Source of the DNA: Burkholderiales bacterium
GTDB lineage: Bacteria > Pseudomonadota > Gammaproteobacteria > Burkholderiales > Casimicrobiaceae
Reading direction: 5' to 3'
Length of the DNA stretch: 64,000 nt
Assembly: GCA_025354165.1 (NCBI GenBank)
Contig: JANXNI010000029.1
Location: 124,001 to 188,000, forward strand
Position numbers and translations under genes: made by a program. Under the pieces are notes generated by a model. It saw only the letters and a list, made by a program, of their open reading frames with translations, had not been told where the DNA came from and made no database searches. This document shows, piece after piece, positions 1-64,000 of the stretch (within the stretch, counting starts at the first letter, position 1; the number at the start of each line of letters is the position of its first letter).

Positions 1-21
1 GCGGCACAGGGCGGCGAATAG
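1..21 (+). CDS. Possible C-terminal tail of an upstream gene (partial)
   Basis: Frame 1 reads six sense codons (AAQGGE) and then TAG, followed at once by a hairpin. This fits the end of a gene lying left of the window, but so short a stretch could be chance. No function can be assigned. Confidence 0.2.
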   Translation, partial: AAQGGE

Positions 22-28
22 TCGTTCA

Positions 29-50
29 GCAAACACCTTCGGGTGTTTGC
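29..50 (+). terminator. UUCG-loop hairpin, possible terminator
   Basis: A perfect 9-bp stem (GCAAACACC / GGTGTTTGC) closes a TTCG tetraloop 8 nt after the TAG at 19-21. No T-tract follows, so it may be a weak terminator or an mRNA 3'-end stabiliser. Confidence 0.35.
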
Positions 51-203
51 ATTGTTAGTCCGATTAAACGGGACGTCTGCTGAGCATTCTTTGTTTGGCC
101 ACGTTCCGTTTTTCTTTTTCGCGTCAGCATGACTCTGCGCGACAATAACGACTTGTTCAATGATTCGACGCCGTTGAAATAAACGGCATCGAGAACTCGT
201 CGT

Positions 204-1190
204 ATGCGCATCTCCTTGCTTCGTTCAGCTGCTTGTGTAGGCCTCAGTGTTGCGGCGTTTGCGTTAACCTCCGCAGCAATCGCACAAACCTTCCCCAGTA
301 AACCCATCCGCCTCATCGTGCCAAACGCGGCTGGTGGCGCGGCCGACATCACGGCACGCACGGTCGGGCAGAAGCTCGCCGAAGCGTTGGGCCAACCCGT
401 CATCATCGAAAACAAGCCCAGCGCGGGTGGGATCATCGCGGCCGAGCAGGTCGCAAAATCCGACCCCGATGGTCATACAATTCTGCTCATCTCCAGCGGC
501 ACCGCAGTCAGCGCTGCGCTGTTCAAATCGCTAACGTTTGATACGCGCAAAGACTTTGCACCCGTGTCAAAACTTGCATCGTTCGATCTCGTGATCGCGG
601 TGGCGGACAACAGTCGCTTCAAAACTTTGACCGAGCTGCTGGCATTCGCAAAGGCCAATCCCGGCAAGTTAAACATCGGCACGCCGCAAGTCGGCACCAC
701 GCAAAATCTGGCCGCAGAATATTTCAAGAGCGCGGCAGGCGTGGATATACAGGTCGTTCCGTTCAACGGCACACCGCCCGTGATTGCTGCGCTTCGTGGC
801 GGCAATCTCGATGCGATGGTCGATATTCTTGGGCCTTTGATGCCGCAGATTGCGTCAAAAGCTTTGCGTCCGCTGACACTCCTGGGCGATGGTCAGGCCG
901 CACAATTGCCCGGTATTCCCGCCGCTCACGAGGCAGGCGGAGCGCTCGCAAAATTCAGCGCAGCCTCGTGGAATGGCGTGGCCGTTCCTGCGAAAACGCC
1001 CAAAGAAATCATCGCCAAACTCAATCGCGAAATCACTCGAATCCTCGCGTTGCCCGATGTCAAACAGCGGCTCGCCGATCTCACGCTGGTCGCGCAAAGC
1101 AGCACGCCAGAGCAACTCACAGCGCTTCTCGACAGCGACATCAAACGCTGGGCCGAGGTGATCGAGCGCGCGAAAATCCCGAAGCAATAG
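204..1190 (+). CDS. Bug-family (TTT) periplasmic solute-binding protein
   Basis: This 328-residue protein has an N-terminal signal peptide ending near SAAIAQ, followed by the Bug signature FPSKPIRLIVPNAAGGAAD and then VIIENKPSAGG. Length and layout match tripartite tricarboxylate transporter receptors, which capture carboxylates in the periplasm for a TctA/TctB permease. No TctA or TctB gene is in the window, so its membrane partner must be elsewhere. The ATG start has no strong Shine-Dalgarno but puts the signal peptide at residue 1. The dehydrogenase at 1219 follows after 28 nt, so the two are probably co-transcribed. The ligand is unknown. Confidence 0.9.
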   Translation: MRISLLRSAACVGLSVAAFALTSAAIAQTFPSKPIRLIVPNAAGGAADITARTVGQKLAEALGQPVIIENKPSAGGIIAAEQVAKSDPDGHTILLISSGTAVSAALFKSLTFDTRKDFAPVSKLASFDLVIAVADNSRFKTLTELLAFAKANPGKLNIGTPQVGTTQNLAAEYFKSAAGVDIQVVPFNGTPPVIAALRGGNLDAMVDILGPLMPQIASKALRPLTLLGDGQAAQLPGIPAAHEAGGALAKFSAASWNGVAVPAKTPKEIIAKLNREITRILALPDVKQRLADLTLVAQSSTPEQLTALLDSDIKRWAEVIERAKIPKQ

Positions 1191-1218
1191 TCAACAAACG
1201 TATACAGGAGCGCCCATC

Positions 1219-2112
1219 ATGAATCTCAGTGTCGGCCTGATTGGCTATGGCGAAGTCGGCAAGATTTTCTCGAACGGGCTAAAGGCAAAGGGCTTGTCGT
1301 GGGTCGGCGCGTGGGACATCGTTTTTGGTGACGCATTGCTCGGCGGCGCGCAACGATTGCACGCTACCGCGCACGGTGTGGAGGCCTGCGAATCGGCGAG
1401 CGCCGTGTGTGCAAAAGCAACCCTCATCATGTCTGCCGTCACCGCATCAAACACGCTGGCCGTCGCGCAGGAAATTGCCCGCTCGATCCGTCCGGGCACG
1501 GTGTTTCTCGACCTCAATTCCGCCTCACCCGGCACCAAACAAAAGGCCGCAGCGCTGATTGAGGCGGCAGGAGGCAAGTACGTTGAGGCGGGCGTGATGA
1601 CCTCGGTGCCGCCCTATGGCCTCGCGGTGCCCATGTTGGTCGGTGGTCGCCACGCGGTGGCGCTGGCAGATCGCTTGCGCACATTCGGTTTTCAGATCAC
1701 TCCCGTGTCAGAAAAAATCGGTGTTGCCTCCGCCACCAAAATGTCGCGCAGCATCATGATCAAAGGGTTAGAGGCGCTCGTGATCGAGAGCTTCAGCACG
1801 GCGCGCAAATACGGCGTCGAAGACGCGATGATTGCGACCCTTCAGGAGACTTTTCCCGGCATCGACTGGCAGAAACAGGGTGCGTACTTTTTCAGCAGAG
1901 TTGCGCAACACGGCAAGCGCCGCGCCGAGGAAATGCGCGAATCTGCAAACACCGTGCAAGAGGCGGGTTTCGCCCCGACGATGACTGCCGCGATTGCCGA
2001 AAAGCAGGATTGGGTTGCGATATTGGCTAAACAGGGAGCGTTTGACGGGATTGGCGACAACGCGCCCTGGCAGACTTATGCAGATCGTTTGTTGAAGCGT
2101 TCAAAGTCCTGA
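1219..2112 (+). CDS. NAD(P)-dependent dehydrogenase, 6-phosphogluconate/3-hydroxyisobutyrate type
   Basis: This 297-residue protein starts with a Rossmann motif, VGLIGYGEVGKIF. It continues with the beta-hydroxyacid dehydrogenase pattern: DLNSASPGTKQ near residues 98-108 and a helical C-terminal domain of the kind called DUF1932. AGGAG sits 9 nt before the ATG. Family members oxidise beta-hydroxyacids using NAD(P). The partner Bug receptor upstream suggests the substrate is an imported hydroxy- or carboxylic acid. The substrate cannot be read from sequence. Confidence 0.85.
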   Translation: MNLSVGLIGYGEVGKIFSNGLKAKGLSWVGAWDIVFGDALLGGAQRLHATAHGVEACESASAVCAKATLIMSAVTASNTLAVAQEIARSIRPGTVFLDLNSASPGTKQKAAALIEAAGGKYVEAGVMTSVPPYGLAVPMLVGGRHAVALADRLRTFGFQITPVSEKIGVASATKMSRSIMIKGLEALVIESFSTARKYGVEDAMIATLQETFPGIDWQKQGAYFFSRVAQHGKRRAEEMRESANTVQEAGFAPTMTAAIAEKQDWVAILAKQGAFDGIGDNAPWQTYADRLLKRSKS

Positions 2113-2144
2113 CGGCAGCGTCGTGGGTCAGAATTTTCCTTAAT

Positions 2145-2258
2145 AGCTTTCGTTTGTAATGACCATTGCATAGGGGATAAGAGCGATAAATGGCCTAAGT
2201 CGATAAGTCAGTAAATGAGCCATCAGCCCCAATAAATAGTAGATTTACACATAAAGCT
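2145..2258. repeat. 114-bp intergenic palindrome, copy A
   Basis: The element begins AGCTTT and ends AAAGCT, with its centre in AAGTCGATAAG exactly 57 nt from each end. It carries TGCATAGGGGATA in the left arm and CAGCCCC in the right. It starts 32 nt after the stop of the dehydrogenase gene, in a convergent intergenic region. Confidence 0.85.
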
Positions 2259-2311
2259 GTTAGTAGAAAAACTCAATTCGGCTCAATATTCCCGGCCTTC
2301 ACGACGGGCCT

Positions 2312-2557
2312 CTAACGCTCGATTTCACGTTTAATCACCTGAGCAAACGCTTCGGGCGCGGTGGGTGCCGCGACGACGCCCTCACTTTGCAAACGACGCC
2401 TAAGTTCTGCCGACGCGAGCGCTGTGTTGATCTGAGCCCTCCCCTTCGTAACGATCGCGGCGGGCGTGCCAGCGGGGGCTTTCGCCGCCTTATCCGCCGC
2501 GCCCATCAAACGGCTCGAAGGCAGGTAACGCGCCCTCCGGGAGGATATTCGTTCCAA
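2312..2557 (-). pseudogene. Remnant of a Bug-family receptor (C-terminal part only)
   Basis: The reading frame contains APAGTPAAIVTKGRAQINTA, then SAELRRRLQSEGV and FAQVIKREIER, which is the last quarter of a Bug receptor. About 240 N-terminal residues and the signal peptide are missing. The frame is continuous with dctM and separated from it only by the dctM TGA. This suggests a deletion that removed the start of the receptor and the true end of dctM. It is unlikely to make a functional protein. Confidence 0.75.
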
Positions 2558-3886
2558 TCAGCTGCCGGTTCCAACGAGGAACAGGCACCTCGCGGGAAAC
2601 ATCAGCAACAGCGCAATACGAATGAAATCCGAAGCCAGAAACGGCATGACGCCTTTAAACGTTTCCGACAGCGGTACATCGCCCGCCAGCCGATTGATGA
2701 TGTAGACGTTCATGCCGACGGGTGGATGTACGAGACCGATCTCGACCACCATCAACGCGAGGATGCCAAACCACACGCTCTTGTCGGTCTGCGTCATGCC
2801 GTGAAACTCCAACCCCATCACGATGGGATAGAAAATCGGGATCGTGAGCAGGATCATCGCGAGGCTGTCCATCACGCATCCGAGCACGATGTAGATCAGC
2901 AAAATCACGATCATCACCAGCATCGGCGAGAGGCCGCTGCCCTTGACCCACGCCGCCAGTTCAACTGGCATTTGCGATAGCGCGAGAGCCGTGTTCAGCA
3001 TGTCGGCACCGAGTAGCACCAGAAAGATCATCGCGGTGGCCTGTGCGGTGCCGAGCGCGCTGTCGATGATGCCTTTCATGCGCATGCCGCCGCTGACAAT
3101 GGCCAGCACACCGCACGCCGCGGCACCGATAGCTGCTGCTTCCGTCGGATTGGCCCAGCCACCGTAAATGCCAATGATCACGACCGCGAAAACGGCCAGC
3201 ACAGGCGCTACGGCAAGCAGTGCTTTCAAGCGTTCCGCCCAACCCATGCGCTCCCCGGCAGGGCCGGCCTTGGGATCAAGCGTGACGACAATACGCACCA
3301 CAATCATGTAGCCCACCATCGCCACGAGGCCCGGAATGACGGCGGCGACGAACAATTTGCCAATCGATTCTTGCGTCAGGATGGCGTAGATCACCAGTGG
3401 CACCGACGGTGGAATCATGATGCCGAGCGTGCCACCGGCAGCGAGCGCGCCGGTCGACAATGCTCCGGAATAGCCCCGTCGCTTGAGTTCAGGCAACGTC
3501 ACTTGTCCCATCGTCGCCGCTGTCGCCAGCGACGAACCACAAATCGCGCCGAAGCCCGCGCAGGCACCAATCGCGGCCATCGCGACGCCACCTTTGAGAT
3601 GCCCCATGAACGCTGACACGAAGCGGAAAAGCGCAGCGCTCAGCCCGCCATTCGTAGCGAACTGCCCCATCAGCAAAAAGAGCGGGATTACGACGAGATC
3701 GTAATTCGACAAGCGTGCGTAGGCAACCGTCTTCAAGACGTTCAGCAACGGCGTAATTTCGAGTCCTGTGAGGAACACGTATCCCGCAGCGCCCATCGCA
3801 AACATCGCGATGCCGATGGGTATGCGGATGGCGAGCAACACCATCAACAGACCGAAGATCGTGCAGCCCGCAGCGATGCCACTCAT
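2558..3886 (-). CDS. dctM: TRAP transporter large permease DctM
   Basis: This is a hydrophobic protein of about 442 residues with many membrane spans and DctM signatures such as GACAGFGAICGSSLATAATM and MIPPSVPLVIYAIL. It forms the channel for Na+-driven uptake of an organic acid together with DctQ and DctP. I place the start at the ATG overlapping the dctQ stop by 4 nt (ATGA); longer upstream extensions are out of character for the family. The C-terminus, FPARCLFLVGTGS, is atypical and abuts a receptor remnant, so the last few residues may be replaced. Confidence 0.9.
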   Translation of the reverse strand: MSGIAAGCTIFGLLMVLLAIRIPIGIAMFAMGAAGYVFLTGLEITPLLNVLKTVAYARLSNYDLVVIPLFLLMGQFATNGGLSAALFRFVSAFMGHLKGGVAMAAIGACAGFGAICGSSLATAATMGQVTLPELKRRGYSGALSTGALAAGGTLGIMIPPSVPLVIYAILTQESIGKLFVAAVIPGLVAMVGYMIVVRIVVTLDPKAGPAGERMGWAERLKALLAVAPVLAVFAVVIIGIYGGWANPTEAAAIGAAACGVLAIVSGGMRMKGIIDSALGTAQATAMIFLVLLGADMLNTALALSQMPVELAAWVKGSGLSPMLVMIVILLIYIVLGCVMDSLAMILLTIPIFYPIVMGLEFHGMTQTDKSVWFGILALMVVEIGLVHPPVGMNVYIINRLAGDVPLSETFKGVMPFLASDFIRIALLLMFPARCLFLVGTGS

Positions 3887-4431
3887 GCTGACACTCCCGC
3901 ATTTTCCGAGCGCTTTTTCCAGTGATACGCCGCCATGTAAAAACCGGCCAGCGCAAACAGCGCAAAGCCCGGCACCATGAGCATCTGCGCAATCCACTGT
4001 GGAATGCCGAGAATCATGCTGGTCTCCTCCGAGCGCATGACCTGCAATGCGCCGAGCGTGGTTCGCCAGGTCAGGAGCGCACCGACGGTACCAAACAGCA
4101 ACGAGCCGAATGCATCCAAAAGATGCACGACGCTTGGGGCAAGTTTTGCGGTAAAGAAATCTACCTTCACATCACCACCATTCATGTGGCAATAGGCAAA
4201 GAACATGGCTGCGGCGACCGCCGAGCTCATTTGCAACAGCTCAACGTCGCCCGGCACTGGTGCCGACGCCAATTTGCGACCCACGATGGAGACGATGCTC
4301 ATGATGACCAGCAGCACAAAAATGCCGCCGCCAAGAATGGCCGCAGCCCGCGAAACAGCAAGCAGAAGTCGGCCAAACGGGCCGAAAGCGCGCGGGTCTA
4401 CCGAGGGCGCACCGGGAATCGGTTCCTGCAA
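3883..4431 (-). CDS. dctQ: TRAP transporter small permease DctQ
   Basis: This 182-residue protein has about four membrane helices, the usual size and topology of the DctQ subunit. The segment around SIVGRKLASAPVPGDVELLQ is typical, including a polar residue following the first helices. DctQ bridges the periplasmic binding protein and the DctM channel. The gene lies between dctP (55 nt upstream) and dctM (4-nt overlap), so the three form one operon. Confidence 0.9.
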   Translation of the reverse strand: MQEPIPGAPSVDPRAFGPFGRLLLAVSRAAAILGGGIFVLLVIMSIVSIVGRKLASAPVPGDVELLQMSSAVAAAMFFAYCHMNGGDVKVDFFTAKLAPSVVHLLDAFGSLLFGTVGALLTWRTTLGALQVMRSEETSMILGIPQWIAQMLMVPGFALFALAGFYMAAYHWKKRSENAGVSA

Positions 4432-4486
4432 AGGATTCTCCTGGAAGTGTTGAGTGGAGCGGCGTGAGCGCCGCCCGTTCCGCCGT

Positions 4487-5527
4487 TTATTTGCCGCCGT
4501 TCTTGGCGATCAAATCACGCGCAGCCTCAAGCAGCTGCTTGCCGTTGGCACCTTTGGCCGTTACGTCGGTCACCCACTGGTCGATCAGCGGTTGGCCCAC
4601 TTTCTTCCAGTTTTCGAGTTCCGATTTCGGGATCACGTTGAAGGTGTTTTTCGCTGCGGTTTTTTTGCCTTCGGCATCGGCGGCCAGAAATACTTTGCCA
4701 ATCTGACCGGAGAATTCCTTGCCGCTGTTGGCATCGATCACCTTTTTCAAATCGGCAGGCAGGCTGTCGTATTTCGCCTTGTTCATCGCGAAGATGAATG
4801 TCGATGTGTAGAACGCTTTTTCGGTCGGGTCAGTTTCCGAGTGAAACTTCACCAGCTCCTGAATCTTCACGGAAGGCACCACTTCGTACGGCACGACAGC
4901 ACCATCGATCACGCCTTTAGCGAGCGCTTCACCGACTTGAGGCACTGGCATCGCAACCGGTGTTGCGCCCAGCGCCGCGAGGAATTTGTTGGTCTGGCGC
5001 GTCGGCGCGCGCAGCTTCAGGCCCTTCAGATCCGCCATCGTTCTGACCGGCTGTTTAACCATGTGAAAGACGCCTGGCCCGTGCACGTGGGTGGCGATCA
5101 GTTTGTAATCCTTGAACTCATTGGGCGCGTACTGTGCGACGTAGTCCCACAGGGCTTTGCTGGTTGCCTCTGGTCCAGTCATCATGAACGGCAGTTCAAA
5201 TACTTCGGTCAGTGGGAAGCGTCCAGCCGTATAGCCCGGCAACGTCCAGATCACATCTACCGTGCCATCACGCAGCTGGTCCACGAGCTGTGGCGGCGTG
5301 CCACCGAGCTGCATCGAAGGGTAGAGCTGACATTTGATGCGGTTGTTCGATTCCTTGTTGATACGGTCGCACCAGGGCGCGATAAATTGAGTGTGGGCAT
5401 ACGAGCCCGCAGGTAAAAAATGGTGAACTTTGAGCGTCACCTCTTGCGCAGCGGCGCTGGTGGCAAGCAATGTCAGAGGAATGACCGCCGATAGGGCGGC
5501 GCAAAGGCGAGTGAAAGTGCGGGACAT
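4487..5527 (-). CDS. dctP: TRAP transporter substrate-binding protein DctP
   Basis: This 346-residue protein has a signal peptide ending TSAAAQEVTLKV and the DctP fold. MADLKGLKLRAPTRQTNKFL in the middle contains the conserved arginine that binds the substrate carboxylate in this family. It is the first gene of the dctP-dctQ-dctM operon, and its ATG is preceded by GGAGG (minus strand). Closest to the LysR/lig region, it may import an aromatic acid or its breakdown product, but that is inference from location only. Confidence 0.92.
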   Translation of the reverse strand: MSRTFTRLCAALSAVIPLTLLATSAAAQEVTLKVHHFLPAGSYAHTQFIAPWCDRINKESNNRIKCQLYPSMQLGGTPPQLVDQLRDGTVDVIWTLPGYTAGRFPLTEVFELPFMMTGPEATSKALWDYVAQYAPNEFKDYKLIATHVHGPGVFHMVKQPVRTMADLKGLKLRAPTRQTNKFLAALGATPVAMPVPQVGEALAKGVIDGAVVPYEVVPSVKIQELVKFHSETDPTEKAFYTSTFIFAMNKAKYDSLPADLKKVIDANSGKEFSGQIGKVFLAADAEGKKTAAKNTFNVIPKSELENWKKVGQPLIDQWVTDVTAKGANGKQLLEAARDLIAKNGGK

Positions 5528-5824
5528 GTGGGGCCTCCAGTGTGCGGTTGTTGTGTTTTGTGAGTAGCGCGGTCACTAAAACGTCGGCGTCAGCATCGCG
5601 CGCTTTGAACCGAACCGGCGGATATCAACGTTGATGAACCCTCGGCTCCTTCAGTGGTATTTTGACTGTGATACTAGCAAAACGACAGCGCTAACGGCGG
5701 CTAACAGATATAGCAGTTCAGCATTTCTGACGATCCGATATGTGAGCGTTTCTGCCGACCACTACGGCGGCCGTTTTGCTCACAGCCAACGTCGACCGCC
5801 CGAAAGTGTCTGAAGTTGAGCAAT
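5528..5824. other. Intergenic region upstream of dctP, no gene seen
   Basis: This AT-richer stretch should hold the dctP promoter and part of the 3' flank of the LysR gene. The part at about 5690-5815 looks like a degenerate non-coding remnant, with no convincing reading frame. I see no RNA gene or clear operator. Confidence 0.5.
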
Positions 5825-5938
5825 CACTTTTCGCTAGAAGCTAGAGCACATAAGGGCTACCCGCAAATAACGCCAAAACTCGATAATGCCGCTTTATTAC
5901 CGCCACACCATACGAAATGGACGTTGTAGCGCAAAGCT
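5825..5938. repeat. 114-bp intergenic palindrome, copy B
   Basis: The left end CACTTTTCGCTA pairs with the right end TAGCGCAAAGCT. The centre AACTCGATAA falls 57 nt from each end. It lies 1 nt beyond the stop codon of the LysR gene and is one of the more diverged copies. Confidence 0.7.
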
Positions 5939-5939
5939 G

Positions 5940-6875
5940 TCACTGCGCAAGCTTGGCAGACGCTGACAATGGCGGAATGAAATCGCAAATCATTTTCGTC
6001 AGTAATGTCACCGCTGCCTTCTGCGTTAGCGTGCTCGGGCGGAGCGCGCTGGTGGCGATAGAAAGTCGCGTGAGTAGCGGCGGATCACACACGGCGCGCA
6101 CCGTAAACGCTGACGGCTTGATCGAGCTGGCCACCGCGTTGCGCGAAAGCACGGCGCTGCCTGCCCCGTCGGCGACGAGGTCGAGAATGGCGGAAACGCC
6201 GTCGATTTCCAGCGCGATGTTGGGGCGGCAACCGATGCCTGCCATTGCCGCCTCCACATGCATGCGAATCGCGTTCGGACGGCTTGGGATCACGAGTGGC
6301 AAGGCAGCGAGGTCTTTAAGCGCAATGGTCCCCGGCGGCGGGTCTTCGGCAAGCCCCGACGGACGCACGCTGACCAGCACCAACTCTTCCTCAGTCAGCG
6401 GCAGCAGATCAATTTCGGAGGCCCGCTGTGCGTTGTAGAGCACGACCACGTCGAGTCGCCCGTTGACCAGCCCGTCTTGCAAAGTCGTCGACAGCGCCTC
6501 GCTGAATGAGATCGACGCATCCGGCATTTGCGCGCGAAATTGGCGGGTGAGGGGCACCGTCAACACGCGCGCCAGACTGGTCGGCAAACCAATCGCCACC
6601 TGGCCTGCCAGCGCGCCGCGCACGCGCCCCATCTCTTCGCGCGCGCGCTGCACCTGATGCAGGATGCCGCGGCTGTGTTCCAGCAGCAGCTTGCCAGCCT
6701 CAGTGGGTGTTGCGCCGCGTCCGTTGCGCACCAGGAGCGTTTGCCGCAGCTCAACCTCAAGCTGGCGCACCTGACGGCTGAGCGCAGGCTGCGCGATGTC
6801 GAGCGCCGCAGCAGCGCGGGTAAAGCTGCCGAGGTCGGCGACGCGAACGAAGTATTCGAGTTGTTTGAGATCCAA
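5940..6875 (-). CDS. LysR-family regulator, likely controls the lig operon
   Basis: The N-terminal winged HTH is clear: LKQLEYFVRVADLGSFTRAA, then IAQPALSRQVRQLE. A typical LysR effector domain follows. I chose the TTG at 6875 because GGAG lies 6 nt upstream and the product (311 residues) begins right at the HTH, as usual. An ATG at 6941 would add 22 residues and has no ribosome binding site. The gene diverges from the protocatechuate genes, the classic arrangement for a LysR activator of the adjacent operon (compare LigR/PmdR). The effector is probably a pathway intermediate, which is inference. Confidence 0.88.
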   Translation of the reverse strand: MDLKQLEYFVRVADLGSFTRAAAALDIAQPALSRQVRQLEVELRQTLLVRNGRGATPTEAGKLLLEHSRGILHQVQRAREEMGRVRGALAGQVAIGLPTSLARVLTVPLTRQFRAQMPDASISFSEALSTTLQDGLVNGRLDVVVLYNAQRASEIDLLPLTEEELVLVSVRPSGLAEDPPPGTIALKDLAALPLVIPSRPNAIRMHVEAAMAGIGCRPNIALEIDGVSAILDLVADGAGSAVLSRNAVASSIKPSAFTVRAVCDPPLLTRLSIATSALRPSTLTQKAAVTLLTKMICDFIPPLSASAKLAQ

Positions 6876-6921
6876 AGCCGCTCCGTCAGGCCGGTTAACG
6901 AGGGCAATGGTATGCCAATCT

Positions 6922-6936
6922 GCTATATCTGATAGC
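6922..6936. promoter_or_regulatory. Candidate LysR operator dyad
   Basis: GCTAT-ATCTG-ATAGC is a 15-bp dyad in the roughly 100-bp divergent region between the LysR gene and the lig operon. It has the size and T-N11-A character of a LysR recognition site. It is also the only clear dyad there. Confidence 0.4.
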
Positions 6937-6983
6937 GTCATTAAACGTTTTCTGTTTAGTCAGTTAGGCGCGAAAATGTGCCC

Positions 6984-7694
6984 ATGAACTCTCGTGACAT
7001 TTCACAGCGCCCGCCGTTAAGCGGCATCTCCTCGATGGCGACGCGTCAGTTGCTGACCGAACTCGGACGCGTGAATGCGTCGCCAGGCGGAACGCCCCTC
7101 GCGCTTGAATCGGTCGGCGGCGTGGATGCGGCGCGGCGAGTGCAGGCCGGGGAGGTTTTCGATCTGGTGTTCCTCGCATCGGACGCCATCGCCAAGCTCA
7201 TCCGTAGTGATGACGTGCTCGCTGACAGCCGCGTCGATCTGGTGCGCTCGCAGGTTGCCGTGGCGGTGAAGGCGGGCGCTCCGGTGCCGAGCATCGCCAC
7301 GGAGGCTGACGTGCGGCAGGCAATGCTTCGCGCCGCCTCGATTGGATATTCCACTGGCCCGAGTGGCAGCGCGCTGCTCACGTTGATTGAGCGGTGGGGC
7401 ATGATGGCCGATATGCAGAGCAAGTTGCGGCAAGCGCCCGCCGGTGTACCGGTCGCGGCGATGGTTGCTCGTGGCGAGGTTGCGCTGGGGTTCCAGCAAC
7501 GCAGCGAAATGATCGACGCCCCGGGCATTCAGGTGATTGGCGATTTGCCTGCTGAAATCGCAATCGTTACCGTTTTTTCGGGCGGCGTGTGTCGGCGGTC
7601 GCAGCGCAGTGACGAGGCGCGCGCGCTGCTATCTGCTTTCGCTGCACCGATGCATGCCGCGATCAAGCTTCAACATGGAATGGCAGCAGTGTGA
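6984..7694 (+). CDS. ModA-like substrate-binding protein, no obvious signal peptide
   Basis: This protein of about 236 residues has the two-lobe type II binding fold: SGISSMATRQLLTEL, then VFDLVFLASDAIAKL and a central IGYSTGPSGSALLTLIERWG. It resembles molybdate-binding ModA proteins but lacks a hydrophobic leader, so it may be cytoplasmic or use an unusual export route. A GTG at 6978 would add two residues. It is the first gene of the lig operon and has no ABC permease or ATPase nearby. Its role there is unknown; sensing or carrying a pathway acid is possible. Confidence 0.75.
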   Translation: MNSRDISQRPPLSGISSMATRQLLTELGRVNASPGGTPLALESVGGVDAARRVQAGEVFDLVFLASDAIAKLIRSDDVLADSRVDLVRSQVAVAVKAGAPVPSIATEADVRQAMLRAASIGYSTGPSGSALLTLIERWGMMADMQSKLRQAPAGVPVAAMVARGEVALGFQQRSEMIDAPGIQVIGDLPAEIAIVTVFSGGVCRRSQRSDEARALLSAFAAPMHAAIKLQHGMAAV

Positions 7695-7731
7695 CGCCCC
7701 CAACGAATCGAACAACAAGGAATGCGAATCA

Positions 7732-8760
7732 ATGATCATCGACTGCCACGGCCACTACACGACGGCCCCCAAAGCACTGGAAGAGTGGCGCAACCGTCAG
7801 ATCGCGGGGATCAAAGATCCTGCGATGATGCCGAAAGTCAGCGAGCTGAAAATTAGCGATGATGAGTTGCGCGAATCGATCATTGCCAATCAGTTGAAGC
7901 TCATGAACGAACGCGGCAGCGATCTCACGATCTTTTCGCCGCGTGCGAGTTTCATGGCGCATCACATTGGCGATTTCAATGTGTCGTCAACCTGGGCTGC
8001 GATCTGCAACGAGCTTTGCTATCGCGTGAGCCAGTTGTTCCCGGACAGTTTTGTGCCCGCCGCGATGTTGCCGCAGTCCCCCGGTGTTGATCCAAAGACC
8101 TGCATTCCCGAGCTCGAAAAGTGCGTGAAGGAATATGGCAACGTTGGCATCAACTTGAACCCCGATCCATCGGGCGGGCACTGGACTTCACCGCCGTTGA
8201 CGGACAGGCACTGGTATCCCATTTACGAAAAAATGGTGGAGTACGATTTGCCCGCGATGGTGCACGTGAGCACCAGTTGCAACCCCTGTTTCCACACGAC
8301 CGGTGCGCACTACCTGAACGCCGACACCACGGCGTTCATGCAATTCCTCGAAGGCGATCTGTTCAAGGATTTTCCGACGCTTAAATTTTTGATCCCACAC
8401 GGCGGTGGCGCTGCGCCCTATCACTGGGGCCGCTTCCGGGGCCTGGCCGACATGATGAAGAAGCCGAGTTTGAACGATCATTTGCTCAATAACGTGTTCT
8501 TCGATACTTGCGTGTATCACCAGCCCGGCATTGATTTGCTCACTACCGTGATCCCGGTCAAGAACATTCTGTTTGCTTCTGAGATGATCGGTGCTGTGCG
8601 CGGGATCGATCCATACACCGGACATTATTTTGATGACACCAAACGCTATGTCGACGGCGCAAAAAATATTTCAGCCGATGATCGCCATGCAATTTTTGAA
8701 GGCAACGCGCGCCGTGTGTTCTCGCGCCTCGACACTGCACTCAAAGCAAAGGGCAAATAA
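7732..8760 (+). CDS. ligJ: 4-oxalomesaconate hydratase (amidohydrolase family)
   Basis: This 342-residue amidohydrolase-superfamily protein starts [11 protein letters not shown] (metal-binding HxH) and later has [20 protein letters not shown] and [19 protein letters not shown], the layout of LigJ/PmdE. LigJ hydrates 4-oxalomesaconate to 4-carboxy-4-hydroxy-2-oxoadipate in the protocatechuate 4,5-cleavage pathway. AAGGAA lies 12 nt before the chosen ATG. An in-frame extension upstream overlaps the previous gene and was rejected. ligK begins 2 nt after its stop. Confidence 0.9.
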
Positions 8761-8762
8761 TC

Positions 8763-9452
8763 ATGTCTATGAATCAATTGGGCATCGTTAAACGGAACAT
8801 CGTCCGCGCCGACAAAGCGGCCGTCGAAAAGCTCTCGCGATTTGGTGTCGCCACCATTCATGAGGCGATGGGCCGCGTGGGCCTCATGAAGAACTACATG
8901 CGTCCGATCTATCCCGGCGCAAAGATGTGCGGCACGGCAGTGACCGTGCTCTTGCAGCCGGGTGACAACTGGATGATGCACGTCGCGGCTGAACAGTTGC
9001 AGCCCGGTGACGTTGCTGTTGCGGCATGCACGACGGACAACGAAGATGGTTTTTTTGGTGACCTGCTCGCTACCTCGTTTCAGGCGCGCGGCGCGTTTGG
9101 CCTCATTATCGATGGTGGCTGCCGCGACGTGACGGACCTCACCGAGATGAAGTTTCCGGTGTTCAGCCGCGCGATCAGTTCGAAAGGGACGGTCAAGGCA
9201 ACGCTTGGTTCGGTGAATATTCCCGTTGTCTGCGCGGGCGCGCTGGTGAATCCTGGTGACGTGGTGATTGCGGACGTGGACGGTGTGGTCGTCGTGCCTG
9301 CCGCCGTTGCGCAACAGGTGGCTGACGCCGCCGAGGCGCGCGAATCGTTTGAAGGCGAGAAGCGCGCAAAACTCGCGTCCGGCATCCTCGGACTGGATAT
9401 GTACAAGATGCGCGAACCGCTCGAAAAAGCGGGCCTCAAATACATCGACTAG
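8763..9452 (+). CDS. ligK: 4-carboxy-4-hydroxy-2-oxoadipate aldolase
   Basis: This 229-residue protein is of the RraA-like class II aldolase family. It shows [12 protein letters not shown], whose Arg-Asp pair supports catalysis and metal binding, then [17 protein letters not shown]. LigK/PmdF enzymes split 4-carboxy-4-hydroxy-2-oxoadipate into pyruvate and oxaloacetate, the last step of the 4,5-cleavage route. It is directly coupled to ligJ, in the same order as pmdE-pmdF of Comamonas. The start is ATG 2 nt after the ligJ stop. Confidence 0.92.
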
Positions 9453-9478
9453 CTTTTAAGCGCAGCGAAGGGACTATC

Positions 9479-10288
9479 GTGAATCTCTACCGTCGATCAT
9501 TGCTGTCAGGGTTCGTTCTTGCGGCGGCGTTGCTGGCGGGATGCGGCACTGTTGTGCCGACGCCAGCACCGGACTTCGCCGCGCGTACCGTGCTGGCACC
9601 GACCGGCAAGCTACGCGTTGGCGTTTATGCCGGAAGCCCAACGTCGCTTGTTGTTGATCCGAAGACGGGATTGAAAGTAGGCGTCGCGCATGACCTCGGT
9701 CAGAAGCTTGCCAGTGAACTGGGTGTGCCTTTCGAGTTGGTGGAGTTTCGCCGCGTTGCCGAAGTCATCGATGCTTTGAAGATCGGTCGTGTCGATTTCA
9801 CGTTCACAAATGCGACGGCGGTACGCGCAAAGGATGTTGATTTCACGCCGCCTCTGCTGACGGTTGAGCTTGGCTACCTTGTTCCGCCCGGCTCCACGAT
9901 TGCGAATGTTTCTGACATTGATCGGCCCGGCGTTCGCGTGGGCGTTAGCGAAGGCAGCTCATCGCAGGGCACACTTTCAAAGCAATACAAAAGCGCGACG
10001 ATCATTCCCGCGCCGTCGCTCAAGCGTGCAGGTGAAATGCTGATGTCGCGACAGTTAGATGCGTTCGCAACGAATAAAGCGGTACTGTTCGAATTGACGG
10101 ATGCCGTGCCGGGAGCGCGCGTGATCGACGGCCGATGGGGCGAGGAGCACATGGCGATTGCGATCCCGAAAGGACGTGATGCCGGGATGCCTTACCTGCG
10201 CAAATTTGCGGTGGAGACGAAGGCGAGTGGACTATTCAAATCCATCGTCGAAAAGTCCGGCGTGCGCGGCGCAATGAGCGCCAACTGA
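9479..10288 (+). CDS. ABC-type amino-acid-like solute-binding lipoprotein
   Basis: This 269-residue protein has a lipoprotein signal with lipobox LLAGC at about residues 19-23. A family 3 solute-binding domain follows, starting GKLRVGVYAGSPTSL and containing GRVDFTFTNATAVRAKDVDF. The start is GTG with AAGGGA upstream. No permease or ATPase accompanies it, so it is an orphan binding protein inside the lig operon. It may bind a polar or aromatic acid for an unlinked transporter. The ligand is unknown. Confidence 0.85.
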   Translation: MNLYRRSLLSGFVLAAALLAGCGTVVPTPAPDFAARTVLAPTGKLRVGVYAGSPTSLVVDPKTGLKVGVAHDLGQKLASELGVPFELVEFRRVAEVIDALKIGRVDFTFTNATAVRAKDVDFTPPLLTVELGYLVPPGSTIANVSDIDRPGVRVGVSEGSSSQGTLSKQYKSATIIPAPSLKRAGEMLMSRQLDAFATNKAVLFELTDAVPGARVIDGRWGEEHMAIAIPKGRDAGMPYLRKFAVETKASGLFKSIVEKSGVRGAMSAN

Positions 10289-10321
10289 AATTACAAAGAT
10301 TGAACTTAAGGAGATGACGAC

Positions 10322-11314
10322 ATGGTGAATCAATGGAGCGCAAGGGCCGCTTTGCGGTGCGTCGCGGGTATGGGCACGGCTTTGCTGTGCGCGATTCCGC
10401 TGCTGGCATCGGCACAGGCTTACCCTGCGAAAACGGTAAAAATCGTCGTCGGCTATTCGGCTGGCGGCGCGGTGGACATCGTTGCCCGCACCGTTGGCCA
10501 GAGCATGGCAGGAAGCCTGGGCCAGGCGTTCATCGTTGAGAACAAACCAGGCGCAGGGACCAACATCGCCGTTCGCTCGGTGATTGACGCCGCGCCCGAT
10601 GGTTACACGATGCTGCTCGCTGCGAACGCGCTCGCGGCCAACATGGCGCTCTATCAACCCGCGCCGTTTGATGCCGAGCGCGACCTTGTGCCGGTCTCGC
10701 TCGTCGGGCGCGTACCTGTCGTCATCGCGGTGAATGCGCAGGCAGGTTACCCCTCGCTTGCAAGCTTAATCACGGCGGCAAAGGCGAAGCCGGGCGAGCT
10801 GTCGTTCGCTACGCCGGGCAACGGTTCGACGCCGCATCTGGCGGTTGAGCTTTTCGCGCGTGCGGCGGGGATCAAGCTCATGCATGTGCCCTATCGCGGG
10901 GGTGCGCCGGCGATCACCGATGTGATTGGCGGGCAGCTTCCACTGGTCGCTGTGAACGCGCTGGAAGCGCTGCCTCATGTGAAGAGCGGCAAGCTGAAAG
11001 TGCTCGCCGTGATGAGTCCGACGCGCACTGCGATTTTCCCTGACGTGCCGACGATTGCGGAGTCCGGTTTCCCGGGTTTCGAAGCGTCGGTCTGGTACGG
11101 ATTTGTTGCGCCCGCGGCGACGCCAAAACCCATCGTGGCGCTGCTCCACGCCGAAGTGCAGAAAGCATTGCAAACGAAGGAGGTGCGCGAGCGTATGGCG
11201 AGCGTGGGCGGCGAAGTCATTCCCGCCAGCGCGGAGCAGTTCGGCGCGCTGATCCACAGCGAGCGTCTGCGCTACGAAAAACTCGTGCGCGAAGCCAACA
11301 TTAAACCGGACTGA
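10322..11314 (+). CDS. Bug-family (TTT) periplasmic solute-binding protein
   Basis: This 330-residue protein has a signal peptide ending LLASAQA, then YPAKTVKIVVGYSAGGAVD, AFIVENKPGAGT and PDGYTMLLAANALA, all Bug hallmarks. AAGGAG stands 7 nt before the ATG. Its place between ligK and ligI suggests it captures protocatechuate or a related carboxylate in the periplasm. The TctA/TctB partner is not in this window. The 114-bp palindrome C begins 10 nt after its stop. Confidence 0.92.
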   Translation: MVNQWSARAALRCVAGMGTALLCAIPLLASAQAYPAKTVKIVVGYSAGGAVDIVARTVGQSMAGSLGQAFIVENKPGAGTNIAVRSVIDAAPDGYTMLLAANALAANMALYQPAPFDAERDLVPVSLVGRVPVVIAVNAQAGYPSLASLITAAKAKPGELSFATPGNGSTPHLAVELFARAAGIKLMHVPYRGGAPAITDVIGGQLPLVAVNALEALPHVKSGKLKVLAVMSPTRTAIFPDVPTIAESGFPGFEASVWYGFVAPAATPKPIVALLHAEVQKALQTKEVRERMASVGGEVIPASAEQFGALIHSERLRYEKLVREANIKPD

Positions 11315-11324
11315 GATTCGATAC

Positions 11325-11439
11325 AGCTTTTTTTGCGTAACTCAATGTGCACAGGGGATAGATCGCGATTTAACGTAAAGTCAACTATTGCCTAAATTAC
11401 CACCTATCCCCGTTCTACTGGCGGCTGCATCAAAAAGCT
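11325..11439. repeat. 115-bp intergenic palindrome, copy C
   Basis: The ends are AGCTTTTTTTG and CAAAAAGCT, and the centre is AAAGTCAACTATT. CACAGGGGATAG in the left arm pairs with CTATCCCC in the right. One extra T in the terminal T-run explains the 115-bp length. It sits inside the lig operon, between the Bug gene and ligI. Confidence 0.88.
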
Positions 11440-11499
11440 GATTCAGATAAATCGCATGCGTCCACGGCTACAAACTCATCATTGACGAACACGATCACC

Positions 11500-12414
11500 A
11501 TGAAATTTGAAAAAACTCCCGGCTGGCTGGACTGGTATTCCAGCCCGTCCAAGCCCAACTTCAAAGTGCCTGCCGGAGCAGTAGATGCGCACTGCCATGT
11601 GTTCGGCCCCGGCGAGGAATTTCCGTTCGCGCCAGAGCGCAAGTACACGCCCTGCGACGCGTCCAAAGCGCAGTTGTTTGCGCTGCGTGACCATCTTGGA
11701 TTCGCTCGCAATGTCGTCGTGCAGGCCACCTGTCACGGCGCTGATAACAGCGCGATGGTTGACGCGCTTGTTCATAGCAACGGTAAGGCGCGCGGCGTTG
11801 CTACCGTCAAGCGTGGCGTGACGGACGCCGAGTTGCACGCCATGCACACCGCAGGTGTTCGCGGCGTGCGCTTCAACTTCGTCAAGCGATTGGTGGACTT
11901 CACGCCGAAGGAAGAACTGCTGGAAATCGCAAACCGCATCGCGCCGCTAGGTTGGCATGTTGTGATCTATTTCGAGGCCGTTGATTTGCCCGAATTGTGG
12001 GACTTTTTCACGGCGCTGCCGACGACTGTTGTCGTGGACCACATGGGTCGTCCTGATGTGACGAAACCCGTCGACGGCCCGGAGTTTGAACTGTTCGTCA
12101 AGTTCATGCGCGAGCATACGAATGTGTGGTCAAAGGTGAGCTGCCCGGAGCGTTTGTCAGTTACCGGGCCAAAAGCCTTGAACGGCGAACAGAACGCCTA
12201 CCGTGATGTGATTCCGTTCGCAAAACGTATCGTTGACAGCTTTCCGGATCGCGTGTTGTGGGGTACCGACTGGCCGCACCCGAACCTGAAAGATCACATG
12301 CCTGATGACGGCCTGCTGGTCGATTTCATCCCGCATATCGCAACAACGACTGAGCAGCAACAGAAGCTCCTCGTCGACAATCCAATGCGGCTTTACTGGC
12401 CTGAGGAGCAATAG
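11500..12414 (+). CDS. ligI: 2-pyrone-4,6-dicarboxylate hydrolase
   Basis: This amidohydrolase of about 304 residues has VDAHCHVFGPG near the N-terminus, a mid-protein TTVVVDHMGRPDV and a C-terminal VLWGTDWPHPN, matching LigI/PmdD. The enzyme opens 2-pyrone-4,6-dicarboxylate to 4-oxalomesaconate without a divalent metal in characterised members. I chose the ATG at 11500; a TTG at 11482 would add six residues. The ligA ATG follows directly after its TAG, so translation is coupled. Confidence 0.93.
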   Translation: MKFEKTPGWLDWYSSPSKPNFKVPAGAVDAHCHVFGPGEEFPFAPERKYTPCDASKAQLFALRDHLGFARNVVVQATCHGADNSAMVDALVHSNGKARGVATVKRGVTDAELHAMHTAGVRGVRFNFVKRLVDFTPKEELLEIANRIAPLGWHVVIYFEAVDLPELWDFFTALPTTVVVDHMGRPDVTKPVDGPEFELFVKFMREHTNVWSKVSCPERLSVTGPKALNGEQNAYRDVIPFAKRIVDSFPDRVLWGTDWPHPNLKDHMPDDGLLVDFIPHIATTTEQQQKLLVDNPMRLYWPEEQ

Positions 12415-13723
<1,309 letters not shown>

Positions 13724-14677
13724 ATGAGTAAAACGATCAAAGTGGCCCTGGCTGGTGCTGGTGCGTTCGGCACCAAACATCTCGACGCGATCAAACTGAT
13801 TGACGGCGTGGAAGTAATTTCGCTGATCAGCCGCGACCTTGAAAAGACCAAAGAAGCAGCCGCGAAATATGGCATTGGTCACGTCACCACGAACCTCGCC
13901 GATAGCCTTGCGCTTAAGGAAGTTGACGCAGTGATTTTGTGTACGCCCACGCAGATGCATGCCGATCAAAGCATCGCCTGCATGAAGGCGGGCAAGCACG
14001 TGCAGGTGGAGATTCCGCTGGCCGATTCGCTTGCGGGCGCGGAAGCGGTGGCTGCGCTGGCGAAGCAGAGCGGCCTGGTCGCGATGTGTGGCCACACCCG
14101 CCGCTTCAACCCGAGCCATCAGTACGTCCACAACAAGATCAAAGCGGGCCAATTCAACATTCAGCAAATGGATGTGCAGACCTATTTTTTCCGGCGCACC
14201 AACATGAATGCGCTCGGTCAGGCGCGCAGCTGGACAGATCATCTGCTGTGGCATCACGCGGCGCACACCGTGGATCTGTTCGCTTATCAAACCGGTGGCG
14301 AAATTATCAAAGCGAACGCCGTGCAAGGTCCTATCAACCCTGCGCTCGGTATCGCTATGGACATGTCGATTCAGTTGAAGAGCAGCACCGGCGCGATCTG
14401 CGCGCTGTCACTCTCCTTCAACAACGACGGCCCGCTCGGCACCTTCTTCCGCTACATCGGCGACAGCGCGACCTACATTGCGCGCTATGACGACCTGTTC
14501 AACGGCAAGGACGAAAAAATTGATGTGAGCAAAGTGGCTGTTTCAATGAACGGTATTGAGCTACAGGATCGCGAATTTTTCGCTGCGATTCGTGAGGGTC
14601 GTGAACCGAATTCGAGCGTTGCGTCCGTATTGCCGTGCTATCGGGTGTTACATCAGCTAGAGCAGCAACTTGCATAA
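13724..14677 (+). CDS. ligC: 4-carboxy-2-hydroxymuconate-6-semialdehyde dehydrogenase
   Basis: This 317-residue protein of the Gfo/Idh/MocA fold has the dinucleotide motif ALAGAGAFGTKHLDAI and the LigC segments MQTHADQS-like MHADQSIACMKAGKHVQVE and MCGHTRRFNPSHQY. It oxidises the hemiacetal form of the ring-cleavage product with NADP+ to give 2-pyrone-4,6-dicarboxylate, the LigI substrate. It is the last gene of the operon; palindrome D starts 25 nt after its stop. Confidence 0.93.
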   Translation: MSKTIKVALAGAGAFGTKHLDAIKLIDGVEVISLISRDLEKTKEAAAKYGIGHVTTNLADSLALKEVDAVILCTPTQMHADQSIACMKAGKHVQVEIPLADSLAGAEAVAALAKQSGLVAMCGHTRRFNPSHQYVHNKIKAGQFNIQQMDVQTYFFRRTNMNALGQARSWTDHLLWHHAAHTVDLFAYQTGGEIIKANAVQGPINPALGIAMDMSIQLKSSTGAICALSLSFNNDGPLGTFFRYIGDSATYIARYDDLFNGKDEKIDVSKVAVSMNGIELQDREFFAAIREGREPNSSVASVLPCYRVLHQLEQQLA

Positions 14678-14702
14678 CAGTTTTATACTGTTTGTCACTT
14701 AT

Positions 14703-14816
14703 AGCTTTTCGCCAAAAGCACCACTGCATAGGGATTATCTGCCAAATATATGAAAAGTCGATAAGTGGAAAAATGCGCTAACAGCCCCGATGAAATGGGG
14801 CGTGCAACGAAAAGTT
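14703..14816. repeat. 114-bp intergenic palindrome, copy D
   Basis: The ends are AGCTTTTCGCC and CAACGAAAAGTT, and the centre AAAGTCGATAAG is 57 nt from both ends. The left arm has CTGCATAGGGATTA. It lies between the ligC stop and the 3' end of tRNA-Pro. Confidence 0.88.
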
Positions 14817-14839
14817 ATCAAGTGAATCCGACCAGAAAC

Positions 14840-14916
14840 TGGTCGGGGTGAGAGGATTCGAACCTCCGGCCTCTACGTCCCGAACGTAGCGCTCTACCAG
14901 GCTAAGCTACACCCCG
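14840..14916 (-). tRNA. tRNA-Pro (anticodon CGG)
   Basis: The minus strand folds into a full cloverleaf. The acceptor is CGGGGTG/CACCCCG, the D arm has AGCCTGGTAGAGCG, and the anticodon stem CTACG/CGTAG encloses loop TTCGGGA (anticodon CGG). The T arm carries GGTTCGAATCC, and CCA is encoded. It reads CCG codons. It is transcribed away from ispB's direction of termination, in a region bounded by palindrome D. Confidence 0.96.
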
Positions 14917-14945
14917 ATACTGCGTGCGAAACTGCGAAGTACCGC

Positions 14946-15947
14946 TTAAACGTTGCGCTTCACCGCATATTCGCACAATTCTAGCATCCACTTTTTTGCC
15001 TCTGTTTCAGGCAAATTGGCGATTTCACGGGCGGCGGCCTGGGCTTCTTTTTGTGCTCGTTGCAGACTTGCGTCGAGCGCGCCGCATTCTTCCAGCGCCG
15101 CCATCACTTGCGTAAATTGTTCGCGCTCAACGGCGTGCGGTTTGGCGAGCACTTCACGCACCAGCGCTTTGCCGCGTTCGCTGCCACGCTGCAAAGTGAT
15201 GATGATCGGAAGCGTGAGTTTGCCTTCGGCCAAATCATCGCCCAGGCTTTTTCCCATCGAACTGGCATCGCCACGATAGTCGAGCACATCGTCGGCAATC
15301 TGAAAAGCGACGCCGAGCCTGCGAGCGTATTCCGACAGCGCGCGCTCCGCCTCGGGCGCAGCGGCGGCCGCAATGGCCCCCAACGCGCCGGCCGCTTCAA
15401 ACAATTTCGCTGTTTTTGCCTCAATGACCTGCATGTAGTCGGCCTCGGTCAAGTCAAGCCTGCCGAGCGCCATCAATTGCATGACTTCGCCCTCAGCGAT
15501 GCGATTAGTCGCTTCTGATAGCAACGCGAGCACGCGCATCTTGCCGGTGCCGACCATCACCTGAAACGCACGGCTATAAAGAAAGTCGCCAACCAGCACG
15601 CTGGCCGCGTTGCCAAACTCGGCATTCGCCGTGGCCCGCCCGCGACGCAAATCGGACTCGTCAACCACATCGTCGTGGAGCAGCGTGGCGGTGTGAATCA
15701 GCTCCACGGTGGCAGCCAAATCGACCACCAGCGCGGACTTTGAATCAGCACCGAGCGCCTGCGCAGCGAGAAATACTAGCATCGGACGCAGGCGTTTGCC
15801 GCCAGCGGAAACGATGTAGTCAGCAATTGACCGAATGAGAACGACTTCCGAGTCGAGTGTTTTCTGGAGTTGCAGATCGAGGGCAGAAAGCTCATCCCGG
15901 AGATGGTGACGGAGGCTGTCGGACGTGCTCAAACGAGTGGAAATCAT
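14946..15947 (-). CDS. ispB: Polyprenyl (octaprenyl) diphosphate synthase
   Basis: This 333-residue trans-isoprenyl diphosphate synthase has SAGGKRLRPMLVFLA, the first Asp-rich motif LLHDDVVDESDLRRG and the second, FQIADDVLDYRGD. It makes the long-chain side chain of ubiquinone. I chose the ATG at 15947; an upstream in-frame extension of 30 residues has no family similarity. It is divergent from rplU-rpmA, the standard ispB / rplU arrangement in proteobacteria. Confidence 0.93.
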   Translation of the reverse strand: MISTRLSTSDSLRHHLRDELSALDLQLQKTLDSEVVLIRSIADYIVSAGGKRLRPMLVFLAAQALGADSKSALVVDLAATVELIHTATLLHDDVVDESDLRRGRATANAEFGNAASVLVGDFLYSRAFQVMVGTGKMRVLALLSEATNRIAEGEVMQLMALGRLDLTEADYMQVIEAKTAKLFEAAGALGAIAAAAAPEAERALSEYARRLGVAFQIADDVLDYRGDASSMGKSLGDDLAEGKLTLPIIITLQRGSERGKALVREVLAKPHAVEREQFTQVMAALEECGALDASLQRAQKEAQAAAREIANLPETEAKKWMLELCEYAVKRNV

Positions 15948-16021
15948 GTCAAGAATTCTAGGTGACGGCGCGCGCGCGCAGACGAAGAAGTCGGCGCAAT
16001 TGGATCGCAGGGGCATAAAAC

Positions 16022-16050
16022 GTGCAAATTGGCGCAAAACGGGCTATAAT
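16022..16050 (+). promoter_or_regulatory. Probable rplU promoter
   Basis: A perfect -10 box, TATAAT at 16045-16050, lies 81 nt before the rplU start. The sequence 17 nt upstream (GTGCAA) is a poor -35. The leader to the ATG is AT-rich and carries AAAGG near 16116. Confidence 0.5.
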
Positions 16051-16131
16051 TTTGGGCTCTTCGCGATAGATGTGCTTTAAAGGTACTCGATCTCGTGGGG
16101 CAAATAAATCCATCAAAGGTAAGCTCACAAA

Positions 16132-16845
16132 ATGTATGCGGTCATAAAAACCGGCGGGAAGCAGTATCGTGTTTCCGCAGGCGAAAAATTAAAGATAGAA
16201 CAGATACCTGCAGACATCGGCGCCACCATCACTTTCAATGAAGTTCTCGCCGTTGGCGCGGGTGCAGATTTGGTGTTTGGCGCGCCTCTGGTCTCAGGGG
16301 CGAAAGTCGATGCAACGGTTGTCTCGCACGGTCGCGGCGATAAGGTCACCATCTTCAAGATGCGTCGCCGTAAGCACTACCAGCGTCATGGCGGTCATCG
16401 TCAAAACTACACCGAGGTTTTCTTCTCGGCGATCTTCGGTGCCGATGGCACTGAACTGGCCAAGGCAGATATGCCTGTGGCGGTGCCTTATGTTGCAGGC
16501 GCCGCATCTCCGGTAGCGGCAGTTGCAGCAGTTAAGGCGGCGGCTCCAGCCAAGAAAACCGCCAAAGTACGCGGCAAAAAGCGCGACGGTAGCGATGATC
16601 TGGAATTGATCGAAGGCGTAGGCCCGAAGATCGCCGGTCTGCTCGTTGACGCTGGCATCAACACGTTTGATGCATTGTCAAAAGCTTCAGTCGAATCCGT
16701 TCAGGCGGTTCTCGATGCAGGCGGCAGCAAGTTCAACATGGCGAAACCAGAAACCTGGGCCGAGCAAGCTGCTCTGGCTGCTAAAGGTGACTGGGCAGCA
16801 TTCGACAAGCTCACTGAAGAGCTCGTCGGCGGCGTTCGTAAGTAA
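16132..16845 (+). CDS. rplU: Ribosomal protein bL21 with a helix-hairpin-helix C-terminal extension
   Basis: Residues 1-105 are a normal bL21, starting [20 protein letters not shown] and containing [16 protein letters not shown]. The typical betaproteobacterial protein ends there. Here an Ala/Lys-rich linker (about 106-153) leads to a folded-looking domain with [17 protein letters not shown] (hairpin-helix-hairpin), ending near residue 237 with [14 protein letters not shown]. Similar tails are known on bL21 of other phyla, where the function is unclear. Possible roles are rRNA contact or assembly. rpmA follows in the same reading frame after the TAA. Confidence 0.93.
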
Positions 16846-16869
16846 GCAAGTAGGGCTAGGAGTACAACC

Positions 16870-17151
16870 AGGGCACATAAAAATGGCGGCGGATCAACCC
16901 GCAACGGTCGCGATTCCGAATCGAAACGTCTGGGCGTCAAGCGCTACGGCGGTCAACTGATTAACGCTGGCACCATCATCATGCGTCAGCGCGGCACCAC
17001 GATTCATCCAGGCGTCAACGTTGGTATGGGCAAGGATCACACCCTGTTCGCCACGATGATGGGCACGGTTCAATTCGTGGTCAAGGGCGCAAAAAATCGT
17101 ACTTACGCGAATATTGTTCCGTATGTCGCGGCGGTTGCGGCAGCCGAGTAA
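16870..17151 (+). CDS. rpmA: Ribosomal protein bL27, no canonical start codon
   Basis: The frame encodes a complete bL27: [20 protein letters not shown], then [20 protein letters not shown] and an end at VAAAE. AGGAG sits 7 nt upstream, exactly placed for a start, but the codon there is AGG where ATG is expected. No ATG, GTG or TTG occurs in frame between the rplU stop and Met38. Codon 5 is AAT (Asn) where Lys is usual. Either the sequence has an error or the gene uses a non-canonical start. A start at Met38 would delete the peptidyl-transferase-centre tail. obgE, which often follows in relatives, is absent here. Confidence 0.85.
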
Positions 17152-17163
17152 TCGCTGTTCGCC

Positions 17164-17199
17164 TCGTAAAAAAAGCACCCTCGGGTGCTTTTTTTACGA
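17164..17199. terminator. Strong bidirectional intrinsic terminator after rpmA
   Basis: A perfect 17-bp inverted repeat surrounds GCACCC-TC-GGGTGC, with A7 on the left and T7 on the right. It lies 12 nt after the rpmA stop. The symmetric A and T tracts let it work for both strands. Confidence 0.93.
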
Positions 17200-17227
17200 C
17201 TTGCTTTTTTGAAGGTTCGAATGCTTT

Positions 17228-17292
17228 TGTGGCAGTGGCTTTGGCCGCGAAAGGACGTGGCACGGGCAATCGCGGCTAAAGCGGTTCCCACA
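17228..17292. repeat. GGAGCGGCTT-type inverted repeat, degenerate copy 1
   Basis: The left arm GTGGCAGTGGCTTTGGCCG and right arm CGGCTAAAGCGGTTCCCAC are diverged versions of the arms seen at 33324, 37835 and 44206. It sits between the rpmA terminator and the lptG stop. Confidence 0.65.
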
Positions 17293-17320
17293 ACATAGTG
17301 CACTGAGCCCCGAAGGCCCG

Positions 17321-18394
17321 TTACCGCCGCTCTAACCGATACAGCATCACCGCGCCCGCCGATAAAAAAATCAGTCCCGGCAGCACCGCCCCGAGCACCG
17401 GTGGCCATTCGTGCAGCAGCGCCAGATATGAGAACAAACGGTTGAATACGATGAACACCAGGCCGAGCAAAATGCCGACGAAGATTCGCGTTCCGATGCC
17501 GCTTGCGCGCTGCTGAATCTGCGCAAACGGCATCGCCAATAGCATCAATACGCAGGTCGCCAGTGGATAGAAAAACTTGCCCCACAGCGCAACCTCAAAC
17601 CGTCGCGAATCCTGATTATTCGCTCTCAGGTGCGAGATGTACTCCCACAGTCCTGCGATCGATAGACGTTCTGGCTCAATTTGCAGCACTGACAACATAT
17701 TCGGCGTCAGCACCGTGTTCCAGGCCATGTGCTCATATTGCTGCACGCTCACACCACCGCCCACCGCGAACGTGGTTTCCAGCACCTGATTGAGTCGCCA
17801 TTGCTGGCCGTTCTGAAAGGTCGCGCCATCCGCAATCAGGGTACGCGCCAGTGTGGTCGCGTCGGAGTACTGAAACACGCGCACCGTCTTCAACGTTCCG
17901 TCAGGCAATACGCTGGCGATATTGATGAAAGTGTTGCCATCCTTGAACCAGAACCCGGTCTCGAACGCGCGTCCGACCAGCGGACGCTCGCCAGAAAAGG
18001 CGCGAACCCGCATTACCAGCTGTTCGGCCCGTGGTACGACATATTCACCCACCACAAACACGATGCCCGCGATCACGAGGCTCACACTCAGCAGCACGCC
18101 CGCCACCTGTAACACCGAAATCCCCGATGTTCGCATCACGCCGTATTCACTGTTGGCCGCCAACTGCGCGAGCGCGAACAGCGTGCCGATCAGCGCTGCG
18201 ACGGGCAGCAATTCATAGAGAAATCCCGGAATTTTCGCTGCCACGAGTACCAGTATCTGTGTAGTATTGAGCGCCTTGAGCGAACCCAGTTCTGCTAGCA
18301 AATCGTAGAAGACCCACAGCATCAGCAGCGCCGCCAAAACAGACAGCGTTGATAGCGCAACTTCCTTGGCGATGTAGCGACTTAGCGTCTTCAC
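17321..18394 (-). CDS. lptG: LPS export permease LptG
   Basis: This 357-residue YjgP/YjgQ-family protein starts MKTLSRYIAKEVALSTLSVL. It has membrane helices at both ends and a periplasmic beta-jellyroll domain in the middle. With LptF and LptB it extracts lipopolysaccharide from the inner membrane for the Lpt bridge. Its ATG overlaps the lptF stop by 4 nt. The C-terminal helices include GIGTRIFVGILLGLVFIVF. Confidence 0.93.
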   Translation of the reverse strand: MKTLSRYIAKEVALSTLSVLAALLMLWVFYDLLAELGSLKALNTTQILVLVAAKIPGFLYELLPVAALIGTLFALAQLAANSEYGVMRTSGISVLQVAGVLLSVSLVIAGIVFVVGEYVVPRAEQLVMRVRAFSGERPLVGRAFETGFWFKDGNTFINIASVLPDGTLKTVRVFQYSDATTLARTLIADGATFQNGQQWRLNQVLETTFAVGGGVSVQQYEHMAWNTVLTPNMLSVLQIEPERLSIAGLWEYISHLRANNQDSRRFEVALWGKFFYPLATCVLMLLAMPFAQIQQRASGIGTRIFVGILLGLVFIVFNRLFSYLALLHEWPPVLGAVLPGLIFLSAGAVMLYRLERR

Positions 18395-19515
18395 GCGGTC
18401 GCCTTGCCAGTATCTGTACTGCCAGATTGACGACTACGTGAGCCGAACACCGCACCTCGAAAGCGACGGTAGAAAACGGCGGCCACCCCGAGCGCCAGCA
18501 CGCCGTGAAACAAAATTAGCGCCGCCGGCAATCCGATTGCCTGCTTGTCAATTTGTGCCTGCATGATGTTCAACAAATTGAGCGAAATCATCGCGAGCAA
18601 AATCGCCAGAATCATGTTGACGGATCGCCCAAGCCTGGGATTGACATACGCCAGCGGAATCGCCAAAAACACCAGCGACAAACCTACCAGCGGCACAGAC
18701 AATCGATAGAACACTTGCCCCAGTCCCGATGGCGTGCCTTCACGCAGGAGCGTCGCCGTGTCCTTGGCGCGCTCCTCAAACGGATCGTCCTTGATTTCGC
18801 TCGTGTTGGTACGAATACCGTAGCGCTCAAAGCTCGCCGTTTCATACTCGTTCGGCCCTGCCTTGGCAGAGATGCGTTTTACGCGATGGCCGTTTTCAAG
18901 AATGATGTAGCGATCGCCATTGGTGTCCTGATACAAAAGACCTTCTTTCGCGCGCGTCAGCGTCTGACCATTCGGGTCATCGGCGAACACAAAAACGTTT
19001 TTGATCTTGCCGCTGATCAGATCCACGCCTTCAACGAAGTACACCTGTTTGTTTTTGCGCAGCTCCTGAAACAGGCCGGGCGCCAACACCGAGAGTTCAT
19101 CGCGCGCTTCAAGCACGCGCCGGTACTCAATCGTGCGCCGCTCAGCCCACGGCGACAGCGCCGTCGACAGCGCCATCGCGATGATCAAAAGCGGCACGGC
19201 AAAGGTCAGCACCGGACGAATCCACGACATCAGGCTCTGCCCGCTGCTCATCCAGATCGCCATCTCGCTGTCTCGCCACGCCCGGGAAAGCGTGAGCAGC
19301 ACGGCAACGAATGTCGCGATCACGATCAGCGGGGCCAGCAATGTGACGATGCGGAATCCGACCAGCGGCACCAGCGCATCGATCGGCACCGAGCCCGCAG
19401 AGGCCGCGCCGATTAGTTTGACAAAGATTTGCGCTACAAAAATCGCAACCAGCACCACGAACACAAAGATCGCGTTGGTCGTGAGTTCGCGCAGCAAAGC
19501 GCGTCGAAAAATCAT
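18391..19515 (-). CDS. lptF: LPS export permease LptF
   Basis: This 374-residue LptF starts MIFRRALLRELTTNAIFVF and has the conserved VALLTLSRAWRDSEMAIWMS-type cytoplasmic segment (here VAVLLTLSRAWRDSEM). A beta-jellyroll domain and three C-terminal helices follow. It pairs with LptG from the same operon. It is divergent from pepA, as in many beta- and gammaproteobacteria. Confidence 0.93.
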   Translation of the reverse strand: MIFRRALLRELTTNAIFVFVVLVAIFVAQIFVKLIGAASAGSVPIDALVPLVGFRIVTLLAPLIVIATFVAVLLTLSRAWRDSEMAIWMSSGQSLMSWIRPVLTFAVPLLIIAMALSTALSPWAERRTIEYRRVLEARDELSVLAPGLFQELRKNKQVYFVEGVDLISGKIKNVFVFADDPNGQTLTRAKEGLLYQDTNGDRYIILENGHRVKRISAKAGPNEYETASFERYGIRTNTSEIKDDPFEERAKDTATLLREGTPSGLGQVFYRLSVPLVGLSLVFLAIPLAYVNPRLGRSVNMILAILLAMISLNLLNIMQAQIDKQAIGLPAALILFHGVLALGVAAVFYRRFRGAVFGSRSRQSGSTDTGKATA

Positions 19516-19720
19516 GTATTGGGGGCAGTCTTACTTGGGGCTGCAATGCGGTTCTAGAAATTCACTTTATCGGGATGCAGTGTTAGGCGCGCGGCACGGA
19601 GCAACCGGAATGTACGCTTTTGTACATGAGGATTGCGAGTGCCGCGCAACGACACAATGCGCCCGAGAAATGAATTTATAGAACTGCATTTAGCGATAAT
19701 TAGAGAGTTTACCTACCTAC

Positions 19721-21223
19721 ATGAATGCGAAAAGAGCCATGATCGACTTTTCCCTGAAGACTGACCATCCGTCAAACACCAAAACCGACGCGGTCGCAGT
19801 CGCGGTTCACGAGGGGCAGAAGCTCTCGTGGGCGGCGCTTGATATCGACAAAGCCAGCAAAGGCGCGCTCGCTGCGGCGCTCAAGGCGGCTGCGTTTTCT
19901 GGCCGTTGCGGCACGGTGTTGCCGTTGTTTAATCTCGCTGGAGTAAGCGCTACGCGCGTGATGGTGTACGGCGCGGGCGAAGCTAAGGATGAAAAGGCCG
20001 CGCTCGCCGCCAAAGACGCGCGCGCGTCGGGCAGAGCGCTCGCAAGTTGCGCCGTTGACCAGAGCATCGCCGAATTGACCATCTTCCCGCTCTCTGAAGC
20101 TGCCGTTGACGCCATGCAGCAAATGGTGATGGGCGTGTCCGATGCGACCTACCGCTATGACGAAACCAAAGGCACTAGCGCCAAGCCGAAACCGAGCCTG
20201 AAGCGCGTCCGCTTTGGCATGCCGGAAGATGCTGCAAAAGCGGCACCTGCAGCGCTGAAAGCCTCGGTCGCGACGATTCATGGCATGGAATACACAAAGT
20301 ATCTCGGTAACCTGCCTGCCAATCATTGCACGCCAACCCGTCTCGGCGATGAGGCTAAGAAGCTCGTCAAATCACATGGCCTGAAGGTCACCGTGATGGA
20401 TCGCAAGGCGATTGAAAAGCTTGGTATGGGTTCATTCCTGTCAGTCTCCAATGGCAGCGATGAGCCGCCACGCTTTATCGTGTTTGAATATGCGGGCGGC
20501 AAAAAAGGCGAAGCGCCGACCGTATTTGTCGGCAAGGGCGTGACCTTTGACACCGGTGGTATCTCGATCAAACCGGCCCCGGACATGGATCACATGAAGT
20601 GGGACATGTCGGGCGCGGGCACCGTGTTCGGCGTGATGAAAGCCGTCGCTGAATTGAAGCCAAAGCAGAACATAGTCGGCCTCGTAGTCGCTTGCGAAAA
20701 TCACATCAGCGGAAAAGCCACCAAGCCGGGTGACGTATTCACCAGCATGAGCGGGCAGACCATTGAAGTGCTCAACACCGACGCTGAAGGCCGCCTGATT
20801 TTGTGTGACGCGCTGACCTACGCCGAGCGTTTCAAGCCGAAAGCGGTGATTGATATCGCCACGCTCACCGGCGCATGCGTCGTCGCGCTCGGAAGCCATA
20901 ACGCTGGCCTTTTCTCGACCAGCGACAAACTCGCCGACGCGATCATCGCATCGGGCAAGAAGATGAATGACCGCTTCTGGCGCATGCCACTGGAAGAGGA
21001 TTATCAGGAAGCGCTCAACTCCAATTTTGCGGATATGGCGAACGTTGCTGGTCGCGAAGGTGGCGCAATTACGGCGGCGTGTTTCCTCTGGCGCTTCGCC
21101 AAGAAATACGACTGGGCGCATCTGGACATCGCGGGTGTGGCCTATAAGGGTTCGGGCAAAGAAAAGGGCGCATCGGGGCGGCCCGTTGCGGCTCTGGTTG
21201 ATTACGTTTTAAGCAACGAATAA
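19721..21223 (+). CDS. pepA: Leucyl aminopeptidase (M17)
   Basis: This 500-residue M17 peptidase has the metal- and substrate-binding motifs VTFDTGGISIKPAPDMDHMK and the family signature NTDAEGRLIL. It removes N-terminal residues from peptides in the cytoplasm, and in E. coli PepA also acts as a DNA-binding protein. An in-frame ATG at 19739 fits family N-termini equally well. The 205-bp region shared with lptF should contain both promoters. Confidence 0.95.
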   Translation: MNAKRAMIDFSLKTDHPSNTKTDAVAVAVHEGQKLSWAALDIDKASKGALAAALKAAAFSGRCGTVLPLFNLAGVSATRVMVYGAGEAKDEKAALAAKDARASGRALASCAVDQSIAELTIFPLSEAAVDAMQQMVMGVSDATYRYDETKGTSAKPKPSLKRVRFGMPEDAAKAAPAALKASVATIHGMEYTKYLGNLPANHCTPTRLGDEAKKLVKSHGLKVTVMDRKAIEKLGMGSFLSVSNGSDEPPRFIVFEYAGGKKGEAPTVFVGKGVTFDTGGISIKPAPDMDHMKWDMSGAGTVFGVMKAVAELKPKQNIVGLVVACENHISGKATKPGDVFTSMSGQTIEVLNTDAEGRLILCDALTYAERFKPKAVIDIATLTGACVVALGSHNAGLFSTSDKLADAIIASGKKMNDRFWRMPLEEDYQEALNSNFADMANVAGREGGAITAACFLWRFAKKYDWAHLDIAGVAYKGSGKEKGASGRPVAALVDYVLSNE

Positions 21224-21266
21224 CTTGTAGGGCGGACACCGGAAGGGGTTCCGCCACTGCCCTGAC

Positions 21267-21689
21267 GTGACGGAAATCAACTTCTACACCGCCGTCGCCA
21301 ATCCAATTGGCGCGACGGCGCGTCTGGTCGCCAAGGCCTACGCGCAAGGCCGCCGCGTGCGCGTGATCACGCCGGACGCTGCCGCCACTCAACTGCTCAA
21401 CAACATGCTTTGGGAGCACCCAGCCGAGGGCTTCCTGCCGCACGTCACGCTTTCGTCGCCGCACGCCGCTGTAACGCCCGTGATCGTCGATCATTCGATT
21501 ACGCACGAGGGCAGCAACGACGTGCTGATCAACCTGTGCGCCGAGCCGCCGCCGTTTTTCGCGCGCTTCGAGCGCATGTTTGAAATCGTCGGTCAAGATG
21601 AGACGCTGGCAACCGCCGGGCGCGAACGCTGGAAGTTCTACAAAGCACGCGGTTATCCGATGACCCACACCGTCATGAACAAGTCGTGA
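21267..21689 (+). CDS. holC: DNA polymerase III chi subunit
   Basis: This 140-residue protein with a GTG start shows the HolC pattern: TEINFYTAVANP, RVRVITPDAAATQLLNNMLW and SNDVLINLCAEPPPFFARFE. Chi links the clamp loader to single-stranded DNA-binding protein. The order pepA-holC-valS is widespread in proteobacteria and supports the call. Confidence 0.93.
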   Translation: MTEINFYTAVANPIGATARLVAKAYAQGRRVRVITPDAAATQLLNNMLWEHPAEGFLPHVTLSSPHAAVTPVIVDHSITHEGSNDVLINLCAEPPPFFARFERMFEIVGQDETLATAGRERWKFYKARGYPMTHTVMNKS

Positions 21690-21742
21690 CGTGACGCCGT
21701 TAACGCCATCAGGAACGCGGTAAGTTCGCGCATAATCAGGGC

Positions 21743-22414
21743 ATGAGTACGCCGACAGCCAAAGAACTGCTCGCCCAAGCCGACCGCCTGATGCGGCAGC
21801 GAACGCCGGAAGAGTTGCCGGTGCTCACCGACCTGGTGATTGAAGAAATCGAAATTCCCAGCCTTTCGGATCGAATGGACGAGGTCATTCCCACCCATTC
21901 GCGACCGGCGTGGATGCCATCGTTGTCGGCCGCATCGCATGCGATACCGCCCACAGCGAAACCGGCGGCAATGCAACCCGCGCCTGCGCCAATTGCGCCA
22001 GCGCAGGCTGCCGCCGCACAGTCTGAGCGGTCGCCGCCACTGTCGGAGCTGTTTGCCGGACGCTCACAACCGAAACAGGGTGCACCTTCTGCGGGGCTGA
22101 CGCCCGAAGGCCCCAATAGCCAGACAGCAATGTTCAGCGTGCGCGAAAAGTTCAATGAGCAAATGCTGGCGAAAATGGAGGAGCTGCAACACAGCGTCTT
22201 CAGCCAAGTCATGCAAAAGCTTGAAATCCAGGCGTCCGGATCACTCAAAGTGCATCTGCGCCAGACGCTTGAGCCCGTGCTGATCGGCATTGCACGCGAC
22301 CTTGCCGAGCAGGTTGCGGAGGACACGGCAGCGCAAGTGAGGCAGGTGGTTTCCGACGCGGTGGACGCAGAGATTGCTCGCCTTCGTGAGCAGTTTGCGA
22401 AGAAGCGGCTTTGA
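21743..22414 (+). CDS. Conserved hypothetical protein between holC and valS
   Basis: This 223-residue protein has three parts. There is an N-terminal acidic segment with RTPEELPVLTDLVIEE, then a long Pro/Ala-rich disordered linker (about 55-130) and a helical, probably coiled C-terminus starting VREKFNEQMLAKMEELQ. It resembles the uncharacterised proteins found at this locus in Burkholderiales (DUF2486-like, from memory). No catalytic motif or signal peptide is visible. Its function is unknown; location suggests a housekeeping or replication-linked role. Confidence 0.75.
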   Translation: MSTPTAKELLAQADRLMRQRTPEELPVLTDLVIEEIEIPSLSDRMDEVIPTHSRPAWMPSLSAASHAIPPTAKPAAMQPAPAPIAPAQAAAAQSERSPPLSELFAGRSQPKQGAPSAGLTPEGPNSQTAMFSVREKFNEQMLAKMEELQHSVFSQVMQKLEIQASGSLKVHLRQTLEPVLIGIARDLAEQVAEDTAAQVRQVVSDAVDAEIARLREQFAKKRL

Positions 22415-22442
22415 AGCCGCGCTTCGAGCCTTTTACATGGTC

Positions 22443-22556
22443 AACTTTTCGCTGAAATGGCGTTCGCTAAAGGCATAGAGCGCCATTAGTGCAATAGTCA
22501 ACTTATGGATGAATGAACGTTTAGCCCTTAATGGAGCGTCGTTGTAGCGAAAAGCT
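22443..22556. repeat. 114-bp intergenic palindrome, copy E
   Basis: The ends are AACTTTTCGCTG and TAGCGAAAAGCT, and the centre ATAGTCAACTTAT is 57 nt from each end. It starts 28 nt after the stop of the hypothetical gene, upstream of valS. Confidence 0.88.
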
Positions 22557-22633
22557 GTATTGTCGTTAAGTACAATACGAAGTCTATTTTTTGATCGTTT
22601 CGCGCCTTCACAGAAGCGCGCTCGCCTCACATC

Positions 22634-25504
22634 ATGTCCGCCCAACCTGCCCAGCCCAAACAGAGCGCCCTCGACTCGCTCTCCAAGTCCTTTGAACCGA
22701 AAGACATCGAGAAAAAGTGGTATCCGGTCTGGGAGCAAGCGGGCTATTTCAAGCCCAACGGTGACACCTCAAAACCGAGCTACACGATCCAGTTGCCGCC
22801 GCCGAACGTCACTGGCGTGCTGCACATGGGCCACGCGTTCCAGCAAACGCTGATGGACTCGCTCGTGCGCTATCACCGCATGAAGGGCGACAACACGAAC
22901 TGGGTCGTCGGCACCGATCACGCCGGTATCGCCACGCAGATCGTGGTCGAGCAACAACTGAAGGCTGAGGGCCAGACGCGGCACGATCTCGGTCGCGAAG
23001 AATTCACCAAACGCGTGTGGAAATGGAAGGAGTCTTCCGGCTCCACCATCACGCAGCAAATGCGACGCCTGGGCGCGTCCGCGAACTGGGGTTTTGCCGA
23101 CGATACACAGAGCAATCAGGGTTACTTCACGATGGATTCGCACATGTCGCAAGGCGTGGTGGAGACGTTTGTTACGCTGTTCGAGCAGGGCTTGATTTAT
23201 CGCGGCAAACGCCTCGTGCATTGGGATCCAGTGCTGCAATCAGCGGTGTCCGATCTTGAGGTGGAATCGGTCGAGCGCGACGGCTTCATGTGGCACATCC
23301 TGTATCCGTTTTCTGACGGCCCGCAGCTTGATGCTGACGGCAATCCGATGGCCGGAATGCACATCGCGACCACGCGTCCAGAAACGATGCTCGCCGACGG
23401 CGCGCTCGCCGTGCATCCCGAGGACGAGCGCTACAAACATCTCGTCGGCAAGATGGTTGACTTGCCGCTTTGTGATCGCAAAATCCCGATCATTGCGGAT
23501 GATTTTGTAGATCGTGAATTCGGCTCAGGATGCGTCAAGATCACCGGTGCGCACGACTTCAACGACTATGCCTGCGCATTGCGTCACAACATTCCGCTCA
23601 TCACGATCTTCACACTGGACGCGAAGATCAACGAGAACGGCCCGAAACAATACTGGGGCCTTGATCGTTTTGAGTGCCGCAAAGTCGTGCTCAAAGACCT
23701 CGAAGCGCAGGGCTTTTTGCAGAAGGCAGTGCCGCACAAGAGCATGGTGCCAGTGTGTGAACGCACAGGTCAGATCGTGGAGCCGATGCTCACCGATCAG
23801 TGGTTCGTCGCCATGAGCAAAGCCACGCCGAAACATGCGGGCGGGCTAGCTGGTCGCGCGCTCGATGCGGTGAAAAACGGTGACGTCAAATTCTTCCCTG
23901 AGCACTGGACGAGCACCTACAACCACTGGCTCGGCAACATTCAGGACTGGTGCGTTTCGCGTCAGCTGTGGTGGGGCCATCAGATCCCGGCCTGGTACGA
24001 CGCTGACGGAAAAATTTACGTTGCACGCACCGAAGAGGAGGCGCTCAAGCAAAGCGGCGGAAAACCGCTCACGCGCGATCCGGATGTACTCGATACGTGG
24101 TTCAGCTCGGCGCTCGTGTGCCACACGACGCTTGGCTGGCCCGATGAGGTTCGCTTTGAAAAAGACAGCGTATATCTGCCGAGCAATGTGCTCGTGACCG
24201 GCAACGACATCATCTTCTTCTGGGTCGCCCGAATGGTGATGATGACGTTGCACTTCACCGACAAAGTACCGTTCAGAGACGTCTACATCAACGCGATGGT
24301 GCGCGACGCCGAAGGCACCAAGATGAGCAAATCAAAGGGCAACGTGCTTGACCCGATTGATCTGCTGGACGGTATCGCGCTCGAACCGTTGGTCGAGAAA
24401 TCCACCAAAGGGTTGATGCTCGCCAGTCATCGCGAAAAAGCCGAGAAGTACATTCGCAAAAACTTCGCGAATGGCATCACGCCGTATGGTGCGGACGCTG
24501 TGCGTTTCACCTTCGCGTCGCTCTGCACGATGTCGATGACGCTCAATTTCGACTTGAGTCGCTGCGAGGGCTATCGCAACTTCTGCAACAAGCTGTGGAA
24601 CGCTACGCGCTTCGTGTTGATGAATGTGGAAGGCAAGGATTGCGGCATCACCGGTGACGCACCGATGACGCTCTCCTTCGTGGACAAATGGCTGCTCGGT
24701 CGCCTGCAATTCGCCAAGAAGGACATCGCTGAAGGCTTCGATACCTACCGCTTCGACTTCGCCGCAAAAGCGCTCTACGAATTCGTGTGGGACGAATATT
24801 GCGACTGGTACGTCGAATGCGCGAAAGTGCAAATCGCCGAAGCGGAAAAAGCAGGCGATCACGCCTCCGCTCGCGCCACGCGCAGCGTGCTCGTGCGCGA
24901 GCTGGAAGCCACGCTGCGTCTCGCGCATCCGATCATGCCGTTTGTCACTGAAGAGCTTTGGCAGACCGTTGCGCCGATTGCTGGAAAATCAGGCGCGTCG
25001 ATTTGCACGCAACCTTTCCCGAAGTTCGGCGCAGATCGTGTGAACGCCGAAGCCAACGCGACGATGACGCTGCTCAAGCAGATCGTCACATCGTGTCGCA
25101 CGCTACGCAGCGAAATGAAGATTTCTCCCGCCGAACGCGTGCCGCTGATTTGTACTGGCGACGCAGCCACGCTCAAGGAATTTGCGCCGTACATCGTCGC
25201 ACTCGGCAAACTCTCCGAACTGCGCATCGTCGACACGCTGCCAGGCACCGACGCGCCGGTGCAAATCGTCGGTGACTTCAAGCTCATGCTCGAAGTCAAA
25301 ATTGATCCGGTGCAGGAACGCGCGCGGCTCGACAAAGAGATTTTGCGATTGGCGGGTGAAGTGACTAAGGCGGAAGCGAAATTGGGTAATCCAGCGTTCG
25401 CCGATAAGGCACCGCCTCCAGTTGTTGCCCAAGAACGCGAGCGACTGTCGGGGTTTGTCTCGACACTGGAAAAAGTCACGGCACAACGGAAGAACTTGGG
25501 GTAG
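22634..25504 (+). CDS. valS: Valyl-tRNA synthetase
   Basis: This 956-residue class Ia synthetase has the HIGH-type motif [16 protein letters not shown] near residue 55 and the KMSKS motif [14 protein letters not shown] near residue 560. An editing domain lies between them, and a C-terminal coiled coil ([20 protein letters not shown]) binds tRNA. Full length for the bacterial family. Confidence 0.97.
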
Positions 25505-25512
25505 CTGTTGCA

Positions 25513-26472
25513 ATGAATAGAAGCACTAGCAAGCTCCCCCACTGGGCGGGAGGAGGTCCGAATGGCGCGCTCAAATTTTTTGCGCTCTCCCTCTCAGGCA
25601 GCGTCACCCCAGATCGCCTCGCCGCAGGCGCGGCTCGCGTCACCGAACTAGGCGCAACTGTGTCGTCGCCTGATGCAGCCACAGCCGCGTGGCGCTACTT
25701 CGCTGGCACCGACGACGAGCGATTAGTCGCGCTGGACGCATCGCTAAAAAGCGATGCCGACATCGTCATGTTCACACGCGGCGGTTACGGCCTTTCGCGC
25801 CTCTTGCACCGCATCGATTGGCACGCCATCGCGGCATCAAAAAAAATATTCTGCGGCTATAGCGACGTCACCGCATTCAATCTGGCTGCGCTCGCGGAGG
25901 CAAACTTCGTCACCTTCTCCGGCCCGATGCTCGCCAGCGATTTTGCGCAAACCGATGACATCCCAGCTCGCGATTTCACGGAGGCAAATTTCTTCGGATT
26001 GCTGCGCGGCGAAACGTACGCGTATCTCGAATGTGTGAGCGACATCGCGGCCTCCGCGCAGACGATCAACGGCACGCTCTGGGGCACCAACCTCGCGATG
26101 ATCGCGAACCTCGTTGGTACGCCGCACATGCCACAAATCGACGATGGCATCCTGGTACTTGAAGACGTCGCCGAAGCGCCCTATCGTGTCGAACGAATGT
26201 TCTGGCAGTTGAAGCACGCAGGCATCCTCGACAAGCAACGCGCCATCATCCTCGCTGAGTTCTCTGACTGCGAACCCACCAATGGCATGCGCTATCCGTA
26301 CAGCATGGCGGAGGCGATTGAGACGCTGCGCGAAATCGCACCGTGCCCGGTGCTGACAGGCTTTCCGTTCGGACACATTCCAGCAAAGGTGACGCTACCG
26401 ATAGGCGCGCCAGCCAGCGTCGCGATTGACGGTGCGCGTTACGTGCTCTCGGTGTGCGACTATCTGAGGTAG
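25513..26472 (+). CDS. ldcA: LD-carboxypeptidase (S66, LdcA-like)
   Basis: This protein of about 319 residues has the S66 motifs TRGGYGLSRLLHRIDW, the probable nucleophile serine in KIFCGYSDVTAF, Glu in LVLEDVAEAPYRVERM and the C-terminal FPFGHIPAKVTLPIG with the catalytic His. The family trims the terminal D-Ala of muropeptide tetrapeptides during cell-wall recycling. The first 18 residues look non-homologous, so the true start may be slightly downstream. It begins 8 nt after valS. Confidence 0.9.
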   Translation: MNRSTSKLPHWAGGGPNGALKFFALSLSGSVTPDRLAAGAARVTELGATVSSPDAATAAWRYFAGTDDERLVALDASLKSDADIVMFTRGGYGLSRLLHRIDWHAIAASKKIFCGYSDVTAFNLAALAEANFVTFSGPMLASDFAQTDDIPARDFTEANFFGLLRGETYAYLECVSDIAASAQTINGTLWGTNLAMIANLVGTPHMPQIDDGILVLEDVAEAPYRVERMFWQLKHAGILDKQRAIILAEFSDCEPTNGMRYPYSMAEAIETLREIAPCPVLTGFPFGHIPAKVTLPIGAPASVAIDGARYVLSVCDYLR

Positions 26473-26478
26473 CTGCGC

Positions 26479-26566
26479 GGTGCGCACCGGGTCGGAGTGC
26501 GCGCCCTGTTGGCAACTATCAGCGCATGGAAGTTACGAAACCAGGGCGCGCACTTGGGTGCGCACC
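26479..26566. repeat. Nested inverted repeat between convergent genes
   Basis: GTGCGCGCCCTG (26497) pairs with CAGGGCGCGCAC (26542), and flanking copies of GGTGCGCACC extend the structure. It could end transcription of ldcA and of the convergent acetyltransferase, although no T-tract is present. Confidence 0.6.
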
Positions 26567-26573
26567 ATACTCA

Positions 26574-27128
26574 CTATAAAGTAATGCGATACCGTAACCC
26601 CGGCGTGCTGCTAAATTGCGCGGGCTTGGTGAAGTGCTCTACAAGTACGCCTCCGTTTGCCTCAATAACGCGTTGCGACGCCACGTTGTCCGGGTCGGTC
26701 GTGATCTCTACGTACGGCAAACCCACTTCGCGCGCCTCGGGCAACAACTGCTTCAGCGCGCTCGTCGCATAGCCCAATCGACGCTTCCACGGCACTACGG
26801 CGTAGCCGATATGGCCGAGCACATGCGGCGGCAGATCAGGTGTGCCGGGCTGCCAGCGCAGGCTGATGCTGCCGCAAAATTCGCCATCCCACATCCATCG
26901 ATGAAAACCCGGAATGCGCTTCATCTGCGTGCCATCGGGCAGTGTTACTAGCGGGCCTTTCGCCTCACGATCTTCGAGGGTCGCGAGGTAGGCGTCTGCG
27001 TCGGCTTCGAGGCGAGCGAGCATCTCGCGCGCAGCAACCGAGCCACGAAGATTATCGGGCGACCAGCCTTGCTCTAGGGCGGCTTTGTAGCTGGGAAATT
27101 CTTTGACAGTTGGACGGAGGATTTGCAT
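26574..27128 (-). CDS. GNAT-family N-acetyltransferase
   Basis: This 184-residue protein has the acetyl-CoA-binding region IGYAVVPWKRRLGYATSALK and the following EITTDPDNVASQRVIEANGG, both standard GNAT motifs. I chose the ATG that begins MQILRPT; an upstream extension is not family-like. The substrate is unknown. It faces ldcA and is probably a stand-alone gene. Confidence 0.88.
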   Translation of the reverse strand: MQILRPTVKEFPSYKAALEQGWSPDNLRGSVAAREMLARLEADADAYLATLEDREAKGPLVTLPDGTQMKRIPGFHRWMWDGEFCGSISLRWQPGTPDLPPHVLGHIGYAVVPWKRRLGYATSALKQLLPEAREVGLPYVEITTDPDNVASQRVIEANGGVLVEHFTKPAQFSSTPGLRYRITL

Positions 27129-27223
27129 TCGGCTTCGGAGGTAGTGCGCTAAAGGAAACCTGTCATCAAGGAATGCTTTCGGCGGCCGCACTAGGTGAAA
27201 AAGCTAGCGTCTCGCCCTTCGCG

Positions 27224-27460
27224 CTAGAAGCGACCATCGTCGCGCCTTTGGATTTTTCTCCACATTTCTCTCGCAACCGCGCACGCGTCACTGGGGGCGA
27301 TCATCACCCACGTAACAAACGCCACAACATAAGGCGCGACGAATCCAACAAACGCAAGCAATGGTATTTGCCATGGTGGGGCGATTCCTGTTAAGAACCG
27401 CCAACTCGCCAACGCGAACGATAGCGCAGCTAGCATAGTCGCAAATATTCTGATGGACAC
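27224..27460 (-). CDS. Small two-helix membrane protein, unknown
   Basis: Its GTG start overlaps the stop of the upstream GNAT gene by 1 nt (TAGTG). The 78-residue product has two likely membrane helices, around MLAALSFALASWRFL and IPLLAFVGFVAPYVVAFVTW, and a basic C-terminus. Overlap and hydrophobicity support a real gene. I recognise no family. Confidence 0.5.
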   Translation of the reverse strand: MSIRIFATMLAALSFALASWRFLTGIAPPWQIPLLAFVGFVAPYVVAFVTWVMIAPSDACAVAREMWRKIQRRDDGRF

Positions 27461-27951
27461 TAATTCGACTCCCGTTGAGCCAACCCCACCAGCGCATCCC
27501 CCGTCGCCCGCACGATCCGCCACTCCGGCATCACCTTCGCGCCCATCGCTTCGTAGAACTCAATCGACGGTGTGTTCCAGTCGAGCACGCTCCATTCGAA
27601 TCTTCCGCAGTTGCGCTCTACCGCGATTTGCGCGAGGCGGACTAGCAGCGCTTTGCCGTAGCCTTTGCCGCGGCATTCGGGTTTGACATAGAGGTCTTCG
27701 AGGTACAGACCTTTGCGACCGAGGAAGGTGGAGAAGTTGTGGAAGAAGAGAGCGAAGCCGACGGCGTGCTCGCCCTCCTTCGCGACGATGCATTCGATCA
27801 CCGCACCTTTATCGAATAGCTCGCGCTCGAAGTCAGCGGGTGTGCTGACCATCAGGTGTTCAAGCTTTTCGTAGACGGCGAGTTCTCGCACGAGAGTGTG
27901 GATGGCGGGCGCGTCGGCGCGGCTGGCGGGGCGAATGGTGAAGGTGGTCAT
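27460..27951 (-). CDS. GNAT-family acetyltransferase, diamine/SAT-like
   Basis: This 163-residue protein starts MTTFTIRPASRADAPAIHTL and has LYLEDLYVKPECRGKGYGKA, then WSVLDWNTPSIEFYEAMGA. This is the pattern of spermidine/diamine-type GNAT enzymes that also acetylate thialysine. The acyl acceptor is not determined by sequence. It is translationally coupled to the small membrane protein downstream. Confidence 0.9.
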   Translation of the reverse strand: MTTFTIRPASRADAPAIHTLVRELAVYEKLEHLMVSTPADFERELFDKGAVIECIVAKEGEHAVGFALFFHNFSTFLGRKGLYLEDLYVKPECRGKGYGKALLVRLAQIAVERNCGRFEWSVLDWNTPSIEFYEAMGAKVMPEWRIVRATGDALVGLAQRESN

Positions 27952-27984
27952 GCGATTAATTATCGCTGTTGCGGCGCAGGCTTG

Positions 27985-28084
27985 GCCCCTCTGCGTTGAG
28001 GGGAGAGGGTGCCGTTGCTTCAGGAAAGATAGTTGCTTATGCGACCGCCCCCCTCACCCAAGCCCTCTCCCGCGAGGGGAGAGG
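27985..28084. repeat. CCCTCTCCC-type intergenic repeat
   Basis: Two short stem-loops, CCCCTC-TGCGTTG-AGGGGAGAGGG and CCCTCTCCCGCGAGGGGAGAGG, lie in the 305-bp gap before the fasciclin gene. A shorter relative occurs at 31928-31951. Such repeats are common between proteobacterial genes. Confidence 0.6.
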
Positions 28085-28256
28085 GGACAAGAACAGAGTC
28101 GAGTCATTCGCGAACGCGCACATGAATGCGCACGCTCGCATCCGGAAGAGCACGCGCACCCGGAAAAAACCAGATGACATCGACATGCGTAAGGCTCCCC
28201 ATCGCTGGAATCAATGGTTGGTTCCGGTTGTTCAAATGCTTAAAAGTGGAGTCTTC

Positions 28257-28811
28257 ATGCAGATCAAACAGAAAATTTCTATGCTGGTTGCGGCGCTTGC
28301 GTTGTCGGCCGTTACCGCGCCCGCGTTCGCCCAGGTAATGGTCGGTGGCGCGCAGATGTTTCCCTCAAAGGACATCATCGACAACGCCGTGAACTCGAAA
28401 GATCACACGACGCTGGTCGCGGCAGTTAAAGCCGCCGGCCTGGTCGAAACGCTCAAGGGCGCCGGCCCATTTACCGTGTTCGCGCCGACCAATGAAGCGT
28501 TCGCCGCACTGCCAGCAGGCACGGTGGACACGTTGCTGAAACCGGAGAACAAGGCAACGCTGACTGGTATCCTGACCTATCACGTTGTGGCCGGAAAAAT
28601 GGACGCGGCTGCGCTATCCAAAGCGATTGCCGATGGCAAAGGCAAGGCGATGATCAAGACCGTTGCCGGTGGCACCTTGACCGCCATGAAGTCGAGCACC
28701 GGTATTACTGTGACCGACGAAAAGGGCGGCTCGGCAAAAGTGACCGTCGCTGATGTTTATCAGTCGAACGGTGTGATTCACGTCGTGGACAAGGTACTTC
28801 TGCCGAAGTAA
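28257..28811 (+). CDS. Secreted fasciclin-domain (FAS1) protein
   Basis: This 184-residue protein has a signal peptide ending TAPAFAQ and one FAS1 domain. The domain has [20 protein letters not shown] and [14 protein letters not shown], ending [15 protein letters not shown]1 domains mediate adhesion or matrix contacts. The ATG at 28257 (GTGGAG upstream) begins the signal peptide; a longer in-frame reading includes the repeat region and is wrong. A terminator follows 48 nt after the stop. Confidence 0.92.
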
Positions 28812-28859
28812 TTCTTGTCACTCGTGCGCTAACGAGCGCTCAACAAAGTCTCTCCCCCT

Positions 28860-28896
28860 CGGCGGCTGCTACCCACAGTCGCCGTTTTTTGTTTTT
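28860..28896 (+). terminator. Intrinsic terminator after the fasciclin gene
   Basis: A 9-bp stem with one G-T wobble (CGGCGGCTG / CAGTCGCCG) and a 7-nt loop is followed by TTTTTTGTTTTTT. Confidence 0.88.
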
Positions 28897-28960
28897 TGGG
28901 GCGAGAGTTGGCAGGCGAATTGAGCGGGAGCGCTGCGCAGGTTGCCGTATGCGGCGAGCG

Positions 28961-29449
28961 TTACGCGCGATCCTGCCTTATTTCGGCGGCTATCGCGCCG
29001 CAAATGCGCAGCAGATCATTCGGGTCAATCGCGAACATGGCGTGCGGCGTTCCGCCTGCGGGGAAGACTTGATCGAATTTCAGCAGGTCAACGTCCAGCA
29101 GGATTGCGCCAGGATTGGCGTGCGCGATGGGGGGCACGCCGCCGATGGCGAAACCGGTTTGCTCGCGCACGAATGCGGCGTCTGCCTTTGCGAGTTTGTC
29201 GCCAAGAATGGCGGCTACTTTCTTCTCATCGACGCGGTTGGCACCGCTGGTGATGACGAGCACCGATTTGCCGGTGATGGCGCTTTTGAAGATGATGCTT
29301 TTCGCAATTTGCGCTATGTCGCAGCGCAGTAGCAGGGCGGCTTCTGCTGCGGTACGACCGGGGTTTTCGTGTTCGACGACTACTGCGGTACTGCCGAGCG
29401 CAACGAGCGCGTCCTGCACCTTTTGCGCAGAGGACGACAACGCCAGCAT
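28961..29449 (-). CDS. YbaK/ProX-type aminoacyl-tRNA deacylase
   Basis: This 162-residue protein has the YbaK-family core: RCDIAQIAKSIIFKS with the conserved lysine, TSGANRVDEKK and TGFAIGGVPPIAH. Members hydrolyse mischarged tRNAs such as Cys- or Ala-tRNA(Pro). The ATG overlaps the TAA of the upstream helicase gene by 1 nt (TAATG), so the two are co-translated. Which mischarged tRNA it edits is unknown. Confidence 0.9.
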   Translation of the reverse strand: MLALSSSAQKVQDALVALGSTAVVVEHENPGRTAAEAALLLRCDIAQIAKSIIFKSAITGKSVLVITSGANRVDEKKVAAILGDKLAKADAAFVREQTGFAIGGVPPIAHANPGAILLDVDLLKFDQVFPAGGTPHAMFAIDPNDLLRICGAIAAEIRQDRA

Positions 29450-31113
29450 TACACGGCGGAGGTTGCTTCGGTTGCAGTTTCCACGGGCATTGCCGTGGCG
29501 GCCAAGTTCGCTGCGTCGCCACTGGTTTCGATCATTTCGGAGGCACGTGTGCGCGCTGCGGGAGCAGGCCTCACAGGCGCGCGAAGCAATGCGCAAACCT
29601 CGTGCATGGCGCGACGTCCGTTCGACGCATGACGCGCGCCGCGAGCGCCGCGCGCGTTCGCTGCGACCGGTTGATCGGGATTCATGTCGAAATGCGTTTT
29701 GTCACGACCCCCTGCGTACGGCGCGTTTAGGCCGCCCTCCGAGGGCGAGCGACGTGGTTCGCGCATCGGTGGACGGACGTGGCTGCGCTCGCGCGATTCT
29801 TCGGCGGCACCGGGCGAGCGGCGCTGACCAAATCTTTCGCCATATCGCGACAAATCAGGCATCGGCATTTCATCCAACTTGCGCTTGATGAGCTTTTCGA
29901 TTTCGACGAGCAGCTTGCCGTCGTCCGGCGCAACGAATGAAATCGCGGTGCCTGATGCGCCAGCGCGACCGGTGCGACCGATGCGGTGGATGTAATCTTC
30001 GGCAACGAACGGCAGCTCGTAATTCACGACCGTTGGCAACTGATCGATATCGAGCCCACGCGCAGCCACGTCTGTTGCAACGAGAATGCGAACGTCGCCA
30101 TTCTTGAACGCTTCCAGCGCTTTGATGCGCTCGTCCTGCGTCTTGTCACCGTGAATGGCGCCGGTAGTGAAACCGTCGCGTTCGAGCTCACGCGCGAGCC
30201 TCGCCGTGTTCAGTTTTGAGCGCGAAAAAACGAGCACCTGCTTTAAGTCTTGCGACGTGACGAGATGCCCGAGCAGGCGGCGTTTGTCGTCGCCATGCAC
30301 ACGATAAATCTGCTGCGCGACGTTGGCGGCGGATTCGTTCCTGCGCGCGACTTCGATCAGCACCGGAGCCTTCAACATGCGATCCGCGAGCTTCTTGATC
30401 TCCTCGGAGAACGTGGCGGAGAACAAGAGGCTTTGCCGCTTCTCGGGCAACAGGCCAATGATGCGCACGATGTCGGGGATGAAACCCATGTCGAGCATGC
30501 GGTCGGCTTCGTCGAGCACCAGCACTTCAACCTGATTCAGCGAGAGATTTTTTTGCTCAAGGTGATCGAGCAGGCGGCCTGGCGTGGCGACGAGGATTTC
30601 GACGCCAGCGCGAACTGCGGCTTTCTGTTCCTTGATATCGACACCGCCGAACACGACGGTCGAGCGAATGCCTGTGTGCTTGGCGTAGGTCTCGACGGCT
30701 TCTTCGATTTGAATCGCGAGTTCACGCGTGGGGGCCAGCATCAGGGCGCGGATCGGATGACGAGCAGGCGAAGGCGAGCTGTTCGCGTGCTTAAGGATTC
30801 GGTTCAGGATCGGCAGCGTGAACGCGGCGGTTTTGCCGGTGCCGGTTTGCGCACCGCCCATGACATCGAGCCCCGACAGCACAATTGGGATCGCCTGCGC
30901 CTGAATCGGCGTTGGCTTGGTGTAACCGGAGTCGGTGACGGCGCGGAGGATGGGCTCGGCGAGGTTTAAGTCGGCGAAGGTAATCTCGGCGGGCGCTGAG
31001 GGAGCGAGCGCTGCGACAGTATCGACGTGCGGTGCAGGTGCTGCCATTGTGGCTTCGGAGGCGGTGAACGCATCAGCGTCCACGGATGTATTTTCAGGTG
31101 TTTCGTTTGTCAT
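29449..31113 (-). CDS. rhlE: DEAD-box RNA helicase, RhlE type
   Basis: This 554-residue helicase has the Q motif KPTPIQAQAIP, Walker A GAQTGTGKTAA, DEAD in VLDEADRMLDMGF, SAT in LLFSATFSEE, and ATDVAARGLDI and HRIGRTGRAG in the second domain. An acidic/Ala-rich N-terminal tail (about 45 residues) and a long Arg-rich disordered C-terminal tail flank the core. RhlE proteins remodel rRNA during ribosome assembly or assist RNA decay. The divergent region to the rubrerythrin gene contains palindrome F. Confidence 0.94.
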   Translation of the reverse strand: MTNETPENTSVDADAFTASEATMAAPAPHVDTVAALAPSAPAEITFADLNLAEPILRAVTDSGYTKPTPIQAQAIPIVLSGLDVMGGAQTGTGKTAAFTLPILNRILKHANSSPSPARHPIRALMLAPTRELAIQIEEAVETYAKHTGIRSTVVFGGVDIKEQKAAVRAGVEILVATPGRLLDHLEQKNLSLNQVEVLVLDEADRMLDMGFIPDIVRIIGLLPEKRQSLLFSATFSEEIKKLADRMLKAPVLIEVARRNESAANVAQQIYRVHGDDKRRLLGHLVTSQDLKQVLVFSRSKLNTARLARELERDGFTTGAIHGDKTQDERIKALEAFKNGDVRILVATDVAARGLDIDQLPTVVNYELPFVAEDYIHRIGRTGRAGASGTAISFVAPDDGKLLVEIEKLIKRKLDEMPMPDLSRYGERFGQRRSPGAAEESRERSHVRPPMREPRRSPSEGGLNAPYAGGRDKTHFDMNPDQPVAANARGARGARHASNGRRAMHEVCALLRAPVRPAPAARTRASEMIETSGDAANLAATAMPVETATEATSAV

Positions 31114-31174
31114 TGCCTAAATTTTACGCTGAACGGCGTGAAAACCCGCGTGAAATATGGAGAGTCGTCACTCC

Positions 31175-31288
31175 AACTTTTTACCAAAATGACCGCTGCA
31201 TTGGGGCTAAGGCGGGAAAAATGCTTAAGTCGACTATTACACAATTTAGACGCCAGTCCCTATGCATTGGCGGTTTCTGGGCAAAGCT
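31175..31288. repeat. 114-bp intergenic palindrome, copy F
   Basis: The ends are AACTTTTTACC and GGGCAAAGCT, and the centre TAAGTCGACTATT is 57 nt from each end. CTGCATTGGGGCTA (left) mirrors AGTCCCTATGCATTGG (right). It is the only copy not next to a 3' end: it lies in the 357-bp divergent gap between rhlE and rubrerythrin, where no gene is visible. Confidence 0.9.
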
Positions 31289-31470
31289 GATTGTTGATAA
31301 ATCGTACAAGTGATCCAGTTTTTCTGCTGGGCGGGAGGCTTTGTGCGGAATTACCGATCACGCTGAACGATATTGTTCACCGCAGCCGATTGCCAACGGG
31401 GCCATACTTCAATCCATGCGTTGCGCGGTGTTGCGCCACGTATCCACGAATGATCAACAGGAGTGCATCG

Positions 31471-31890
31471 ATGAACCTCAAAGGTACGAAGACCCACCAG
31501 AATTTGAAAGACGCGTTTGCCGGCGAAAGCCAGGCCAACCGCCGCTACCTCTACTTCGCGAACAAGGCGGACATTGAGGGCCAAAACGACGTGGCAGCGC
31601 TGTTTCGCTCCACGGCAGAAGGCGAAACGGGCCATGCGCATGGTCATCTCGACTACCTCGCGTTGGTTGGCGATCCAGCGACCGACCTGCCAATTGGCTC
31701 CAGCCGTGACAACCTGAAATCAGCCGTTGCCGGTGAAACGCACGAGTACACCGACATGTACCCCGGCATGGCCAAATCGGCACGCGAAGAGGGCTTCGAC
31801 GAAATCGCCGACTGGTTCGAGACGCTGGCTAAAGCCGAGCGTTCACACGCGAACCGTTATGCCAAGGCGCTTGAGGCGTTGGCGGACTAG
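31471..31890 (+). CDS. Rubrerythrin-like diiron protein
   Basis: This 139-residue protein has the diiron ligands in [56 protein letters not shown] and [12 protein letters not shown]. It lacks the C-terminal rubredoxin domain of classical rubrerythrin. Such proteins reduce peroxide. AGGAG sits 8 nt before the ATG; a longer in-frame reading upstream was rejected. It leads a module with an Fe-S protein and DUF3501. Confidence 0.93.
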
Positions 31891-31894
31891 GTTT

Positions 31895-31951
31895 TGTAGG
31901 GCGGCTCGGCCCGCCCTACGGTTCGATCCCCTCTCCCCTTGCGTGAGAGGG
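31895..31951. repeat. Short inverted repeats after the rubrerythrin gene
   Basis: TGTAGGGCGG-CTCGG-CCCGCCCTACG forms a strong hairpin at 31895-31920. CCCTCTCCCCTTGCGTGAGAGGG follows at 31929-31951 as an imperfect stem. Neither has a T-tract, so transcription may continue into the next gene. Confidence 0.6.
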
Positions 31952-31977
31952 CGCTGGTTAAATTTTGGAGTGCAACC

Positions 31978-33327
31978 ATGGCAGTAGAAGGCAATCTTCA
32001 GGCCCCGACGCGTCACGTCATCGACTGGAAAAATCCGGACTTTTTTAACGAGGAATCGTTGAACAGAGAGTTGGAGCGCGTTTACGACATTTGCCACGGT
32101 TGCCGTCGTTGCGTGAGTCTGTGCAACAGCTTCCCGACCCTGTTCGATCTGATTGACGAATCGAAGACGTTCGAGGTCGACGGGGTCGACAAAAAAGACT
32201 TCATGAAAGTCGTCGACCAGTGCTATCTGTGCGACGTCTGCTACATGACGAAATGCCCGTACACGCCGCCGCACGCGTGGAACGTGGACTTCCCGCATTT
32301 GATGCTTCGCGCGAAGGCTGTGAAGTACAAAAAAGGCGAAATCGGTATCGCCGAAAAATTTCTCGCATCGACCGATACGCAAGGCAAATTTGCAGGCATT
32401 CCGATCATTGTGCAAACCGCCAACGCGATCAACAGTACGAAATTCGCACGCGGCGTCATGGAGAGCCAGATGGGCGTTGATAAAGACGCCTGGATTCCAT
32501 CGCTTGCCACGAAGAAATTCCGCTCGCAGGCGAAAGCTGCAACGCATACCAGCGCGCCTGTGAAAAACGGTGAACGTACGCCAGGAAAAGTGGTGATCTT
32601 TTCTACTTGCTACGTGAACTATAACGAGCCTGGCATTGGCATGGATCTACTCCGCGTGCTGACGCACAACGACATCACGTTCGAGATCGTAAACAAAGAG
32701 AAATGTTGCGGCATGCCGAAGCTCGAATTGGGCGATCTGGACGGCGTTGCTGAACTCGCAAGTTTCAATCTGCCTGTCCTCGCGAAGTACTCGCGCGACG
32801 GTTACGCGATCCTTACCGCTATCCCTTCTTGCACGCTCATGTTCAAGCAAGAAATTCCGCTCTTGCTGCCGGATCATCCTGATGCGAAAGTCGTACAGGC
32901 TGCGATGTGGGATCCGTTTGAGTACCTGATCGCGCGGCAAAAAGATGGCCTGCTGAAGACCGACTTCAAATCAGAATTGGGCCATGTCAGCTATCACATT
33001 CCGTGTCACAGCCGCGTGCAAAACGTCGGTAAGAAGACGGAAGAAATGTTGAAACTCGTTCCCGGCACGACGGTCAATACGGTTGAGCGTTGCTCCGGTC
33101 ACGCTGGCACGTACGGCGTGAAAAAAGAGCATCACAAAACCGCCATGAAAATCGGCAAACCGGTGTTCAAAGCAATGATGCTGAACACGCCCGACTACAT
33201 CTCGTCAGACTGTCAGCTCGCGGGGCATCACATTGAACAGGGCATTCGCGAAGCGGGCCTTGCTCCGGACAAAACGCCTGAGCTTTCGCATCCGATGAGC
33301 CTTATCGCCAAGGCGTACGGACTGTAG
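31978..33327 (+). CDS. Heterodisulfide-reductase-like Fe-S / CCG-domain protein
   Basis: This 449-residue protein has two 4Fe-4S motifs, ICHGCRRCVSLCNSFP near residue 38 and CYLCDVCYMTKCPYTPP near residue 81. Two CCG-type cysteine clusters follow, around NKEKCCGMPK and ERCSGHAGTYG. This matches GlpC/HdrD-type electron-transfer proteins. It lies between rubrerythrin and DUF3501, a trio I recognise from other proteobacteria. It probably passes electrons to the rubrerythrin, which is inference. TTTTGGAG precedes the chosen ATG. Confidence 0.88.
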   Translation: MAVEGNLQAPTRHVIDWKNPDFFNEESLNRELERVYDICHGCRRCVSLCNSFPTLFDLIDESKTFEVDGVDKKDFMKVVDQCYLCDVCYMTKCPYTPPHAWNVDFPHLMLRAKAVKYKKGEIGIAEKFLASTDTQGKFAGIPIIVQTANAINSTKFARGVMESQMGVDKDAWIPSLATKKFRSQAKAATHTSAPVKNGERTPGKVVIFSTCYVNYNEPGIGMDLLRVLTHNDITFEIVNKEKCCGMPKLELGDLDGVAELASFNLPVLAKYSRDGYAILTAIPSCTLMFKQEIPLLLPDHPDAKVVQAAMWDPFEYLIARQKDGLLKTDFKSELGHVSYHIPCHSRVQNVGKKTEEMLKLVPGTTVNTVERCSGHAGTYGVKKEHHKTAMKIGKPVFKAMMLNTPDYISSDCQLAGHHIEQGIREAGLAPDKTPELSHPMSLIAKAYGL

Positions 33328-33407
33328 GAGCGGCTTGCCGCGACCACGTTCGTCAATACTTGAGCCGTTGATAAGTCCAACCGGGTCGCGGCAAGCCGCT
33401 CCCACAA
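33324..33407. repeat. GGAGCGGCTT-type inverted repeat, copy 2
   Basis: Arms GTAGGAGCGGCTTGCCGCG and CGCGGCAAGCCGCTCCCAC are almost perfectly complementary. The TAG stop codon of the Fe-S gene is part of the left arm. The repeat separates it from the DUF3501 gene. Confidence 0.85.
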
Positions 33408-33423
33408 GAACAGAGAACCACCT

Positions 33424-34008
33424 ATGACGCATCTACAACATTCCGACCTCATGACGCTTGAGGCGTACAGCAAATACCTTAAAACCAACAAGCCGCAACT
33501 CATCGCGCATCGCAAATTGCGCAAGGTTTTGCTCGGCGAACATTTCATGATCCAGTTTGAAGACGAGCAAACCGTTCGTTATCAAATTCAGGAAATGTTG
33601 CGCATAGAAAAAGTCTTCGAAGAGCAGGGCATTCAGGACGAACTGGACGTTTACAACCCGCTGATTCCAGACGGCTCCAACTGGAAGGCGACGATGCTGA
33701 TCGAATACGGTGACGTTAATGAGAGGAAGCGCGAACTGGCGCGGCTGATCGATTGCGAAGATCGCATGTTTGTAGAGGTCGAAGGGCAAGCGCGTGTGTA
33801 CGCAATCGCTGACGAAGACCTGGATCGCGAGACCGACGAGAAGACCTCAGCGGTGCATTTCCTGCGCTTCGAATTCACCGCGCCGATGCGCGCCGCGCTA
33901 CTCGCGGGCGCGGGGGTGAAACTGGGCTGCGACCATACCAACTATCCGCAGCACTGCGAGATCAACCCGGAAACGCTGGCCTCGCTGGTGAAGGACATTC
34001 GCCCGTAG
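33424..34008 (+). CDS. DUF3501 protein of the rubrerythrin module
   Basis: This 194-residue soluble protein matches what I know of DUF3501: YSKYLKTNKPQLIAHRKLRK, then MIQFEDEQTVRYQIQEMLRI and a middle IPDGSNWKATMLIEYGDV. The C-terminus has FEFTAPMRAALLAGAGVKLG. It is predicted to be a mixed alpha/beta protein with no cofactor motif. The family has no established function but co-occurs with rubrerythrin and HdrD-like Fe-S genes, so a role in peroxide or redox defence is likely. Confidence 0.85.
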   Translation: MTHLQHSDLMTLEAYSKYLKTNKPQLIAHRKLRKVLLGEHFMIQFEDEQTVRYQIQEMLRIEKVFEEQGIQDELDVYNPLIPDGSNWKATMLIEYGDVNERKRELARLIDCEDRMFVEVEGQARVYAIADEDLDRETDEKTSAVHFLRFEFTAPMRAALLAGAGVKLGCDHTNYPQHCEINPETLASLVKDIRP

Positions 34009-34018
34009 GCGGCGCGGT

Positions 34019-35167
34019 CTAGCGGTTGAAACTGATTTCGGCCAATGTCGTAAACGACTCGCCAGTCGGCTCATAGCGCCACTGCTGCAGGGCGGTCCGC
34101 ACGGTTCGATCAAATACACGTGGCGGATTTGCCTCAAGAATTTCCACACCTGTGACGGTGCCTCGTGCGTCGACCTGCAGCCGTGCGCGAACGGTGCCTT
34201 TATCGGTATCGGAGCCGCGTGGGAACAGCGGCTCGACGCGTGTGATCAATTTGATTTCACGCGTTGGTGCGGGGGCCGCGCGTGCGGGGGTAGCGACCGT
34301 CGGTGCGGCGGCGGCCACCACAACGGGCGTTGCCGCGATAGGAGCGGGCGCTGGCACAGCAATCGGTGGCGCCGCAGTCGCCGCTGCTTGCGCGGGCACG
34401 GTGCTCGGTGCCAAAGCTGTCGCGGCCGTCGCTGATGCGGGCGCAGCGTTCGTCGCCGCTGGCGTTGCGGCGACCGTGGTTGGCGCAACTGCGGAGGTAG
34501 CCGCAGGCGTCGCGCTGGCAGACTTGGTGGGTACAGCTGGCGCAGTTACCACCGGTGTCGCGGCAGCTAATGCGGCGGCGCTACGCGCTGCGGCGGCGTT
34601 GGGCGGCGTGGTTGCGGGCGCCGTCGGTGTTGGCGCGGGTGCCGCGACAGGAGCAGGCACCACTGCCGCACTCTTCGGCAGAACGGTATCAGCAGAGTCC
34701 GCAGAGCCAGTCGGCGTAGGCGCTTTCGGCGTCGCCGGTGCTGCGTTAGACGCGACCTGTGTTTGGGCGGGCGAACTGACGGGCGAGCCGCCGCGCAACA
34801 TCCAGGCGGCTGCCGCCACCAGCGCGAGCGCGGCGACTGCAATTCCGATCATCATCGGCATTCGGGAGGGTGATTCGTTGGCGGCCGCGTTCATGCCCGA
34901 TGTGGCACGCAATTGCATCGGGTCAAGTGGTGCAGGCTCACCGGATTGCACCAGGCCAAGTCTGGCAAACCGGTCCAGCGCGGCGTGCACCTCTTCAACG
35001 GGAAGCGCGATGCTGCTCGCGAGTTGCGAGACAGACATCGGCTGCGACAACAGCGTCAGGAGTTTTCTCTGGCGAACCGAGAGGCCAGCCGCCCCTATTT
35101 TGTTCTGATCAGTCGCGAGCGTCGTGGCGCTCCACAAGGCAGCGGTATCGAAAGAAGACGTTGACAT
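34019..35167 (-). CDS. HTH-like / transmembrane / TonB C-terminal domain protein
   Basis: This 382-residue protein has an unusual order. Residues 25-80 look like a winged helix (LSVRQRKLLTLLSQPMSVSQ, then EEVHAALDRFARLGLVQ). One membrane helix follows at about 104-123 (MMIGIAVAALALVAAAAWML), then an Ala/Pro-rich periplasmic stretch of about 180 residues. A TonB C-terminal domain ends it (LITRVEPLFPRGSDTDKG, then ALQQWRYEP). TonB-type C-termini contact outer-membrane receptors or act in envelope spanning. Being convergent with DUF3501 it is probably an independent unit. Confidence 0.8.
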   Translation of the reverse strand: MSTSSFDTAALWSATTLATDQNKIGAAGLSVRQRKLLTLLSQPMSVSQLASSIALPVEEVHAALDRFARLGLVQSGEPAPLDPMQLRATSGMNAAANESPSRMPMMIGIAVAALALVAAAAWMLRGGSPVSSPAQTQVASNAAPATPKAPTPTGSADSADTVLPKSAAVVPAPVAAPAPTPTAPATTPPNAAAARSAAALAAATPVVTAPAVPTKSASATPAATSAVAPTTVAATPAATNAAPASATAATALAPSTVPAQAAATAAPPIAVPAPAPIAATPVVVAAAAPTVATPARAAPAPTREIKLITRVEPLFPRGSDTDKGTVRARLQVDARGTVTGVEILEANPPRVFDRTVRTALQQWRYEPTGESFTTLAEISFNR

Positions 35168-35400
35168 GAATGGCTCGACGTGAAGCGCATGTTGCGCGAT
35201 TTATTGTTGAGTTCAACCACATTCCCAACCCACGCGACACAGCTAAAGCCCCAAGTATTGCGCGGTGAGCAACGTAGTCATCCAGCGGCGAGACGGCTTA
35301 TGGCCAAGCGCCGTTAAGACGACTGATTTCTACCAGATGTTTCCGCCGAATGACATTGCCGCGCCATTTTATTTTTATGAAAGCGATTGACGGGCTATAC

Positions 35401-35526
35401 AGCTTTTTGATGAATCCTTTATTACATAAGGGATAGGTCAAAGAAAATTAAAAAGTCGACTTGTCGCATAAATGGGCAGTGTGGCGGCTTGCCTGGAGCG
35501 CCATTGCAGCTCGATCAGCTAAAAGC
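35401..35526. repeat. Intergenic palindrome, copy G (longer right arm)
   Basis: The left arm is intact: AGCTTTTTGATG, then ACATAAGGGATAGG, and centre AAAAGTCGACTTG 57 nt in. The right arm is about 12 nt longer and ends near AGCTAAAAGC. It lies in a 397-bp gap (35168-35564) with no other recognisable feature, 38 nt beyond the stop of the TPR fragment. Confidence 0.7.
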
Positions 35527-35564
35527 GCTGCCAAAAAAACGGCGACGCGTCCGCTCGTTCACGC

Positions 35565-36074
35565 TCAGCGTCTGAACGCAGAATCCGCCGGAAAGGTTTG
35601 ATCAAATATCGGTCGCGACTGTCTTTCCAGCGCAACGGCGCGATCCATTTCCCCGCTGGTACGTAGCGCTTTTGCGTAACGCAGTGCATAGCGCGCCGTC
35701 TGTGGACGGGCGTCGCCCAGTCGGTCGTGTAGCAATTGCCAGGCGCGCTGCCTTGCGATCAGCTCGGCCGCGCTGTCGTTGTTCTGACGAGCCAGATCGG
35801 AGCGAAGCTCACTCACACGAACGCCGAGCCAGCTGTCCCTGATGGTGGTGAAAGTCTCTACTTCGTCAAGCAGGCGCACTGCCTGGGCGCGATCACCTGC
35901 GAGGAATTGCGCCCGTGCGAGAGCGACCACCGCGCTCGCAAAATCAAGGCCGCTGCGCTGCTTTTTGCGTGCGCCAGCAACCGCAGGCTCCAGGAAGACG
36001 ACGACATCGGCAGCGCGATTGCCGGACGCATTCAATCGTGATTGCGCCAGCAGTTCGGGGGCTGGAACACCGAT
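35565..36074 (-). pseudogene. C-terminal fragment of a TPR-type protein
   Basis: The frame encodes helical repeats such as SAVVALARAQFLAGDRAQAV and ARYALRYAKALRTSGEMDRA, typical of the end of a TPR-containing regulator or kinase. Nothing resembling its N-terminus exists upstream; instead the frame runs back into the beta-helix pseudogene across a TGA. It is best read as a fragment left by a deletion. Confidence 0.65.
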
Positions 36075-37754
36075 AGATCGTCAGCGGAAAACGCCTGCGG
36101 CCGGACTGGAGGTTAGCGTCACCACGGTCAATGCGTTGCCTTCGACGTTGGCGTAAGTTGCAGCGCAGGTGACACCGCTGGCGGTGCAAACGCTAATGCC
36201 GCCCGTTAGCGGTGTCGGCGGCGTGGTGGCTGACACGCTGCCGTTACCAATGACAGACACGCTCAGCACCGCTGCCGATTGCCGCAATTCCACCGGACCG
36301 ATGTCGCATGCGCCGCCTTGGGGCGGGCGAAGCCGCGTTGATCCGTAGTGACAACCGCACCCGCTGCATTCATGCAGTCGCTGGCCACATCAATCACCGG
36401 ACTACCCGGTTGCGGCAACATGGTCAGGCCAAAGCCGCCGCTGGAATACGTCGGGGCCAATGCGCCCAATTGCGGATCGGTGACCGTCGTGTTGACTTTA
36501 CCGATGGTCGACGTGGCGCTATGACTGCTGCTTTGTGCCCCTATGAGTTTGCCGCCGCCAGTGCCGCTACTGGCGCCGACGCCGTTGGCGCGGGTATCAA
36601 TCACAATATCGTTGCTGCCGCCTGTGTTACCCGCCGCAATCGAATTCACCAGGCTGAGCGTGGCACCGCTGCTGACCGTGCTAGTGCCGGGTGTCAGGCA
36701 GGGGTTGCCCCCGGCGCTGCAATTCGCGGCGGAATCGCCCAGGCTATAGATCGCGCCGCCGTCGGGGCTGCCGCTGCCGACGACACCGTCGCTGCCCGCG
36801 GCCACGCTGTTGGCCGACAGCGTGACGAAATCGAGCGTCAGCGTGCCGTTGTAGTTGAACAACGCACCGCCATAGCGCGAGCCGTTGCTCGCCCCGCCAA
36901 TACTGCTGCCACTGCCGTTCGCGGCATTGCCGGACAACGTCGTGTTGGTCAGGCTCACGCTGCCGGCGTCGTTGAAAATCGCGCCGCCCATGCCGCCGCC
37001 GCCGCCGAAGCCGCCGCCGCCGCCGCCGAAGCCGCCGTCGCCTCCGTTGCTGTCGCCGTCGCTGCCATCGTTGCCGCCGCCGCCGAAGCTGGCCGCGCCG
37101 CCGTTGCCCGTGTTCGGTGAGTTCTGGCCTACCCCGCCACCTCCAAAAAGCCGTCACTCGCTGACCCTACATGCCCGCTCTGGGCGCTGTTGCTGGCCAA
37201 AGTGCAGCGCACAAGGGTTAGCGTGCCCTGATTGAAGATCGCGCCGCCCGCGCCCAGCGCGCCACCGCCAAATAAAGAGCCGCCGCCCAGCGCAAATCCG
37301 TTGCGCAAGGTCAACCCGAGCAAGCTCAAGCGGCTGCCGCTGTCGACATCGAACAGGCGAAAGTCGGCGGTACCGCTGGCCGAGGAACGCGTGATCGTCA
37401 CGCCTTGCGTCAGCCCGTTCGCCGTGGCGTCAATCGTCAGCGTCTTGCCGCCCGTGATGAAAAACGCCGAGGGGCCGAATTCGGTGCTGCCCGCGTTGAG
37501 GTCGTTTCTGTACAGCGTGAGACTGATCGTGTGCCCGTCCAGCGTTGGGGCAAACTCAATGATGTCGCCCGAGGCGGCGTGGTTGATGGCGCCGCGCAGC
37601 GTGAGACAGCTATTGCTCGTGCAATCGTCGATGGCCAGCCAGCTAGCCTCGCCGTTGGTCGTGACGGTTAAGGTGACGGCGGCGGCAGGGAGCGCCGCGA
37701 CGGATAGCCCTAAAGAAGTAGCTTAAACAGCGCAAGCGCGGTCAAGCGACGCAT
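36075..37754 (-). pseudogene. Frameshifted extracellular beta-helix (choice-of-anchor Q) protein
   Basis: The pieces together read as a secreted Gly/Asn/Ser-rich beta-helix protein. There is an N-terminal MRRLTALALFKLLL leader, then TLRGAINHAASGDIIEFAP, NQGTLTLVRCTLASNSA, GGAIFNDAGSVSLTNTTLSG and GSPVIDVASDC. The expected CDIGPVE anchor signature appears only in another frame. At least three frameshifts are needed, near 37710, 37140 and 36320. The C-terminus stops at VFR and runs into the TPR fragment. The gene is decayed or contains sequencing errors; decay is more likely given the fusion. Confidence 0.8.
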
Positions 37755-37812
37755 GGTTTCCCCTCAGTAATGATGATCGGCGGGCGGTAGTGCCCATTCA
37801 GGTTGCAACACA

Positions 37813-37911
37813 GTTCGGTTAGCTCAAGAAAATTCTGTGGGAGCGGTTCCACCGCGATTGCCCGTTGCGACAGAAATCGCGGTAGAACCGCTCCCACAGT
37901 CTTAACCGAAC
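37813..37911. repeat. GGAGCGG-type inverted repeat, copy 3, with outer arms
   Basis: CTGTGGGAGCGGTT and AACCGCTCCCACAG form the inner arms, with ACCGCGATT/AATCGCGGT inside. An outer pair, GTTCGGTTA/TAACCGAAC, extends the palindrome. It fills much of the 351-bp gap (37755-38105), which shows no gene. Confidence 0.8.
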
Positions 37912-38105
37912 AGCATTGATTCAGGTTCATATAGTCCTAAGCGATCAAACACACCCCGACCTATCACCGGATTGAAAATATTTTTGTTGTGAGTACCAAA
38001 AAAACGGTATTTCGCACGATTTGATGGCCAGTGCAGAGCGTCAGGGCAGGCAGATCACTCTGCCTTGGCCGATGCGGCGAGGCGGGCGTCGCGGCGGAGC
38101 CGCGC

Positions 38106-39284
38106 CTACAACCTGCCTTTTTGCGTCGCCCGATACGACAGCGCCAGCGCGCACAGCAAAACGACCGCGCCAATCAGCGGCAACCAGCGATAACCGACGC
38201 TGCTGATCACCGCCCCGCCGACCGAGGTGCCAATCGCCTGACCCAGATAAATCATGCTGGTATTGAGCGCAATGCTCGCGCCTGCGAGCTCGGGAGACGC
38301 GCCCACAAGCCGCGCCTGCTGTGAAGAATTGTTGGCAAACACGCCTGCGCCCCACGTTAACGCACCGACGACGAAACCAATCCATATCGATCCGGCGGCA
38401 GCGAGTGTCAGCATCCCTGCACACATCGAAATCATCGAAATCGTCACATTCGAGGTTGCGCCATGCTGCCCGATTCGCCGCGTCGCCCATACGTTGCCAA
38501 TGACACCGGCCAGCCCAAATAGCACCAGCGCCAGCGACAACGTGTTTGGCGACGGATCAAGGGTGTTTGCGACATACGGGGCGATGTAGGCAAACGTTGT
38601 AAATTGCCCGGAGCCGGACACCATCGTCACCAGCAATATCGCGATCAGTGCCGGATGCTTCGCGACCTGTATCCACGCGTCGCGCGACAGCGGCGCGCCG
38701 TGCAACCCTTTTGGCACGACGCGAAACACCCAGACGACGCCGATCAGACACAGCCCGGCGAACCAGCCGAAGGTGCCGCGCCAGCCCACATTCGCTCCGA
38801 GCCAGGCCGATATTGGGCTGCCTGCGACCGAGGCCACTGACCAGCCGAGAAACACCGCCGTGATCGCTGCCGAACGCCGCTCCGGCGCAATGACAATTCC
38901 GAGCGTGGCGGCGGCTTGCGGCGTGAAGATCGCAGCGCCTAGCAGGGTGATCGTTCGCAAAGCAATCAGCGTCGTAAGGTTCGGGGCAAAAGCGCACAAC
39001 GCGTGGCCAATAGCGTATAGCGCGAGCGATCCGGCGAGAACGGTTCGCCGGTCAATCTGCGAAGTCAACGTCGCCAGAATCGGCGAGCCGAAGCACATCG
39101 CAATCGCCGCGATGGTGATCGTGAGCGCGGTTTGCGGCACCGTTGCGCCGAGATCGTTCGACAGCACGATCAGCAAACCCGGCGCCATCATGACGCCGGT
39201 GCCGATCAGAAAATTACCGAAGGTGAAGGCGCGAACGTAGGCGCGTTCGCATCGCTGTGGATCAGGCAGACGGCTGTTTGACAA
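38106..39284 (-). CDS. MFS transporter (arabinose/drug-efflux type)
   Basis: This 392-residue protein has about 12 membrane helices, with the MFS motif A-like loop LATLTSQIDRRTVLAG between helices 2 and 3. Overall it resembles DHA1 efflux or sugar-efflux transporters. Its start overlaps the end of the upstream MFS gene by 23 nt, so they are co-translated. The substrate is unknown. Confidence 0.88.
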   Translation of the reverse strand: MSNSRLPDPQRCERAYVRAFTFGNFLIGTGVMMAPGLLIVLSNDLGATVPQTALTITIAAIAMCFGSPILATLTSQIDRRTVLAGSLALYAIGHALCAFAPNLTTLIALRTITLLGAAIFTPQAAATLGIVIAPERRSAAITAVFLGWSVASVAGSPISAWLGANVGWRGTFGWFAGLCLIGVVWVFRVVPKGLHGAPLSRDAWIQVAKHPALIAILLVTMVSGSGQFTTFAYIAPYVANTLDPSPNTLSLALVLFGLAGVIGNVWATRRIGQHGATSNVTISMISMCAGMLTLAAAGSIWIGFVVGALTWGAGVFANNSSQQARLVGASPELAGASIALNTSMIYLGQAIGTSVGGAVISSVGYRWLPLIGAVVLLCALALSYRATQKGRL

Positions 39285-40503
39285 AACGCCCCACCCCGAG
39301 TCCGATCAGCATTGCGAGCACCATCGCCGCGCCGGCGCCGATGAAGATGGATCGGGGCAGGTCGTGATCCATCAGCCAGCCAAAGATCGGCGCGGACACA
39401 GCGAGTCCGGCGTCGAGGCCCGAATACACCATGCCATAGACGCGGCCCGTCGCGCCGACCGGGGTTGCACGTTTGATCAGCAAATCTCGCGACGGCCCGG
39501 CCACACCGGTACCAAGTCCTGCCAGCATCACGAGAAGCAAGGTTGGAACGCCGCCCGCGACGCCTGACGCAGCGATGAACAGCAGCAATGCCGAGCCCGT
39601 TAGCGCGCCCGCGATGATGCGCTCGGGGTCGGCCCACTGTCGGCTGATCGCGAAACCGCCTGCCAATTGTCCGATTCCGCTGCACACGAGGTATCCGGTG
39701 AGCGCCGTGGCGGCGACCGTGAGCTTCAGGCCCGCGATGGCTTGCAGGGCCGGTGTTGAGAAATTCTGGATTGCCGAATTGCTAAACGTGAGGACGAAGA
39801 AAAACACAAAGCAGAGCCACACGACCGGCTGGCGCATGAAGGCGAGACTTGATTCCGGTGCCTTATTGCTCGAATCTGCTTTTCGGGCAGACGGCGAGGC
39901 GGCGAGAGATCGAGTGTCGATGGCGTCGCGAAAAATCACGGCTACGGCGAGCACGCAAAGCGCGAACCCCGCCGCCGCCCCAAGCGCCGTGCGCCAGCCA
40001 AATTGCTGCGCCATGAGCACCATCACCAGAGTTGCTGAGGCGTAGCCGAGTGTGCCGCTCAACCCATGCGCGCTGTAGGCGTGCCCAATGCGGCGGTGCG
40101 ACACGCGCTGGTTGATGATGCTGTAGTCAATCGGATGAAACGGCGAATTGGCGATGCCGGCCAGTGCGGCCGAGGCCACGAGCATCGGGTAACCGTTGGC
40201 CAATGCACCGACGACGGCTGCCGCTGCGAACAACGCCAGTCCGCCAAACATGACGGCACGGGCACCAAACCGGTCCACCAGAAATCCGGCCGCCGCCTGA
40301 CCCAGCGCGGAAACGAGGTAAAAAAGGCTGGCCACCGTTCCGAGCTGGGCGAATGACAGCGAAAACTCGGTTGCAAGCCACGGAAACAGCGGCGGCAGCA
40401 GGAGCTGGAAGAAATGGGAGGTGGCGTGGGCGAGGCCAACGACACTGATGGTCGTGGCGTCGGCCCGAAAAGAAGACTCGGGCGCGGAAACTAAACTACT
40501 CAT
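39262..40503 (-). CDS. MFS transporter
   Basis: This 413-residue, 12-helix protein has the motif A loop GFLVDRFGARAVMFGGLALF and a large central loop around residue 205-220. Pairing two MFS genes head to tail is unusual and suggests related substrates. The ATG lies only 17 nt from the divergent ATG of the ThDP enzyme gene, so the two likely share control and may be linked functionally. Confidence 0.88.
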   Translation of the reverse strand: MSSLVSAPESSFRADATTISVVGLAHATSHFFQLLLPPLFPWLATEFSLSFAQLGTVASLFYLVSALGQAAAGFLVDRFGARAVMFGGLALFAAAAVVGALANGYPMLVASAALAGIANSPFHPIDYSIINQRVSHRRIGHAYSAHGLSGTLGYASATLVMVLMAQQFGWRTALGAAAGFALCVLAVAVIFRDAIDTRSLAASPSARKADSSNKAPESSLAFMRQPVVWLCFVFFFVLTFSNSAIQNFSTPALQAIAGLKLTVAATALTGYLVCSGIGQLAGGFAISRQWADPERIIAGALTGSALLLFIAASGVAGGVPTLLLVMLAGLGTGVAGPSRDLLIKRATPVGATGRVYGMVYSGLDAGLAVSAPIFGWLMDHDLPRSIFIGAGAAMVLAMLIGLGVGRFVKQPSA

Positions 40504-40520
40504 TCGCTAAGCTTACACGT

Positions 40521-42260
40521 ATGAGCACAGTAAATACCCTTCCCCGTTCCGGTGGACATCTGGTCGCCGATGCATTAATCACCCACGGCGTCGACACGGC
40601 TTTTGGCGTTCCCGGCGAAAGCTATCTCGCTGTGCTCGACGGCCTGTACGAGCACCGCAATGACTTTCGTTTTGTGATTTGTCGGCAAGAGGGCGGTGCC
40701 GCCTTCATGGCCGAGGCTTACGCGAAATTGACCGGAAAACCGGGCGTTTGCCTGGTTACACGCGGCCCCGGCGCGACCAATGCCGCGATTGGCGTGCACA
40801 CGGCGTTTCAGGATTCATCGCCGATGATTTTGCTGGTTGGTCAGGTCGGCAATGATTTTGTTGAGCGCGAAGCGTTTCAGGAGCTGGATTATCGGCGAAT
40901 GTTTGGCCCGATGGCGAAATGGGTCGCGCAGATCGACGACGCGGCGCGCGTGCCGGAATACATGGCGCATGCGTTTCAGATCGCAACGAGCGGGCGTCCG
41001 GGGCCGGTCGTGCTGGCGCTGCCTGAGGACATGCTGAGCGCGAAGGCGGTAGTCGCGGAGGCACGGGCGTTTCGCTCGGTGCAGTCGCATCCGGGCGCGG
41101 CGGATCTGGCGCGCATGACCGAGCTGCTTGCCAATGCCGAGCGACCCTTTGTGATCGCGGGTGGCTATGGCTGGACGCGCGATGCCGCGAAGCAGTTGCG
41201 GCTGTTTGCCGAGGCGAACGATTTGCCGGTGGGCTGCGCATTTCGCTTTCAGGATTGCATGGACAACTCACATCCGAACTTCGCGGGTGATGTGGGCATC
41301 GGCATCAATCCGAAGCTCGCGGCGCGCGTCAAAAACGCAGACGTTGTGCTGTGTATTGGCGCACGTCTTGGCGAGATGACGACATCGGGCTACACGTTGT
41401 TTGATGTGCCGGTACCGAAGCAAAAACTCATTCATGTGCACGGCGACCCCGCAGAGCTGGGGCGCGTGTATCAGGGCGAGGTGATGATTGCCTCGGGCAA
41501 TGCGCAATTTGCCGCCGCGCTTTCGGGCGTCAAACTGGGCGACGCGCACGCCGCGCAGCGCAAGTCCGCGCTGACGGAGATTCGCGCTGATCTGGCCGGA
41601 TGGCGCAGCTTGCCGCCGCTTTACAAGAATCGCGCTGAGCCCGCGAAACTCAATCTGTGGGAGGTTGTGCAAACGCTGACACGGCTTGCGCCAGCAGATT
41701 CCATCGTCACTAACGGCGCTGGAAATTTCGCGACCTGGGCGCACCGTTTCTGGCCTTACGCGGGCATTGAGACGTGTGGCAAATCGCAGCTTGCACCGAC
41801 CAGTGGTGCGATGGGCTACGGCGTGCCTGCGGCGGTCATGTCGTCCATCGTCGCGCCCGAACGTACAACGATCAATTTCGCGGGCGACGGTGATTTCATG
41901 ATGACGTCGCAGGAGCTGGCGACCGCCGTGCAATATGGCGGCGCGCCGATCTGCATCGTGTTCAACAACGGCATGTACGGCACGATTCGCATGCATCAGG
42001 AGCGCGAGCATCCGTCGCGTGTGTACGGCACGCAGCTGGTTAATCCGGACTTTGCGAAATACGCGGAGAGCTTTGGTGGCAAGGGCTTTACGGTCACGAC
42101 GAACGCGGAATTTGATGCGGCCTTTGCGTCTGCGCTGGCGTTCACACGCACCGCGAAGAAGCCCGCCGTGATCGAGCTGAAAGTTGATCCGCAAGATTTG
42201 ACGCCGGGTGCGACGCTGGATGCAATTAGCGAGACGGCGCGTCAGGCCAGGGGACTTTAA
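40521..42260 (+). CDS. ThDP-dependent enzyme of the acetolactate synthase family
   Basis: This 579-residue protein has the catalytic Glu segment VICRQEGGAAFMAEAYAK and RGPGATNAAIGVHTAFQD. The ThDP/Mg motif is GDGDFMMTS followed by NN (VFNNGMYGT). It is closer to biosynthetic or decarboxylase-type homologues (glyoxylate carboligase, benzoylformate decarboxylase) than to a certain IlvB; no small subunit is nearby. The reaction is therefore open. It diverges from two MFS genes. Confidence 0.87.
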   Translation: MSTVNTLPRSGGHLVADALITHGVDTAFGVPGESYLAVLDGLYEHRNDFRFVICRQEGGAAFMAEAYAKLTGKPGVCLVTRGPGATNAAIGVHTAFQDSSPMILLVGQVGNDFVEREAFQELDYRRMFGPMAKWVAQIDDAARVPEYMAHAFQIATSGRPGPVVLALPEDMLSAKAVVAEARAFRSVQSHPGAADLARMTELLANAERPFVIAGGYGWTRDAAKQLRLFAEANDLPVGCAFRFQDCMDNSHPNFAGDVGIGINPKLAARVKNADVVLCIGARLGEMTTSGYTLFDVPVPKQKLIHVHGDPAELGRVYQGEVMIASGNAQFAAALSGVKLGDAHAAQRKSALTEIRADLAGWRSLPPLYKNRAEPAKLNLWEVVQTLTRLAPADSIVTNGAGNFATWAHRFWPYAGIETCGKSQLAPTSGAMGYGVPAAVMSSIVAPERTTINFAGDGDFMMTSQELATAVQYGGAPICIVFNNGMYGTIRMHQEREHPSRVYGTQLVNPDFAKYAESFGGKGFTVTTNAEFDAAFASALAFTRTAKKPAVIELKVDPQDLTPGATLDAISETARQARGL

Positions 42261-42411
42261 GGCGGACGGTTACGGCGAGCGAGCGTGTCTGGGCGCACCA
42301 ACGGCTTGCCATGACCACGCTCTCGTGGCTTTTTCTTGGGAGGGTCTTCAATGCCTCGCCTGCGTCGCGTGTAGGGCACCCGGCGATTAGTTCGCCGCGT
42401 CAGAGTTTATT

Positions 42412-42525
42412 GGCTTTTTCGTGAAATGACGGCTGCATGAGGGTTAGACGGCAATCTTCGATAGAGTCAATATTTTGACTTTTGGCGCTCTAGCCCCTGT
42501 GCAACGGTCGATACATGCGAAAGCT
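42412..42525. repeat. 114-bp intergenic palindrome, copy H
   Basis: The ends are GGCTTTTTCGTG and CATGCGAAAGCT, and the centre GAGTCAATA falls 57 nt in. Left GCTGCATGAGGGTTA mirrors right TAGCCCCTGTGC. It lies 9 nt beyond the stop of the YqaA gene in the convergent gap after the ThDP enzyme gene. Confidence 0.88.
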
Positions 42526-42534
42526 GATAAATCA

Positions 42535-43029
42535 TCAACTCAACGAAAACGCGCCGGGCCAGAACCAGAGCAGCACGCTGGTCATCACCAGATAACGCAA
42601 AAATTTCCCCAGCGCTCCATACAAAAAACACGGCCAGAACGGCAATTTGAGCCAGCCGGCGATGGTCGCAAGCGGGTCGCCAATCACCGGTAAAAACGCG
42701 AAGAAGCACGCCTTCGGACCGAGGCGCACAAGCCACGCCAGCGCCTTTGCCTGCACGCTCGAATGTTTGTAGCTCTCGTAAGCGCGTTTCACGCCGAACC
42801 CCATCCACCAGTTCACCGCGCCGCCCAGCGCGTTGCCCGCCGTCGCGACCAGAATGGTTTGCCAGTACAAGTCGGGGTTGAGTTTAATCAGCCCGAAGAC
42901 AGCGGGTTCTGACCCGAGCGGCACCAGAGTGGCCGACACCAGACTAACGATGAATACCGTGGACAGACCGTATTGCGGCAACGCCAACGCTTGAAGGACA
43001 CTCGCGAACCATGCTTCCATGACCTGCAT
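42535..43029 (-). CDS. YqaA-family membrane protein
   Basis: This 164-residue protein has about four hydrophobic segments. It carries the VTT/DedA-like SLVSATLVPLGSEPAVFGLI and TAGNALGGAVNWWMGFGVKR, then FFAFLPVIGDPLATIAGWLK, which mark the YqaA family. DedA-type proteins are linked to lipid transport and membrane homeostasis. It follows the thiamine genes by 28 nt, so it may share their transcript, but a thiamine link is not established. Confidence 0.87.
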   Translation of the reverse strand: MQVMEAWFASVLQALALPQYGLSTVFIVSLVSATLVPLGSEPAVFGLIKLNPDLYWQTILVATAGNALGGAVNWWMGFGVKRAYESYKHSSVQAKALAWLVRLGPKACFFAFLPVIGDPLATIAGWLKLPFWPCFLYGALGKFLRYLVMTSVLLWFWPGAFSLS

Positions 43030-43057
43030 TTTGCAGCATGGGCTGTGATGTCAAGCG

Positions 43058-43594
43058 CTAATCGCGCAATGCGGTGATTGCGCTGAGCGCAGCCATGAAA
43101 CGGACCTCTCCGTGACCGCCGATTTTTGCGGTTGGTACATTCAGCGCGGCGAGTTCGGAGGCGATCATGGCGGTGATCGGCTGCCGCACATGCGCGCCGT
43201 CGCGTTGCTCGTCGGCGACCCAAGCGATGTCGGGCTCAAGCACTAGTGTTAGCGCGTAACGCATTTGCAGCGAGCGAGCGCGCGGCAACAGCGATTGATC
43301 GCCGAAAACGAAATCGCTGTAGATGGCGGTTAGCAGTGGCGCGGTGTCGCAGAACACGTAAGGTGCGTTGCCATTTCGCGCGCTGATCAATGCCGCCGAT
43401 TCGTGAATCACCTGCGTTTCCAGGATTAATGATTGCTCGTCGCGCGTAGGTGTCCGCCGACGCGATTCGCAGAATTCACGCAGATATTCTGGCACCCACG
43501 GGCCATCGAAATGTGCGGCCAGCTTCTGCGCAAGCGTGGTCTTACCGGTGCTCTCGGCACCGATCAGGCAGATGAGTATGGGCTGCGTGCTCAC
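43058..43594 (-). CDS. NadR-like kinase, probable thiamine kinase
   Basis: This 178-residue P-loop protein has Walker A GAESTGKTTLAQKL, YLREFCESRRRTPTRDEQ and FCDTAPLLTAIYSDFVFG, the layout of the NadR kinase domain. The GTG start overlaps the pnuT stop by 4 nt. NadR kinases phosphorylate nicotinamide riboside, but the operon is led by a TPP riboswitch. The likely substrate here is therefore thiamine, trapping it after PnuT import. This substrate switch is inference. Confidence 0.82.
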   Translation of the reverse strand: MSTQPILICLIGAESTGKTTLAQKLAAHFDGPWVPEYLREFCESRRRTPTRDEQSLILETQVIHESAALISARNGNAPYVFCDTAPLLTAIYSDFVFGDQSLLPRARSLQMRYALTLVLEPDIAWVADEQRDGAHVRQPITAMIASELAALNVPTAKIGGHGEVRFMAALSAITALRD

Positions 43595-44193
43595 AACGTG
43601 TTGAGACGCTTCGTCCACCCGATCCAGCCCCAAAGGGCAAGCAGGAAAAAGATCACGTACAACACGACCGTCAGGTGCAAACCTTTGTAAGTAAACAACG
43701 CAATACTGGCCGCGTTAACGACCAGCCACAGCGGCCAGTTCTCAATGAATTTACGTCCCAGCAAAACCGTGCCTACGATGCTGCCTGCCGTGACAAAACC
43801 ATCGGCTAACGGCACGTCGGAATCAGTGATGGCGTGGAGCAACATCGCGCATACAACCCATAGCACGGCCCATGCACCTGCGGTCATCACCACGCCCTTG
43901 CCGTCGAGCCGCGCGATCTTCAGCGGTGAGTTTGAGTCCGCGCGATGTCCGCGCAACCACTGCCACCAGCCCCAAATCGCAGTGAGCGCGAAGAACGCAT
44001 TCACGCCCGCCTCGCCATACAGTTTGCTCACGTAAAACAGCCACACGTAGAGCGCGCTGGCCAGAATCGTCAGCGGCCAACCCCAGTGAATCTCGAACAC
44101 GTTGCAGGCGATGTTTGCGAGTGCGAGGACGAAGGCAATCACCTCAAGCCAGGTGACTGCGGTGCCGAGGAGCGTGAAGGCGGTTTCAAGCAT
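43591..44193 (-). CDS. pnuT: PnuT-type thiamine transporter (PnuC family)
   Basis: This 200-residue, roughly 7-helix protein has the PnuC signature ALTAIWGWWQWLRG and ends with a Lys/Arg tail. PnuC proteins facilitate entry of vitamins that are trapped by phosphorylation. In PnuT the vitamin is thiamine. The TPP riboswitch upstream of the operon and the overlapping kinase gene support this over nicotinamide riboside. Confidence 0.88.
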   Translation of the reverse strand: MLETAFTLLGTAVTWLEVIAFVLALANIACNVFEIHWGWPLTILASALYVWLFYVSKLYGEAGVNAFFALTAIWGWWQWLRGHRADSNSPLKIARLDGKGVVMTAGAWAVLWVVCAMLLHAITDSDVPLADGFVTAGSIVGTVLLGRKFIENWPLWLVVNAASIALFTYKGLHLTVVLYVIFFLLALWGWIGWTKRLNTL

Positions 44194-44205
44194 GCCGCTT
44201 AGGTC

Positions 44206-44293
44206 CTTGTAGGAGCGGCTTGCCGCGACCCGAACCGCTCAATCGCGACACTGACACAGTATTGACGCGGTCGCGGCAAGCCGCTCCTACAAG
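44206..44293. repeat. GGAGCGGCTT-type inverted repeat, copy 4 (perfect arms)
   Basis: Two perfect 25-bp arms begin CTTGTAGGAGCGGCTTGCCG and end at GGCAAGCCGCTCCTACAAG, with a 38-nt spacer. It separates pnuT from the TonB receptor gene and could modulate the transcript between them. Confidence 0.9.
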
Positions 44294-44313
44294 TGCAGGA
44301 GGTTCGCGTCATC

Positions 44314-46503
44314 TCAAAAATCCACCGTCACACTACCGCGCACGGTACGGGGCGTCGACGGAAACAGATAAATTCCGCCCCAATACTGCGTCGGTGCTTC
44401 GCGCCAGTAGATGCGGTTGGTGAGGTTCTCAACGTTCAACCGGAACAACGTCGATTTGCCCATTAGTTTCGTTTGATATCGCACACCGGCATCGAGCTGC
44501 CACGCATTGGGCAGGACGACGCTGCCATCCGCGGTCACGTTTTTTCCGCTTTCAAAAACAGCCAACGCGTTCAACGAAAAACCAGGCAGCGCGGCAATTT
44601 TGTAGTCAGCAAACAGCGACGTCTTCACGCGTGGCACGTTAGTGACGCGCTGGCCGACGAGCGTCGGGTCAACTGCCTTGATGAACTTGGCGTCGAGCAC
44701 CGTCATGCTGGCTTGCACCGACAGCGCTTCGTCCACGCGACCCGTCGCCGCCAGTTCAAGCCCACGATGACGCGCCTCTTTGCCGCCCGCGACGCGAATC
44801 GGTACGCCGCTTGCGGTTGCGACGTCATCCGCGTAAGGTTTTTCGATGCTGAATAATGCAGCGGTGAGGAGAAGGCGATTGCTCGCTTGCCACTTTGTGC
44901 CGATCTCGGTTTGCCTGCTCTTGAGCGCGGGCAACGCGGCGCCGTAATTGACAAAGCGCGATGCGCGATTGGGTACGACTTCCAGTTCCACGCCTTGACC
45001 CCAGGATGCATAAAGCATCGTGCTGGCGGACGGTGACCAGGCGAGGCCTGCCCACGGCGTGATGACTGTTTGATCATAGGCGACCGCTTCAGATGCATCG
45101 CTCCGCTCGCTCGCCCGATTGAGCCGCGACACCCGCACCCCAGAGAACGTTTGTATCGTCGCGGTGACATCGGTGCGCAGGCTCGCATAGCCTTCGATCG
45201 CGCGCTCCCGGCTATCGGTGTTGAGCGTCGTCAGCGATGGATCGGCCGGAAGTGCGACAGGCGCATAAATATTCGTGCTGCCCACGTAGTTGTAAGCCTG
45301 CGTCGGCGGCAAATCCGCGCGGATGCTGCGACCGGCAAAACCGAAACGCACGCTGTGCCGCATACCGAATGCGCCGAATTTTCCGTCAAGATACGCGTCC
45401 CAACTCGACACTTTGCGCTTCTCGCCTTCACTGCGATAGTCGTAAATATCGACGTCGCCGTTAGCACACAGGCCGGGATAAACGTAGTTTGCCGCGTTGC
45501 TGCATCCGTCCGGGAAGGCGAGACGATCATTCAGTTTGCTGTTCTGCACGTTGGCCGCGACGCGCGCCTGCCAGTCGGCGTTGAAGCGATGATTCAGCGC
45601 GACCTGCGCGGTGGTGGTTGTGGTCTGAAACGGCAGCGACCAGGACTGATTGTTGAGATTCAGTCGGGGGTTGATTCGTGTCGGCAAGGTGTCGCCGACG
45701 CCGTCGCCGTTGATGTCCAGCAGGCCGACGCCGGGAACGTCCGGTTGCGAGCGGCGGTGGTATTCAAAGTCAGCCGACAGCGACGTCTGCGAATTGAGCT
45801 GTGTGGCCATCGCAAGGCTCGCGAACTGCCGGTCGCCGTTGGTGTGATCGAACTGCGAGCGCAGGCGTTCGGCGGCGACGTTGAGCCGTACGCCGACGCT
45901 GCCAAAAGACGTATTCGCATCAACGTGCGCCTTAGCCGTGCCGTATTGGTCGCCGCTCACTGTCACTGTGGTGAAGGCTTCCTTGAGCGGAACTTTGGTG
46001 ACGTAATTCACCAAGCCGCCGGGCGCGGACACGCCCGATTGCAAGCCGGCAACGCCTTTCAGAATTTCGATGCGTTCCTTGTTTTCAAACGCAATCGGGG
46101 CGTAGTTCGTCATCGCTAAACCGTTGCGCCGGAAATTGCCGGTCTGGTCGAGCAAAAAGCCGCGAATCGACAGACTCTCGATGTAGCCGAGCGTGTTGTA
46201 AGAATCGGCAAGCGACGAATCGAGCTTCAGCGCCTGTGACAGCGTTTGCGCACCCGTGCTGGCGAGCAAATCAGAGCCAATCACGGTGATGCTTTGTGGT
46301 GTTTTGGCGAGCGGGGCGTTAAAACCACCCACCTCGGCAGTGTCGGCGTCGAGCACGGGCGCGGACTTGCCAGTGACCGTGATCGGTTCGATCTTTTGTG
46401 GCGCGGGTTGAGGTGCGGCGGTCTGCGCGAACGCAGCACACGAGAAGCCAAAAACTAACGCTGAAGCCAGCGGTTTTTGTACGGTTTTCAGACAAGAAGC
46501 CAT
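44314..46503 (-). CDS. TonB-dependent outer-membrane receptor, thiamine-regulated
   Basis: This 729-residue receptor has a signal peptide ending SCAAFAQ, a plug domain with KTPQSITVIGSDLLASTGAQ and GLQSGVSAPGGLVNYVTKVP, a beta-barrel, and an aromatic C-terminal residue (TVDF). A longer upstream start was rejected; the ATG at 46503 has AAGGAAA upstream. The TPP riboswitch in its leader marks it as an outer-membrane importer for thiamine or a precursor. Confidence 0.93.
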   Translation of the reverse strand: MASCLKTVQKPLASALVFGFSCAAFAQTAAPQPAPQKIEPITVTGKSAPVLDADTAEVGGFNAPLAKTPQSITVIGSDLLASTGAQTLSQALKLDSSLADSYNTLGYIESLSIRGFLLDQTGNFRRNGLAMTNYAPIAFENKERIEILKGVAGLQSGVSAPGGLVNYVTKVPLKEAFTTVTVSGDQYGTAKAHVDANTSFGSVGVRLNVAAERLRSQFDHTNGDRQFASLAMATQLNSQTSLSADFEYHRRSQPDVPGVGLLDINGDGVGDTLPTRINPRLNLNNQSWSLPFQTTTTTAQVALNHRFNADWQARVAANVQNSKLNDRLAFPDGCSNAANYVYPGLCANGDVDIYDYRSEGEKRKVSSWDAYLDGKFGAFGMRHSVRFGFAGRSIRADLPPTQAYNYVGSTNIYAPVALPADPSLTTLNTDSRERAIEGYASLRTDVTATIQTFSGVRVSRLNRASERSDASEAVAYDQTVITPWAGLAWSPSASTMLYASWGQGVELEVVPNRASRFVNYGAALPALKSRQTEIGTKWQASNRLLLTAALFSIEKPYADDVATASGVPIRVAGGKEARHRGLELAATGRVDEALSVQASMTVLDAKFIKAVDPTLVGQRVTNVPRVKTSLFADYKIAALPGFSLNALAVFESGKNVTADGSVVLPNAWQLDAGVRYQTKLMGKSTLFRLNVENLTNRIYWREAPTQYWGGIYLFPSTPRTVRGSVTVDF

Positions 46504-46569
46504 CGAATTTCCTTTATCGACGGCAGGGCAGAAGTACACGAACTAACCCGGAGAAACCGGATGAAATCG

Positions 46570-46664
46570 GCGACGCTTCCCTGCGCAAGAATTACCTTGA
46601 TCAAGTTCCAGGGTGTCATCTCAGCCGCCTTCCGCACAAATTCTGCGGAAGCCAGCACCCCTAG
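46570..46664 (-). promoter_or_regulatory. TPP riboswitch (THI element)
   Basis: Read on the minus strand, the sequence has GGGGTGC, a variable hairpin CTTCCGC/GCGGAAG, the invariant GGCTGAGATGACACCCTGGA, then GAACTTGATCAAGGTAATTC and CAGGGAAG closing the P1 stem. All conserved TPP-binding cores (CTGAGA, ACCCT, GAAC-TTGATC, GGGAA) are in order. It precedes the TonB receptor by about 65 nt. Confidence 0.95.
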
Positions 46665-46805
46665 CGTTTATGGGCATGCAATCTGCATGTCCACAATGAA
46701 TTGTAGACGCGAGCGAAGGCGACAACTCTTTTACACTCGCGCCTGACGAAAATTGTGATGCGGCGCTGGCTGCCGCAAGCTCCCAAAATCGACGAGGATT
46801 GACTG

Positions 46806-48272
46806 ATGCTGCTGGGCTTTGTATTTCTCTATTTGCTGATCACGATTGGCATCGGCCTTTGGGCGGCGCGCCGCGTAAAAAACACGGCCGACTTCGCGAT
46901 TGCGGGGCGCAGCCTGCCGCTTTACATGATCGTCACAACGACCTTTGCGACCTGGTTCGGCAGCGAAACGGTGCTCGGCATTGGCGCGAAATTTGTGCAG
47001 GGCAATTTCGGAACGGTAGTAGAAGACCCGTTCGGCGCGGCGTTTTGCCTGATCTTCGTCGGGATGTTTTTTGCGGGGAAGCTCTACAAATTAACGCTGT
47101 TGACGATCAGCGATTACTACCGTCAGCGCTTCGGCAAATCGGTAGAAATTTTGTGCTCCATCATCATCATGCTCTCGTATCTGGGCTGGGTCGCAGCACA
47201 GGTGACGGCGCTCGGGCTCGTGTTCAACGTGCTCTCAGCGGGCAGCATCACGTTCGAATGGGGCATGGTCATCGGCGTCGTCTCCATCCTGATTTACACG
47301 CTGTTCGGCGGGATGTGGAGTGTGGCCGTGACTGACTTTATCCAGATGATTGTGCTCGTCATTGGGCTCTCGATCATCGCCGTGATCGCGGGCGACATGG
47401 CGGGCGGTGCCGATAAAGTGGTCGCGTTTGCACAGAGCAAAGACATGCTGCGCTTCTTCACGCCACCTTCGGAAACGCCGGTCAAAGACATGTTGTTCTT
47501 TTTCGCTGCGGGTATCACCATCATGCTTGGTTCGATTCCACAGCAAGACGTGTTTCAGCGCGTGATGTCGGCAAAGGACATCAAGGCGGCGACACGTGGG
47601 CCGGTGATTGGTGGCATTTGTTACCTGCTGTTTGCGTTCGTGCCAATGTTTCTGGTGGTTGCCGCGCTGGTGATTTTGCCGGAGCAAACGGCTGAATTGC
47701 TGAAAGGCGATACCCAGAAAATTTTGCCGACGTTAATCTTGACGAAGATGCCGCTGATCGCGCAGATCATCTTTTTTGGTGCGCTGCTCTCCGCGATCAA
47801 ATCCACGGCTTCCGCCACCTTACTCGCGCCCAGCGTCACGTTTGTCGAAAATATTTACAAGCACTTCAACAAACACATGAACGATCAACAAACGCTCAAA
47901 GCAATGCGAGTCACCGTGCTGCTGTTCTCCGTCTTTGTGCTTGGCTATGCGATGGCGTCACGGGGCACCAAAATTTACGACATGGTTTCGGGCGCGTATC
48001 AGGTCACGCTGGTCGGTGCCTTCGTGCCGCTGGTGTTCGGTTTGTACTGGAGTCGCGCGACGACCCAGGGCGCGCTCGCCTCAATCATCTTCGGCATTGG
48101 CGCGTGGCTGCTGTTTATGATCGTGCCGGGCTGGGGCGAGGCGTTCCCGCAGCAACTGGCCGGTATTCTCGCCGCGTTTGCCGGGATGATCGTCGGCTCG
48201 CTCGTGCCGCAAAAAATCGCCAATCACACCGGGCATATCCATCACTTTTTGGGATCGTCGGAACGGGCGTGA
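46806..48272 (+). CDS. Sodium:solute symporter (SSS family)
   Basis: This 488-residue protein with about 13 helices begins LLGFVFLYLLITIGIGLWAA. It has DFAIAGRSLPLYMIVTTTFA and the SSS signature region IDVLTAFGGMWSVAVTD-like LFGGMWSVAVTDFIQM, and a later GAYQVTLVGAFVPLVFGLYW. It is divergent from the thiamine operon. Its substrate (amino acid, sugar or carboxylate) is unknown, and no riboswitch lies on its own strand. GAGGA precedes the ATG. Confidence 0.92.
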   Translation: MLLGFVFLYLLITIGIGLWAARRVKNTADFAIAGRSLPLYMIVTTTFATWFGSETVLGIGAKFVQGNFGTVVEDPFGAAFCLIFVGMFFAGKLYKLTLLTISDYYRQRFGKSVEILCSIIIMLSYLGWVAAQVTALGLVFNVLSAGSITFEWGMVIGVVSILIYTLFGGMWSVAVTDFIQMIVLVIGLSIIAVIAGDMAGGADKVVAFAQSKDMLRFFTPPSETPVKDMLFFFAAGITIMLGSIPQQDVFQRVMSAKDIKAATRGPVIGGICYLLFAFVPMFLVVAALVILPEQTAELLKGDTQKILPTLILTKMPLIAQIIFFGALLSAIKSTASATLLAPSVTFVENIYKHFNKHMNDQQTLKAMRVTVLLFSVFVLGYAMASRGTKIYDMVSGAYQVTLVGAFVPLVFGLYWSRATTQGALASIIFGIGAWLLFMIVPGWGEAFPQQLAGILAAFAGMIVGSLVPQKIANHTGHIHHFLGSSERA

Positions 48273-48300
48273 TCGGTTGCTGTTGGCTAGGTCGAGCATC

Positions 48301-48414
48301 AGCTTTTCGGCGATGTGACGTTTGGATGCGGGCTAGAAGCGGTAAACGACATTTGTCGACTTGGCGAAAAATGCACCTCGTTCCGCTGGCAATAGCCTTT
48401 CTAGCGCAGAGTTA
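48301..48414. repeat. 114-bp intergenic palindrome, copy I
   Basis: The left end is AGCTTTTCGGCG and the right end is GCGCAGAGTT. The centre TTGTCGACTTG is 57 nt in, and the left arm has GGATGCGGGCTA. It starts 28 nt after the stop of the symporter gene. Confidence 0.85.
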
Positions 48415-48481
48415 TTGCCAGAGTGTGGCTGCGACCTCGACTGAAAGGAACCCGACGCGACCCCAGTCTCAAGCCGGCTTA

Positions 48482-49222
48482 CTAGAATTTCATGCGCTTG
48501 AAAATACTTTCAGGCACATGCGTAATGATCAGCATGACCAAGCGCCAGAAACCCGGTAGGTAAACGACGTCGCGCTTCTTGTCGATGGCGTTCACAATGC
48601 CCTTGGCGATAGCGTCAGGGGTTGCCCAGAGCGCGCCTTTTTTCGCAATATGCGCCGTCATCGGCGAGTCGATGAAACCGGGTTTGACGGTGACCACGTG
48701 CACGCGTCGCGCCGCCATCCGTGAGCGGAGGCCGGAGCAGAACGCAGTGAGCCCCGCTTTCGCTGCGCCGTACCCATGATTGCTGCCGCGCCCGCGATCT
48801 CCGGCGACTGAAGAAATCACGGCAATCGTGCCGCCGTTCGCGCTGTCCGCGGCCATGCGCTCGGCCAGGCTTTGTGCCCACACCGCGGCGCTGGTGAAGT
48901 TCGCAGTGAGCTCACTAACCAGATACGCGGCGTCGCTATCTGCACGCGCTGAATCGGTGAGGCTGCCGTAGGCGACGAGCGCAACGCGCGGTACGTTCAT
49001 GGCGCGTACTGTTTCTGTGATGAAAGTGGTGTTGGTCAAATCGCCGACGACGGTGGCGACCGTTAGTGCTCCGCGCACGCGCGCGTCAGCGGCGACGCGT
49101 TCTAGCTCGCCTGCGTTGCGCGCGATGAGTGTGAGTTCCATGCCGCGTTGCGCCCAGATGCGTATCGCGGCTTGAGCTACGGCGGATGTCGCGCCCACTA
49201 CGACTACGTTTGTTTTATTCAT
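48482..49222 (-). CDS. Short-chain dehydrogenase (DprE2-like)
   Basis: This 246-residue SDR starts MNKTNVVVVGATSAVAQAAI. It has TIAVISSVAGDRGRGSNHGYG, where Ser and YxxxK (GYGAAKAGL) form the catalytic set, and a hydrophobic C-terminus. The ATG overlaps the 3' end of the upstream FAD oxidase by 8 nt. The pair resembles the DprE1/DprE2 epimerase that converts decaprenyl-phosphoryl-ribose to arabinose. Here the substrate is not known. Confidence 0.85.
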   Translation of the reverse strand: MNKTNVVVVGATSAVAQAAIRIWAQRGMELTLIARNAGELERVAADARVRGALTVATVVGDLTNTTFITETVRAMNVPRVALVAYGSLTDSARADSDAAYLVSELTANFTSAAVWAQSLAERMAADSANGGTIAVISSVAGDRGRGSNHGYGAAKAGLTAFCSGLRSRMAARRVHVVTVKPGFIDSPMTAHIAKKGALWATPDAIAKGIVNAIDKKRDVVYLPGFWRLVMLIITHVPESIFKRMKF

Positions 49223-50534
49223 CTTGCAAATCCTGTGAAGCCGTGACGCGTCGCCAGAAAGACGACGAAATCGCCGGATCACGCGCTGCCTCCAACTCGC
49301 GCCATTGCGGGAAAAATCGTTGAAACATGGCGGCGGACATACGCGCGTCTTTCGCTGGGTACACGCGTCCGCCGACATCGGCGACCATCGCGTCGGCACG
49401 ATCCAGCGCGCGACGATCTTTTTCATCGGGCGCGGGAATGTCGAGTGCCACGGTGGTTCCCGAGATGGGGAAACTCATGAGTCCAGGCGACGGCATATCG
49501 CCAAACGTTTTGATCACGGCTAGATAACTTGCGACGTGTGCTTCGCGCAAATGCGTGAGAATTTTTGGCACCGTTTCGCGCGCTGCAGCGGTCGGAACGA
49601 CGAACTGGTATTGCACAAAACCCCGTTTGCCATAGGCACGATTCCATGCGTTCACTGCGTCGAGTGGAAAAAAGAATTGCCACAGCGGGATCGTCTCACG
49701 CGTCGCCGTGCGCAGTGCTTGCGCACGGTAGTAGAGCGCGTTGAAAGTTTTCGCACTCCATGCACCGAGCAGCCACCGCGGCGCGTCCATTGGCATTGTC
49801 AGTCGAGCGGGTTGCGGAGCGAGCCATTCGTCGGGCCCGTCGCAGTGCCGCCCGCGAAAAAACACGCCGCGCAGATTCGGGTCCAGCGTGTCGATCCAGC
49901 CGACGGTGTATTCCCAATCTTTGCTCGCCGCGTCGAGCGCGAGATAGCTGTCGATCGTGCCGTCGCCGCCGAATAGTTTGGTGTCTTGTTCAATACCGGG
50001 GCCACGAACACAGTCCAACTGCAACGTGACTTCCTCGATTAGACCAGTGAGTCCTAGCCCAGCAACGGTGTTTCTGAATAAGGTGTCACTTGGTTTGAGG
50101 TCTATTGAGCCCCAATCTGAGCGACGCAGCTTCATCCCCAAAACGCTCTTGCCGAAGGTGCCCCAGCGATGATGATTTTTGCCATGCACGTCGTTCGCAA
50201 TCGCGCCTCCGACAGTGACATAACGCGTGCCGGGAACGACCGGTAAAAACCAGCCGCGTGGCAGCATGGCTTCCGCGATATTGGCGAGCGATGCGCCCGC
50301 CTCGCACGTGAGCACGCCATGCACATCGTCAAACGCCAGCAATCGATCGCGGCGAAATGTGTGCAGCAACGTGCCGCCGTCGTTGACGCAAACGTCGCCG
50401 TAACTACGTCCCAGCCCGCGCGGCAGGTAGAGGTTCGAAGCCTCGGCAACGAGTGGGCCGCCATCGACAAACCTGTGGGTCTGATTGGCGATGTAACCGC
50501 GTCCCCACGGCTGATCGAGCGAAAGCGGGTTCAC
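49215..50534 (-). CDS. FAD-dependent oxidase (DprE1-like)
   Basis: This 439-residue protein has an N-terminal FAD-binding domain with YLPRGLGRSYGDVCVNDGG and PVVPGTRYVTVGGAIANDVH. An aldonolactone-oxidase-type C-terminal half follows. The segment GKNHHRWGTFG fits DprE1-like enzymes, which oxidise C2 of a polyprenyl-linked sugar. It is coupled to the SDR downstream and lies 9 nt after ubiB. No UbiA prenyltransferase is in the window, so a lipid-linked substrate is only a suggestion. Confidence 0.85.
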   Translation of the reverse strand: MNPLSLDQPWGRGYIANQTHRFVDGGPLVAEASNLYLPRGLGRSYGDVCVNDGGTLLHTFRRDRLLAFDDVHGVLTCEAGASLANIAEAMLPRGWFLPVVPGTRYVTVGGAIANDVHGKNHHRWGTFGKSVLGMKLRRSDWGSIDLKPSDTLFRNTVAGLGLTGLIEEVTLQLDCVRGPGIEQDTKLFGGDGTIDSYLALDAASKDWEYTVGWIDTLDPNLRGVFFRGRHCDGPDEWLAPQPARLTMPMDAPRWLLGAWSAKTFNALYYRAQALRTATRETIPLWQFFFPLDAVNAWNRAYGKRGFVQYQFVVPTAAARETVPKILTHLREAHVASYLAVIKTFGDMPSPGLMSFPISGTTVALDIPAPDEKDRRALDRADAMVADVGGRVYPAKDARMSAAMFQRFFPQWRELEAARDPAISSSFWRRVTASQDLQDE

Positions 50535-50543
50535 CTTAGCTGT

Positions 50544-52091
50544 CTATTCCAGCAACAATGGAATCCACAACGTCCCCAGTATCGCCAGCAGACAAATCGC
50601 AATAATCGCTAGCCAGACATTCGTCCAGCCGGTGCTCGTACGCACGACCACAGAAGCAGGCGGCGAGTTCCGCTGCTCCAGCGCCTGATGAATCAGGCGT
50701 GGCACCTGCGGCAATGCGCTGGAGAGATAGGGCGCTTGTTCAATCAGGCGCTGCCACATCGCTTCGGGCCCTACCTGATCGCGCATCCATTTTTCGAGGA
50801 ACGGCTGTGCGGTGGCCCATAAATCGAGGTACGGATCAAGCTGACGACCGAGGCCTTCGACGTTGAGTAGCGTCTTTTGTAGCAGCACCAGTTGCGGCTG
50901 AATCTCAACGTTAAATCGTCGTGACACCTGAAACAGTCGCAGTAGCACTTTGCCAAACGAAATGTCCGCCAGCGGGCGATCAAAAATGGGTTCGCAGACG
51001 CTGCGCACGGCGCTTTCCAGTTCATCCACGCGCGTGCCAGGCGGCACCCAGCCGGACTCAATGTGCGCGGTGGCAACTCGGCGGTAATCGCGGCGAAAGA
51101 ACGCCAAAAAATTCTCGGCCAGATAGCGCCGATCATTGTCATTCAACGTGCCGACGATGCCGAAATCCATGCCGACGTACTGGCCCAGATTTTCTAGATT
51201 GGTGCGAACAGCGATATTGCCCGGATGCATGTCTGCGTGAAAAAAGCCATCGCGAAATACTTGTGTGAAAAAAATCTCAACACCATCGCGTGCCAGCCTT
51301 TTGATGTCAACGCCCGCGGCTCTCAGTTTGTCAATTTGACTCACCGGCGTCGCGTACAGCCGCTCCATGACCATCACGGTTTGCTCGCACCAGTCCCAGT
51401 GCACTTCGGGCATGTAAAGGAGCGGCGAACCCGCGAAGTTTCGGCGCAGTTGCGAGCAGTTACCCGCTTCGCGCACGAGATCCAGTTCGTCATGTAAATA
51501 CTTGTCGAATTCGGCGACGACTTCGCGCGGTTTCAGGCGGCGACCGTCGGCGCTGAATCGCTCAACCCAACCCGCAAGTACGCGCAGTATCGCGAGATCA
51601 CTCTCGATCACCGGCTTGATATTGGGACGCAATATTTTGATGGCGACATCGCGACTCTCAAAGGTGTCGGCAACTTTCAGCTGGATCGCGCCGAAATGCA
51701 CTTGGGCGACGCTGGCGCTGGCAATCGGCGTCCAGTCGAAGCTGGCGAACACCTGATCAACCGGTCGCCCGTAGGCTTTTTCCAGTACTACCTTCACTTC
51801 TTCTGCCGGAAATGGCGGCACACGATCTTGCAGCAGGGACAATTCGCTTGCGATATCAGGCGGGATTAAATCGGGGCGCGTCGACAGCACCTGTCCGAAC
51901 TTGACGAAGCACGGGCCGAGCGATTCGAGCGCCAGCCGGAGCCGTGCGCCACGCGGCGCGTCGTGTTTGCGTGACCCGAGCAATTTTCCGAGGCCGCGTA
52001 GCAGCAGATTGGGAGAATCAGTGAGTACAAATTCGTCGAGTCCATATCGGTGAAAGACGCTGACGATTTTGGCAAGACGGAATAAACGCAT
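50544..52091 (-). CDS. ubiB: Ubiquinone biosynthesis kinase-like protein UbiB
   Basis: This 515-residue member of the ADCK/UbiB family has the KxGQ motif in [17 protein letters not shown], the Ala-rich loop [23 protein letters not shown] and a DFG-type MDFGIVGTL. Two C-terminal membrane helices follow. UbiB supports ubiquinone synthesis in the inner membrane. No ubiE or ubiJ is adjacent; instead the DprE-like pair follows by 9 nt. Confidence 0.95.
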
Positions 52092-52159
52092 GCCTCGATT
52101 CTAAGAGGCGTCGCTGGTGAGCTTGTCTATCATCCGAAGTGCAGAGAAAGGATTTCATC

Positions 52160-53629
52160 ATGAACGTCTTGCCCGTATCGACGGATGTCTACGCAGCCGA
52201 CCCATTGTTTGATCTGGCCCCAGTGTCGTTGTGGTTAGAAGATTTCAATGCGGTTTACGAGTTGTTGCAGTCGTGGCGCATCGCGGGTGTGACCGACATT
52301 GGCAAATATCTGTCAGAGCGACCCGCCGGGATCGCAGAGTATTTTTCGCGCATCAAAGTGCTGAAAGTCAATCAGCGCACGCTGGATTTGTACGGCGCGA
52401 AGGACGTGAGTGCGTTACTGGCGGCGGGCGACACCCTGTTCGATAACAGCGACACGTCTGCTGCGATTGCTGAAATCTCGAAGCTCTGGAATGGCGAGAC
52501 GTCCTACCAGACCGAGACGATCAATTACACGCTTGATCGCCGTGCGCTGAACATTCGCCTTAACGTGAATCGTCTGGAAAACGTTGCCCGACCGTGGGAT
52601 CGCATGCTGATGGCGCTTGAGGATTTCACCGAGCAGAAGCGGGCTGAGAAGTCAGCAGCTGAGAACGAGGCTTATGCCCGCGCGCTGTTCGATCTTTCGC
52701 CTGTGTCTTTGTGGGTTGAGGATTTCAGCGAAGTCAAAGACATGTTGGACGATGTTCGCGCTCAGGGCATCACCGACTTCCGCACTTTTGTGGATGTGCA
52801 TCCTGAGTTCGTGTTGTCGTGCATGGAGCGTATTCGGGTGATCGACGTAAATCGGCAAACGCTGACGCTCTTCGGCGCCGCCAGCAAAGACGAATTGCTC
52901 GGGCGGTTGTCGGAGATTTTTCGTGACGAAATGTCGCGTTCGTTTGGCGAGCAGTTGCTTGATTGCTGGAACGGCTCGCTGTTTCAGTCGAGAGAGACGC
53001 TTAACTATTCGCTACGAGGGGATCCAATTCATTTGCACATGCAATGGGCAGTGTTACCGGGGCACGAGTCGAAATGGGATCTTGTGCAAGTCGCGCTCAC
53101 GGACATCAGTGCGCGAAAAAAGGCCGAGACGTATCTCGAATTCCTCGGCAAACATGACGCGCTTACCAAGCTGCGCAATCGTGCGTTCTACGATGACGAA
53201 ATCAGCCGTCTGAATCGGCGTGGGCCGTTTCCAGTTGGCGTGCTGTCGATCGATTTGAACGGCTTGAAGCGCGTCAATGACGAGTTTGGTCATGCTGTGG
53301 GCGATGCGATGTTGCGGCGTGCGGGAGAGGCGCTGAAAAAGACGTTGGGAGAAATTTTGCAGGCCGCACGCGTGGGCGGCGATGAATTCGTCTGCTTGCT
53401 GCCGCGTTATGGCCCCGCTGAGGTCGCGACGCTCAAGGAGAGCCTGCGTATGGTCGTCGAGTTGAATAATCAGTTCTATCAGGGCCCGCGACTGTCGTTG
53501 TCGGTGGGCTCGGCTGTGTGCGACCGCGCGGGTGAGCTGGAGCTTGCGCTGCGCGCTTCCGATGACGCGATGTATGTGGCGAAGCGTGCGTATTACGCGG
53601 CAGAAGGTTTGGATCGGCGAGGAGCGTAG
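52160..53629 (+). CDS. Diguanylate cyclase with two duplicated PAS-like domains
   Basis: This 489-residue protein has a C-terminal GGDEF domain with RVGGDEFVCLLPRY near residue 415, so it can make c-di-GMP. No RxxD inhibitory site precedes it. The N-terminal half contains two related segments, one starting LFDLAPVSLWLEDFNAVYEL and the other LFDLSPVSLWVEDFSEVKDM, an internal duplication of a sensory PAS-like unit. There is no membrane helix, so it senses a cytoplasmic signal. The ATG at 52160 has AAAGGA upstream. Confidence 0.9.
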   Translation: MNVLPVSTDVYAADPLFDLAPVSLWLEDFNAVYELLQSWRIAGVTDIGKYLSERPAGIAEYFSRIKVLKVNQRTLDLYGAKDVSALLAAGDTLFDNSDTSAAIAEISKLWNGETSYQTETINYTLDRRALNIRLNVNRLENVARPWDRMLMALEDFTEQKRAEKSAAENEAYARALFDLSPVSLWVEDFSEVKDMLDDVRAQGITDFRTFVDVHPEFVLSCMERIRVIDVNRQTLTLFGAASKDELLGRLSEIFRDEMSRSFGEQLLDCWNGSLFQSRETLNYSLRGDPIHLHMQWAVLPGHESKWDLVQVALTDISARKKAETYLEFLGKHDALTKLRNRAFYDDEISRLNRRGPFPVGVLSIDLNGLKRVNDEFGHAVGDAMLRRAGEALKKTLGEILQAARVGGDEFVCLLPRYGPAEVATLKESLRMVVELNNQFYQGPRLSLSVGSAVCDRAGELELALRASDDAMYVAKRAYYAAEGLDRRGA

Positions 53630-53714
53630 TCTGGCTCCTGCAACACGCAGCACGGATTTCTTTAAAATCAAGGCGTTGCATCCTTCTTCGCTCGCCTAAT
53701 CCGCGTGCTTGCTC

Positions 53715-54911
53715 ATGCCCGATCCTTCAGCGCCGATTCTCTGGCAATTTTCCCTCTCGACAATCAACGCCCTCGTGTGGCTTTTGCTGTTGTTGCTCGG
53801 ACTTGTCATGGGGCTCAAGATGCGCTGGGGACGGCTGGTTGCCATCACGGCATTTTTAACGCTTGATCTGATTGCGTTCGGCGCTTTTGTGCGGCTCACC
53901 GACAGCGGGCTCGGCTGTCCGGATTGGCCCGGTTGCTACGGGCAATTGCTACCGGCACAGGCCAGCACACAAATCAATCAGGCCATCGTGGATCAAGGGG
54001 GGGCGCACGGCCCGGTGAACCACGTCAAGGCGTGGATCGAGATGCTGCATCGCTATGTGGCGTCGTTCATCGGTGTGCTGATTCTGGTCATGTGTGTGCG
54101 TGCGCTGATCGCCAAATTTCGCGATGGAGGTTCGTCATGGTTGCGTGCGGCGAATGAATTCGGCTCTGTAAGTGTGGGCTTGGCGTGGCCGCTGTTGCTG
54201 TTGATCGTTGTGAGCCTGCAAGGTTTGTTCGGCAAATGGACGGTGACACTGAAGCTGATGCCGATTGTCGTTACGACGCATTTGATGGGCGGCATGCTGC
54301 TGTTCGCGCTTTTGATCTGGTTCTGGATGCGCGAACGGCACCGCGCGGGCGAGACGCGCGCGATGACGATTATGGTGTCTGGCGGCGTGAAAGTGATCGT
54401 TTGGGTCGCGGTGATCACACTGGCGGTACAAATTTTTCTTGGCGGCTGGGTTAGCACCAACTACGCAGTCATGGCGTGTGGCGATTTCCCCGGATGCAAT
54501 GGTCAATTGCAGCCCACCGTGGCGTGGAATGAGGGCTTCACGCTGTTGCGTGCGCTGGGCCGCAACCCCGACGGAAGCTTTCTCTCGATAGAGGGCTTGC
54601 GTGCAATCCACTGGGCGCATCGTGTCGGGGCATTAGTCACGACCGTTGTGGTGATCGCGGCTGCGGTTGCGCTGCTGCGCGCGCATGCGGCGCTGCGTCG
54701 ACAGGCGATATGGATTAAAACCGCGCTGCTGCTGCAAGTCGTGATTGGCATCAGCACGGTGCACTTCGCAAAGCCGATTCTGCTGGCGACGGCGCACAAC
54801 TTGGTTGCCTCTGCCTTGCTCGCCATGCTGCTAGTCGCGGCGTATCGCGTCAGTGGTCCGAAATCCACGACCGATTTCGCGGTTTCGACGACACTTCGTA
54901 AGCAAAAGTAA
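53715..54911 (+). CDS. ctaA: Heme A synthase
   Basis: This protein of about 398 residues and 8 helices has the CtaA signatures AFGAFVRLTDSGLGCPDWPG and HRYVASFIGVLIL, plus WVSTNYAVMACGDFPGCNG and HWAHRVGALVTT (heme-ligand histidines). It converts heme O to heme A for cytochrome oxidase. The usual partners ctaB, surf1 and ctaG are absent from the window, so the gene stands alone here. Confidence 0.93.
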   Translation: MPDPSAPILWQFSLSTINALVWLLLLLLGLVMGLKMRWGRLVAITAFLTLDLIAFGAFVRLTDSGLGCPDWPGCYGQLLPAQASTQINQAIVDQGGAHGPVNHVKAWIEMLHRYVASFIGVLILVMCVRALIAKFRDGGSSWLRAANEFGSVSVGLAWPLLLLIVVSLQGLFGKWTVTLKLMPIVVTTHLMGGMLLFALLIWFWMRERHRAGETRAMTIMVSGGVKVIVWVAVITLAVQIFLGGWVSTNYAVMACGDFPGCNGQLQPTVAWNEGFTLLRALGRNPDGSFLSIEGLRAIHWAHRVGALVTTVVVIAAAVALLRAHAALRRQAIWIKTALLLQVVIGISTVHFAKPILLATAHNLVASALLAMLLVAAYRVSGPKSTTDFAVSTTLRKQK

Positions 54912-54996
54912 CAGCCCCCTTGGCGGGCCATTCGCGTCAACGGCTTATTCCAGCGCATCGTTTTGTAACAACATTCGCAAATTCAGGGAGACCGTC

Positions 54997-55335
54997 ATGC
55001 GCCAGCCATCAACCCGTTTAATTTCTGCTGCCCTCACCAGCTGCGCGCTGGCACTGGTTGCCGGCGGTTGCGCCGTCGCGGTGCGCGGCCCTCTCCCTCT
55101 GGGGCCAGTGGTTTACGTGGATCGCGCGCCGCCTGCCCCGTACAACGAAGTGGTCACCGTTGCGCCGGGGCCGGGTTATGTCTGGATTGGCGGGTATCAC
55201 GGCTGGACAGGCCGCGACTACGTGTGGAATCGCGGTTACTGGACGTTGCCAGCGCGCGGCTATACCCGCTGGAGTCCCGGTTATTGGCATCGTGACGGTC
55301 GCGGCCACTACTGGATTGCCGGTCGTTGGCAATAA
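54997..55335 (+). CDS. Small lipoprotein with YXWxxGYW-type repeats
   Basis: This 112-residue protein has a lipoprotein signal with AGGC near residue 26. Repeats of aromatic-Gly motifs follow: GYVWIGGYHGW, YVWNRGYW, YTRWSPGYWH and YWIAGRW. This resembles the WXXGXW/BcpO-related family found in the envelope of many Burkholderiales. The role is unknown, possibly outer-membrane anchored. GGGAG lies upstream of the ATG. Confidence 0.88.
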   Translation: MRQPSTRLISAALTSCALALVAGGCAVAVRGPLPLGPVVYVDRAPPAPYNEVVTVAPGPGYVWIGGYHGWTGRDYVWNRGYWTLPARGYTRWSPGYWHRDGRGHYWIAGRWQ

Positions 55336-55336
55336 C

Positions 55337-55450
55337 AGCTTTTCGGCTAAACGACCACAGCGCAGGGGTTATAGGTCGTTTTGTTGAAATGTCAACTATG
55401 CCATATTTTTGCGTTTAGACCCAATGTACAGGTCGTTTCATTGAAAAGCT
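55337..55450. repeat. 114-bp intergenic palindrome, copy J
   Basis: The ends are AGCTTTTCGG and TTGAAAAGCT, and the centre ATGTCAACTATG is 57 nt in. Left ACGACC and right GGTCGTTT pair. It begins 1 nt after the lipoprotein stop and is the tightest copy to a stop codon. Confidence 0.9.
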
Positions 55451-55513
55451 GATGAAAAGGGCGATGGTTGAACGGGAGCACGGGGCGGCGTCCGTTGCCT
55501 ACGGCTGCGGTGC

Positions 55514-56662
55514 TCACAGATTCTGGGTCAATCGTCGAATGCCGTCTTCGAGCTTCGGCAAGCTCACCGCATAGGCCATCCGCACATGCTCCAGCGAGCG
55601 GAATTCGCCAAAGTCGATTCCGGGTGCGAAGGCAACGCCGGTGCGGTCGAGGATGTCGCTGGCGAAAGCTTCGCTGTTGTTGGTGAATGCGCTGACGTCG
55701 GCGTAGACGAAGAATCCGCCGTCGGGGAGGAGGGGGATTTTGAAGCCAATTTGGGTGAGTGCGCTGGCGAAGTAATTTCGTCGGGCTTCGAACTCTGCGC
55801 GCCGAGCTTCGGCAATGGCGTAGCCCGCGTGGGTGAAGCAGGCGAGCGCGGCGTGTTGCGACAGCGCGGCGGGCGAGATGTAGAGATTCTGCGCGAGTTT
55901 TTCGAGGTCGCGAACGTGGCGCTCCGGCGCGACCAGCCAGCCGAGTCGCCATCCAGTCATGTTGAAGTATTTGGAGAAACTGTTGACTGAAAACGCGTCA
56001 TTGGTATGCGACAGAACAGTTTCAGGTTTGCGACCGTAATTGAGTCCAGAGTAGGTTTCGTCGGACATCAGCACGCCGTTGTGTGAGGCGACGCAATCCA
56101 CTATGCGCTTCAGTTCGCCTTCGCGAACGCTGGTGCCGGTCGGGTTCGATGGGCTGGCGACCAGCACACCTTTGGTCTTTGCTGTCCATGCGCGATCAAT
56201 TAAATCGGCCGTGAACTGATAGCGCTCCTGCGGCCCCACGGCAATCGTGCGCGGCACGCCTTCCATCACGCGTACGAAATGGCGATTGCACGGATACGAC
56301 GGATCGGTCAGCAGAATTTCGTCATCACGATTGACGATCAGCGCGCAGGTCAGGAGCAACGCCGCTGATCCGCCCGCCGTCACAATGATGCGCTCCGGCG
56401 CAATGTCGAGCCCGTGAATGCGTTTGTAGTGACCGCTGATCGCTTCGCGCAGCGGTCGGATGCCGAGCGCGCTGGTGTAATAAATCTGCCCGCTCGCGAG
56501 CATCGTTTGCGCAGCATCGATCACCGGCTGGGGTGTCGGAAAATCCGGCTCTCCGATCTCCATGTGAATAATGTCGCGACCCTGCGCTTCAAGGGCGCGG
56601 GCATGTGAGGCGATCTCCATGACATGGAAGGGTTCGATGTGATTGAGGCGCTTAGCGAGCAT
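55514..56662 (-). CDS. Class I/II PLP-dependent aminotransferase
   Basis: This 382-residue protein has the fold-type I pattern: YTSALGIRPLREAISGHYKR, PSNPTGTSV, and the PLP lysine in NSFSKYFNMTGWRLGWLVAP. It transfers an amino group between amino and keto acids, most like AspC/AlaA-type enzymes. The specific substrate is not evident. It is convergent to the lipoprotein and separated from it by palindrome J. Confidence 0.92.
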   Translation of the reverse strand: MLAKRLNHIEPFHVMEIASHARALEAQGRDIIHMEIGEPDFPTPQPVIDAAQTMLASGQIYYTSALGIRPLREAISGHYKRIHGLDIAPERIIVTAGGSAALLLTCALIVNRDDEILLTDPSYPCNRHFVRVMEGVPRTIAVGPQERYQFTADLIDRAWTAKTKGVLVASPSNPTGTSVREGELKRIVDCVASHNGVLMSDETYSGLNYGRKPETVLSHTNDAFSVNSFSKYFNMTGWRLGWLVAPERHVRDLEKLAQNLYISPAALSQHAALACFTHAGYAIAEARRAEFEARRNYFASALTQIGFKIPLLPDGGFFVYADVSAFTNNSEAFASDILDRTGVAFAPGIDFGEFRSLEHVRMAYAVSLPKLEDGIRRLTQNL

Positions 56663-56701
56663 GGAGCGGGTACGAAATTGATGCAGGGACGGCAGCGGGC
56701 G

Positions 56702-58441
56702 CTACGCTCCCGGGTAATTCAGGGCGCGGAGCAAGACTTGCCAGCGTGAATCCGCATGATACTTTTTGAAGATGAGCGCGTTCGGCAGCATCATGACATG
56801 AGGGTCGCGGCTGTTGGCAACAGTCATCGCATGATTGAAAAAAGCGGCGTCGTCCTTGCCGCCACTTTCGATGTACATGCGAATATAGTGTTGTGTGCCC
56901 GCAGCAATCGTCGACGTGTCCGTATAGCGGGCGCAGAGCGCACGAGCCTCATCAAGCGCGCCACGCGCGGCCAGGCTGTAGCCCACGTGCATCATGGCGC
57001 TTACCGATGCGGGATGCTGCGCGAGCGCGATCTGGGAAACACTGGCGGCGGTCGCGTCATCGCCCGACATTTCGAGCACTGAGCAGAGTGTTTCCTGCCG
57101 CAGCAACGAATCCCCGAGTGCTCGGCGGCCGTCTGCGATGCAGGCCAGCGCGTCGTCGGTTCGCCCGGATGCGGCCAACGCCAGCGCGTAGTGATAGCGG
57201 GCAGGCGGTGCTAGTGGGTCCAGCGAAAAGACATGTGCGTAGGTCGCGACGGCTTCAGCAAGCTGCCCAAAACACATCTGGATAAATGCCAGCCGTCCGT
57301 TCACGCCGCCGTGATTGGGTGCCAGCGCTGCAGCACTCTGCGCACGCTTTAGCGCTTCGGTCCATTGCAGCGATTCCGTAATCAGCAGATATGCCGAGAG
57401 CGATATCGCCTGCGCGTTGTTCGGATCGAGTGCGAGCGCGCGCTGCAAAGCATCGGCGGCAGACGGCACGCCGTCAGCCGTTGCCGTGCTCGTAAGCACA
57501 GAGCGCTGCGAATATCGAACCATTGCCAGCACAAACCACGCATCCGCGTGCTCGGGCACAAGCTCGGTTGCACGCTGGGCCAGCGTTTCCGCGTAGGTCA
57601 GGTTATCCGGCATCTGCGTGACATTGAGGCCCCGCGCCTGATCGATCAGGCTTTGCGCCTGCGGACTGATTGACGCAGGTAGCGTTGGCGCAGCAACAGG
57701 CGCAGTGCCGCCCGGTTTGAGCGAGCGCAGCATGATGTCGATCAGCGCTTCCTGCAATTCGCGACGCTCGCTGCTGGCGAAGGTAAATGCATGGCTCCAC
57801 AGATGCGTGCCGTCGCTACCGAAGATGAGCTGCGCGGTTACACGCAGCCGATCTCCCACGATCTGCACGCTGCCTTCGAGCAGTGCGTCGGCCGACAGGT
57901 CGCGGGCAACGCTCCGTATGTCAATCGTCATGCCCTTGAAACGGAAGCTTGAGGTGCGCGCGATCACGCGAACATCAGGCACCCGCGTCATCGCATCGAT
58001 GATGTCTTCGGTCAGCCCGTCGCACAACGCTTCGTTTTGTGGGCTACCCGTGAAATTGGCGAGCGGCAATACGGCGATGCGTGGCAGATCGGGCAAACCC
58101 GGGGGCGTGGACCGGCGGATGATAGGTGTGTATCCGCCGCGCTGAATTTCAAAGCGGAGGCCACTCTGGCGGCCTTCGTCGGCGTAGTAGCGATCCAGAA
58201 GTTCGCGCAATCGGTTGACCGAAACCCGCACGATGCCGTCGGTGGTGGAGTCGTATGTGCTGGCGCTACGCCCGAACACGTCAAGCGCAATAGCACTTTC
58301 CTTGAGTCGTCCGGCGTGACCCGAGCGCTTGCTGTCGATCAGATAGCGCAGCAAATCACGGGCGCGGGCAGCGCGCGCAAACGTGCGGCTCTCAAGTGCA
58401 CGCAGAAGCTCAGCGGCAATCAGCGATTCGCTAGGGTCCAT
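56702..58441 (-). CDS. Regulator-like protein: HTH-like domain, TolB-like domain, TPR
   Basis: This 579-residue protein lacks a signal peptide. Residues 1-110 resemble a DNA-binding-like domain with VSVNRLRELLDRYYADEG. Residues 115-235 match the TolB-like domain seen in sensory regulators (IAVLPLANFTGSPQNEALCD, then GLTEDIIDAMTRVPDVRVIA). The rest is TPR repeats, for example AADALQRALALDPNNAQAIS. Similar architectures occur in signalling proteins that bind DNA or a cyclase. Its target is unknown. Confidence 0.8.
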   Translation of the reverse strand: MDPSESLIAAELLRALESRTFARAARARDLLRYLIDSKRSGHAGRLKESAIALDVFGRSASTYDSTTDGIVRVSVNRLRELLDRYYADEGRQSGLRFEIQRGGYTPIIRRSTPPGLPDLPRIAVLPLANFTGSPQNEALCDGLTEDIIDAMTRVPDVRVIARTSSFRFKGMTIDIRSVARDLSADALLEGSVQIVGDRLRVTAQLIFGSDGTHLWSHAFTFASSERRELQEALIDIMLRSLKPGGTAPVAAPTLPASISPQAQSLIDQARGLNVTQMPDNLTYAETLAQRATELVPEHADAWFVLAMVRYSQRSVLTSTATADGVPSAADALQRALALDPNNAQAISLSAYLLITESLQWTEALKRAQSAAALAPNHGGVNGRLAFIQMCFGQLAEAVATYAHVFSLDPLAPPARYHYALALAASGRTDDALACIADGRRALGDSLLRQETLCSVLEMSGDDATAASVSQIALAQHPASVSAMMHVGYSLAARGALDEARALCARYTDTSTIAAGTQHYIRMYIESGGKDDAAFFNHAMTVANSRDPHVMMLPNALIFKKYHADSRWQVLLRALNYPGA

Positions 58442-58541
58442 CGATATCCGGGCCTTTGTTATGTCCGGATTTTCCTTCTTTTTGCGTCGAGGAGCGACAG
58501 ACTTTTGGGCGGTTCCAGAAATGAGTCTGTGGAGATTCGCT

Positions 58542-59222
58542 CTAGCGCAATGACAGACTTAGGTGGCCATGCTCGCGCGCCCATGTCGAGAGCTGATCAT
58601 CCGGATCGACAACTACAGGGGTGTTGACTGCCCGCAACAGCGGCAGGTCGTTGATCGAGTCACTGTAAGCCGTACTCGCGTAATCCGCAAGCGTCGTGCT
58701 GCGTGCAGCGAGCCAGGCGTGCAGCCGTGCAACCTTGCCGTCTCTCATGTTGAGCGTGCCGTGAGTGCGTCCGGTGAATTTTCCGTCGATCAATTCGGGG
58801 TCGGTGGCAATCAGACTCTCGATCTTGAGGTGGCGCGCCGTCAGTTCGGTGATGAAACGATTGGTGGCGGTGGTCATGACGACCAGATCGCCTCCCTTGA
58901 GGTGATGCTGCACCAGCGCATGCGCGGCAAACGAGATACGGGGGATGATTTCACTAGCGAGAAAATCCTGACGTAAGAATTCCCAGTCGTCAGGGGTACG
59001 CCCGGCCAATGTGCCGACGTAGAACTCGCTGAACGCTTGCGTCGAAACTGTGCCGGCCCGGTAACGCGCGTCCATCTCTGCGTTGCGGGCGGAAAATGAA
59101 GCGCTGTCGAGCACGCCGCGCTGAACTAGAAAGTTGCACCACAACACATCGCTGTCGCCACTGAGCAGCGTGTTGTCGAGGTCGAACAGCGTGAGTTTAG
59201 GCCGCACGCTTTTAGTCGTCAT
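58542..59222 (-). CDS. HAD-IB family phosphatase
   Basis: This 226-residue protein has the HAD motif I LTLFDLDNTLLSGDSD, motif II VVMTTATNRFITEL and motif IV TAYSDSINDLPLL, matching SerB-like HAD-IB phosphatases. Its ATG overlaps the aldehyde dehydrogenase stop by 4 nt, so it is the last gene of the phnW operon. It might dephosphorylate a pathway product; the substrate is unknown. Confidence 0.87.
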   Translation of the reverse strand: MTTKSVRPKLTLFDLDNTLLSGDSDVLWCNFLVQRGVLDSASFSARNAEMDARYRAGTVSTQAFSEFYVGTLAGRTPDDWEFLRQDFLASEIIPRISFAAHALVQHHLKGGDLVVMTTATNRFITELTARHLKIESLIATDPELIDGKFTGRTHGTLNMRDGKVARLHAWLAARSTTLADYASTAYSDSINDLPLLRAVNTPVVVDPDDQLSTWAREHGHLSLSLR

Positions 59223-60592
59223 GCGCTGCGCAAATGCCAAGCTTTCGGGCGACAGAACGTCTGAACGCCATAGGTCGAAAGCGTCAAACCAATGCCGGAG
59301 TCGCCATAGCCGCTCCACGGCAATCGCGGACTCACGCGGTCGCAGCAGTTCCAGTACACACTGCCTGCGTTCACGCGAGACAGGACGCTGCGCGCGCGAG
59401 CTTCGTCGGGCGTGAACACGCCTGCGGTCAAGCCGTAGCGCGTGTCATTCATTAGCGCTACGGCTTCCTCGTCTGATTTGACTTTCTGAATGCCAATGAT
59501 CGGCCCGAAACTTTCCTCACGCATCAATTCCATCGTGTGATCGACGTTAGAAAACACTGTGGGCGTGTACCAATTGCCCGGCCCCGGCAGGCGATGACCA
59601 CCAACATGCAGAGTCGCGCCTTTGGCAGTAGCGTCCTTGGCTTGTGCGTCGAGAACGTCGAGCTGTGCTGCCCGCGTCATGGCACCGATGTAGGTGTCCT
59701 CGCTCATCGGATCGCCGACTTTGAATGTCTTCACTTCTTCGACAAAGTGCTGCAAGAACTCATCGTGAATCGACTCGTGAACATAGATGCGCTCCACCGA
59801 ACAGCAGCTTTGCCCCGCGTTGTACATCGCGCCGTCTGCGAGTGACAGTGCAGCATTTTTTACGTTTGCGTCGAGACAGACATAGGTTGGGTCTTTGCCA
59901 CCCAGCTCCAGTTGCAGCTTGATCATGCGTGGCCCCACCGCGCGAGCAATGCTGGCACCTGTGGCATACGAGCCGGTGAAAAACAAACCGTCAATCCGTT
60001 CACCCGTTAGCGCTTCGCCGACATCACCCGTGCCGACGAGCGGAACGAATACGTTCTCGGGAATGCCCGCTTCGTGCAGCAATCGCGCGATAGCGAGGCC
60101 CGTCATCGTTGCGAATTCGGATGGCTTGTAGAGCACCGCATTGCCCGTAAGCAGTGCCGGAACGAATACGTTGCCACCGACGAACCAGGGATAGTTCCAC
60201 GCCGAAATATTGGCAACTACACCCAGCGGCACTTGCTCGATTTGCTCGCACATGCCGCCTTCGTTGAACACGGTGACGGTATTCGTGGAGGTGTCGACTG
60301 CGCCGAGAAAAAAATCAATGCGCCCAAGCAGGCCATTCAACTCGTTTCTCGATTGTTTGACCGGTTTTCCGGTTTCGTGCGTCAATGTGTGTGCCAGTGA
60401 TTCCAGGTCACGGACTACGAAACTGCGAAAGCGTTCGATGCAGCCTTTGCGCTCCGCAAGTGAGACTGCTTGCCACGCCGGTTGCGCCGTGCGCGCTTGC
60501 GACACTTTGGCGGCGACGGAGGCGGCATCGTCGCGCGGCACATTTGCGATTGACGCGCCGGTGGCGGGATTGGTGATGGTTAAAGTATTCAT
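59219..60592 (-). CDS. Aldehyde dehydrogenase
   Basis: This 457-residue NAD(P)-dependent enzyme has WNYPWFVGGNVFVPALLTGN, the catalytic Glu in LQLELGGKDPTYV and the Cys in NAGQSCCSVERIYV. It oxidises an aldehyde to an acid. With phnW in the same operon it could oxidise phosphonoacetaldehyde to phosphonoacetate (PhnY-like reaction), but sequence alone does not fix the substrate. The start is 3 nt after the alcohol dehydrogenase stop. Confidence 0.92.
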   Translation of the reverse strand: MNTLTITNPATGASIANVPRDDAASVAAKVSQARTAQPAWQAVSLAERKGCIERFRSFVVRDLESLAHTLTHETGKPVKQSRNELNGLLGRIDFFLGAVDTSTNTVTVFNEGGMCEQIEQVPLGVVANISAWNYPWFVGGNVFVPALLTGNAVLYKPSEFATMTGLAIARLLHEAGIPENVFVPLVGTGDVGEALTGERIDGLFFTGSYATGASIARAVGPRMIKLQLELGGKDPTYVCLDANVKNAALSLADGAMYNAGQSCCSVERIYVHESIHDEFLQHFVEEVKTFKVGDPMSEDTYIGAMTRAAQLDVLDAQAKDATAKGATLHVGGHRLPGPGNWYTPTVFSNVDHTMELMREESFGPIIGIQKVKSDEEAVALMNDTRYGLTAGVFTPDEARARSVLSRVNAGSVYWNCCDRVSPRLPWSGYGDSGIGLTLSTYGVQTFCRPKAWHLRSA

Positions 60593-60595
60593 AAA

Positions 60596-61729
60596 CTACA
60601 TCGCTGCCAAAAACAGGCGCTCAAAGTCGGCGCTGCTGCAGGGGCGCGGGTTGGTCTGGTGGCAAATGTCTTTGCTTGCAATGTCTACAAGGCGCGGCAC
60701 GTGAGCGGGTGTAACGCCATGCGATGCGAGGCCCCCTTCGATGCCGACTGTTGCCTTGAGTGCTTTGAGCCACGGCACAAACGCACGGCCGCCACCCGGT
60801 ACTTTGCAGACATGCGCGAGTTCATCAAATTTCTCCGGTATAGCCTCAAAATTCCAGGCGAGTACCGTGTCGATCATGAGCGCGTTAGCGAGACCATGAT
60901 GCAAATCGCAGGCGGCGCCCAGCGCGTGTGCACAGGAATGCACCGCGCCCAAATCTTTCTGAAAAGCAATCGCGCCCATCATTGAGGCCATCATCATGTC
61001 GCTGCGGGCCTGCAGGTTGTTCGGTTCATTGACCGCAGTGACCAGCGCGGCCGCAGCAATGCGTGTACCTTCCAGCGCGATGCCGTCACACAGTGGATGG
61101 TACGCGGGCGAAAGGTAGCTCTCGATGTTGTGAGTGAGTGCATCCATTCCGGTGGCCGCAGTGACCGAGGCGGGCAAACCAACTGTAAGTTCAGGATCAG
61201 CGAACACACATTTCGCGAGAATCTTTGGACTAAAAACGACTCGCTTCAGATGCGTATCGTTTTCGCTGACGACCGACGAGCGGCCAACCTCTGAACCGGT
61301 GCCCGAGGTGGTAGGCAACGCGACGAAGTAAGGCAGCGCATTCGTGATCGACCGCACCTGTGGGTGATCCCAAACGTATTCCAGAATGTCGCCATCATGC
61401 GTTGCGGCTAAGCCAACGATTTTGGCGACATCCAGCGCGGCACCGCCGCCAAAGCCAATCACACAATCCGCGTAGTGAGTTTTGAATGCAGCCGCACCGT
61501 CCATCACTTGCGAACAGGTTGGATTGCCGAAGACACCGGAGTAAACCGCAACATCAAGGCCGGTCAACAGTGAACGGAATTCAGTCAGCACAGGCAGTGC
61601 GCCGAGCGCCTTATCGGTAACGATCAACGGGCGTTTGCACCCCTGCTCACGCAAATGATCGGCGACGAGTTTGCGGGCGCCAATGCCGAATTTGATGGCA
61701 GTGGGGAATGAGAAAGAAGTGATAGTCAT
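60596..61729 (-). CDS. Iron-containing alcohol dehydrogenase
   Basis: This 377-residue group III alcohol dehydrogenase has CVIGFGGGAALDVAKIVGL, TTSGTGSEVGRSSV and the Fe-binding region AVHSCAHALGAACDLHHGLA. It interconverts an alcohol and aldehyde with NAD(P). In the phnW setting it could reduce phosphonoacetaldehyde to 2-hydroxyethylphosphonate, as related Fe-ADHs do in phosphonate pathways. Genes on both sides are 3 nt away. Confidence 0.93.
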   Translation of the reverse strand: MTITSFSFPTAIKFGIGARKLVADHLREQGCKRPLIVTDKALGALPVLTEFRSLLTGLDVAVYSGVFGNPTCSQVMDGAAAFKTHYADCVIGFGGGAALDVAKIVGLAATHDGDILEYVWDHPQVRSITNALPYFVALPTTSGTGSEVGRSSVVSENDTHLKRVVFSPKILAKCVFADPELTVGLPASVTAATGMDALTHNIESYLSPAYHPLCDGIALEGTRIAAAALVTAVNEPNNLQARSDMMMASMMGAIAFQKDLGAVHSCAHALGAACDLHHGLANALMIDTVLAWNFEAIPEKFDELAHVCKVPGGGRAFVPWLKALKATVGIEGGLASHGVTPAHVPRLVDIASKDICHQTNPRPCSSADFERLFLAAM

Positions 61730-61732
61730 GGT

Positions 61733-63121
61733 CTAGATAATTTCAAAGTAGCGTTTCAGTTCCCAGTCGGTCACGGCATCTTGCCATTGCCGCGATTCCC
61801 AATCACGAGTCGCAGCGAAGTGGTCTACGAAGACGTCACCCAGCCAGTCACGGGCAATGTCCGACGCGCGAAAATTCTTGGTGGTTTCAAGCAGAGTCCG
61901 TGGCGCACGAGGAATATTTTCCGCACCCTGATTGGTGCCGGTGATGGGCGGTGCCGTCAGCTTCAAGCCTTTTTCAACACCGTACAGACCTGCTGCGATG
62001 ACCGCCGCCATCGCAAGGTAAGGATTCACGTCAGCGCCCGGACAGCGTGTTTCGAGACGTGTGGCTTTGGGAGAACCTGCTATCACGCGGAAGCTCGCTG
62101 TTCGATTGTCGAGGCCCCAGGTCGGCTTTACCGGAGCCCAGAAGCCGTCAACGAGTCGTTTGTAACTGTTGATCGTTGGCCAGAACATCGGCGCGAATTC
62201 CATGAGACACGCGACCTGTCCAGCGAGATAACTCTCGAAGACTTTGCTCATCGAGCGCGAATTTTTTGCGTCATAGAAAAGGTTCTTCTTGCCATCAGAC
62301 AGGCTCTGATGAATGTGGCCGCTACAACCCGGAAGCTGCTGACTCCACTTGGCCATAAAGCTCGGCATGATGCCGTACCGCTTGCCAATTTCACGCGCGC
62401 CGGTCTTGAACAGGATTGCGCGATCCGCTTGCTCAAGCGCGGAGCCGAACGCAATCGCAACTTCATACACGCCGGGGCCAGTCTCGGTGTGCAAGCCTTC
62501 AATCGGCACGCCAAACGCAAGCATGTCGTCCATCAGTGCGTTGAAAAATTCGCGGTTGTCCGCCATGCGCAGCAGCGAGTAGCCGAACATGCCTGGCGTC
62601 AAATTGGTCGGCCCAACGCCCTTTTTCTCAGCCCAGGTTTGCGGCGTTTCCAGAAAGTTGAACCACTCGAATTCCATGCCCGCCATGGGTTGCACCCCAA
62701 GTTTCTCGGCGCGTTTGAGCACACGCTTCAATATTTGTCGCGGGCAGATCGGCGACGGTGAACCATCCGGATTGACGAAGTCACCCAGAAAGAAGTCCAC
62801 GTTGTTGTCCCACGGCACCTTGCGGTGTGTGCCCAAGTCGAGGCGTGCCAGCGCATCGGGGAAGCCGTGTTGCCAGCCAGTGACGGTCGTATTGTCGTAA
62901 CAGACGTCCTGCGAGTCCCAGCCGAACACGACGTCACAGAAACCAAAGCCGCCGTTGGGGTGCGGCTGCGTGGCTCCGAGAAATTTGTCTTTATGGAGAT
63001 ATTTGCCACGCAACACGCCGTCGATGTCGCTCACGGCGACTTTGACTTTGTTGGCTGGGGACTTGCGAATCGTGGCGACTGCGGGGTGCTCACCACTATC
63101 GACTTTAGATGCTGCCGCCAT
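61733..63121 (-). CDS. Glutamine-synthetase-like gamma-glutamyl ligase
   Basis: This 462-residue GS-fold protein has AGMEFEWFNFLE, EGLHTETGPGVYEVAIAF, PGCSGHIHQSLSDG, the Arg region NSYKRLVDGFW, and LETRCPGADVNPYLAMAAVI. It is of the type III, GlnA-like/PuuA-like group that adds glutamate to amines, not the housekeeping GlnA. With phnW next to it, the amine could be 2-aminoethylphosphonate or a related compound. That is inference. ATG chosen with GGAG upstream; a longer in-frame start reads into phnW's 3' flank. Confidence 0.88.
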   Translation of the reverse strand: MAAASKVDSGEHPAVATIRKSPANKVKVAVSDIDGVLRGKYLHKDKFLGATQPHPNGGFGFCDVVFGWDSQDVCYDNTTVTGWQHGFPDALARLDLGTHRKVPWDNNVDFFLGDFVNPDGSPSPICPRQILKRVLKRAEKLGVQPMAGMEFEWFNFLETPQTWAEKKGVGPTNLTPGMFGYSLLRMADNREFFNALMDDMLAFGVPIEGLHTETGPGVYEVAIAFGSALEQADRAILFKTGAREIGKRYGIMPSFMAKWSQQLPGCSGHIHQSLSDGKKNLFYDAKNSRSMSKVFESYLAGQVACLMEFAPMFWPTINSYKRLVDGFWAPVKPTWGLDNRTASFRVIAGSPKATRLETRCPGADVNPYLAMAAVIAAGLYGVEKGLKLTAPPITGTNQGAENIPRAPRTLLETTKNFRASDIARDWLGDVFVDHFAATRDWESRQWQDAVTDWELKRYFEII

Positions 63122-63150
63122 ATCAATTTCTCCGCATGTGATTTGTGTGT

Positions 63151-64000
63151 CTACGCCGATGCCACTGGAGCCGGCGTACCGGATGGAATGCCCAGATCCT
63201 GCAATGCAAGCGCGACGGCATGAACCGCCTGCTCCATCTCGATTGCGCCAATTGCGCCAATGCAACCGACGCGAAATGTTTCCACTTCGGTGAGCTTCCC
63301 CGGATAGAGAATAAATCCGCGCGCCTTCGCCGCTTCGTAGAAATGTCTGAATTCGTAGTTGGAGTGTGCGGGCGCGTGAAAGGTGACGATGATTGGTGCC
63401 TGCACCGTCGGATCGAGGAATGGTTTGAACCCGATCGACTGCATACCATTTACAAGCGTGTTGTAGTTGGCTACGTATCGGGCCAAACGCGCGGGCTGTC
63501 CACCTTCAGCCTCGAACTGCGAGATCGCTTCTGCGAGGGCAACGACCACGTGGGTCGGCGGGGTGAATCGCCACTGGCCCGTTTTCTCCATGTAAATGTA
63601 CTGGTCGTGCAAGTCCATCGCGAGCGACTGGCTTTGCCCCGCGCAGCCACTTAGAATCTCCTTGCGAATGAACACAAATCCCATGCCGGGTACGCCTTCG
63701 AGGCACTTTCCGCTTGCGGCAATTAAGGCATCAAAACGCGTCTTGCGCGCATCAATTTCAATCGCCGCGAAAGAGCTCATCGCATCCACGATCAGGCCCT
63801 TGTCAAATTCTGCGCAAACGTCCGCCACCGCCTGAAGCGGATTCAGCACGCCGGCGCCGGTTTCGCAGTGAATCAGGACCACGTGCGTGATGGACGAATC
63901 AGCGACAAGTTTTTCGCGCAACGCCGACGGTGAAACGGCTTCGTGATCGGCGAACGGCATTAACGTGCAGCGTCGCCCCATGAGTGTCGCGAGCTTCGCC
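63151..64000 (-). CDS. phnW: 2-aminoethylphosphonate aminotransferase (partial, N-terminus off window)
   Basis: The visible 280-odd residues match PhnW: VVLIHCETGAGVLNPLQAV, GLIVDAMSSFAAIEIDAR, the PLP lysine in LIAASGKCLEGVPGMGF, TGQWRFTPPTHVVVALAEAI and YPGKLTEVETFRVGCIGAIG. The enzyme moves the amino group of 2-aminoethylphosphonate to pyruvate, giving phosphonoacetaldehyde. The frame is open to the right edge, so about 90 N-terminal residues lie outside. It is the first visible gene of the operon. Confidence 0.9.
   Translation of the reverse strand, partial: AKLATLMGRRCTLMPFADHEAVSPSALREKLVADSSITHVVLIHCETGAGVLNPLQAVADVCAEFDKGLIVDAMSSFAAIEIDARKTRFDALIAASGKCLEGVPGMGFVFIRKEILSGCAGQSQSLAMDLHDQYIYMEKTGQWRFTPPTHVVVALAEAISQFEAEGGQPARLARYVANYNTLVNGMQSIGFKPFLDPTVQAPIIVTFHAPAHSNYEFRHFYEAAKARGFILYPGKLTEVETFRVGCIGAIGAIEMEQAVHAVALALQDLGIPSGTPAPVASA

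Follow-up and report, generated by a model that had tools for sequence, protein, structure and literature searches.

REP and BIME repeats are bound by gyrase, and the chromosomal matS, SlmA and parS sites are roughly 12–20 bp long. REPs are palindromes of 20–40 bp (PMC3733652) and, together with BIMEs, bind several proteins (PMC2817692). ERIC sequences (IRU) are 127 bp long with 7-bp terminal inverted repeats (PMC2229807); they are intergenic, can number in the hundreds in a single genome and lie in some cases at gene 3′ ends (PMC10969869, PMC2229807). The intergenic P. fluorescens families R0, R2 and R178 (89, 110 and 101 bp) include some inverted repeats and are biased toward convergent gaps, and R0 and R2 have been described as possible MITEs (PMC2718517). 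The E. coli gyrase motif is symmetric, covers about 130 bp and has flanks in which G+C content varies with a 10.75-bp period; transcribed operons have an excess of gyrase cleavage on their downstream side (PMC6379681), and supercoil domains of 10 kb have been reported (PMC3420936).

The window, which is the whole 64,000-nucleotide stretch analysed here, contains ten copies of an element that resembles several of these systems in part (Table 1). Its copies are dispersed intergenic palindromes like those of REP, BIME and REPIN families, but the dyad covers 120 bp rather than 20–40 bp. Location, length and copy number recall ERIC, whereas the elements measure 114 bp (67 of 76 copies), are symmetric over their whole length, include no recent copies among 73 compared and, unlike ERIC, have box-wise constraint in place, phased flanks and even spacing. 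The family model had no match up to E 10 in one E. coli ERIC locus (nhmmer), in agreement with a preliminary description that the sequence is not ERIC. The P. fluorescens families are of similar size and belong to a host of another class. Like matS, SlmA and parS sites, the elements are vertically kept chromosomal sites that would be read by a protein, in this case a putative one, but they cover about 120 bp with a predicted 200 bp or so of wrapping, would number in the hundreds by extrapolation and lie mostly behind stop codons. A literature search recognised no description of the element family, with most subscription-journal papers outside its coverage.

Copies in the window and the genome

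The preliminary description had placed the element at ten sites, and it is present at all ten. It had also reported one copy with an extra T and one with an expanded right arm, which are the copies at 11325 and 35401. Its other counts were too high: both arms were said to be exactly 57 nt in eight copies and nine copies to lie 1–38 nt beyond a stop codon, whereas with boundaries as set in this analysis seven of ten are exactly 114 nt (that at 48301 has 113), and a stop codon lies within 40 nt of seven, or of eight if a 160-aa ORF ending at 55335 is a gene. Stop-codon distances for these copies come from a simple purpose-made gene caller. At Rfam gathering thresholds the window has two matches, a tRNA and a TPP riboswitch, and none falls at an element. 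For the preliminary statement that no transposase of the window could move the copies, six window proteins were searched against Pfam, and none of them is a transposase. Separate REP-like hairpins are also present in the window.

Table 1. Element copies in the window and one example of a predicted wrapped region; flank G+C phasing was computed on pooled copies, not on the example region itself
Feature	Position	Strand	Length	Context
Element copy	2145–2258	.	114 bp	Convergent gap; stop at 2112 lies 32 nt before
Element copy	5825–5938	.	114 bp	Nearest called 3′ gene end 1 nt away
Element copy	11325–11439	.	115 bp	One additional T in left end; nearest stop 11 nt
Element copy	14703–14816	.	114 bp	Stop 14677 on one side (25 nt), minus-strand tRNA gene 14843–14916 on the other
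Element copy	22443–22556	.	114 bp	Upstream of valS; nearest stop 28 nt
Element copy	31175–31288	.	114 bp	Divergent genes on either side, so without nearby stop
Element copy	35401–35520	.		Right arm expanded, matches poorly; nearest stop 50 nt
Element copy	42412–42525	.	114 bp	Convergent gap; nearest stop 9 nt
Element copy	48301–48413	.	113 bp	Convergent gap; nearest stop 28 nt
Element copy	55337–55450	.	114 bp	Nearest stop 63 nt
Predicted wrapped region (example)	22400–22599	.		Dyad 22499/22500 ± 100 bp; predicted for a single copy

With an E limit of 5, a sequence-only model built from these copies, whose own recovery holds by construction, detected all ten on both strands and no other site in the window. 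Searching the genome with this model gave at least 150 listed matches (the best 150 scored of 1491 first-look candidates), which include the ten window copies and in which some sites are listed on each strand and so counted double. In 855,815 bases of this genome (G000) there are 87 copies, compared to none in the same bases reversed as a control. Extrapolation gives about 480 copies for the whole of this genome, although the density may be slightly high because several stretches were picked for known matches. The proposed family of palindromes, dispersed between genes and nearly fixed in length, is real, and the profile search reveals more copies in both the genome (87 in 856 kb) and its relatives. 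Both end boxes could be located independently in 76 copies, and 67 of these measure exactly 114 bp end to end; model coordinates, in which unmatched ends are extended to 114, give 79 of 87. Near-constant end-to-end length thus stands, but 114 bp is not the full extent of the conserved block: the next three outward bases carry 1.13, 0.46 and 0.76 bits, and the extended consensus, AACAGCTTTT...AAAAGCTGTT, covers about 120 bp. The consensus is symmetric along its whole length and holds 81 bits over 114 columns (73 copies).

No midpoint of the 87 G000 copies falls inside a called gene. The nearest 3′ gene end is a median of 17 bp away in G000 and 10 bp in the congener G005, and divergent genes flank 16 of the 87 copies. 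Placement is looser in G012 and G014, where 2 of 20 and 3 of 16 midpoints lie inside called genes; for G014 the median distance to a 3′ end is 67 bp, and only 2 of 9 copies are 40 bp or less from one. Close neighbours are rare: two G000 neighbours are less than 2 kb apart compared to 12.1 expected among gaps, with none of 3000 simulations as low, and no G005 neighbours are closer than 3.5 kb compared to 4.3 expected (P 0.008). A single 105-kb gap keeps the G005 variation coefficient of spacing from being reduced (1.14, P 0.87), and regular spacing is not significant when C37 (P 0.20) or the initial 160 kb of C72 (P 0.12) is taken by itself.

Hairpins, copying and conservation in place

Selection for a hairpin or cruciform had been suggested in the preliminary description from constant length with variable sequence. 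RNA or cruciform hairpins could act as bidirectional terminators or mRNA-end stabilisers after stop codons, for which the nearby 3′ gene ends and fold z values below −2.8 in four of ten window copies speak; in five of the ten, fold z is above −1.5, which counts against this reading, as do the G000 copies between divergent genes. Own arms form 29.75 Watson–Crick pairs of 57 compared to 29.20 (sd 0.33) when arms are dealt among 73 copies, a borderline excess (z 1.68, P 0.04) of about half a pair (0.55 of 57). Folding energies are equivalent for own and swapped arms of the same copies (−30.02 and −29.84 kcal/mol; z −0.33), with 21 of 60 swaps as low. Own arms fold like swapped arms, so hairpin or cruciform selection is not supported, and the arm co-variation of a hairpin terminator or RNA element is not evident beyond the borderline pairing value. 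A hairpin function is very improbable.

Copying at some stage is hard to avoid because 81 bits are unlikely to have arisen independently hundreds of times. An ERIC-like or MITE-like mobile family could have spread once before radiation of the genus and since become immobile, with conservation that reflects leftover transposase-binding sites and target preference; the elements are dispersed, palindromic and fixed at their ends, and such families are usually intergenic (PMC10969869), as the elements are. Recent copying has left no trace among 73 of the 87 copies compared, for which maximum pairwise identity is 0.675, far from a MITE with near-identical recent copies. The spread of pairwise identity is 0.0467 compared to 0.0408 (sd 0.0011) with columns shuffled independently; the copies are therefore near independent draws with a slightly wider spread. 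The preliminary description had also envisaged an insertion mechanism with fixed ends; recent insertion of this kind is not supported by these identities or by orthologous sites that are often filled across the genus. The consensus has no match in 72,556 plasmid and 50,697 phage records. A linked RAYT transposase, also raised there, finds no support either: G000 has one Y1_Tnp gene, with a stop codon, G011 has seven Y1_Tnp genes and three element matches, and Y1_Tnp counts do not track elements, which further separates them from REPs and leaves RAYT-driven spread without a phyletic link across the genus.

Among the genomes searched, the family is confined to one betaproteobacterial genus, the class being assigned from valS relatives. 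In a search of 300 genomes of the order (134 genera) with strict filters, matches fell in this genus alone, and of 80 betaproteobacterial valS loci L043 and L056 alone match. Within the genus, elements are numerous in G000, G001, G004, G005, G006, G012 and G014 and rare or absent in G002, G007, G010, G011, G015 and G016. Syntenic sites are filled in 8 of 8 cases in G001, the nearest relative, and in 13 of 19 in G005, G012 and G014. Empty or eroded sites, which the preliminary description had proposed to seek in close relatives, exist among relatives, with flanks too diverged for target duplications to be read. The valS-site element has a full-length counterpart in seven congeners and a partial one in an eighth. 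The site at 31175 has an element in G001 and G005, a partial match in G014, weak core matches only in G013 and G008, and none in ten other congeners sampled there, and the 48301 site in G001 has two elements flanking about 4.2 kb.

In eight 114-bp G000/G001 pairs, taken from 12 ortholog alignments, the 38 strong columns have an identity of 0.83, the 44 middle columns 0.53 and the 32 weak columns 0.39. Decay of a mobile relic would affect all columns equally and introduce indels, in conflict with this contrast and with the length retained in most copies. Orthologous elements at first seemed to change more quickly than the DNA beside them, as recent mobility, hypermutation or replacement would predict, but in a larger set of pairs the flanks proved comparably diverged, and this reading was rejected. 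Among scorable arms, the distance from the dyad to the start of the AGCCC box is mostly 24 bp in G000 (38 of 44) and G001 (33 of 33), and mostly 25 bp in G005 (26 of 36), G012 (12 of 14) and G014 (25 of 26). The same difference is found among valS-site orthologs by our own count on the alignment; the end-box shift is less clean, with distances of 52 and 53 mixed in G005 (17 and 20) and G014 (11 and 13). Movement of the AGCCC box across sampled sites suggests an ongoing reader. Filled syntenic sites and conserved strong columns indicate that element sites are kept in place by selection, as in matS-like systems, and a mobile relic is a decidedly unlikely explanation.

Phased flanks and DNA gyrase

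Outside the conserved block, G+C content oscillates in phase with the dyad to about 100 bp from it, at copies found without use of their flanks. In G000 (158 flanks, columns 5–44 past the end) the period is 10.9 bp, with a power of 0.105 compared to a null 99% value of 0.013. The phasing is replicated in G001, G014 and G005 (for each genome, all 2000 null sets were lower), with periods of 10.5–11.3 bp across the four genomes, and is not significant in G012 alone (36 flanks, P 0.31). Phases modulo 10.75 are 2.78 for G000 and G001 together, and 2.74 and 3.54 for G014 and G005. The G000 phase persists at sites that differ from relatives (slope 0.084, P 0.0005) despite saturated flanks (identity 0.293), which also counts against a mobile relic. 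At such sites the relatives' own bases do not follow that phase, with slopes of 0.002 and 0.017. Of 361 and 735 differing sites, fractions of 0.371 and 0.340 retain the A/T-or-G/C class, where chance is about one third, so these comparisons give no direct sign of selection on phase. Inside the element the best period is 9.4–9.7 bp, not 10.9.

One possibility is that the putative wrapping protein is DNA gyrase itself, with the elements as genus-specific strong gyrase sites at transcription-unit ends that are cut at the GTCGAC dyad. Dyad symmetry with G+C phased at about 10.75 bp is found in G000, G001, G014 and G005, and the likeness to the E. coli motif and the phage Mu strong site extends to arms without conserved bases and a position downstream of transcription units. 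Phase at the Mu site, where the cut is annotated at 17879–17880, also agrees: centred after base 17881, its A/T minima lie at 2.54 modulo 10.75 compared to 2.78 for the elements, and 1.75% of Mu centres match the element phase equally well (0.09% for the centre after 17882). This is a single site sought post hoc, however, and the centre after 17880 has no periodicity. The element G+C profile does not pick out the Mu site: for seven scan-window sizes, the highest-scoring centre no more than 6 bp from the cut has z values between 1.43 and 1.92 and ranks between 1005 and 2829 among about 36,600. The element–Mu correlation over 18–65 bp is 0.00 to 0.19. The elements also differ in their strong base-specific boxes, in phasing 60–100 bp from the dyad, which is farther out than the 18–65 bp of E. 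coli, and in an internal phase (18–50 bp) shifted by about 2 bp relative to the flanks.

Genomes with and without elements alike encode closely similar GyrA proteins (17 genomes, 13 with a full-length copy and four with fragments), with no peculiarity in length, identity or C-terminal tail, and elements are rare or absent in some congeners that have it. HU/IHF paralogs number 2–4 per genome, G000 alone having four, and do not track elements; across the genus, none of Y1_Tnp, GyrA and HU/IHF follows element presence. The case for gyrase is mixed, and we consider gyrase an unlikely identity for the wrapping protein.

Putative wrapping sites and chromosome topology

Supercoil domains of bacteria are about 10 kb long, with borders that are usually thought to be variable and set by transcription. 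Element evolution fits docking sites of a putative chromosome-wrapping protein better than hairpins or jumping DNA. Protein binding and wrapping at the elements are predicted from their sequence with good confidence; on balance, we favour old, in-place, two-fold symmetric protein–DNA sites that wrap DNA, perhaps for chromosome topology, while a topological role as such is a weaker suggestion. A dedicated dyad-symmetric protein assembly would bind the site of about 120 bp, and about 200 bp of chromosome would be wrapped or sharply bent around it. Selection on boxes and their spacing would have maintained these stationary sites, which punctuate the G000 chromosome about every 10 kb, mostly just past stop codons. 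Chromosome topology is the likeliest job because transcription-driven supercoils meet behind stop codons, where most sites lie; bound sites could wrap or anchor supercoils, or place a topology enzyme, at transcription-unit ends.

More tentatively, this genus may have a hard-wired chromosome-folding code of 300–500 (extrapolated) spaced wrapping sites of about 200 bp, mostly behind transcription units, with a dedicated, losable, nucleosome- or gyrase-like reader whose geometry shifted by one bp in one lineage and was followed by most sites. Sequence alone can separate such a palindrome family from hairpins and from relics of mobile DNA, by means of arm swapping, phased flanks and column rates in orthologs. 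If the wrapping interpretation is true, hundreds of spaced, sequence-encoded sites at the ends of transcription units would allow domain borders to be tested at single-base level, and site losses inside one genus would provide ready-made comparisons.

Copies, anatomy and arm pairing

The element of the preliminary description is present at all ten window sites, and a sequence-only model made from these copies recovers all ten, with no further match in the window. A search of the whole genome (G000) with this model gave at least 150 matches, including the window's ten and some both-strand duplicates. A second profile, made from 50 G000 copies and applied to 855,815 bases of that genome, found 87 copies, with no match in the sequence-reversed control. 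Extrapolation gives ~480 copies genome-wide, which may be slightly high because some stretches were chosen around known matches. By model coordinates, which extend unmatched ends, 79 of the 87 copies are 114 nt long. Remeasured between independently located end boxes, 67 of 76 copies come to exactly 114, another five to 115, and one each to 109, 113, 116 and 117; 11 of the 87 lack one recognisable end box.

The consensus from 73 in-register 114-nt copies (14 were left out for length, contig edge or register) has the symmetric half AACAGCTTTT..GCTGAAA...C...TGCAT.GGGGCTA.......AATT......AAGTC|GACTT, then its mirror, with A/T-rich minima at about 4, 13, 24, 32-35, 44 and 53 bp from the dyad (the GTCGAC-like centre). 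Information is 81 bits across 114 columns and 86 across 120, because three bases beyond each end are also constrained; nine columns beyond the 120 bp have 0.03-0.1 bits.

Selection for a hairpin or cruciform, as first proposed, is not borne out by the arms. Of 57 positions, 29.75 are paired between own arms and 29.20 between permuted arms, a small excess (sd 0.33, z 1.68, P 0.04; 73 copies; z 1.27 in an earlier sample of 40), and arms swapped between copies fold like own arms (folding energy -29.84 versus -30.02 kcal/mol; z -0.33; 21 of 60 swaps as low). Fold z of single window copies ranges from -4.88 to +0.30. The palindrome belongs mainly to the consensus boxes rather than to within-copy arm pairing, as is typical of protein sites with two-fold symmetry, and the element is a putative site of this kind. 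Several known families were weighed as its home, and membership failed.

Other repeats and features of the window, and element pairs in the congener G001
Feature	Sequence	Position	Strand	Remark
REP-like hairpin	window	33323-33406		type TGTAGGAGCGGCTTGCCGCGACC; family distinct from the 114-bp elements; reminiscent of Pseudomonas REPs, here in a betaproteobacterium
REP-like hairpin	window	37835-37899		same type
REP-like hairpin	window	44206-44293		same type
Dispersed repeat, ~135 bp	window	19548-19687		in G001, 8 places of at least 125 bp at 80-90% identity, plus shorter matches
Short dispersed repeat	window	28035-28100		most matches 87-98% identity in several genus members
Long palindrome	window	27981-28091		contains the short repeat
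TPP riboswitch	window	46561-46672	minus
Two weak elements, nearly adjacent	G001, locus L201	3911-4186		exception to the spacing rule
Two elements flanking about 4.2 kb	G001, locus L196	8643-13038		one element in the window, at 48301; main reading frame between them is one 1294-aa ORF

Placement, spacing and spread

With genes called by our own simple codon-usage caller, none of the 87 copy midpoints in G000 lies inside a gene (two do in G012 and three in G014, both congeners). Convergent, tandem and divergent gaps hold 30, 41 and 16 copies, and gaps of 20 bp or longer, counted without the element, number 85, 295 and 105. Where a 3' end is adjacent, 54 of 71 copies are no more than 40 bp away (median 17); corresponding counts are 21 of 25 in G005 (median 10), 16 of 22 in G001, 9 of 14 in G012 and 2 of 9 in G014.

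Copies keep apart from each other in G000. Relative to placement among the same gaps at the same class rates (3000 simulations), two neighbours lie closer than 2 kb versus 12.1 expected (0/3000 as low) and ten closer than 3.5 kb versus 21.8 (P 0.0003), with a coefficient of variation of 0.71 versus 0.97 (P 0.002). Spacing is significantly regular in the window and in two other G000 stretches (C83 and full C72), and not in C37 alone. No G005 neighbours lie closer than 3.5 kb versus 4.3 expected (P 0.008); spacing variation stays high there because a 105-kb stretch is empty. This stretch, in the first 440 kb of contig 1 where mean spacing is about 15 kb, is perhaps acquired DNA. The L196 difference from window site 48301 appears to be a gene gained or lost exactly between two elements.

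ValS comparison places the window among Betaproteobacteria, with 89%, 84% and 80% identity to three close relatives, metagenome-assembled genomes (L043, L056 and L044). Among 30 relatives searched, 15 genomes have matches (the window's included), every one in a single genus. Among the matches listed there are at least, or nearly, 125 in G000, G001, G004 (114), G005, G006, G012 and G014, 27-34 in G003, G008 and G013, 11 in G009 and 3-5 in G002, G007, G011 and G015; G010 and G016 gave none. Under stricter filters, six of 300 genomes across the order (134 genera) match, all from the window's genus, and the consensus found no match in plasmid and phage records. At E 0.001 the sampled stretches of G001 (228 kb), G005 (400 kb), G012 (240 kb), G014 (241 kb) and G013 (160 kb) hold 26, 30, 20, 16 and two copies, and that of G007 (120 kb) holds none; at E 0.01, G012, G014 and G013 have 21, 18 and 7. 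A contiguous 440 kb of G005 holds 29.

Age, loss and probable selection in place

An insertion mechanism with fixed ends had also been suggested; recent insertion is not supported, as no copies are near-identical (maximum pairwise identity 0.675, mean 0.525; 73 copies) and all G000 sites with a syntenic region in the G001 sample are filled (8/8). The spread of pairwise identity is 0.0467 versus 0.0408 (sd 0.0011) with columns shuffled independently; copies thus look almost as if each had been drawn independently from a single matrix, though they spread slightly more.

Other relatives have 13 of 19 syntenic G000 sites filled (G012 7/11, G005 2/3, G014 4/5). Sites of G005 are filled in G012 (4/4), G000 (2/6) and G001 (1/1), and in none of those compared in G014 (0/2), G007 (0/2) and G013 (0/4). 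The valS site has a full-length element in G000, G001, G004, G005, G006, G012, G013 and G014, an incomplete one in G003, a weak match to part of it in G015 (E 0.098) and none in G002, G007, G009, G010, G011 and G016 (G008 was outside the sample). At window site 31175, 15 sampled congeners grade from good matches (G001, G005) through a partial (G014) and weak core matches (G013, G008) to no match in ten, so that element loss looks like erosion. Element-rich genomes fall in both main branches of the GyrA tree (G014 placed on 23% of columns), which makes repeated loss, with at least 3 changes, the more parsimonious account.

Eight ortholog pairs, both members 114 nt, were compared by column (from 12 alignments, four were set aside because lengths differed or orthology was doubtful). 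Strong, middle and weak columns are identical at 0.83, 0.53 and 0.39, versus 0.79, 0.48 and 0.33 in non-orthologous pairs, and strong columns agree with the consensus at 0.87 and 0.86. Sites appear to retain almost nothing but the motif, and selection probably acts in place.

Phased flanks and the putative reader

Flanks, which played no part in detection, carry a phased signal. Over columns 5-44 outside the element end, G+C in 158 G000 flanks oscillates with a period of 10.9 bp; its power is 0.105, and the 99% level of a null with randomly rotated rows is 0.0128. Periods are 10.8 in G001, 10.5 in G014 and 11.3 in G005 (0/2000 null sets as high, each); G012 flanks alone are not significantly phased (P 0.31). 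Columns 45-84 oscillate weakly in G000 (P 0.0025) and not in G005 or other species pooled. Modulo 10.75, the phase of the A/T minimum is 2.78 in G000 and G001 combined, 2.74 in G014 and 3.54 in G005. The G000 phase persists at sites differing from saturated-flank relatives (identity 0.293; slope 0.084, P 0.0005); at these sites the bases of the relatives themselves show no such phase (slope 0.017), nor do G001 bases at its differing sites (slope 0.002). Flank substitutions do not preferentially keep A/T-or-G/C class (0.371 and 0.340). Phasing could come from selection on bendability or from a mutation pattern imposed where DNA rests on a protein; with either cause, bending or wrapping would reach as far as about 100 bp from the dyad.

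DNA gyrase is an unlikely candidate for the wrapping protein. The flank period resembles that of the published E. coli gyrase motif (PMC6379681) and of the cryo-EM wrap on the phage Mu strong gyrase site, whose phase agrees with the elements at centres 17881-17882. However, the elements' G+C profile fails to pick out the Mu site, their phasing lies further from the dyad than in the E. coli motif, which would not lead one to expect strong base-specific boxes, and GyrA is closely similar whether or not a genome has elements. A dedicated protein, still hypothetical, ranks above gyrase as reader.

Box spacing differs between species. The AGCCC box starts 24 bp outward from the dyad in 38 of 44 scorable G000 arms and 33/33 of G001, and at 25 in G005 (26/36), G012 (12/14) and G014 (25/26). 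The end box lies at 52 in G000 (60/67) and G001 (34/38), and divides less cleanly between 52 and 53 in G005 (17 versus 20), G012 (5 versus 24) and G014 (11 versus 13). Orthologs at the valS site differ likewise, by hand count on the alignment. Separate waves of insertion are not favoured as the cause: because the sites are old and in place and no recent copies are seen, the best explanation would be a putative common trans-acting reader whose spacing preference has changed.
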